DNA from: a virus | DNA length: 23,442 nucleotides | Strand: one strand, 5' to 3' | Virus record (IMG/VR): IMGVR_UViG_3300017727_000168 | Coordinates: 1-23,442 of that record | In this document: positions 1 to 23,442 of the stretch, piece after piece | How the letters are laid out: each line of letters begins with the position of its first letter | Position numbering within the stretch: position 1 is the first letter of the stretch | Notes under the pieces: generated by a model | Seen by the model: the letters and a program-made list of their open reading frames with translations, nothing else | What the model was told of the DNA's origin: nothing | Databases searched by the model: none | Made by a program: the position numbers and the translations under genes

Positions 1-1264
1 GAGGACCAGACATATCAACACCTCTCATTTGTGCAAGCTTATTTCCCAAAGGCCTGCCCATCATATCGCTGAATCTATCTTCACTTCCAAACAATTTCGG
101 AATATTGTTGATCCCTGTTCCTGCAAGATAACCAGCGATACCAGTGCCAGCCATCACACCCGGTGGCGACATTGCCAAAGGCACCGCCGCTCTTGCCAGA
201 GTTGTGACTCCGCTAAGCGCTAATGCTGTTTTACCCGCGCTCACGGCCCGAGGACCGAGGTTTTTTACTGCTTGAAATGCTCGGCCGAATCTCCCTTTTG
301 GGCGAGGTGTCTTTGGCTTTCCTCTATTGCTTAAACCTTTTTCAACTCCTTTACCAAGTAGGTAATCTCCGTAAACGTCTGCTCCCATTCCTAATAAACC
401 ACTTCCGGCACCATCATGTTGATCACCACCAGCTATTCCACCACTTCCCATAAAGCCACCACCGCCGCGCACAGCTTGTAGTAGTTCTTGATGACGTCTT
501 TCGTTGCGAGCTATTTGTTCTCTTGCATTTTCTGTATCGTCTGATACATCGTTTGTTTCCTTAAGATGATCATAGATATTATCAATACCAGTATGAATAC
601 CGCGTAACTCATCTAATGATTCGTCAGTAGATAGACCTGAAACTGCGGACATACCTTCAGCTGTGGCTATACGTTCGTCTTCTGCTGTGCCTAAGGATTT
701 ACTCGAGTCAATTCCTTCAATTTCATCAGATTTTTTTTCTATTCCCAATATTCCTTCGAGTGCTGCCTCACCATTAAAGGCTTTTGCTGCATCAGAAATC
801 TTTGATAATAGCTTTTGACGAATTAAAAAGAATCGTGTTTTCGTTATAAAATCTTGCTCAGGTGAAGAGCCAAGTATATCATTAATATCTATCTCTTTAC
901 CAAACTCAAAGTTTGCGTTAGAAGCAGCTGCGCCAACCTTTTTGAGAATTTGATTTTTAACTCTTAACCATTTTAAACCCGTGAGAAGGCCTAGCTTGGG
1001 TGGTTCACCTAGAAGGTCAGATATTTTTATCTCTTTACCAAGTTTAAGACCTCTTAACTTTCCTCCTTGTGTCTTCTTAATAAGTGCATTAAGAATATTC
1101 CTTCTAACTTTAATATATTTTAAAGCCAAGAGATAATTCGTAGTATCTAAATTATCGTTACTACCTAACAATTCAGATAGATCTAAAGTAGCTTTGATAT
1201 CCCTATCACCGTTGCTTTCTTTATCTTGCTTAATTGCTTTTATTAACTCTTGTAGGTCGGCCAT
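1..1264 (-). CDS. Tape-measure-like tail protein (3' end missing)
   Basis: Partial gene: 421 codons are visible from ATG at 1264 and the frame is open to the window edge. Residues 1-175 hold three diverged helical repeats, each marked by an (S/N)(D/E)(I/L)LG motif (residues 30-34, 82-86, 128-132) followed by a basic helix ending K(I/L/V). Residues 175-265 are acidic and probably coiled. From about 266 on there are Gly-rich stretches and hydrophobic Ala/Gly/Leu segments (about 345-385), as in tape measure proteins that line the tail tube. The position directly after the gp26-type chaperone-like gene is where tape measure genes usually lie, so I infer a gp29 counterpart; I recognise no specific family signature. 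The start is supported by AATAAATAG, a late-promoter-like box, ending 5 bases upstream. Alternative: another inner-tail structural protein. Confidence 0.5.
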   Translation of the reverse strand, partial: MADLQELIKAIKQDKESNGDRDIKATLDLSELLGSNDNLDTTNYLLALKYIKVRRNILNALIKKTQGGKLRGLKLGKEIKISDLLGEPPKLGLLTGLKWLRVKNQILKKVGAAASNANFEFGKEIDINDILGSSPEQDFITKTRFFLIRQKLLSKISDAAKAFNGEAALEGILGIEKKSDEIEGIDSSKSLGTAEDERIATAEGMSAVSGLSTDESLDELRGIHTGIDNIYDHLKETNDVSDDTENAREQIARNERRHQELLQAVRGGGGFMGSGGIAGGDQHDGAGSGLLGMGADVYGDYLLGKGVEKGLSNRGKPKTPRPKGRFGRAFQAVKNLGPRAVSAGKTALALSGVTTLARAAVPLAMSPPGVMAGTGIAGYLAGTGINNIPKLFGSEDRFSDMMGRPLGNKLAQMRGVDMSGP

Positions 1265-1269
1265 GTATC

Positions 1270-1277
1270 TATTTATT
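1270..1277 (-). promoter_or_regulatory. Variant late promoter AATAAATA before the tape-measure-like gene
   Basis: On the minus strand AATAAATA is followed by G and ATAC and then ATG at 1264. It differs from the T4 late consensus TATAAATA at the first base and shares the five-base spacing and following G seen at other starts here. It overlaps the stop codon (1275-1273) of the preceding -1-frame ORF. Assignment rests on motif and position only. Confidence 0.5.
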
Positions 1278-1458
1278 TGTTTTGCCGTTTAATTCGCTCA
1301 TTTTCTTCCTTTATATGCTCCTGAAGAAGAGATACGTATATCTGCCTTTCCCACGGGATCATATTGTCAAGTTCAGTTAAACTGTATTGATGATGTTGCA
1401 TCATCGCAAAGTTTGTCTGATAATGATTCGCTAAGGAATCATGAGAAAGGCTTATGAG
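1273..1458 (-). CDS. -1-frame extension of gp26-type gene (tail-assembly chaperone C-terminal part)
   Basis: Reading in the -1 frame from the slippery site, 61 codons stay open to TAA at 1275-1273. The segment contains the motif HHQYSLTELDNMIPWERQIY, followed by a charged helix. From memory, short ORFs of this type (HH-YS-E-MIPWER-Y) lie after gene 26 in marine T4-like phages; I cannot run the search. The only in-frame ATGs are a pair at 1404-1399, which would give a 43-residue protein; no Shine-Dalgarno or late promoter precedes them. The codons before these ATGs also look like protein and contain no stop. I therefore favour expression as a fusion: 232 residues of the upstream protein plus 61, total 293. 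Independent or coupled initiation at the internal ATG is the alternative. Confidence 0.65.
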   Translation of the reverse strand, partial: LISLSHDSLANHYQTNFAMMQHHQYSLTELDNMIPWERQIYVSLLQEHIKEENERIKRQNK

Positions 1459-2153
1459 AAAAAAGAATCAATTCCCTCTAATACAATCTCATTATCATGA
1501 CCACATTCTGCACATTTAAATTTAGCAGTATATTGTAGCTTTGGAATATTTTGGATATACTTTTGAATTTTTTCGAGATGTGAATGTGATAATGAATCAA
1601 CAAATTCAATTAATTCTTTTTCAGTTGATTCACTTGCAGGATATACACTATCTGCATCGTAGATAGATTCGATCGAATATATGATTGTTTGATTAAACGC
1701 CTTTTCAGGACTTTTATCATCGATCTTTTCTGCATCTCTTAATGATAAACTTTTTAATACGATTCCGATTGAATCAGTAATTTCAATTGTGTTACTAACA
1801 TCGTTAACCTCAGATATCTTAATATCTTCAAGGTTAATTTTAACATTTGCATATTCGTCGCACTTTTCACATTTAATGCGCACAGTTACGGTTTCTCCTA
1901 CGCTTTTTGCTCTCAGCTTAAGGAAAATAAATTCAAGGTCTGATGCAGTACAATCGTTTGGATCGAGCTTTTCAAAAGAACATGCTTTTACAATATCTTT
2001 AATAATTGGTAAGATCTTGCTGTCATCTTGTGTTTCTTGAGCGATCATAAGAACCTTTTCTTCCTTTACAAGGAACGGTCTAAAATCAACTGTTTTATTA
2101 AGAGAAGGTACCTCAATAGGGTACTTCGGTATATCTAGTTTTGGTAATGCCAT
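1273..2153 (-). CDS. Predicted gp26 frameshift fusion product (293 aa)
   Basis: Inferred product of -1 slippage at 1464-1458: residues 1-232 of the zero frame, then 61 residues of the -1 frame. The zero-frame and -1-frame parts correspond in layout to the G and GT products of lambda-type tail assembly chaperones, which act on the tape measure during tail assembly. The stop of the extension at 1273 is eight bases before the next start codon. No frameshift efficiency can be deduced from the sequence. Confidence 0.6.
1389..1405 (-). other. RNA hairpin in the -1-frame ORF
   Basis: Perfect inverted repeat GATGATG / CATCATC with a three-base loop, 53 bases after the slippery heptamer. It encloses the internal ATG pair of the -1 ORF, so if folded it would hinder initiation there. 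Whether it forms in vivo is unknown. Confidence 0.4.
1423..1442 (-). other. RNA hairpin 15 bases after the slippery heptamer
   Basis: Perfect seven-base inverted repeat ATGATTC / GAATCAT around a six-base loop, on the mRNA of the gp26-type gene. It could stimulate frameshifting, although the 15-base spacer is longer than the 5-9 bases usual for such elements. Confidence 0.4.
1452..2153 (-). CDS. 26: Baseplate hub protein gp26-type (zero-frame product, 233 aa)
   Basis: Resembles the T4 gp26 baseplate hub family (T4 protein about 208 residues). The N-terminus is Pro-rich, with a typical opening (LDIPKYPIEVPSLNKTVDFR). Two CxxC pairs at C95/C98 and C214/C217 suggest a zinc-ribbon-like clamp joining two distant parts of the chain. 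The start ATG at 2153 has no Shine-Dalgarno; a late promoter lies 42 bases upstream. The last codons are GAT TCT TTT TTC TCA TAA, which contain a slippery heptamer, so this is probably the short form of a pair of products. In T4, gp26 is needed for assembly of the baseplate hub; a chaperone role for the tape measure is my inference from the frameshift layout and the position just before the tape-measure-like gene. Confidence 0.75.
   Translation of the reverse strand: MALPKLDIPKYPIEVPSLNKTVDFRPFLVKEEKVLMIAQETQDDSKILPIIKDIVKACSFEKLDPNDCTASDLEFIFLKLRAKSVGETVTVRIKCEKCDEYANVKINLEDIKISEVNDVSNTIEITDSIGIVLKSLSLRDAEKIDDKSPEKAFNQTIIYSIESIYDADSVYPASESTEKELIEFVDSLSHSHLEKIQKYIQNIPKLQYTAKFKCAECGHDNEIVLEGIDSFFS
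1458..1464 (-). promoter_or_regulatory. Slippery heptamer T TTT TTC (programmed -1 frameshift site)
   Basis: On the minus strand the zero-frame codons read TCT TTT TTC TCA TAA. The heptamer T TTT TTC fits the X XXY YYZ rule exactly in the zero frame, with stop TAA one codon later. After -1 slippage both tRNAs re-pair on TTT TTT and translation continues CTC ATA AGC. Confidence 0.7.
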
Positions 2154-2195
2154 AATTTTGTTATTTGTTATTCATTCAGTTATAATATAAAAATA

Positions 2196-2203
2196 TATTT
2201 ATA
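2196..2203 (-). promoter_or_regulatory. Late promoter TATAAATA upstream of gp26
   Basis: Exact T4 late box on the minus strand, in the 58-base gap between the tail-tube-like gene and gp26. T4 geometry places the RNA start near 2190, giving a leader of about 37 bases with no Shine-Dalgarno and a repeated AATAACAAATAACAAA stretch. This is the only late box here that predicts a leader. Confidence 0.65.
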
Positions 2204-2211
2204 TATTTTAA

Positions 2212-2877
2212 TTAGAGGCCAAATCCAGAAAAAGCGTTATCTATCGCTGCATCTGCGGCTCCTAGCGCTGTATCGCGCAATTCTCGAGGAACAGTGCTGG
2301 GCCCAGGACGAACCTGATCTATACGTTGAGTAGCATCATCCTGAGTTTGATCAATATATTTTTCTTTAAAGTCCTCATAAGTAAATTCTATGGTTACTTG
2401 TTGTATATCTGCTGCCCCGTTACTTGATTCAACTGCTTGCACCGATACAGGAAATGCATTTCGCAATTCTACTTCAAATACATGTCTATTATTATTATCA
2501 TTTTGATATAGATATATGTCTCTTTTATATACGCTATCATAATTTTTCTTAAAAGTATTTCTATCGATAATTAAATTAGTCCATCTATCAAATATTTCTT
2601 TAATAAAAAAATCATTAGTGAGATTAAATGTTATTGAAACATCTTCGTTAATAAATGACTGCGCAATTTTTATTTGTTGACGAGTGTAATTCGTCTCAAA
2701 TGTTTGCATCTGTCTTCCAGGGAAAGAACACTGTTCGCAAAAGATATTAAGATCTCTTGCTTTATCTACGCTTCCGCCAAAAGCAGCAAATGGTGGTATT
2801 ATTACTGCTTCGAATCGATTAGCGCGAGCAAATCCGTCTCTTCGTGATACAGCTGATTTTAGTTTATCGATTTCCAT
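2212..2877 (-). CDS. Tail-tube-fold protein, gp54-like tube initiator (or gp19-like)
   Basis: 221 residues. After a short N-terminal helix comes R-ANRFEAVIIPP, then a FCEQCSFPGRQ segment and the pattern of strands around ITFNLTNDFFIKEIFDRW, all typical of the T4 gp19/gp54 tail tube fold. This family forms the tube or its first ring on the hub. The position among baseplate and tape-measure genes favours gp54, the platform that starts the tube, although T4 gp54 is longer (320 residues). The ATG overlaps the stop of the upstream gene (TAATG), so translation is probably coupled. The C-terminal 35 residues are Ala/Asp-rich and look flexible. Confidence 0.6.
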   Translation of the reverse strand: MEIDKLKSAVSRRDGFARANRFEAVIIPPFAAFGGSVDKARDLNIFCEQCSFPGRQMQTFETNYTRQQIKIAQSFINEDVSITFNLTNDFFIKEIFDRWTNLIIDRNTFKKNYDSVYKRDIYLYQNDNNNRHVFEVELRNAFPVSVQAVESSNGAADIQQVTIEFTYEDFKEKYIDQTQDDATQRIDQVRPGPSTVPRELRDTALGAADAAIDNAFSGFGL

Positions 2878-3461
2878 TAGAGTTTAGATCTTGAGTCTTT
2901 CCATACCGCATCTTTACCTTTCTTAACAAACTGTTCAGATGGTAAAAAGATTGCAATCTCCCATTCGCTGGCAGATATTTCGGATATTTGTGATTTGATG
3001 TGTCTAGTTAAATAGTGTTTATAGAATGGTTTAAATGCAGAAAGTTTTGATGCTCCTTTTAAAAGGTCATACGACATTTTAAGACGAGTACTACTATTAT
3101 ATTTATCATTATTTGAGTACTCAAGAAGCCTATCAAAGAATCTAGCTCTTAATAATGGTGGAAGATAGTGTAAGTTTATTCCGTAAAATCCTCCAGGGGC
3201 TTTGTCGACCATAATAATAAGAGGAAATTTATCATAAAACGGCAGAGTCTTTTTGTTTTTAGGATCATACGCATACATAAACATACGACCAATTAACGGC
3301 TTTGCTACTGTTTTAGTTGCTTCATCTCTTAAAAGAGCTTTACGATTAACTGTTCTTATCTCAGCAACTTTTTCCCTGAACCATTTCAGAGACTGCTTAG
3401 TTCCACGTTTTATATCAGATCTAAACGCTGCTGCCTGTATTTGATCAAAGAGAGATGCCAT
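2877..3461 (-). CDS. Conserved T4-like structural protein, unassigned (194 aa)
   Basis: The frame is open back to 3524, but I place the start at ATG 3461 (MASLFDQIQAAAF). This removes the overlap with gp4 and puts the start five bases after an exact TATAAATA box. The protein is basic and contains YAYDPKNKKTLPFYDKFPLI and a GINLHYLPPLLRARFFDRLL segment. I remember similar proteins beside gp4 in marine T4-like phages, sometimes labelled as a DNA-end protector (gp2), but I cannot confirm that name from motifs. It has no signal peptide or membrane segment. Its stop overlaps the next start, so it forms one unit with the tube-like gene. Confidence 0.6.
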   Translation of the reverse strand: MASLFDQIQAAAFRSDIKRGTKQSLKWFREKVAEIRTVNRKALLRDEATKTVAKPLIGRMFMYAYDPKNKKTLPFYDKFPLIIMVDKAPGGFYGINLHYLPPLLRARFFDRLLEYSNNDKYNSSTRLKMSYDLLKGASKLSAFKPFYKHYLTRHIKSQISEISASEWEIAIFLPSEQFVKKGKDAVWKDSRSKL

Positions 3462-3466
3462 ATCCC

Positions 3467-3474
3467 TATTTATA
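3467..3474 (-). promoter_or_regulatory. Late promoter TATAAATA abutting the gp4 stop
   Basis: Minus strand: the gp4 stop TAG (3477-3475) is followed at once by TATAAATA, then GGGAT and ATG at 3461. T4 spacing puts the RNA start at or next to the ATG. No Shine-Dalgarno is possible in that distance. Confidence 0.75.
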
Positions 3475-3933
3475 CTATTTCTTTGGCTTCTTTGCACCAA
3501 GAAGTTTAATTCCAAGCTTCGCAAGTTCTATTTCTGTCCATATTACAAACTCCCATCCTCTATCAGCACAGTATGCTTCAGCAGTTTCCCACTTTGAGGT
3601 ATTTTTTATGTAGGACATTACCTCAGTAATATATCTTTTCGTCTTTCTCTTTGGTTCTTTCGGTGCCTCAGTTTGTTTTTTTGGCTTTATTTCAATGAGA
3701 TACGTCTTATCTTTTGTAACCATCTTAACATCCATAAAATACCGGTGAATTTTATTATCAGTCTTACAGCGGTATGGAATAATGGTTTCTTCTGATTGCC
3801 ATTTAATTACATCAGGATTCATATCCATAAATTTAAAGACTTGCCTTTCCCATAACGATCTGAATACTACTTTCGTAGGATCACCGTCGTATTTGTCCGG
3901 ATTCTTTACAGTATATCTTCCCTTGTATGTCAT
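3475..3933 (-). CDS. 4: Head completion protein gp4 (TnsA-like nuclease fold)
   Basis: 152 residues, close to T4 gp4 (150). The N-terminus KNPDKYDGDPTKVVFRSLWE is near-diagnostic for gp4. The family shares the TnsA-like restriction-endonuclease fold, and the matching acidic residues are visible: E29 (in SLWER), D68 (in FMDVK) and E81-x-K83 (in LIEIKPK). In T4, gp4 acts after packaging to complete the head before the tail joins. It is the first gene of the leftward arm, starting 21 bases from gp48 on the other strand. Upstream only a weak box is seen (TATAATAA, four bases before the ATG on the minus strand). No Shine-Dalgarno. Confidence 0.88.
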   Translation of the reverse strand: MTYKGRYTVKNPDKYDGDPTKVVFRSLWERQVFKFMDMNPDVIKWQSEETIIPYRCKTDNKIHRYFMDVKMVTKDKTYLIEIKPKKQTEAPKEPKRKTKRYITEVMSYIKNTSKWETAEAYCADRGWEFVIWTEIELAKLGIKLLGAKKPKK

Positions 3934-3937
3934 ATTT

Positions 3938-3945
3938 TTATTATA
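3938..3945 (-). promoter_or_regulatory. Weak late-promoter-like box before gp4
   Basis: Minus strand TATAATAA followed by AAAT and ATG at 3933. It departs from TATAAATA at two positions and is listed because the spacing matches the other late boxes. It overlaps the rightward box of gp48. Confidence 0.3.
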
Positions 3946-3949
3946 AATA
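3942..3949 (+). promoter_or_regulatory. Late promoter TATAAATA before gp48
   Basis: Exact box followed by G, ATTT and ATG at 3955: five bases between box and start. With T4 spacing the RNA would start on the A of the ATG. Confidence 0.75.
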
Positions 3950-3954
3950 GATTT

Positions 3955-4875
3955 ATGTTATTCTTTAACCCGTTCAGCTCAAATAAAAAAGATAAAATAG
4001 TTCAAAGCGGTACATCTGCACCCGACCAAACAATCTCTAGTATTGCTCCTCTTATTTATCCTCCAGAAATGAGAGGCGATGTCACTCGGCCGTGTATGGT
4101 ATTTACTGCTCATGAAAGAAAGCTTAACGGTCAAGTACAGGCGCATAGAATATGGTTTCCTGCTCCAGCGAATATAGCATTTGATGACGGAGCAGATTAC
4201 GGGCCAACTAACTTAGATTTTGGCGCTAATGTAGTTGCATCAAAATTTACTGGACAAAAGGGCTTTGGTGATCTTTTTAAAGAAATAACAAGCACAAATG
4301 CACGGACAGCAGCAACGCTCGCTTCAAAAGCACTGCCGGCTGATCTGCAAGCAGCTGCTAACTTAACAACGCGGCAAATAAACAATCCAAATACGAATAC
4401 AACCTTTAACAATAACACTGTAAGAGACTTTGAATTTGCTTTTAAAATGGTTGCACGTTCTCAATCAGAATCAGATCTTATTCGAAGAATACAATCGAAG
4501 TTTAGACATTTCATGTATGCTTCTCGTGGTTCTGAAGGCAGTACAATTACACTTGACTATCCTCCGGTATGGACAATTAAATTTATGAATATGGATTCTG
4601 GTACAGAAAATCCATTTATTCCTCGTATATATACTTCATATTGTACAAGCGTTAATACAAACTTTAATTCTACTGGAAATGTTTATTTTACAGATAATGC
4701 ACCGCTTGAGGTTGATTTACAAATATCGTTCCAAGAAACTCGTGCATTAAATAGACACGATATTGAATTTATGCAAAAAGATCAACTCGGAACAAGAGGA
4801 CTTGATGAAAACGGAATGGGCAGTCTTAATGCGGAGTTAACACAACCAGACCCTGCACCTACTAAAGGAGGTTAA
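3955..4875 (+). CDS. 48: Baseplate tail-tube cap gp48
   Basis: 306 residues (T4 gp48 about 364). The order of segments fits the gp48 family: a short hydrophobic N-terminus (MLFFNPFSS), then IYPPEMRGD about residue 35, a long Ala/Asn/Thr-rich middle (about 110-155), and a C-terminal tube-like domain with YPPVWTIKFMN and a late LQISFQETRALNRHDIE motif. In T4, gp48 sits on the hub and, with gp54, forms the platform for the tail tube. It is the first gene of the rightward arm, directly behind a late promoter. Its 3' end carries the Shine-Dalgarno of gp53. Confidence 0.75.
   Translation: MLFFNPFSSNKKDKIVQSGTSAPDQTISSIAPLIYPPEMRGDVTRPCMVFTAHERKLNGQVQAHRIWFPAPANIAFDDGADYGPTNLDFGANVVASKFTGQKGFGDLFKEITSTNARTAATLASKALPADLQAAANLTTRQINNPNTNTTFNNNTVRDFEFAFKMVARSQSESDLIRRIQSKFRHFMYASRGSEGSTITLDYPPVWTIKFMNMDSGTENPFIPRIYTSYCTSVNTNFNSTGNVYFTDNAPLEVDLQISFQETRALNRHDIEFMQKDQLGTRGLDENGMGSLNAELTQPDPAPTKGG
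4864..4871 (+). promoter_or_regulatory. Strong Shine-Dalgarno of gp53
   Basis: AAAGGAGG within the last codons of gp48, six bases before ATG 4878. It is the only strong ribosome binding site I see at a gene start in this window. Confidence 0.85.
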
Positions 4876-4877
4876 TT

Positions 4878-6059
4878 ATGTCATTCTTCTCGCAATTTCC
4901 AACAATAAAGTACGATATTAATGCTGATGGTGTTAAAACTGATCTTACCGACATGTTTCGGCATGTTGATGTAAAAGAACAGCTTCTTAACAACGTAGGA
5001 ACTTATACGTTCTATGAAATACTTGAAGGAGAAAGACCTGATATTGTATCTAATCGACTATACGGCACACCAGATTATTATTGGACATTCTTTGTCTTAA
5101 ACGAAAATCTTAAAAACGGATTAAATGATTGGCCAAAATCGTATAGACAGTTTGAGTTAATGATCGAACAAGATTATTCAGATTATTCTACCCTTGTTTT
5201 TATACCTCGTCAATATCCGGTCGCGCGTAAATACGAAAACGGTTTTGAAATGTTAAACTATTTTGGCGGATTAGATATAGCAAATGATAATATTCGTATA
5301 TCAACTTTTGATGATAACCCAGACGGAACTAAAGTTCAAGCTGAAATACTAAAATTTGATGACAATCGCTTTCAACTTTGGGTTTATAATATTAATAATA
5401 TAGGAAGATTTTCTAGGAATAGGCGCTGGAATATTGAATACATTGATAATCCATATACAGATGGACAAGAATATTTAGAGTTTGAGGCTGAAAGAACAGA
5501 ATGGGCAAAAACAGCTCTTGAGTGGACCAGAAAAAATCAAACAACTATTTACTATTCATTTATAAGAGATAGCCAAAGTAGACAGGGTTTAATTACTGGA
5601 AGTGATGCATATTACAACTTTTTCTTAACAAGCTATCTAGAAAATATTCAATTTGTTTCCCATCGTTTTTACGAAAGTTCCTATAATGCTCCGTCTTATT
5701 TCCTTGATAATGAAAACGAGGGTGATAGAGCTACAGCGTTTGATGCATATTCACAGGTGTTCAGTAAAGAAGATGTCGAGCTCGAAGCAGGATATTCTAG
5801 AGGAGATATTGATATTAATATTTCATCGACTCGAGATGATGGTTTTGATCAAAGTGAAATCGCTCAATATAATTCAATTAGTGCTCAAAGAAAGTATATA
5901 CCAAGTTTTGTCGAATCTTATTACACCCAACAGGCAGATTATATATCGATCAAGGATGATCTTTCAGAAAAAACTTTTGCAGCAAGAAAAATTCGAATAA
6001 TACGACCAGAACATATAGTCGAATTTGCTGATAAATATAAAGAATACCTATTAAAGTAA
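4878..6059 (+). CDS. 53: Baseplate wedge protein gp53 (extended)
   Basis: 393 residues, about twice T4 gp53 (196). The N-terminal 120 residues match the family: FFSQFPTIKY, a DMFRHV segment, then GERPDIVSNRLYGTPDYYWT, a typical gp53 motif (GTPDYYWTFFVLN). In T4, gp53 links neighbouring wedges and is among the last wedge proteins added. The remaining roughly 270 residues are rich in Tyr, Asp and Asn; near the C-terminus is RKIRIIRPEHIVEFADKYKE, which looks like a conserved ending, so the extra part is probably an internal insertion rather than a tail. The start is fixed by a strong Shine-Dalgarno; the gene ends directly before the gp27 ATG. Confidence 0.8.
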   Translation: MSFFSQFPTIKYDINADGVKTDLTDMFRHVDVKEQLLNNVGTYTFYEILEGERPDIVSNRLYGTPDYYWTFFVLNENLKNGLNDWPKSYRQFELMIEQDYSDYSTLVFIPRQYPVARKYENGFEMLNYFGGLDIANDNIRISTFDDNPDGTKVQAEILKFDDNRFQLWVYNINNIGRFSRNRRWNIEYIDNPYTDGQEYLEFEAERTEWAKTALEWTRKNQTTIYYSFIRDSQSRQGLITGSDAYYNFFLTSYLENIQFVSHRFYESSYNAPSYFLDNENEGDRATAFDAYSQVFSKEDVELEAGYSRGDIDINISSTRDDGFDQSEIAQYNSISAQRKYIPSFVESYYTQQADYISIKDDLSEKTFAARKIRIIRPEHIVEFADKYKEYLLK

Positions 6060-7439
6060 ATGGCAGCTCAACGTACAAATTTTGGGGAGAAAATATCTTT
6101 AACCCCAGGATCATATAATATTGATAGAATTACACTGACTACACATTCTGGTGACGTTTTCTATATAGAAAACATGGTGGTTAAATTGTCAATAACCGAG
6201 TCTCTCTATTCTCCTAATCTTATCGCACAAATTGACATAAAGGATACCGCGGATTTCTTTGAGAGTTCACCACTGATTGGTCAAGAAAAAATAAAAATAG
6301 AAATATCATCTAGACCAAAGGGCTGGGACGGAGCAATGACAAAAGCAGCCGTCAGAAAATCATCTGAAAAAAATATCGATTTGAATTTTGTTGTTACTGA
6401 ATATCCTCTTTATGGAAGTAGTAGAACTGAACATACAAACGTTTATAGTATTGCCTGTGTATCAGATCACGCATATTTATCTCGGCTATCTAAAATATCT
6501 CGGTCGTTTACTAATACAACCGATGTCGAAATTAAAAAAATTATTACCCAAGATCTTGGGTTTAGTGATTTTGAAGTAAAAGGAATAGTAGATTCAAGAA
6601 TGAAAGGTGTTATGCGATGGCAAACTCCTCTTGAAGCTGCTGAATGGTTGCGCCAAAAGACATATGACGAAGCCTTTTCTCCATTCTTTCTTTATCATTC
6701 TTTAGATAACGTAATTCGACTATCATCTTTGCATGAATTAATGACTGCAGAAAGCTATCACACATATTTTGATGAACGTGAATTTAATTTTGAACCATAT
6801 AGCGAACAAGATTACAATCAAAGAGCTTCTCGTATTCTTGATGTTGCATCAGATTTAAAATTAGGAAAGGTTTATCAAGGTGCAAACGGCGGATGGGCAT
6901 CAGAAAATAACTATTTAGATTATTCATATAAGACATATACTAAATATGATTATAACTATGAGAATGATTTTAAACAGGATTTAACGTTAAATAAAAAAAC
7001 TACATTATCAACTCAGTTCGATGTGAATGGAGAAAAATTAAACCTAATGCCAAAGTCGCATCTTGAACATGTTTCAGTTAATAACTTATCATTCGGAGAA
7101 GATAATAAAAACTATAATAAACTAAAAGAAAAAACTCAAGGGAAAACAAAGGCGATTGAAGAAGCGCTTGAAACTATTTCTCATGATATAAAACTTTTTG
7201 GTGATCTTGAACTAAACCCTGGAACAGTTATTAATTTAAAATTTCCAAAAGCTGTAGATCCAGCAATAATGAAAAAGTTGTTAGCAAAAATGAAACACTC
7301 TCCATCAGGCTCTTTAGATTTATATGATCAACACTTATCAGGAAGACATTTAATTACTTCTGTAAATCACACGTTTGAAGATGGAGAATATTTCTCAGAG
7401 GTACGGGTAAAGAAAGACTCATTCTCCTTTGAACTATAA
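6060..7439 (+). CDS. 27: Baseplate central hub gp27
   Basis: 459 residues (T4 gp27 391). The N-terminal part shows the strand pattern of hub proteins (VFYIENMVVKLSITESLYSP, then IGQEKIKIEI). In T4, three gp27 copies form a ring between the gp5 spike and the tail tube. The end (SGRHLITSVNHTFEDGEYFS) is a typical closing motif of phage hub proteins: a loop saying 'ability to return, then strand'. Its location just before gp5 agrees with a gp27-gp5 complex. The start ATG follows the gp53 stop with no gap (TAAATG) and has no Shine-Dalgarno, so coupled translation is likely. The stop TAA lies inside the late promoter of gp5. Confidence 0.75.
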   Translation: MAAQRTNFGEKISLTPGSYNIDRITLTTHSGDVFYIENMVVKLSITESLYSPNLIAQIDIKDTADFFESSPLIGQEKIKIEISSRPKGWDGAMTKAAVRKSSEKNIDLNFVVTEYPLYGSSRTEHTNVYSIACVSDHAYLSRLSKISRSFTNTTDVEIKKIITQDLGFSDFEVKGIVDSRMKGVMRWQTPLEAAEWLRQKTYDEAFSPFFLYHSLDNVIRLSSLHELMTAESYHTYFDEREFNFEPYSEQDYNQRASRILDVASDLKLGKVYQGANGGWASENNYLDYSYKTYTKYDYNYENDFKQDLTLNKKTTLSTQFDVNGEKLNLMPKSHLEHVSVNNLSFGEDNKNYNKLKEKTQGKTKAIEEALETISHDIKLFGDLELNPGTVINLKFPKAVDPAIMKKLLAKMKHSPSGSLDLYDQHLSGRHLITSVNHTFEDGEYFSEVRVKKDSFSFEL

Positions 7440-7442
7440 ATA
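7435..7442 (+). promoter_or_regulatory. Late promoter TATAAATA overlapping the gp27 stop
   Basis: The gp27 terminal codons CTA TAA form the first part of the box. The box is followed by GATC and ATG 7447, four bases away: the shortest spacing in the window. Confidence 0.7.
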
Positions 7443-7446
7443 GATC

Positions 7447-8496
7447 ATGGACCCAGAAAATTTTATTAATAATGGTGGTGGCTTTGCATGGTTCACAGGT
7501 GTGATCGAAGACATCGATGATCCAATGGAAATGGGTAGATATCGTGTACGGTGTTATGGATATCACAATGCAGATAAAGCCGAACAAAAAGGTATACCTA
7601 CTGAAGATTTACCATGGGCAATGACAATGTTGCCTGTTACATCAGCATCGATGTCAGGTGTGGGTCAATCTGCAACAGGTCTATTACGAGGAACATGGGT
7701 TATTGGCTTCTTTCGAGATGGCATTAATGCCCAAGATCCGGTTATTATGGGATCTATTCCATCTATAACCTCTCGGCCAGGAGATTACAGCAAAGGATTT
7801 ACTGATCCAACTGAGAGATATCCAAGTGAAGAAGCGTTACACCTTGATAAACCTGATACACCAGTCTCTGCACAGGTTATAGAAGAAAAATATAAACAAG
7901 GATTTAGTTATACAGAAAAGAAATCTTTAAGAGATATGTATGATCCAAAAATAACTATAGCTCAAAAAGTAAGAGCTCCTGAAAAAGCAGGAACTTTACC
8001 GGCAGCATGGATATTTCCAGCTATTGATGATGTAATGACTCCCACATATCCTCAAAATCATGTGACTGCTTATGAACGAGCAGACGATACAGTTGAAGCT
8101 GGGCACATTGTTGAGTATGATGTAACTCCAGGAAAAGAAAGAATATCTACTATCCACCGTACTGGAACATACACTGAAGTTACTCCAATCGGCGATAAAA
8201 CAGAAGTAATCGTTGGCAAAAACTATAGGGTTGTTGCGAAAGGAGAAAATGTTTATATCGAAGGTGGGTGTAATCTTACAATTGATGGAGGATGCAATAC
8301 TAAAATTATAGGTGACTGGAATGTTCAAGTCACTGGTAATAAGTTCGAGCATATTGGTGGTAAACATATCCATAGAGTGCAGTTAGATCAGACTGTTAAT
8401 ATTGGAACAACTATTACCGAGACAAGCGGTGGAACATGTACAGAAGCATACGGCGGAAATCAGGTAACTACTGCACCGAATATCTTCCTTAATTAG
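7447..8496 (+). CDS. 5: Baseplate hub spike gp5, lysozyme-free
   Basis: 349 residues against 575 in T4. Residues 11-105 form the OB-fold domain (FTGVIEDIDDPMEMGRYRVR, LPWAMTMLP, then GTWVIGFFRDG and QDPVIMGSI). A linker of about 120 residues follows. Residues 254-325 show nine octapeptide units of the T4 gp5C kind, for example VIVGKNYR, YIEGGCNL, TIDGGCNT and KIIGDWNV, which fold into the trimeric beta-helix needle that punctures the outer membrane. No catalytic lysozyme segment is seen between OB domain and needle. This matches my knowledge of marine T4-like phages, where peptidoglycan cutting must come from elsewhere. Its start lies four bases after a late promoter and has no Shine-Dalgarno. 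Confidence 0.85.
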   Translation: MDPENFINNGGGFAWFTGVIEDIDDPMEMGRYRVRCYGYHNADKAEQKGIPTEDLPWAMTMLPVTSASMSGVGQSATGLLRGTWVIGFFRDGINAQDPVIMGSIPSITSRPGDYSKGFTDPTERYPSEEALHLDKPDTPVSAQVIEEKYKQGFSYTEKKSLRDMYDPKITIAQKVRAPEKAGTLPAAWIFPAIDDVMTPTYPQNHVTAYERADDTVEAGHIVEYDVTPGKERISTIHRTGTYTEVTPIGDKTEVIVGKNYRVVAKGENVYIEGGCNLTIDGGCNTKIIGDWNVQVTGNKFEHIGGKHIHRVQLDQTVNIGTTITETSGGTCTEAYGGNQVTTAPNIFLN

Positions 8497-8504
8497 TATA
8501 AATA
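8497..8504 (+). promoter_or_regulatory. Late promoter TATAAATA before gp25
   Basis: Begins directly after the gp5 stop TAG (8494-8496) and is followed by GACTAT and ATG 8511. The stop-box arrangement TAGTATAAATAG is identical to that at the gp4 end on the other strand. Confidence 0.75.
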
Positions 8505-8510
8505 GACTAT

Positions 8511-8942
8511 ATGTCGAAGGCACTATCAGATATTAATCCAGCACAAGGAAAAGTTGCACAAACGCTGTATAGAGATTTTCCTATGTTTTTTAGCGGTGTC
8601 CATCCGATATTAAAAGATATATCAGGAATAAAAGATTTAGAAGCAGTCAAACACGCAGTTAAGAATTTAATTCTAACTAACTTTAATGAACGTCCATTTC
8701 ATCCAGAAATTGGTTCAGATGTAACTGCTCTGTTATTTGAACCAGCTGATAACTTTACAGCAAAAGCAATTGAAGAAGAAATCTTATCGGTTTTAAAAAG
8801 ATTTGAGCCTCGCACCACTGATCATACCGTTCAGGTAACAGATAATTCAGAAAGAAACTCATACGAAATAACAATTGGTTTTAATGTTATATTTTCTCCA
8901 AGAAGAGAAGAAATTAATTTTTACTTACAACGCTTACGATAA
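8511..8942 (+). CDS. 25: Baseplate wedge protein gp25
   Basis: 143 residues (T4 gp25 132). Contains the family motif FNERPFHPEIGSDV at about 58-71 and the EPR motif at 99-101 (KRFEPRTT), a hallmark of the gp25/gpW-like wedge family. In contractile tails gp25 sits at the inner ring and connects the wedge to the first sheath ring. The gene directly follows a late promoter. Its stop overlaps the gp6 start (TAATG), which implies coupled synthesis of two proteins that bind each other in T4. Confidence 0.9.
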   Translation: MSKALSDINPAQGKVAQTLYRDFPMFFSGVHPILKDISGIKDLEAVKHAVKNLILTNFNERPFHPEIGSDVTALLFEPADNFTAKAIEEEILSVLKRFEPRTTDHTVQVTDNSERNSYEITIGFNVIFSPRREEINFYLQRLR

Positions 8943-10873
8943 TGAAACAACTTAATGTTACAGAACTAGACTTTGATCAGATCAAAGACAACCTTAAAGC
9001 CTATTTTAGAAACAATCCAGACTCTGAGTATAGTGATTGGGATTTTGAGGGTTCAGGTCTTAATCACCTTTTAGACATACTCGCATATAACACACATTAT
9101 AATGCGGTCGTAGCGCATAATGCAATGAACGAATCATTCATTGATTCTGCACAAATTAGAGCAAATGTTGTTTCTCGAGCAAAGCTTTTAGGATACACAC
9201 CAAGAAGTAAATCGGCAGCCATGGCAACAATTTCTATGGTATTTGCTGGATCTGCCAATCGCAAGCTTTCTACATATACACTTTATAAAGGACAAACACT
9301 TACTGCTTCAATTGATGATGTAACATATACCTATATAACAGTAGACGATTATACGTCCGTTTATGATGAAATTAATGATCGATATGTTTTCGAGGAGGTT
9401 GCTATATATCAAGGTAAAATGAAAGAGCTTACTTTTATTGTTGAATCTGGTGAATTAGAACAGAAATACATCATTGAAGATTCAAGCGTTGATTTAGAAA
9501 TAATGACGGTTGATGTATTTGATAATGCATATTCGACATCTGTTGAAACATTCTCGTTGTTTGAAAGTCTTTCGAATGTTGGTCCATCTACTGCAGCATA
9601 TTTTATTAATGAAAATTATAGCGGTAATTATGAAATTCAATTTGGCGATAATATTTTTGGCAAAAAACCAGCATCTCTTAATGTAATTAAAGTTAAGTAT
9701 TTAAGTACTAACGGAAGTGATGGTAATGGAGCTGCTGTATTCGAGTGGACAAGTCCTGGTTCGGTTTCTCCTAGTATTACAGTTTTATCAAGAGCTTCAA
9801 ATGGTAGTGAAAAAGAAGATATTGAAAGCATTCGTCAAAATGCACCTCTATCATTTATAAGCCAAAATAGAGCTGTTACTTCAGGAGATTATAAGACACT
9901 AATTAACCAGATTCTAAATAACATTGAAACCGTATCGGTATGGGGTGGAGAAGATAACGATTCTCCTCAATACGGTAAAGTATACGCATCAATTAAACCA
10001 TATGATGCTCCAGCTTTAACTGATTTGGATAAGATATACCTTCTGGAACAGCTTGAATCAAAACGCGTTATTGGAATTCAACCGGTTATAATTGATCCTG
10101 ATTTTACATACGTTTATCTCGATGTATTATTTAAATACGATTCAAATAGAACTTCTAAATCAACAGGGCAACTTTCTACACTTATCGAAGAATTATTGGC
10201 TGATTTTAATACAAACAATTTACAAAAGTTCGACGGAGTATTTAGGTATTCTGAATTGCTAGGATTAATAGATAATTTAGACATATCAATTATAAACTCA
10301 TTTGTTCGAGTATTTGTATATAAAACAGCAGTACTTGAATATGGTAAACTTACATCTACTCCGATTGATTTCCAAATGGGAATATTCTGTGATCCTGGGC
10401 AAGATGAACCATGTTTGAGTTCAGACGCATGGACGTATGACGGTGTAAGTCTTAGTTTAAAGGATTTTCCTATAGTTGGTTCTGATAATGAAAGACGTAT
10501 ATCTGCATTTACAACTGGCGCTGATGGAATAGAAAGAATATTATATTTTAACGTAGGAATTCTTAATACAGATACTGGATTATTGTCAATTGATGTATTA
10601 CCTATTAATAAATCTGAGACTGTAAAAATATATGTTTCCCCAGCATCAAACGATATTGTATCAAAAAGAAATAAACTTCTTACAATTGATATTGGAAAAA
10701 CAAATATTACTCCAGAAGTTGATACAATAGCAGTATCTGGTTCTTCTGGAGTTAATGATTATACACCATTTTCACGAGAAAGGAGAACTGATGCATCAAC
10801 TCAACGCAATTCTGCAGAGACTAGTAATAGCAGTTCTTCATCAGCATCATCATCTAATAATAGCTCCTATTAG
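8942..10873 (+). CDS. 6: Baseplate wedge protein gp6
   Basis: 643 residues (T4 gp6 660). The N-terminus is typical: LDFDQIKDNLKAYFRNNPDS, then SGLNHLLDILAYNTHYNAVVAHNAMNES split over about 35-70, followed by RANVVSRAKLLGYTPRS. Later segments (ITSGDYKTLINQ, AVTSGDY) are those of the baseplate J-like fold shared by contractile machines. In T4, gp6 with gp7 and gp25 forms the wedge core, and its dimers make the continuous inner ring. The last 30 residues are a Ser/Asn-rich low-complexity tail (TSNSSSSSASSSNNSSY) with no T4 counterpart I recall. The start overlaps the gp25 stop. Confidence 0.88.
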   Translation: MKQLNVTELDFDQIKDNLKAYFRNNPDSEYSDWDFEGSGLNHLLDILAYNTHYNAVVAHNAMNESFIDSAQIRANVVSRAKLLGYTPRSKSAAMATISMVFAGSANRKLSTYTLYKGQTLTASIDDVTYTYITVDDYTSVYDEINDRYVFEEVAIYQGKMKELTFIVESGELEQKYIIEDSSVDLEIMTVDVFDNAYSTSVETFSLFESLSNVGPSTAAYFINENYSGNYEIQFGDNIFGKKPASLNVIKVKYLSTNGSDGNGAAVFEWTSPGSVSPSITVLSRASNGSEKEDIESIRQNAPLSFISQNRAVTSGDYKTLINQILNNIETVSVWGGEDNDSPQYGKVYASIKPYDAPALTDLDKIYLLEQLESKRVIGIQPVIIDPDFTYVYLDVLFKYDSNRTSKSTGQLSTLIEELLADFNTNNLQKFDGVFRYSELLGLIDNLDISIINSFVRVFVYKTAVLEYGKLTSTPIDFQMGIFCDPGQDEPCLSSDAWTYDGVSLSLKDFPIVGSDNERRISAFTTGADGIERILYFNVGILNTDTGLLSIDVLPINKSETVKIYVSPASNDIVSKRNKLLTIDIGKTNITPEVDTIAVSGSSGVNDYTPFSRERRTDASTQRNSAETSNSSSSSASSSNNSSY

Positions 10874-10884
10874 AATTAAAAATT

Positions 10885-13800
10885 ATGTCATATCATTCTT
10901 CTTCAGGCAGTTATTCATCGGGTAGTACTAGTTCAACGACGTCAACATCGAGTAGTACTAGTTCAACGCCGACGACATCAGGTACTAGTAATTACGTGGC
11001 GAATGCGGGTAACACGATTACTACATCACCTGCATCTTCATCTACTGCCGCTGGTTCAGTCTACTTTTTAGAGGGACAAAGTAATAGCGGTAATACTGCC
11101 GGATTAGTTGGATATTTCTATCCACTTTACACTGACTTATCCTTAATTAATGGATTATGGCACGTGCATACGTTCGAAGGACTAGATGAAACATTTTACA
11201 TGCCTGAGGGCGAAACAAATCATGCTGTTCCTAGCCCTCCAAGAGCGAATAGTTATGGCGGTTTATCATACGAAAAATATGCAACATATAATGTTAATAA
11301 TACTGTAGTTTCATATACAAATTTCTCGACAGAGATATCTCAACCAGTTATTTCAGTTGCTGCAAGTAGGAGAGATTTTGATCCATTTGGCAATAATGCA
11401 TCAAATACAGAATCTCTTCGTGTTGAAGAACTTATTCCTGAACAGCTAAGAGCTAGCTCAGAAAGCTTTGTAGCATTAATTAAAGATTATTACGAGCATC
11501 TTAATACCGTAGGTCTTCCTACATATGAAACAAATCGTATTATTGATGAACACGATATTGATAAGGTATCAGAGAAATATTTAGATGGAATTCAAGGAGA
11601 AATTGCTAAAAATATTCCTGATTCTTCAGTGATGGATCGAGTGTCTTTGTATAAAAAAATTGTACAATACTATACACTTAAGGGTTCAGAAGAAAGTATT
11701 ACAACGTTTTTCCGTCTCTTCTTTGATGCAATTATAGAGGTATCCTATCCAAGAGAAAGATTGTTTGAAGCTTCTTCTGGAGAGTGGGTTAAAAAGAATG
11801 ACGATTTTACTCAAACTATTACAGCATCTACTACTCTTGAAACCTTAGGAATAGATTATAGTCGTCTATTATTTCGAATACAAGATGATAATAATGTAAC
11901 ACTAGGACAGGCAACGGTTCGTAGTATTGAAACAACAGTTCGTTATGCCGATGCCCCTAAGATTTCTGGATTATCTATTGATTTAGATACAAAGAAAAAT
12001 TTAAATGCTAGTAATGAAACGTGGGACTCTACTTTATTTAAAAAACCTGTTCGAGGTAGGTTTATGCAAGGTGCTCGCTTTAATGACCTTCAAAAATTAA
12101 TAAAGCTCGACGGCAAAAGATCCTACTTAGATTTTGGACTTATAGGTAATAATCCAAATATTCCTCTTGACACAGAAGAACACACATTTGTTATTCGTTC
12201 ATTCCCCAAATTCAGTAAAGAAAACACAAACCTTCAACCTCTATTTTCTTTATCAGAAAATTATTCAGATTTAAATTCGCACGAGCTATTTTTTAATAAT
12301 ACAACAAATAAAATTGGTAGATCATTTAGCGATATAAAAGAGCCTACTATTTCTATTGACCCGAGCGATAACGAGTCGCTTATATTTTCTAATTTTATTG
12401 ATTCAAGCACAGTTGCTTTAACTTCGATACGAGATCAAGACAAATACGATCATATGCTTGATTTCATATCACCCGTAGGTAGAACATATAACGGAAGGTG
12501 GAAAAAAAGTCTTATTCAGTTTAATGGAAAAGATGTTTACTTACATGAAATCGATCCAGTATTGAATCTTATTACTAATGATGATTTAAAATATTATCAA
12601 ACAGATGGAGATACATTTAACGGGCCAGATAATTTAAAAATTGGTCAAACAATTTACGGAGAATCTTTAAATGATTTTAGTGGAGTAAATGCCATAAGCG
12701 AAGATGGCTTTGTTGTTGCTATTGGTGCATCACTAAGCGATGATACTGGAATTAATTCAGGTAGCGTACGAGTATATGAATTAGCTAATGCCCAAGTTAA
12801 TGGTCTTGTAGATGACGACACTACATTAACTATTGATAATATATCCTCGGACTCCTTTCCAGCTGGCCTTGAGGTTAATATGGTTGTATCAGGAGGTGGA
12901 CTACCTGAGCTCGGTGCAGATAACGCAGTTAGAATTACTTCTATAGTTTCTGGAGGAACAACTGCAGATACAACTGCGATAGTACAAGTCAATCGCAATG
13001 TTACATTAAACGATAATGCAAATTTAAGAATCGGGACTAATGCAAATATATGGAGGCAACTTGGTCAAGATATTAATGGCGATAGTGCTGGAGATATTTT
13101 AGGAAGTGCGCTTAGTTTAAACGCTATTGGAAATACTATTGCAATCGGTGCCCCAAGAAACCGAGGTGCCGATTTAGTAGTTGATAATTTGTCGTATCAA
13201 AATTATCTTGGAGAAGTAAAAATATACGAGCTAAATTCAAGTCAACAATGGGTATTAAAAGGAAGTAATATTGTTGGCACTGATGAAAATACTAGAATAG
13301 GAGCAAGTGTTAGCTTAAGTGGTGATGGTAATCGAGTAGCATTTGGATCAGGAGCAAATCCAAATATAGACTATGATCTCGGAACTGAAGAGAGTATGGG
13401 TCTTCTTTTACAAGATGATGATATCGGTACTGTATACGATATCGAACTTGCTCCTGATGATATTACTAGTTTTACTCATCAAACTTATGTATATACAAGG
13501 GAATCTGCTTTAGAAAATGATAGACCTCGTTATAGTGGATCATCTGGAAGCACAACTTTTAGTATTAGGTGGAACGGTTCTAATTGGGTGAGAAAAATAC
13601 AAGGTTCAGGTGGAGGTGTACCAGAACACAATCTACACCCAAACGACACAACTCATCCATGGTTAAAACTTAATGGCGATATTATTCCTGCATTTACGGA
13701 ATTTCTTCCAACTTCTGTAGCACTTTCATTTGATTCAGATGGAACAACCGTTACTATTCAGGGCATCAACTTTAATACTGCATCCACTCGAATAAAAGTA

Positions 13801-16800
13801 CGTGGCATAAGTAATCAGTATAACGGAATATTTGATATTGATACTATTAGTTCGACGACTATTACCTATTTAAGAACTGGTCCTTTAATTTCAACTTCTA
13901 ATGATGTATCACCAGATTTTACAATTGAGATTGGTATACACAGAAATCCAATAAGCGAAATAGACGGAGGTAAACATATCGGTATTAGAGTTCCTGATAG
14001 AATTTCAAATGATACTGAGATTTATGAATGGAAAGAAGCTGATCCTGTTAATAACGCAGGTGTATTTAGTTGGATACAAATAGGAGATAACATTGTTTCA
14101 GAAAATAACGATCCATTAGCAGGTACGAATGTAGAATTAAGTGATGATGGAAGAACCGCTATGGTTGGAACACACATAATAAATGATGCAGGAATTGCTG
14201 AATTATGCATAAGAGTTTATTATAACGAAGAAGAAACTCTTACATGGAAACAAATTGGAGTCGACCACCTATTTGCTCCAGCTGCTGATAAGAGTGAGAT
14301 AGCAATGAGTTTAAGCAACGATGGATCAATATTTGCTGTTGGTATTGTTGGAGATGGAACTGATGAAGGCTTTAAAGGACAAGTTGAAACTTATCAACTA
14401 AGAACAACTGTAAATACTCAGGAATATATAAAGTTCGGACAAACAATTGAAGGTGACGAAGTAGGCGATGAATGTGGTAAAAGCGTTGACTTAAATACAA
14501 ATGGAAATATTATTGTAATCGGATCTCCTGGAAATGAAGATAACGGCAATGATGCAGGACAAGCCAGAGTGTTTTCATATAATAGAACAATATCAACATG
14601 GGAAAAAGTTGGTTCACCGATTGAAGGTTTCGGTGCTTTAGATAATGCTGGTGAAAGCGTAAGTATTAATGGTACAGGTACTCGTGTTACTATAGCATCT
14701 CCAGGAAATGATGGTGCTGGACAAAATAGAGGTAAAGTAGAAACATTTCAAATTCCTATTGATATCACTATAACTTCATTTGCGCTTTCTGAAAAAAATC
14801 TTGACGATGGTAGATTAAGGTGGACTATTAAATACGACGGAAATATAGTATACTATACCGACTGGTATACTACTGAACAATTCGCTAATTTAAATCCGTA
14901 CGGTATAAGAACAAAATGGAATATAGCAAATAAACAAGGAGATAAAAACTTCCCTGTTCTACCTCATTGTGAATACATTAAACGAAATAACGATCATCTT
15001 TTTAATTTACATAATAGAGGTTATCTTTCTATATTTTATAAACATAACGGCGAATTTCAACCGAGCCAAAATATTACAATAGGCGATACTGATGTTTATG
15101 ACGAAGAAAGACTGTGGGATATTTTGGATTATGCTGTTGACGGACCACATCTTATTTTATTAGATCGTCCTGTAAACGGCGCATCTCGCCTTGTTATATT
15201 TAAACTAGATCAATATAATCGTTATAATTTTTATCAAACAGTAGAGCTCAATCTTCCAGCTACACACTTAGGATCTGCAGATTTTGCACATGTTAAAATT
15301 AATGCATCGCAAATTATAGTTGGTACTCATACTTTTAATAACGTTGATATTGCACAAATCATTCAAGTGTACACTAAGGATGCGGATAACTTGTGGCCAA
15401 ATGATCGTTATACGACGTTGCCTTCTGCTGTTAGCACAGATGTTGAAGCAGATCTTCTTTTTAATATTGGAGAAAACGTAACTACTTCAAAATGGACATC
15501 TACGAACGGTCTAGTAGATTTAAAATCAGATTCTATAGTTGAAAACGCATCGAAAGATGACGGAATTTCCGTGTTTGTTCCTCGATCAACAATCGGTTCT
15601 GGACTTGGTTTTGATATTGAAGATAAGTTCTCTTTATCATTAAGATTTAAATCTGGTAGTTTATACGGAGATATTAATAATATACTAACTATAGGTAATG
15701 TTACCCTTCGAATAGCTACTGATCCTCTAACTAATAAGAGAACACTGCAGGTTGTTTCGCGAGAATATGGTAAAAGCGATGATCCCATATTTTTAAATAA
15801 GATAGACACTAATATTATTTTAGATGATAATAATATGTTAGAAATATTTAGTGATGAATATTTTGATAGCGAAATAAAAGAAAAAGAATGGAATAACTTA
15901 ATACTTGAATTTCATGTAAAAGACAACGTAATCGTTGGTTTACGTTATTCTATTAATGGATTTAAAAGATCAAAATCATTCAATACAGACCTATCTTGGA
16001 TACAAGCTTTTTTTGGTAATTTAATTCCAAGATTTAGGGTGCCTGTTCACGGAATTACAGCTGCGTCTCAGATTAAGCTTTACGATAATATCGCATTTTC
16101 GCATATCGCCTTTTATAATAAAAAACTTAGTTATCTTGAATTCGATTTATTACAAAGAAACTTATCGATCAACTATACTGATACTGTTACAACTGGAATC
16201 AATTCTTTACTTGACGGTGGACGATTTGAATTAAGCGAAACTGGAACAGTTATTGCAAAAGTATCTGCATATGGTATTCATATATGGGAAAGAAGGTCAA
16301 TAGATACTTGGAGAAGCTGGTACAATACAGTAGAATCTATAACAGGCGCAGAATCAAACTTCATTACACAAAATGGAGCAAGATCACACTCATTTAAATT
16401 CTTTGGTAATGATTTACTTTTAGTAAGTGGCGGATTAAATAATGCTAAACAGTTTGTAGATCAATTTAATTTATCTGATGTTTATAATAAGAAAGAACAC
16501 AATTCTCGCTCTGTATTATACTATCTTAGGAGTCAATATTCAACATCCGCAAGCGGATGGAGATCGATTAAAACTATACGTCCTACGATACCATTCATTC
16601 AATCTGATTCAACAGATTTTAAAGTTGGCTTAAACTATGGAGCAAATATTGCGGTAGATAATGATACAGATTCATTTGCGGTTTCTTTAGAACCAAATAG
16701 TATTAATGCAGTATTAAATGGACCAAATTCTACTTCAAATAGTTCTGCAAAATCTACAACGGTTAAGTATGATATTTGGAGAAAACTTGCGAATAATAGA

Positions 16801-19476
16801 ATACAATCTTTTCCACTTAATCAACCATCAGAAGGATTTCCTACTGTAGACTCCTACTTTAGGAGATTAAATAACAGCGCAGTTGTAAAACTTTTAGATA
16901 AGCCTCTATCCTATAATGCTATTCTTTCATTCCCGTATATTATACATTCTACATCTACAGGAAACCCGTTGATAGAATATGAGTATGATGCTGCCCGAAA
17001 TCCTATAGGATATCATAAAACAGCTAATAATTATAAGCCTGACTTTGTTATTTCTACTCCGCCTGGTCCTGAAATATATTTAGATACAGAGACGGTTAAT
17101 ATAAATGAATATAACGTAGTAGTTGTAAAAGGAAAGGCAGATAGATATAACGGCTATGTTAAAATTTCTCATAATGGTTCTGATTTTGATCAAGGCACAA
17201 TAATCGAGGGAAATACTCTTCAGCACTTAACTATATCTCCAAACTCTGAATTTATTATTGGTCGTAAAGACACTAGTTTCTTCCATGGAGATATTAGTCA
17301 TGCGCAGTATTACACGAAAGCAATTTCTTCTACGTCGCTTGCACAGATTATAACTTACCTAAATAACAATGTTAAAAAGTTCTATAAAATTATATTTGAT
17401 GATTTAGTTGGAACAACTGCAGGAGGTACTAAAATTGTTTCTTCGGCTGACTCAACAAAACCATTCGAGTTTGGTGATTTAGATGGTCATACTTTTAATT
17501 CATTCCTATACTACGATACTCCAGAATATAAAATAGATACTTACGATAAAGATGGTAATTTAGTTGAAAACCCAAATACAAAAATTCGTGTTACTGCTAA
17601 TTACGGCAATAATAAGGCTCCAGAAGAAATCATTTATTGGGGAGATGGAAGATTAGACAAAGTAAACAACAGAGCTACATTAGCTCATACATACACACTC
17701 AAATATCTCGGAGAATATAGTAATAAAAAGGGAAGAGTATCTTCGGTCAATCGATTACAAGACAGTGATTATTGGCAGAAATTTTCTTATGTTATTCGTA
17801 GCGGATTAAAGGTAACAGACTGGGAAAATTCTTTCTTAAGTCTAGTTCATCCAGCAGGATTAAAATTCTTTGCGAGTGTTATTCTATTGGTTATAAGAGA
17901 TAATCATTGGTTCGGTCCCAAATCTATAATATTCGACCCAGCCACTCGTCAAAATGTAAGTCTTCTTCGTGTAGAAGATGAATTCTTAGCACCATTCAGA
18001 ACTAAAACACCTCTGGAAGATATGCGGTGGCTCGAAGCTCTTACAGCACCGAGTGAAAGTGGTGGTTATCATATGCCAATGTTCCAGCCTGGTTGGTTAC
18101 AAGGAGATATACGTACACGAGAATTTATATTTGAAGCTGGTCTATGGACTAAATTAGCAAGGTCTGTTCCTGGAAACGAAGCTGCGGCCAAATATACCTT
18201 TGAATATTACGAACAAGATCAAGATGATGGAGATGCTGAATTCAGAATAACTGGTAATATTCTCGGCAGTTGGGAAACAGAAGAAGCGGTGAGTGCTGCT
18301 GCTGCAACCAATACTACAACTATTCAAATTAAAAATATCGCAAGTCTCTTTAATTTAGCAGTTGGAATGGTTTTAGAAGGATCAAGTATTCCTGCAGGAA
18401 CAACTATTGCTTCAATAACATCAGAAAGTACAAGTACAGCTACTATCGAAGCTTCACAAGCAGTATCACTTTCTGAAGATGATGTATTTACGATTTATTC
18501 AAACATAGTAGGAAGTATAGTTCAACAAAAAGATGAGAATGATGTTGTTATTCGAAGAGGTATTATAGCTTCGTTCGCTAAAGATGGAAATGATTATACC
18601 GGATTAATTAAAATAATTGGAGGATTTCCAGTATTCATAGATGGACAAATGTCTACTGAAGATCAAAATAGCGCAGACACCGCCCCTCTTAGATCAGCAA
18701 ATATAGTAACCTTTCCTAGGAAAAAGAAGGCGGAAATTGTCAATGTCTACGGAGACGAGGAACAAGATGCCGCATATCTATTGCAAGATAGATCAACTAC
18801 GAACTTCAATTCAGAAATGTTTTTGAGAGCGGTTCTTACCACGTTTAAATATGTTATACCTGCATTAGTACCACAAAAGGAATTTACTAAAAGAGATTAT
18901 GAACAGAATCTAAAGTTTAAAGACCGTGCAGACATTAGTTCGTATCTTCCAATAACTATTAAAGATGCACTTGCTCAGCGAGATGTCTTTATGAATATCG
19001 GTGCTACTATCACGAAGATAAATCAGCTTGATACTGAAGCTGGCGCCGGCTTCTATATTGAAAGTGACACATCAGATCCTCTCAATGATGAATTACTTAT
19101 CGATGATCATATAACTAATTGGTGGAATGATCCAGAAAATAGTCAAGATGTATCTGCACCAGTTGAATTTTCTATAGATAGTTATACACAAATTAATAGC
19201 TCAGTTGGTCAAATACAAAGTGCTGATACTGTTTATCAAAATAAAAATATTGATGGAGAATACATCAGAATTCAAGGAATAGTAATAAGTCATGTTGGAG
19301 ACTCCACTGATAGAAAGATAAAAATTGGTTGGAACGGAGCGTATAATTTTACTACCCAAACAGAACTATCATCAAATCCTGAAGCAACACAGTTATTTGA
19401 AACTGGAGTAATATTTACACTTAATGAAAGTAATAATAACCAAGAAGATATAGCTAACGTCACCCTTAATACATAA
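10885..19476 (+). CDS. 7: Giant baseplate wedge protein, gp7-like, with propeller and LamG-like modules
   Basis: 2863 residues; T4 gp7 has 1032. Residues 1-60 are Ser/Thr-rich. Residues 170-310 (SESFVALIKDYYEHL, YLDGIQGEIAKNIP, YYTLKGSEESITTFFRLFFD) and 2170-2340 (YWGDG, RVSSVNRLQDSDYWQKFSYV, DWENSFLSLVHPAGLKFFAS) are what I know from wedge proteins of marine T4-like phages, and the location after gp6 fits gp7. Between them lie: a LamG-like piece (about 408-560), seven FG-GAP-like blades (585-1292), further beta-rich sequence (1295-1520), a LamG-like domain (1520-1765) and another LamG-like piece (2050-2167). The start has no Shine-Dalgarno (ATTAAAAATT before ATG), 11 bases after gp6. A gp7/gp8 fusion cannot be excluded, since no separate gp8 is seen. 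Confidence 0.65.
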   Translation: MSYHSSSGSYSSGSTSSTTSTSSSTSSTPTTSGTSNYVANAGNTITTSPASSSTAAGSVYFLEGQSNSGNTAGLVGYFYPLYTDLSLINGLWHVHTFEGLDETFYMPEGETNHAVPSPPRANSYGGLSYEKYATYNVNNTVVSYTNFSTEISQPVISVAASRRDFDPFGNNASNTESLRVEELIPEQLRASSESFVALIKDYYEHLNTVGLPTYETNRIIDEHDIDKVSEKYLDGIQGEIAKNIPDSSVMDRVSLYKKIVQYYTLKGSEESITTFFRLFFDAIIEVSYPRERLFEASSGEWVKKNDDFTQTITASTTLETLGIDYSRLLFRIQDDNNVTLGQATVRSIETTVRYADAPKISGLSIDLDTKKNLNASNETWDSTLFKKPVRGRFMQGARFNDLQKLIKLDGKRSYLDFGLIGNNPNIPLDTEEHTFVIRSFPKFSKENTNLQPLFSLSENYSDLNSHELFFNNTTNKIGRSFSDIKEPTISIDPSDNESLIFSNFIDSSTVALTSIRDQDKYDHMLDFISPVGRTYNGRWKKSLIQFNGKDVYLHEIDPVLNLITNDDLKYYQTDGDTFNGPDNLKIGQTIYGESLNDFSGVNAISEDGFVVAIGASLSDDTGINSGSVRVYELANAQVNGLVDDDTTLTIDNISSDSFPAGLEVNMVVSGGGLPELGADNAVRITSIVSGGTTADTTAIVQVNRNVTLNDNANLRIGTNANIWRQLGQDINGDSAGDILGSALSLNAIGNTIAIGAPRNRGADLVVDNLSYQNYLGEVKIYELNSSQQWVLKGSNIVGTDENTRIGASVSLSGDGNRVAFGSGANPNIDYDLGTEESMGLLLQDDDIGTVYDIELAPDDITSFTHQTYVYTRESALENDRPRYSGSSGSTTFSIRWNGSNWVRKIQGSGGGVPEHNLHPNDTTHPWLKLNGDIIPAFTEFLPTSVALSFDSDGTTVTIQGINFNTASTRIKVRGISNQYNGIFDIDTISSTTITYLRTGPLISTSNDVSPDFTIEIGIHRNPISEIDGGKHIGIRVPDRISNDTEIYEWKEADPVNNAGVFSWIQIGDNIVSENNDPLAGTNVELSDDGRTAMVGTHIINDAGIAELCIRVYYNEEETLTWKQIGVDHLFAPAADKSEIAMSLSNDGSIFAVGIVGDGTDEGFKGQVETYQLRTTVNTQEYIKFGQTIEGDEVGDECGKSVDLNTNGNIIVIGSPGNEDNGNDAGQARVFSYNRTISTWEKVGSPIEGFGALDNAGESVSINGTGTRVTIASPGNDGAGQNRGKVETFQIPIDITITSFALSEKNLDDGRLRWTIKYDGNIVYYTDWYTTEQFANLNPYGIRTKWNIANKQGDKNFPVLPHCEYIKRNNDHLFNLHNRGYLSIFYKHNGEFQPSQNITIGDTDVYDEERLWDILDYAVDGPHLILLDRPVNGASRLVIFKLDQYNRYNFYQTVELNLPATHLGSADFAHVKINASQIIVGTHTFNNVDIAQIIQVYTKDADNLWPNDRYTTLPSAVSTDVEADLLFNIGENVTTSKWTSTNGLVDLKSDSIVENASKDDGISVFVPRSTIGSGLGFDIEDKFSLSLRFKSGSLYGDINNILTIGNVTLRIATDPLTNKRTLQVVSREYGKSDDPIFLNKIDTNIILDDNNMLEIFSDEYFDSEIKEKEWNNLILEFHVKDNVIVGLRYSINGFKRSKSFNTDLSWIQAFFGNLIPRFRVPVHGITAASQIKLYDNIAFSHIAFYNKKLSYLEFDLLQRNLSINYTDTVTTGINSLLDGGRFELSETGTVIAKVSAYGIHIWERRSIDTWRSWYNTVESITGAESNFITQNGARSHSFKFFGNDLLLVSGGLNNAKQFVDQFNLSDVYNKKEHNSRSVLYYLRSQYSTSASGWRSIKTIRPTIPFIQSDSTDFKVGLNYGANIAVDNDTDSFAVSLEPNSINAVLNGPNSTSNSSAKSTTVKYDIWRKLANNRIQSFPLNQPSEGFPTVDSYFRRLNNSAVVKLLDKPLSYNAILSFPYIIHSTSTGNPLIEYEYDAARNPIGYHKTANNYKPDFVISTPPGPEIYLDTETVNINEYNVVVVKGKADRYNGYVKISHNGSDFDQGTIIEGNTLQHLTISPNSEFIIGRKDTSFFHGDISHAQYYTKAISSTSLAQIITYLNNNVKKFYKIIFDDLVGTTAGGTKIVSSADSTKPFEFGDLDGHTFNSFLYYDTPEYKIDTYDKDGNLVENPNTKIRVTANYGNNKAPEEIIYWGDGRLDKVNNRATLAHTYTLKYLGEYSNKKGRVSSVNRLQDSDYWQKFSYVIRSGLKVTDWENSFLSLVHPAGLKFFASVILLVIRDNHWFGPKSIIFDPATRQNVSLLRVEDEFLAPFRTKTPLEDMRWLEALTAPSESGGYHMPMFQPGWLQGDIRTREFIFEAGLWTKLARSVPGNEAAAKYTFEYYEQDQDDGDAEFRITGNILGSWETEEAVSAAAATNTTTIQIKNIASLFNLAVGMVLEGSSIPAGTTIASITSESTSTATIEASQAVSLSEDDVFTIYSNIVGSIVQQKDENDVVIRRGIIASFAKDGNDYTGLIKIIGGFPVFIDGQMSTEDQNSADTAPLRSANIVTFPRKKKAEIVNVYGDEEQDAAYLLQDRSTTNFNSEMFLRAVLTTFKYVIPALVPQKEFTKRDYEQNLKFKDRADISSYLPITIKDALAQRDVFMNIGATITKINQLDTEAGAGFYIESDTSDPLNDELLIDDHITNWWNDPENSQDVSAPVEFSIDSYTQINSSVGQIQSADTVYQNKNIDGEYIRIQGIVISHVGDSTDRKIKIGWNGAYNFTTQTELSSNPEATQLFETGVIFTLNESNNNQEDIANVTLNT
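10922..10968 (+). repeat. 17-base direct repeat in the Ser/Thr-rich start of the gp7-like gene
   Basis: GTAGTACTAGTTCAACG occurs at 10922-10938 and 10952-10968, exactly 30 bases apart and therefore in frame. The region encodes only Ser, Thr and Pro. Copy-number changes would keep the frame. Confidence 0.85.
12640..14760 (+). repeat. Seven FG-GAP-like blade repeats in the gp7-like protein
   Basis: Protein-level repeat, about 50 residues per unit, with the pattern (I/F/L)G--I-G-----(F/G)-SV-L---G--(V/I)AIG(A/S)P-----G-V-(V/I)Y-L. Units begin near residues 586, 722, 789, 1061, 1111, 1181 and 1232. Examples of core motifs are GNTIAIGAP, GNIIVIGSPGN and TRVTIASPGND. Seven units would close one beta-propeller. 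Two insertions interrupt it: residues 643-716 and about 829-1061. Confidence 0.6.
15448..16180 (+). other. LamG/concanavalin-like domain in the gp7-like protein
   Basis: Residues about 1520-1765 show the usual LamG layout: DIEDKFSLSLRFKSG, then ILTIGNVTLRI, then EWNNLILEFHVKDN, SINGFKRSKSF and finally YDNIAFSHIAFYNKKLSYLE. Such domains are beta sandwiches that often bind carbohydrate; the ligand here is unknown. Confidence 0.55.
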
Positions 19477-19481
19477 AAATA

Positions 19482-19489
19482 TATAAATA
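19482..19489 (+). promoter_or_regulatory. Late promoter TATAAATA before the tail fibre gene
   Basis: Lies in the 19-base gap after the gp7-like stop, followed by GAATTA and ATG 19496. It gives the fibre gene its own late transcript. Confidence 0.75.
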
Positions 19490-19495
19490 GAATTA

Positions 19496-22400
19496 ATGAG
19501 TACAAAAATTTCAAATTTACCAGAGTTAGGTGTTAATGCAAGCGGTGGGATCGATAGAAGTATTATCGACGGAAATGAATTTTTTCCGATAATCGACTTT
19601 GATGCAAATAACAATTTACAGACGTTTAAAATTAAATTAGATACACTGTTTTTAAGTGGTCAAGGATTTGAGAAAGTAACAGACATTGCTATAGCTGAAG
19701 ATAGTAATAATCAGTTTAAATTAATATATACAAAGGAAGATAACAGCACAGATGAGATAACAATTGACAAGTATGTAATTCAAAACGGTGATGTAAAATT
19801 CGAGCACATTGATACTACTGATTATTTTACTTCTGATGTAGGAAATCTGATACAAAGTGATAGTAGTAGTAATGTTAAATTAGCTACTGCTGGTGCAATT
19901 GATACACACATTACTCACAGATTATATGGTACGAATGAGTATGATGATGCAATTAAAGAATATTTTGGTGATAGCACGACTTCACGCACTGTTGGTACAC
20001 ACATATTAAAAGATTTTAGACTAAATTCAGAGGTTGCACAAGATTTTCTAGATCTGTTAGATGATGTTAGACCTTCGCTAGATACATTTAAGAAGATCGA
20101 AGAACAGTTTGATACGATTGATTATAGTGATAAAATTGGAACAAGTCAAGTAAACACTGATCAGTTTGTAATTCTTGAACCAGGTGGTAATTTAAGTAGT
20201 CGTTTAAATATTAAACCACTTGCAATTGGTACTGGTCTTCTTAACAGCAATGCGGTTATCACTAATAAGATTAAAGATGGAGCAATCACTACTGCTAAGA
20301 TTGATACTGGTGCAATTACTGCAACTAAACTAAATGTTGATTCGGTTATAACAGTTAAGATTAAAGATGAAGCTGTAACTCCTGCTAAACTTTCTGCTGG
20401 TGCACCTCAATGGGATACTGATAATGTAAATATTCTTAATGACTTAGTTGTTACTCACGATGTTAATGTTAATAATAATATTAAATCTTTTGGTACTGAT
20501 ATTAGTTTATTCAATTCTAATGTCACAAATAGATCGACTGGTAATGGTAGAGCGATCTCTCACGATCTCGGAGATACACTAGTTATTAATAAATTTAACG
20601 ATTACATTGGAGGTGTACATATTAAGGGATTAATAATGGCGCCTGATCAGCATGTAGGTAGAATAATTACAAGTACTGATAACACATTAGTAACAAAGGC
20701 ATATGTAGATCGCGCTGACGTTCTTCTTAATCCTATTGCAGAAGATAAAATTCAAGATGATGCGATTATACATCGTCATATGACTCCTGATTCGGTTGAC
20801 ACTGAGGAATTATTTGATTTCTGTGTAACAAGTCCTAAAGTTGAAGTTATTGGCCCACATTGGGATGATACCGGTACAGTTAAAATACTTAATAAGCTAG
20901 ATATTAATGGCCACGAGCTAACTGTTGGTGACATCGGTGGTACATCAACAACTAACGAAACTCGATTAATACTTCGTGGTCCAGAAACTACAGATAATGA
21001 TATTCGACTACGTAGAGGAATTGCCACTGTTGCCCGAGGAAAGGGTGTTAACGGCAATTTCATTCTTAACAATTCAGGTACTGGAGATCTTATATTTAGT
21101 AGAAGTGGTCAAGAAAGTTTTAGATTAACTCCTACTGCAGCAAGGTTACCTAAGACTCTTCAAATTGCAGGAGGTTCTTCAGCAACTATTAATGGAACAA
21201 ACTTTTCTAATATACCATTACTTATTGGAAATATTAATGCTGGAATTGGAATTGATAACAATGAAATAGTACAAAAGGGAGGAAATCTTAATATCGGTGT
21301 TGCTGATTCAAATCGAAATATCTTTTTCAGGTCCGGCAGTCTTTTAAGAGCAACTATTCATGGTGATAGCGGAGATATTCAAGCTACTGGAGATCTTATC
21401 ACAAATACAGGTATAGTAAGACCAGTAAGAGATGATTCAAGACTCAATCTTCGTGGTGGTACAACAAATGCAAATGGAGCGAATATCGATTTGTATGGAG
21501 CTAGTAATGGAGCTAACTCAAATCAGGCAATTTATGATGCAGATATACACCGCTTTAGGGTATCAAATGGTAGTGTAACTGCTCTTGAAATTGATGCTAA
21601 AACTAGGAGAATTAAACTATTTGCTGAAGGTACACAACCAAACCATTTGGTTACGAAGAAGTATGTTGATGATGAAGTATTTAAACCTATTCAAAGTTTA
21701 GATATCATTACTTCGAGAATGGAAAGCGGATTTTACCAAACATCGAATGCAATATTTGGTAATGGATGGCCAGAAACAACTAACGGATATTATCATCTAC
21801 TCACAAATACTCATAGTAACACAACAAATTATAATGCTTTACAGTTTGCTGCTTCATATACTAATCAAGAAGTTTACTTTAGATCAACAAATAATAATGG
21901 TAATCAAGCATGGAGCAAATTGTGGCATACAAACAATCAAGGAGCTGGTTCTGGATTAGATGCTGATTTACTTGATGGAAAAGAAGCAGCTGCCTTTTCT
22001 TTAATTAGTCATCTACACGATGATAGATATAGAAAACTTACTACTTTAATTGGATATAACGATCTTACGGTTGGAGCACCTTCTTGGGACACAACTAATG
22101 TTAATATTCATAATAATTTAGATGTTAGTTTGAGCGCAACTATAGATGGAAGTCTAAGAGTTGGTGGTCAAATAACCCAAACCGGACCTGACTTTAAGAT
22201 ATTCAATCAAACTCGTGCCGGAAGCGGTAACACACATGCAGGTAGAGCACTTGTACATGGAGTAAACGATGCATTAAATATTAATTATGCTAAAGATTAT
22301 ACTGGTGGTGTACTAATTCACGGAAATATAATTGCCCGTGATCAATCAATGGCGTTCATTAAGGATAATTCTAGAGCGTTAGCCACACAAGAATACGTTT

Positions 22401-23442
22401 TATCTAAACAGGCAGAAACATTTCCAGATATCAATTACATACGTAAAATAGGTGATAATGTTTTCGGAACTTTATCATGGACAAATGTAAGTGGAGAAGG
22501 TCTAGAATGGTCTAAGAATACCGATAAAGCTTCGATTAAATTTTACAATGAGGGTGACACTGATCCTGATTGTCGATTACAGTTTGAGATTGGTGATAAT
22601 AACACCGAGTATTTTACATTTGTTCTTAATCCAAGTGGAGCACGGCCAAATATAACACTTCTAAAAATAGGTCATAGCGAGCTTTCTTATAAAGGCTATG
22701 ATGTTTGGCATGACGGTAATACTACTGCTAAAGTTGATCAAGTTCATCTCGCTAAAAATGCTGTAACTAATATTAAGATTTCTGATAATGCAGTTAACGA
22801 AAGAAAAATTGCTTCGAACTCAGTTACTGGAAGTAAGATACCTGATGGCACAATTGTTTCTTCTCATATACAGGATTTATCTATTGGGACTGCCAAGATA
22901 GTTGATAATTCAGTTACTTCTGATAAGATAGTTGATAATTCAATTATTGCATCGAAGATACCAAATAGTTCAATTGTTACTTCTAAAATATTAGATAAAG
23001 CAATTACTACAATTAAGATTGATAATAATGCAGTTAATAATAGTAAGATAATTGATAACGCAATTACTTCTGATAAGATTGCTAATTTCAATGTAACTAC
23101 TAATAAAATTGCTAATTTCAATGTAACTTCAGAAAAGATAGCTGATAATGCAATTATTTCAAGTAAGTTACCAAATGCAATAATTACTTCTGATAAGATT
23201 GCTAATCAAAATGTTACAAGCGCGAAGATATTAGATCTCTCAATTACTGCTGCTAAGATTGCTAATAACAATGTTACTGCTGAAAAAATTCTAAATGGTG
23301 TTATATCTCCTACTAAACTTTCTCCTGGTGGACCTAGTTGGAATGCTAATAGTAATTTGTATGTTAAAGGTACACTAGTATTAGGACAACCTGTGGGAGG
23401 AGCAGGACCTTACACCGGAATTACAGCTACTCGAGTAGATAC
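19496..23442 (+). CDS. Long tail fibre / receptor-binding protein (3' end missing)
   Basis: Partial: 1315 codons from ATG 19496, open to the window edge. The N-terminus (MSTKISNLPELG, later FFPIIDFD) is the usual attachment start of phage fibres. Then come two blocks of decapeptide repeats (20255-20404 with 5 units, 22763-23332 with 19), four W-D cassettes ((G/A)P-W(D/N), followed by N-LDV), three TK-YVD-like motifs (near 20690, 21650, 22380) and DADLLDG at residues 822-828 with HLHDDRY at 839-845. DADLLDG and HxH motifs are known from trimeric long tail fibres, where HxH can bind metal. It may be the counterpart of T4 gp10, gp12 or gp34; I cannot choose. The receptor-binding tip is probably outside the window. 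Confidence 0.8.
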   Translation, partial: MSTKISNLPELGVNASGGIDRSIIDGNEFFPIIDFDANNNLQTFKIKLDTLFLSGQGFEKVTDIAIAEDSNNQFKLIYTKEDNSTDEITIDKYVIQNGDVKFEHIDTTDYFTSDVGNLIQSDSSSNVKLATAGAIDTHITHRLYGTNEYDDAIKEYFGDSTTSRTVGTHILKDFRLNSEVAQDFLDLLDDVRPSLDTFKKIEEQFDTIDYSDKIGTSQVNTDQFVILEPGGNLSSRLNIKPLAIGTGLLNSNAVITNKIKDGAITTAKIDTGAITATKLNVDSVITVKIKDEAVTPAKLSAGAPQWDTDNVNILNDLVVTHDVNVNNNIKSFGTDISLFNSNVTNRSTGNGRAISHDLGDTLVINKFNDYIGGVHIKGLIMAPDQHVGRIITSTDNTLVTKAYVDRADVLLNPIAEDKIQDDAIIHRHMTPDSVDTEELFDFCVTSPKVEVIGPHWDDTGTVKILNKLDINGHELTVGDIGGTSTTNETRLILRGPETTDNDIRLRRGIATVARGKGVNGNFILNNSGTGDLIFSRSGQESFRLTPTAARLPKTLQIAGGSSATINGTNFSNIPLLIGNINAGIGIDNNEIVQKGGNLNIGVADSNRNIFFRSGSLLRATIHGDSGDIQATGDLITNTGIVRPVRDDSRLNLRGGTTNANGANIDLYGASNGANSNQAIYDADIHRFRVSNGSVTALEIDAKTRRIKLFAEGTQPNHLVTKKYVDDEVFKPIQSLDIITSRMESGFYQTSNAIFGNGWPETTNGYYHLLTNTHSNTTNYNALQFAASYTNQEVYFRSTNNNGNQAWSKLWHTNNQGAGSGLDADLLDGKEAAAFSLISHLHDDRYRKLTTLIGYNDLTVGAPSWDTTNVNIHNNLDVSLSATIDGSLRVGGQITQTGPDFKIFNQTRAGSGNTHAGRALVHGVNDALNINYAKDYTGGVLIHGNIIARDQSMAFIKDNSRALATQEYVLSKQAETFPDINYIRKIGDNVFGTLSWTNVSGEGLEWSKNTDKASIKFYNEGDTDPDCRLQFEIGDNNTEYFTFVLNPSGARPNITLLKIGHSELSYKGYDVWHDGNTTAKVDQVHLAKNAVTNIKISDNAVNERKIASNSVTGSKIPDGTIVSSHIQDLSIGTAKIVDNSVTSDKIVDNSIIASKIPNSSIVTSKILDKAITTIKIDNNAVNNSKIIDNAITSDKIANFNVTTNKIANFNVTSEKIADNAIISSKLPNAIITSDKIANQNVTSAKILDLSITAAKIANNNVTAEKILNGVISPTKLSPGGPSWNANSNLYVKGTLVLGQPVGGAGPYTGITATRVD
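20255..20404 (+). repeat. Decapeptide repeat block A of the fibre (5 units)
   Basis: Five 30-base units encoding (I/V)(T/I)--K(I/L)-(D/V/A)-(A/S), for example ITTAKIDTGA and VTPAKLSAGA. The block leads directly into a W-D cassette (PQWDTDNVNI). Confidence 0.85.
22763..23332 (+). repeat. Decapeptide repeat block B of the fibre (19 units)
   Basis: Nineteen unbroken 30-base units, consensus (I/V)T(S/T)-KI-(D/N)N(A/S/N), for example VTSDKIVDNS, ITSDKIANFN and VTSEKIADNA. The block ends in ISPTKLSPGG followed by PSW. Neighbouring units are close at DNA level: ATTGCTAATTTCAATGTAACT is identical at 23078-23098 and 23108-23128. Confidence 0.9.

Follow-up and report, generated by a model that had tools for sequence, protein, structure and literature searches.

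The stretch of DNA analysed here, referred to as the window, comprises 23,442 nt (positions 1 to 23,442 of IMG/VR record IMGVR_UViG_3300017727_000168) and comes from a marine T4-like phage. Its minus strand carries gp26 and, overlapping the gp26 3′ end, an open reading frame in the −1 phase. The features at and around this junction are the following.

2212-2877 (−): tail tube protein gene, directly upstream of gp26, in the place of lambda V (phrog_45, E 1.5e-33)
2196-2203 (−): TATAAATA, T4-type late promoter motif upstream of gp26 (by position)
1452-2153 (−): gp26, 233 aa, probable short tail assembly chaperone (TAC-N, lambda G-like; PF12322, phrog_150, tblastn)
1475-1478 (−): GAGG, Shine-Dalgarno-like, lying 10 nt before the heptamer, a possible stimulator of frameshifting (sequence, codon bias)
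1458-1464 (−): slippery heptamer T_TTT_TTC in the gp26 frame (sequence; cluster conservation and synonymous-site test)
1273-1458 (−): −1 extension of 61 codons and a stop, gp51-type C-terminal domain (TAC-NC tail, lambda T-like; phrog_634, C-terminal part of phrog_150, pN/pS)
1423-1442 (−): hairpin 1, a perfect 7-bp stem (1442-1436/1429-1423) starting 15 nt past the heptamer (fold)
1389-1405 (−): hairpin 2, a perfect 7-bp stem (1405-1399/1395-1389) over the internal ATG (fold)
2-1264 (−): probable tape measure gene, in the place of lambda H, cut by the window end (matches in relatives)

The gp26 product belongs to the Pfam family PF12322 T4_baseplate (E 1e-55; 189 bits, cut-off 24.5) and to phrog_150, baseplate hub (E 9e-63), and tblastn found matches in 1033 phage records. 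A sequence search of the PDB returned no match and an NCBIfam search no credible family. The predicted structure (pLDDT 88) starts with a beta hairpin followed by three helices. Its top PDB hits include the HK97 tail chaperone 2OB9, a resemblance that is no more than suggestive given the non-significant scores (E 0.68 and 1.7), and its matches in a viral model library are chiefly other gp26-type proteins. The protein also contains two CxxC pairs (KCEKC and KCAEC) suggestive of a zinc ribbon, in agreement with weak, below-cut-off matches to zinc-ribbon Pfam families.

The order tail tube, gp26, extension and probable tape measure gene is the lambda V-G-T-H order. Profile searches with the window's copy of the downstream gene gave neither a confident family nor a confident tape measure match; its positional counterparts in L019, L047, L077 and RHph_I1_18 (L091) match tape measure PHROGs with E values of 2e-8, 3e-6, 9e-7 and 6e-13, respectively. 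The motif TATAAATA occurs in the window as often as expected by chance, hence it is the position of the copy ahead of gp26 that points to a promoter. Elsewhere, the plus strand encodes a gp5-like hub protein of 349 aa (7447-8496), which matches the 868-position phrog_430 in two stretches and seems to lack the lysozyme domain. It also carries a 2863-aa open frame (10885-19476) followed by a frame of more than 1315 aa (19496-23440) with short NAVTNIKISDNAV-like repeats; both frames probably encode tail fibre or adhesin proteins.

The 3′ end of gp26 reads GAT TCT TTT TTC TCA TAA, with a single sense codon (TCA) between the zero-frame heptamer and the gp26 stop at 1454-1452 (−). A −1 slip on the heptamer opens 61 codons (1458-1276, −) ending at a TAA at 1275-1273, and the predicted fusion is 293 aa long with its junction at F232-L233. 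Within the extension, the internal ATG at 1404-1402 (−) is preceded by no Shine-Dalgarno-like sequence (CAGACAAACTTTGCG), and the nearest minus-strand copy of TATAAATA upstream of it is the one before gp26 (2203-2196), with none directly before the ATG. A preliminary description of this DNA had reported the in-frame T TTT TTC one codon ahead of the gp26 stop, the 61-codon open −1 frame, the position of the junction and the small ORF's internal ATG without ribosome binding site or late box, and the sequence bears out all of these. The window contains 12 copies of TTTTTTC where 12.4 are expected, so the heptamer by itself is no evidence of frameshifting; what goes beyond chance is its in-frame position and its conservation.

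Conservation of the heptamer and of the −1 frame

The same description had proposed to look among relatives for the heptamer and for protein-coding constraint between it and the internal ATG, and both are present. A scan of viral contigs recovered 80 relatives, the junction being readable in 79, and all 79 have a zero-frame T_TTT_TT(C/T/A) together with an open −1 frame. When these relatives were combined with cyanophage, Aeromonas, Vibrio and annotated phage loci and clustered at 80% identity, 95 gp26 clusters were obtained. In 91 of them T_TTT_TTN is in frame, with identical spacing to the stop in 87. The four exceptions are T2, which encodes gp51 separately, Vibrio phage K452 and two Ackermannviridae.

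Codon usage at the site is strongly biased. In 91/91 heptamer clusters the preceding codon ends in T and the first Phe is encoded by TTT; at other places in these genes, Phe-Phe pairs frequently have TTC first. Given the amino acids and the codon usage of the family, a synonymous-site test assigns this pattern a log10 P of −38.8, under a simple model that treats clusters as independent; because the clusters are related, such P values overstate independence.

The heptamer is not universal among phages that keep the extension. Ackermannviridae loci (L096, L098, L197 and L198) and Vibrio phage K452 (L095) have retained the −1 extension and lost the T_TTT_TT heptamer, gp26 ending in ATT TTC ATT TAA or CTT TTT GCG TAA. 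Just a T_TTY tetramer is left at these sites, on which re-pairing is possible for one Phe tRNA, so another site or route is needed in some relatives.

The extension is under protein-level selection. Read in the −1 frame, the stretch between the gp26 stop and the internal ATG has a pN/pS of 0.20 and the part past the ATG one of 0.14, whereas the same bases give 1.18 and 1.40 in the other two frames. The extension is the short gp51 known from marine T4-like phages: it matches phrog_634 (E 3e-28), annotated as baseplate hub assembly catalyst, as well as the C-terminal part of phrog_150 (E 2.5e-8). Helices are predicted at residues 2-24 and 36-61 (pLDDT 76); a fold search of the PDB with this model returned nothing useful.

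These data bear on whether gp26 and a small gp51 could instead be two proteins, the second having its own start at the internal ATG (1404) or arising when ribosomes re-initiate past the gp26 stop. Cyanophage annotations do imply a separate gp51, several records start a short gp51 inside the extension, and in PG216, K452 and BUCT608 an ATG overlaps the gp26 stop, making termination-reinitiation possible. However, the residues ahead of the internal ATG are conserved as protein, and the start itself shows no such conservation: within the first 26 columns of the extension, 15 of 88 clusters lack an ATG and nine lack any ATG, GTG or TTG. Coding constraint and an unconserved start argue against an independently started small protein, judging from sequence, and such a protein would leave the synonymous conservation of the heptamer unexplained. 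In addition, T4-type gp51 is a fusion, and Aeh1 (L090), LPCS28 (L093) and S-CAM1 (L086) keep the heptamer and a gp51-type −1 frame in which a second gene is unannotated. Hence the reported 'absence' of gp51 in Aeh1 is an annotation gap. Among 21 annotated records, none joins the two frames as one coding sequence. Separate translation of a small gp51 is thus considered very unlikely.

Candidate stimulators and the proposed mechanism

The case for a single gene read in two frames is extended by the surroundings of the heptamer. Glu codons at the Shine-Dalgarno-like spot are GAG in 41 of 62 instances, against 588 of 1938 (30%) elsewhere in the genes (p 7e-9), and a Shine-Dalgarno-like motif lies at a spacing of about 7-10 nt in most clusters. 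This arrangement resembles the Shine-Dalgarno-stimulated frameshifting of E. coli dnaX.

Downstream of the heptamer, the stretch in the window has a predicted folding energy of −18.8 kcal/mol and is more stable than its dinucleotide shuffles (z −3.25). Across the family, the stability of the downstream RNA exceeds that of synonymous-codon controls (mean z −1.62). The preliminary description had relied on two perfect hairpins, and both stems exist in the window, but their positions are not conserved, which makes them weaker evidence than was assumed: at least 6 of the 7 pairs form at the fixed positions in just 11 and 13 of 88 clusters, and sliding the positions by 3 bases scores almost equally well. 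Downstream structures vary by lineage and are weak or nearly absent in L018, L022 and L036; because of these relatives, downstream structure is not a required element. A search of Rfam found no element at the junction.

A run of T residues could also act during transcription, the fusion then being translated from mRNA with a changed number of U residues rather than by ribosome slippage. RNA polymerase is known to slip on long runs, and a run of at least six T is conserved at this site. However, the run stays in register with the codons and in most clusters does not exceed six T, since a C follows it in 76/91 clusters. Both the Shine-Dalgarno-like motif and the bias towards RNA structure implicate the ribosome. 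Transcriptional slippage is regarded as slightly less probable still than a separately translated gp51.

Frameshifting by the ribosome is therefore the preferred reading: gp26 and the −1 extension would form one tail assembly chaperone gene read two ways by −1 programmed frameshifting, to which we assign a probability of roughly 0.9 on sequence grounds. Most ribosomes would end at the gp26 stop and yield the 233-aa short form (TAC-N), while a minority would slip by −1 with two Phe tRNAs on T_TTT_TTC, probably helped by the upstream GAGG and the downstream RNA structure, and yield the 293-aa long form (TAC-NC) with the gp51-type end domain. By analogy with lambda G, the short form may coat the tape measure protein and, by analogy with lambda GT, the long form may bring tail tube subunits to it. 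The occurrence of slippage, its efficiency and the chaperone function are what we infer here. We regard the frameshift as very probably genuine and conserved, and the assignment of gp26 as a chaperone as probably right. The frameshift and the lambda G/GT-like role had both been put forward in the preliminary description and are well supported by sequence.

Relation to T4-type gp26 and gp51

In T2, gp26 and gp51 are related proteins. Residues 1-201 of T2 gp51 fall in PF12322 (E 4e-55), the family that also includes T2 gp26, and residues 3-248 in phrog_150 (E 7e-88), while T2 gp26 and gp51 match each other directly (BLASTP E 1e-5). Residues 200-246 of T4-type gp51, within its last 50, match the extension (profile match, E 2e-7), and a further profile match supports the division of gp51 into gp26-type and extension parts (E 8.5e-14). 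As judged from these matches, T4-type gp51 consists of a gp26-family domain and the same extension, joined in frame. Because of the shared PF12322, phrog_150 and extension matches, T4-type gp26 seems to correspond to the short form, and gp51 to a fused long form, of what is a single gene here.

In a gp26/gp51 tree, T4-type gp26 and gp51 each form a single clade on very long branches. This topology is compatible with one duplication; because of the long branches, it does not settle the order of duplication and loss of frameshifting. A broader scenario, held tentatively and at a little under even odds, is that the long chaperone was ancestrally made by frameshifting throughout the T4-like superfamily, a mode replaced once, in the T4-type lineage, by gene duplication and in-frame fusion. 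Ackermannviridae and K452-type phages would keep a degenerate site at which re-pairing is limited to one Phe tRNA, or follow another route, and the signal would have three parts, i.e., GAGG, T_TTT_TTY and a lineage-specific hairpin.

Comparison with known systems

The preliminary description had considered frameshifting undescribed for gp26 of T4-like phages. This is not supported. Vladimirov, Gautam and Davidson (2022, Virology 566:9-15) are reported to have identified the chaperone genes of T4-like phages. PMC10885494 refers to this work for phages that carry a short gene plus a fused one, and PMC12846349 does so for poly-T −1 signals within the TAC-N genes of T4-like phages. The duplicated-gene route and poly-T frameshift signals are thus both mentioned in papers citing that study, and a frameshifted T4-like chaperone is not a new phenomenon. 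Because the idea is in print in outline, the present contribution lies chiefly in improved annotation and in a broader, quantitative test.

A review of T4 (PMC3004832) describes gp26 and gp51 as hub assembly chaperones, gp51 being essential and of unknown function, and a 2016 review (PMC5009743) describes G-T frameshifting as widespread, with T4 excepted. A comparison from 2010 (PMC3037559) found cyanophage gp51 to be about 20% of the normal length and Aeh1 alone to be missing it. On the present reading, the protein widely annotated as 'baseplate hub subunit' and the short 'gp51 hub assembly catalyst' would be reassigned together to a single tail chaperone made with a frameshift, in a group of viruses abundant in the ocean. 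This would explain both the short cyanophage gp51 and the 'missing' gp51 of Aeh1.

The closest known system is the T4-like chaperone pair gp26/gp51 itself (Vladimirov et al. 2022), which is the same family as here: PF12322 covers T2 gp26 and the N-terminal 201 residues of T2 gp51, and the gp51 end matches the extension. The difference is that in T2/T4-type phages the short and long forms come from two genes on opposite strands, whereas in the window a single gene would supply both by way of its slippery site. The tail-gene frameshift of lambda G/GT and other long-tailed phages, as outlined in PMC5009743 and in PMC9024508, which cites Xu, Hendrix and Duda (2004), likewise uses an overlapping −1 frame and a slippery heptamer close to where the first frame ends, between the tail tube and tape measure genes. 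A difference is that the heptamer here is T_TTT_TTC, and no sequence similarity to lambda G or T is claimed. Another myovirus chaperone locus with a conserved poly-T −1 signal is that of Vandenendeviridae and Andersonviridae (PMC12846349). Its −1 frame is likewise open and usually appears in annotations as a small gene of its own, but these are other phage families and their motif is GTTTTT.

Follow-up and report, generated by a model that had tools for sequence, protein, structure and literature searches.

Late transcription in bacteriophage T4 is a textbook system whose messages are leadered and carry Shine-Dalgarno (SD) sequences. Leaderless mRNAs of bacteria and phages (e.g., that of lambda cI from PRM) have their 5' end within a base or two of the AUG. 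To our knowledge, the leaderless cases described in phages are single genes or belong to other polymerase systems. According to published T4 work, the T4 late transcription machinery is formed by gp55, gp33, and gp45, and the late promoter box spans positions -13 to -6 (PMC2988020). A survey of pelagimyophages reported that a search for late promoters was unsuccessful (PMC7029224); in the present analysis, both HTVC008M and Mosig have such promoters, and some nearly abut the start codon. No published report of leaderless late mRNAs in T4-like phages was found, most subscription papers lying beyond the reach of the search.

The DNA analyzed here (the window) is an IMG/VR virus fragment of 23,442 bases from a T4-like phage and covers a block of tail and neck genes. 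By gp6, the nearest cultured phages are the methylophage Melnitz (37%), the pelagiphages Mosig and HTVC008M (34-35%), and cyanophages (~32%). The minus strand carries a tail-fibre-like ORF (2..1264; PHROG 3201, E 3e-6), the baseplate hub gene gp26 (1452..2153; PHROG 150, E 9e-63), a tail-tube-like gene, the DNA end protector gp2 (2877..3461, with its ATG at 3461; PHROG 429, E 5e-58), and gp4. On the plus strand are a baseplate tail tube cap gene of gp48/54 type (3955..4875; PHROG 230, E 7.5e-37), gp53, a tail protein, the baseplate hub gp5 (OB part, 7447..8496; PHROG 430, E 4e-78), the baseplate wedge subunit gp25 (8511..8942; PHROG 261, E 4e-40), gp6, and two very large baseplate/fibre ORFs. 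A single ORF of 2863 residues occupies 10885-19476 after gp6, at the gp7 position; its matches to baseplate or virion structural families are confined to the N-terminal portion and a short segment at the C terminus. A large tail-fibre-like ORF (ORF19496, 19496..23440, with stretches matching the tail fibre families PHROG 892 and 28766) runs past the window end.

The late promoters of the window resemble those of T4 in the 8-bp box TATAAATA, in the absence of a -35 element, in the late structural genes that they precede, and in the gp55 homologue present in relatives. However, T4 boxes lie 13-42 bases from the ATG (mostly 13-30) and 20/22 of the genes have an SD, whereas in the window the distance is 4-6 bases and none of these genes has one.

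Late promoter boxes in the window

All five copies of TATAAATAG listed in the preliminary description were recovered where it had placed them, at 3474-3466 on the minus strand and from 3942, 7435, 8497, and 19482 on the plus strand, and the gaps of 5, 5, 4, 6, and 6 bases that it gave are correct (gaps are measured to ATG only, GTG and TTG starts not being scored). In each, TATAAATA is followed by G. The boxes stand ahead of gp2 (3467..3474, minus), the gp48-like gene (3942..3949, plus), gp5 (7435..7442, plus, overlapping the stop codon of the gene upstream), gp25 (8497..8504, plus), and ORF19496 (19482..19489, plus). The variant AATAAATAG, which it had located at 1277 on the minus strand and 5 bases from an ATG, is also there; this box, AATAAATA followed by G (1270..1277), precedes the tail-fibre-like ORF. 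Five exact boxes and one A-variant therefore adjoin starts, in keeping with a T4-type TATAAATA that takes T or A at the first base. The genes behind them are of late virion type (gp2, gp48, gp5, gp25, and tail fibres), and all six begin with AUG and are predicted to be leaderless. A sixth exact TATAAATA was missing from the earlier list. It lies on the minus strand (2196..2203), 42 bases ahead of gp26, a late gene with an ordinary leader that provides a contrast within the window: given this distance, not every late promoter of the window is leaderless.

The number of exact TATAAATA copies is not above chance (6, against a mean of 5.5 in dinucleotide shuffles of this AT-rich window). It is the placement of the box, not its number, that is non-random: in the window, an ORF-opening ATG follows 4-6 bases after 5/6 copies of TATAAATA, as against 2/339 (~1%) for the 55 remaining orderings of its letters.

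The base directly after the start-adjacent boxes is G in six of six cases (window 3466, 3950, 7443, 8505, 19490, and 1269). Among gap-5 gp2 promoters, 66% likewise have G in this place, versus 23% of T4 leadered promoters, a hint that the recognition motif of this group may be longer. The divergent genes gp4 (minus) and gp48 (plus) have their start codons only 21 bp apart (3934-3954); the 3942 box lies inside this gap, and the gp48-like gene has no upstream cistron. In some relatives (L032, L036, and L037), a shared TATTTATAAATA between gp4 and gp48 forms a late box on either strand. Within the gp26 leader (2154-2195, minus), the stretch TATAACTGAATGAATAAC...AAAATT is kept in close relatives.

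Spacing in relatives and the predicted start of transcription

The comparison covered T4, KVP40, S-PM2, Syn9, P-SSM2, Cr30, phiM12, C48C1, HTVC008M, Mosig, Melnitz, and seven related contigs. A tally of box-to-ATG spacing, suggested in the preliminary description, gave a gap of 4-6 for 34/66 boxes in the seven related contigs. ORF-opening boxes at this distance numbered 0/32 in T4 and zero in KVP40, S-PM2, Syn9, and P-SSM2. One T4 site with a gap of 5 (131165-131180, minus) was discarded, as it opens no ORF of at least 40 codons and fits no annotated gene start. The cyanophages S-PM2, Syn9, and P-SSM2 share with the window a box, NATAAATA, and late virion genes behind it, but 0/3 have a box at 4-7 bases from the start. 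HTVC008M has five exact boxes at a gap of 5, plus several NATAAATA boxes at the same gap. These precede gp2, gp25, gp48, CsgF, an oxygenase, a tape-measure-like gene, a baseplate gene, and others, and for gp25 and gp48 the gap is 5 at the database-annotated starts of the orthologues.

Relatives of gp2 were fetched from public viral contigs, first as 133 distinct upstream regions and then as a fuller set of 145. Among the 133, the gap is sharply peaked at 5 with a shoulder at 6-9, and a small group with longer leaders lies at 25-28; none falls at 10-24, making the distribution bimodal. The box is 3-9 bases from the ATG in 123/145 upstream regions and exactly 5 bases in 88/145. A gap-5 gp2 box is present in the cultured pelagiphages HTVC008M and Mosig and in the methylophage Melnitz, and so persists down to ~33% gp2 protein identity. 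For gp5 the gap is 4 in 10/11 box-bearing relatives, for gp25 it is 6 in 16/21, for ORF19496 it is 6 in all seven relatives compared, and for the tail-fibre-like ORF 2..1264 it is 5 also in L006 and L024. Since gp5 keeps 4, and gp25 and ORF19496 keep 6, each in its own relatives, the distance is characteristic of the individual gene.

Given the T4 box at -13 to -6, the +1 position is the sixth base after the box, and a gap of 5 would put it on the A of the AUG. Leadered promoters have a purine at position 6 after the box in 77% of cases in T4, 86% in the three pelagi-/methylophages, and 79% in cyanophages, and C there in only 0-5%; in the gap-5 gp2 set this position is the A of the ATG. The base before the ATG is a pyrimidine in 71/74 gap-5 gp2 genes versus ~49% in neighbouring genes with no box. 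A pyrimidine-purine step is the usual context of bacterial transcription starts. The purine at position 6 and the pyrimidine before it favour the A of the AUG as the start point but do not prove it. At a gap of 6, the predicted start would leave zero or one extra base before the AUG. At the gap of 4 in gp5, the standard T4 spacing would place +1 on the U of the AUG, and the start would have to shift one base back.

The route suggested by these observations would begin with a late RNA polymerase composed of the core enzyme of the host and three phage proteins, gp55, gp33, and the clamp gp45, which would recognize TATAAATA(G), open the DNA, and start about six bases after the box, on the A of the ATG or within one base of it. 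The product would be a leaderless mRNA with a 5'-AUG, on which the ribosome would start without an SD. The late genes served in this way would be a conserved subset that mostly encodes low-copy virion parts. The sheath and capsid genes keep leaders, usually with an SD. A search with a protein query found gp55 homologues in HTVC008M, Mosig, and the window-like contig G031, whose metagenome sample also yielded a contig with a 100% identical gp5; the Melnitz annotation includes gp55, gp33, and gp45. None was found within the 23-kb window fragment, and the positions of gp55, gp33, and gp45 lie outside it.

The alternative that survives best, although we consider it unlikely, is that the boxes are real late promoters but the genes are translated mainly from read-through transcripts, in which case the AT-rich box would act as unstructured sequence ahead of the start, and any leaderless mRNAs would be minor or untranslated. 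Window gp5, gp25, and ORF19496 do lie close behind late genes of the same strand, and gp2 behind gp4; moreover, many genes of the lineage with no box start well without an SD, with A-rich sequence ahead of the start codon (67% have A at -3 and -6). On the other hand, window gp48 and HTVC008M gp2 are first in divergent units, with 21-26 bp between starts and no upstream cistron from which to read through. Read-through also leaves unexplained the fixed gap of 4, 5, or 6 per gene across deep divergence, as well as the pyrimidine before the ATG.

We give very little credence to the view that the box-adjacent ATGs are misannotated and that the true starts lie downstream, behind ordinary leaders. 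The start calls in the window are computational, which leaves room for it, but the first internal Met comes only at residue 60 in gp2, 39 in gp48, 27 in gp5, and 25 in gp25. The alignment that the preliminary description had recommended showed the N termini of gp2, gp5, gp25, and ORF19496 to be kept in relatives, and the independent database annotation of HTVC008M uses equivalent starts. In the window, the box-adjacent ATGs open their ORFs; no alternative start codon lies upstream for gp48, gp5, gp25, ORF19496, or the fibre ORF, and gp2 has GTG or TTG alternatives only. Least probable of all, and already contradicted, is placement by chance in an AT-rich genome or by shared ancestry with no function, which agrees with the unexceptional number of TATAAATA copies but not with their placement relative to permuted motifs, nor with gp2 upstream regions in which the spacer letters vary and box and distance are kept (123/145, at 33-100% protein identity).

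T4-type late promoters with their start point on the start codon, giving leaderless late mRNAs, are the best reading of these data, and we regard it as highly probable. The prediction made from the window alone holds strongly in the comparative data (placement, conservation, and position 6). The actual RNA 5' ends and leaderless translation are what we infer from the DNA.

Shine-Dalgarno sequences, hosts, and bS21

The preliminary description had also relied on the lack of an SD in the box-adjacent genes of the window, in contrast with gp53. The lack itself is real but uninformative, because nearly all genes of this lineage are without an SD: in the window and seven close contigs, SD matches occur at the shuffled background in all genes, box or not. 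The SD-like AAAGGAGG before gp53 (4864..4871, plus), inside the C-terminal codons of gp48, is not conserved within the lineage, including close relatives. We therefore rejected the contrast with gp53 as evidence for leaderless messages. An SD match is found in 2/123 gp2 genes with a box at 3-9 bases; part of this absence follows from the box itself, because one that ends 4-6 bases before the ATG leaves no room. The comparison is informative in HTVC008M, Mosig, and Melnitz because these phages use SDs, which are found in 33/37 leadered late genes versus 2/17 box-adjacent genes. At 63 loci, a gp2 promoter with a gap of 5-6 stands alongside SD-rich neighbours.

SD-free initiation is known from Flavobacterium johnsoniae, in which A at -3 and -6 matters for initiation and leaders exceed 10 nt in 87% of transcripts with probable promoters (PMC6847099). 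The window lineage is similar in its background SD frequency and in the A at -3 and -6 of its no-box genes. It differs in that F. johnsoniae transcripts are mostly leadered, and predicted leaderless gp2 promoters occur here also in SD-using phages. From this pattern, a host among the Bacteroidota is possible for the window lineage; genome-bin matches to relatives of the window carry mixed host labels, and most of these bins use SDs.

A phage-encoded ribosomal protein bS21 (PF01165) was detected in HTVC008M (L178), Mosig (L179), Melnitz (L180), and contigs L341 and L342, all SD-using marine phages whose gp2 promoter is predicted to be leaderless. The genomes of T4, KVP40, the cyanophages, phiM12, Cr30, and C48C1 were searched as well and gave no match. 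A strict association of bS21 with leaderless promoters was ruled out by a 121-kb contig that has a gap-5 gp2 promoter and no bS21.

Leader type and gene identity

Counted over all loci fetched, a box at 3-9 bases precedes gp2 in 123/145 cases, gp25 in 20/21, gp48 in 27/45, gp13 in 38/66, gp20 in 18/78, and gp5 in 11/35. For the sheath gene gp18 the count is 0/69; its box lies 46-110 bases upstream in 65, and of the 68 genes whose box is at least 10 bases away, 61 have an SD. The capsid gene gp23 has 0/42, with an SD in 37, and gp19 has 1/150. Taken together, gp18 and gp23 have the leaderless arrangement in 0/111 cases versus 237/390 for gp2, gp5, gp13, gp20, gp25, and gp48 (Fisher p 1e-37, the sequences sharing descent and therefore not being independent events). 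Several contigs hold both kinds; in L396, gp13 and gp20 have the leaderless arrangement beside gp18, gp19, and gp23 with an SD. In other lineages, gp13 and gp20 are often leadered.

The gp18 leader of 55-75 nt contains, between the late box and the SD, a conserved motif of roughly CCKTATTATG(N)3-6CTTATMATT, present for example in L385, L450, L470, L501, and L508, whose gp18 proteins are only 40-75% alike. Alignment folding predicted no structure in this leader, and the motif may bind a protein or belong to a regulatory leader.

In T4, the group of gp18, gp23, and gp19 comprises the most abundant virion proteins, whereas gp2, gp25, gp48, gp13, gp20, and gp5 occur in a few to roughly a dozen copies each. 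Because leader type follows the gene and, with it, these copy numbers, we tentatively propose, at somewhat less than even chances, that in marine T4-like phages a single class of late promoter yields two kinds of message: leaderless ones for low-copy parts and leadered ones, usually with an SD, for sheath and capsid. Stoichiometry would then be written in the distance from promoter to AUG rather than in promoter strength. That leader type sets dosage is what we infer with copy numbers taken from T4, not from these phages.

The arrangement is a real and widely conserved departure from the T4 pattern and a variant of a known promoter class. The suggestion of a different way of starting late translation holds as a contrast with T4, but not wholesale, given the 42-base gap of gp26 and the leadered, SD-bearing sheath and capsid genes of relatives. 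As in lambda cI, the predicted mRNA start is at or near the AUG and SD-free; in contrast to such cases, a phage-specific promoter class is so placed at a large number of virion genes that are orthologous. Many marine T4 relatives appear to set a T4-type promoter directly on start codons. This offers a testable case of leaderless translation in essential phage genes, in cultured phage-host pairs in which leadered genes with this same promoter serve as internal controls. The division between leaderless minor parts and leadered sheath and capsid suggests a simple way of setting the amounts of virion parts.
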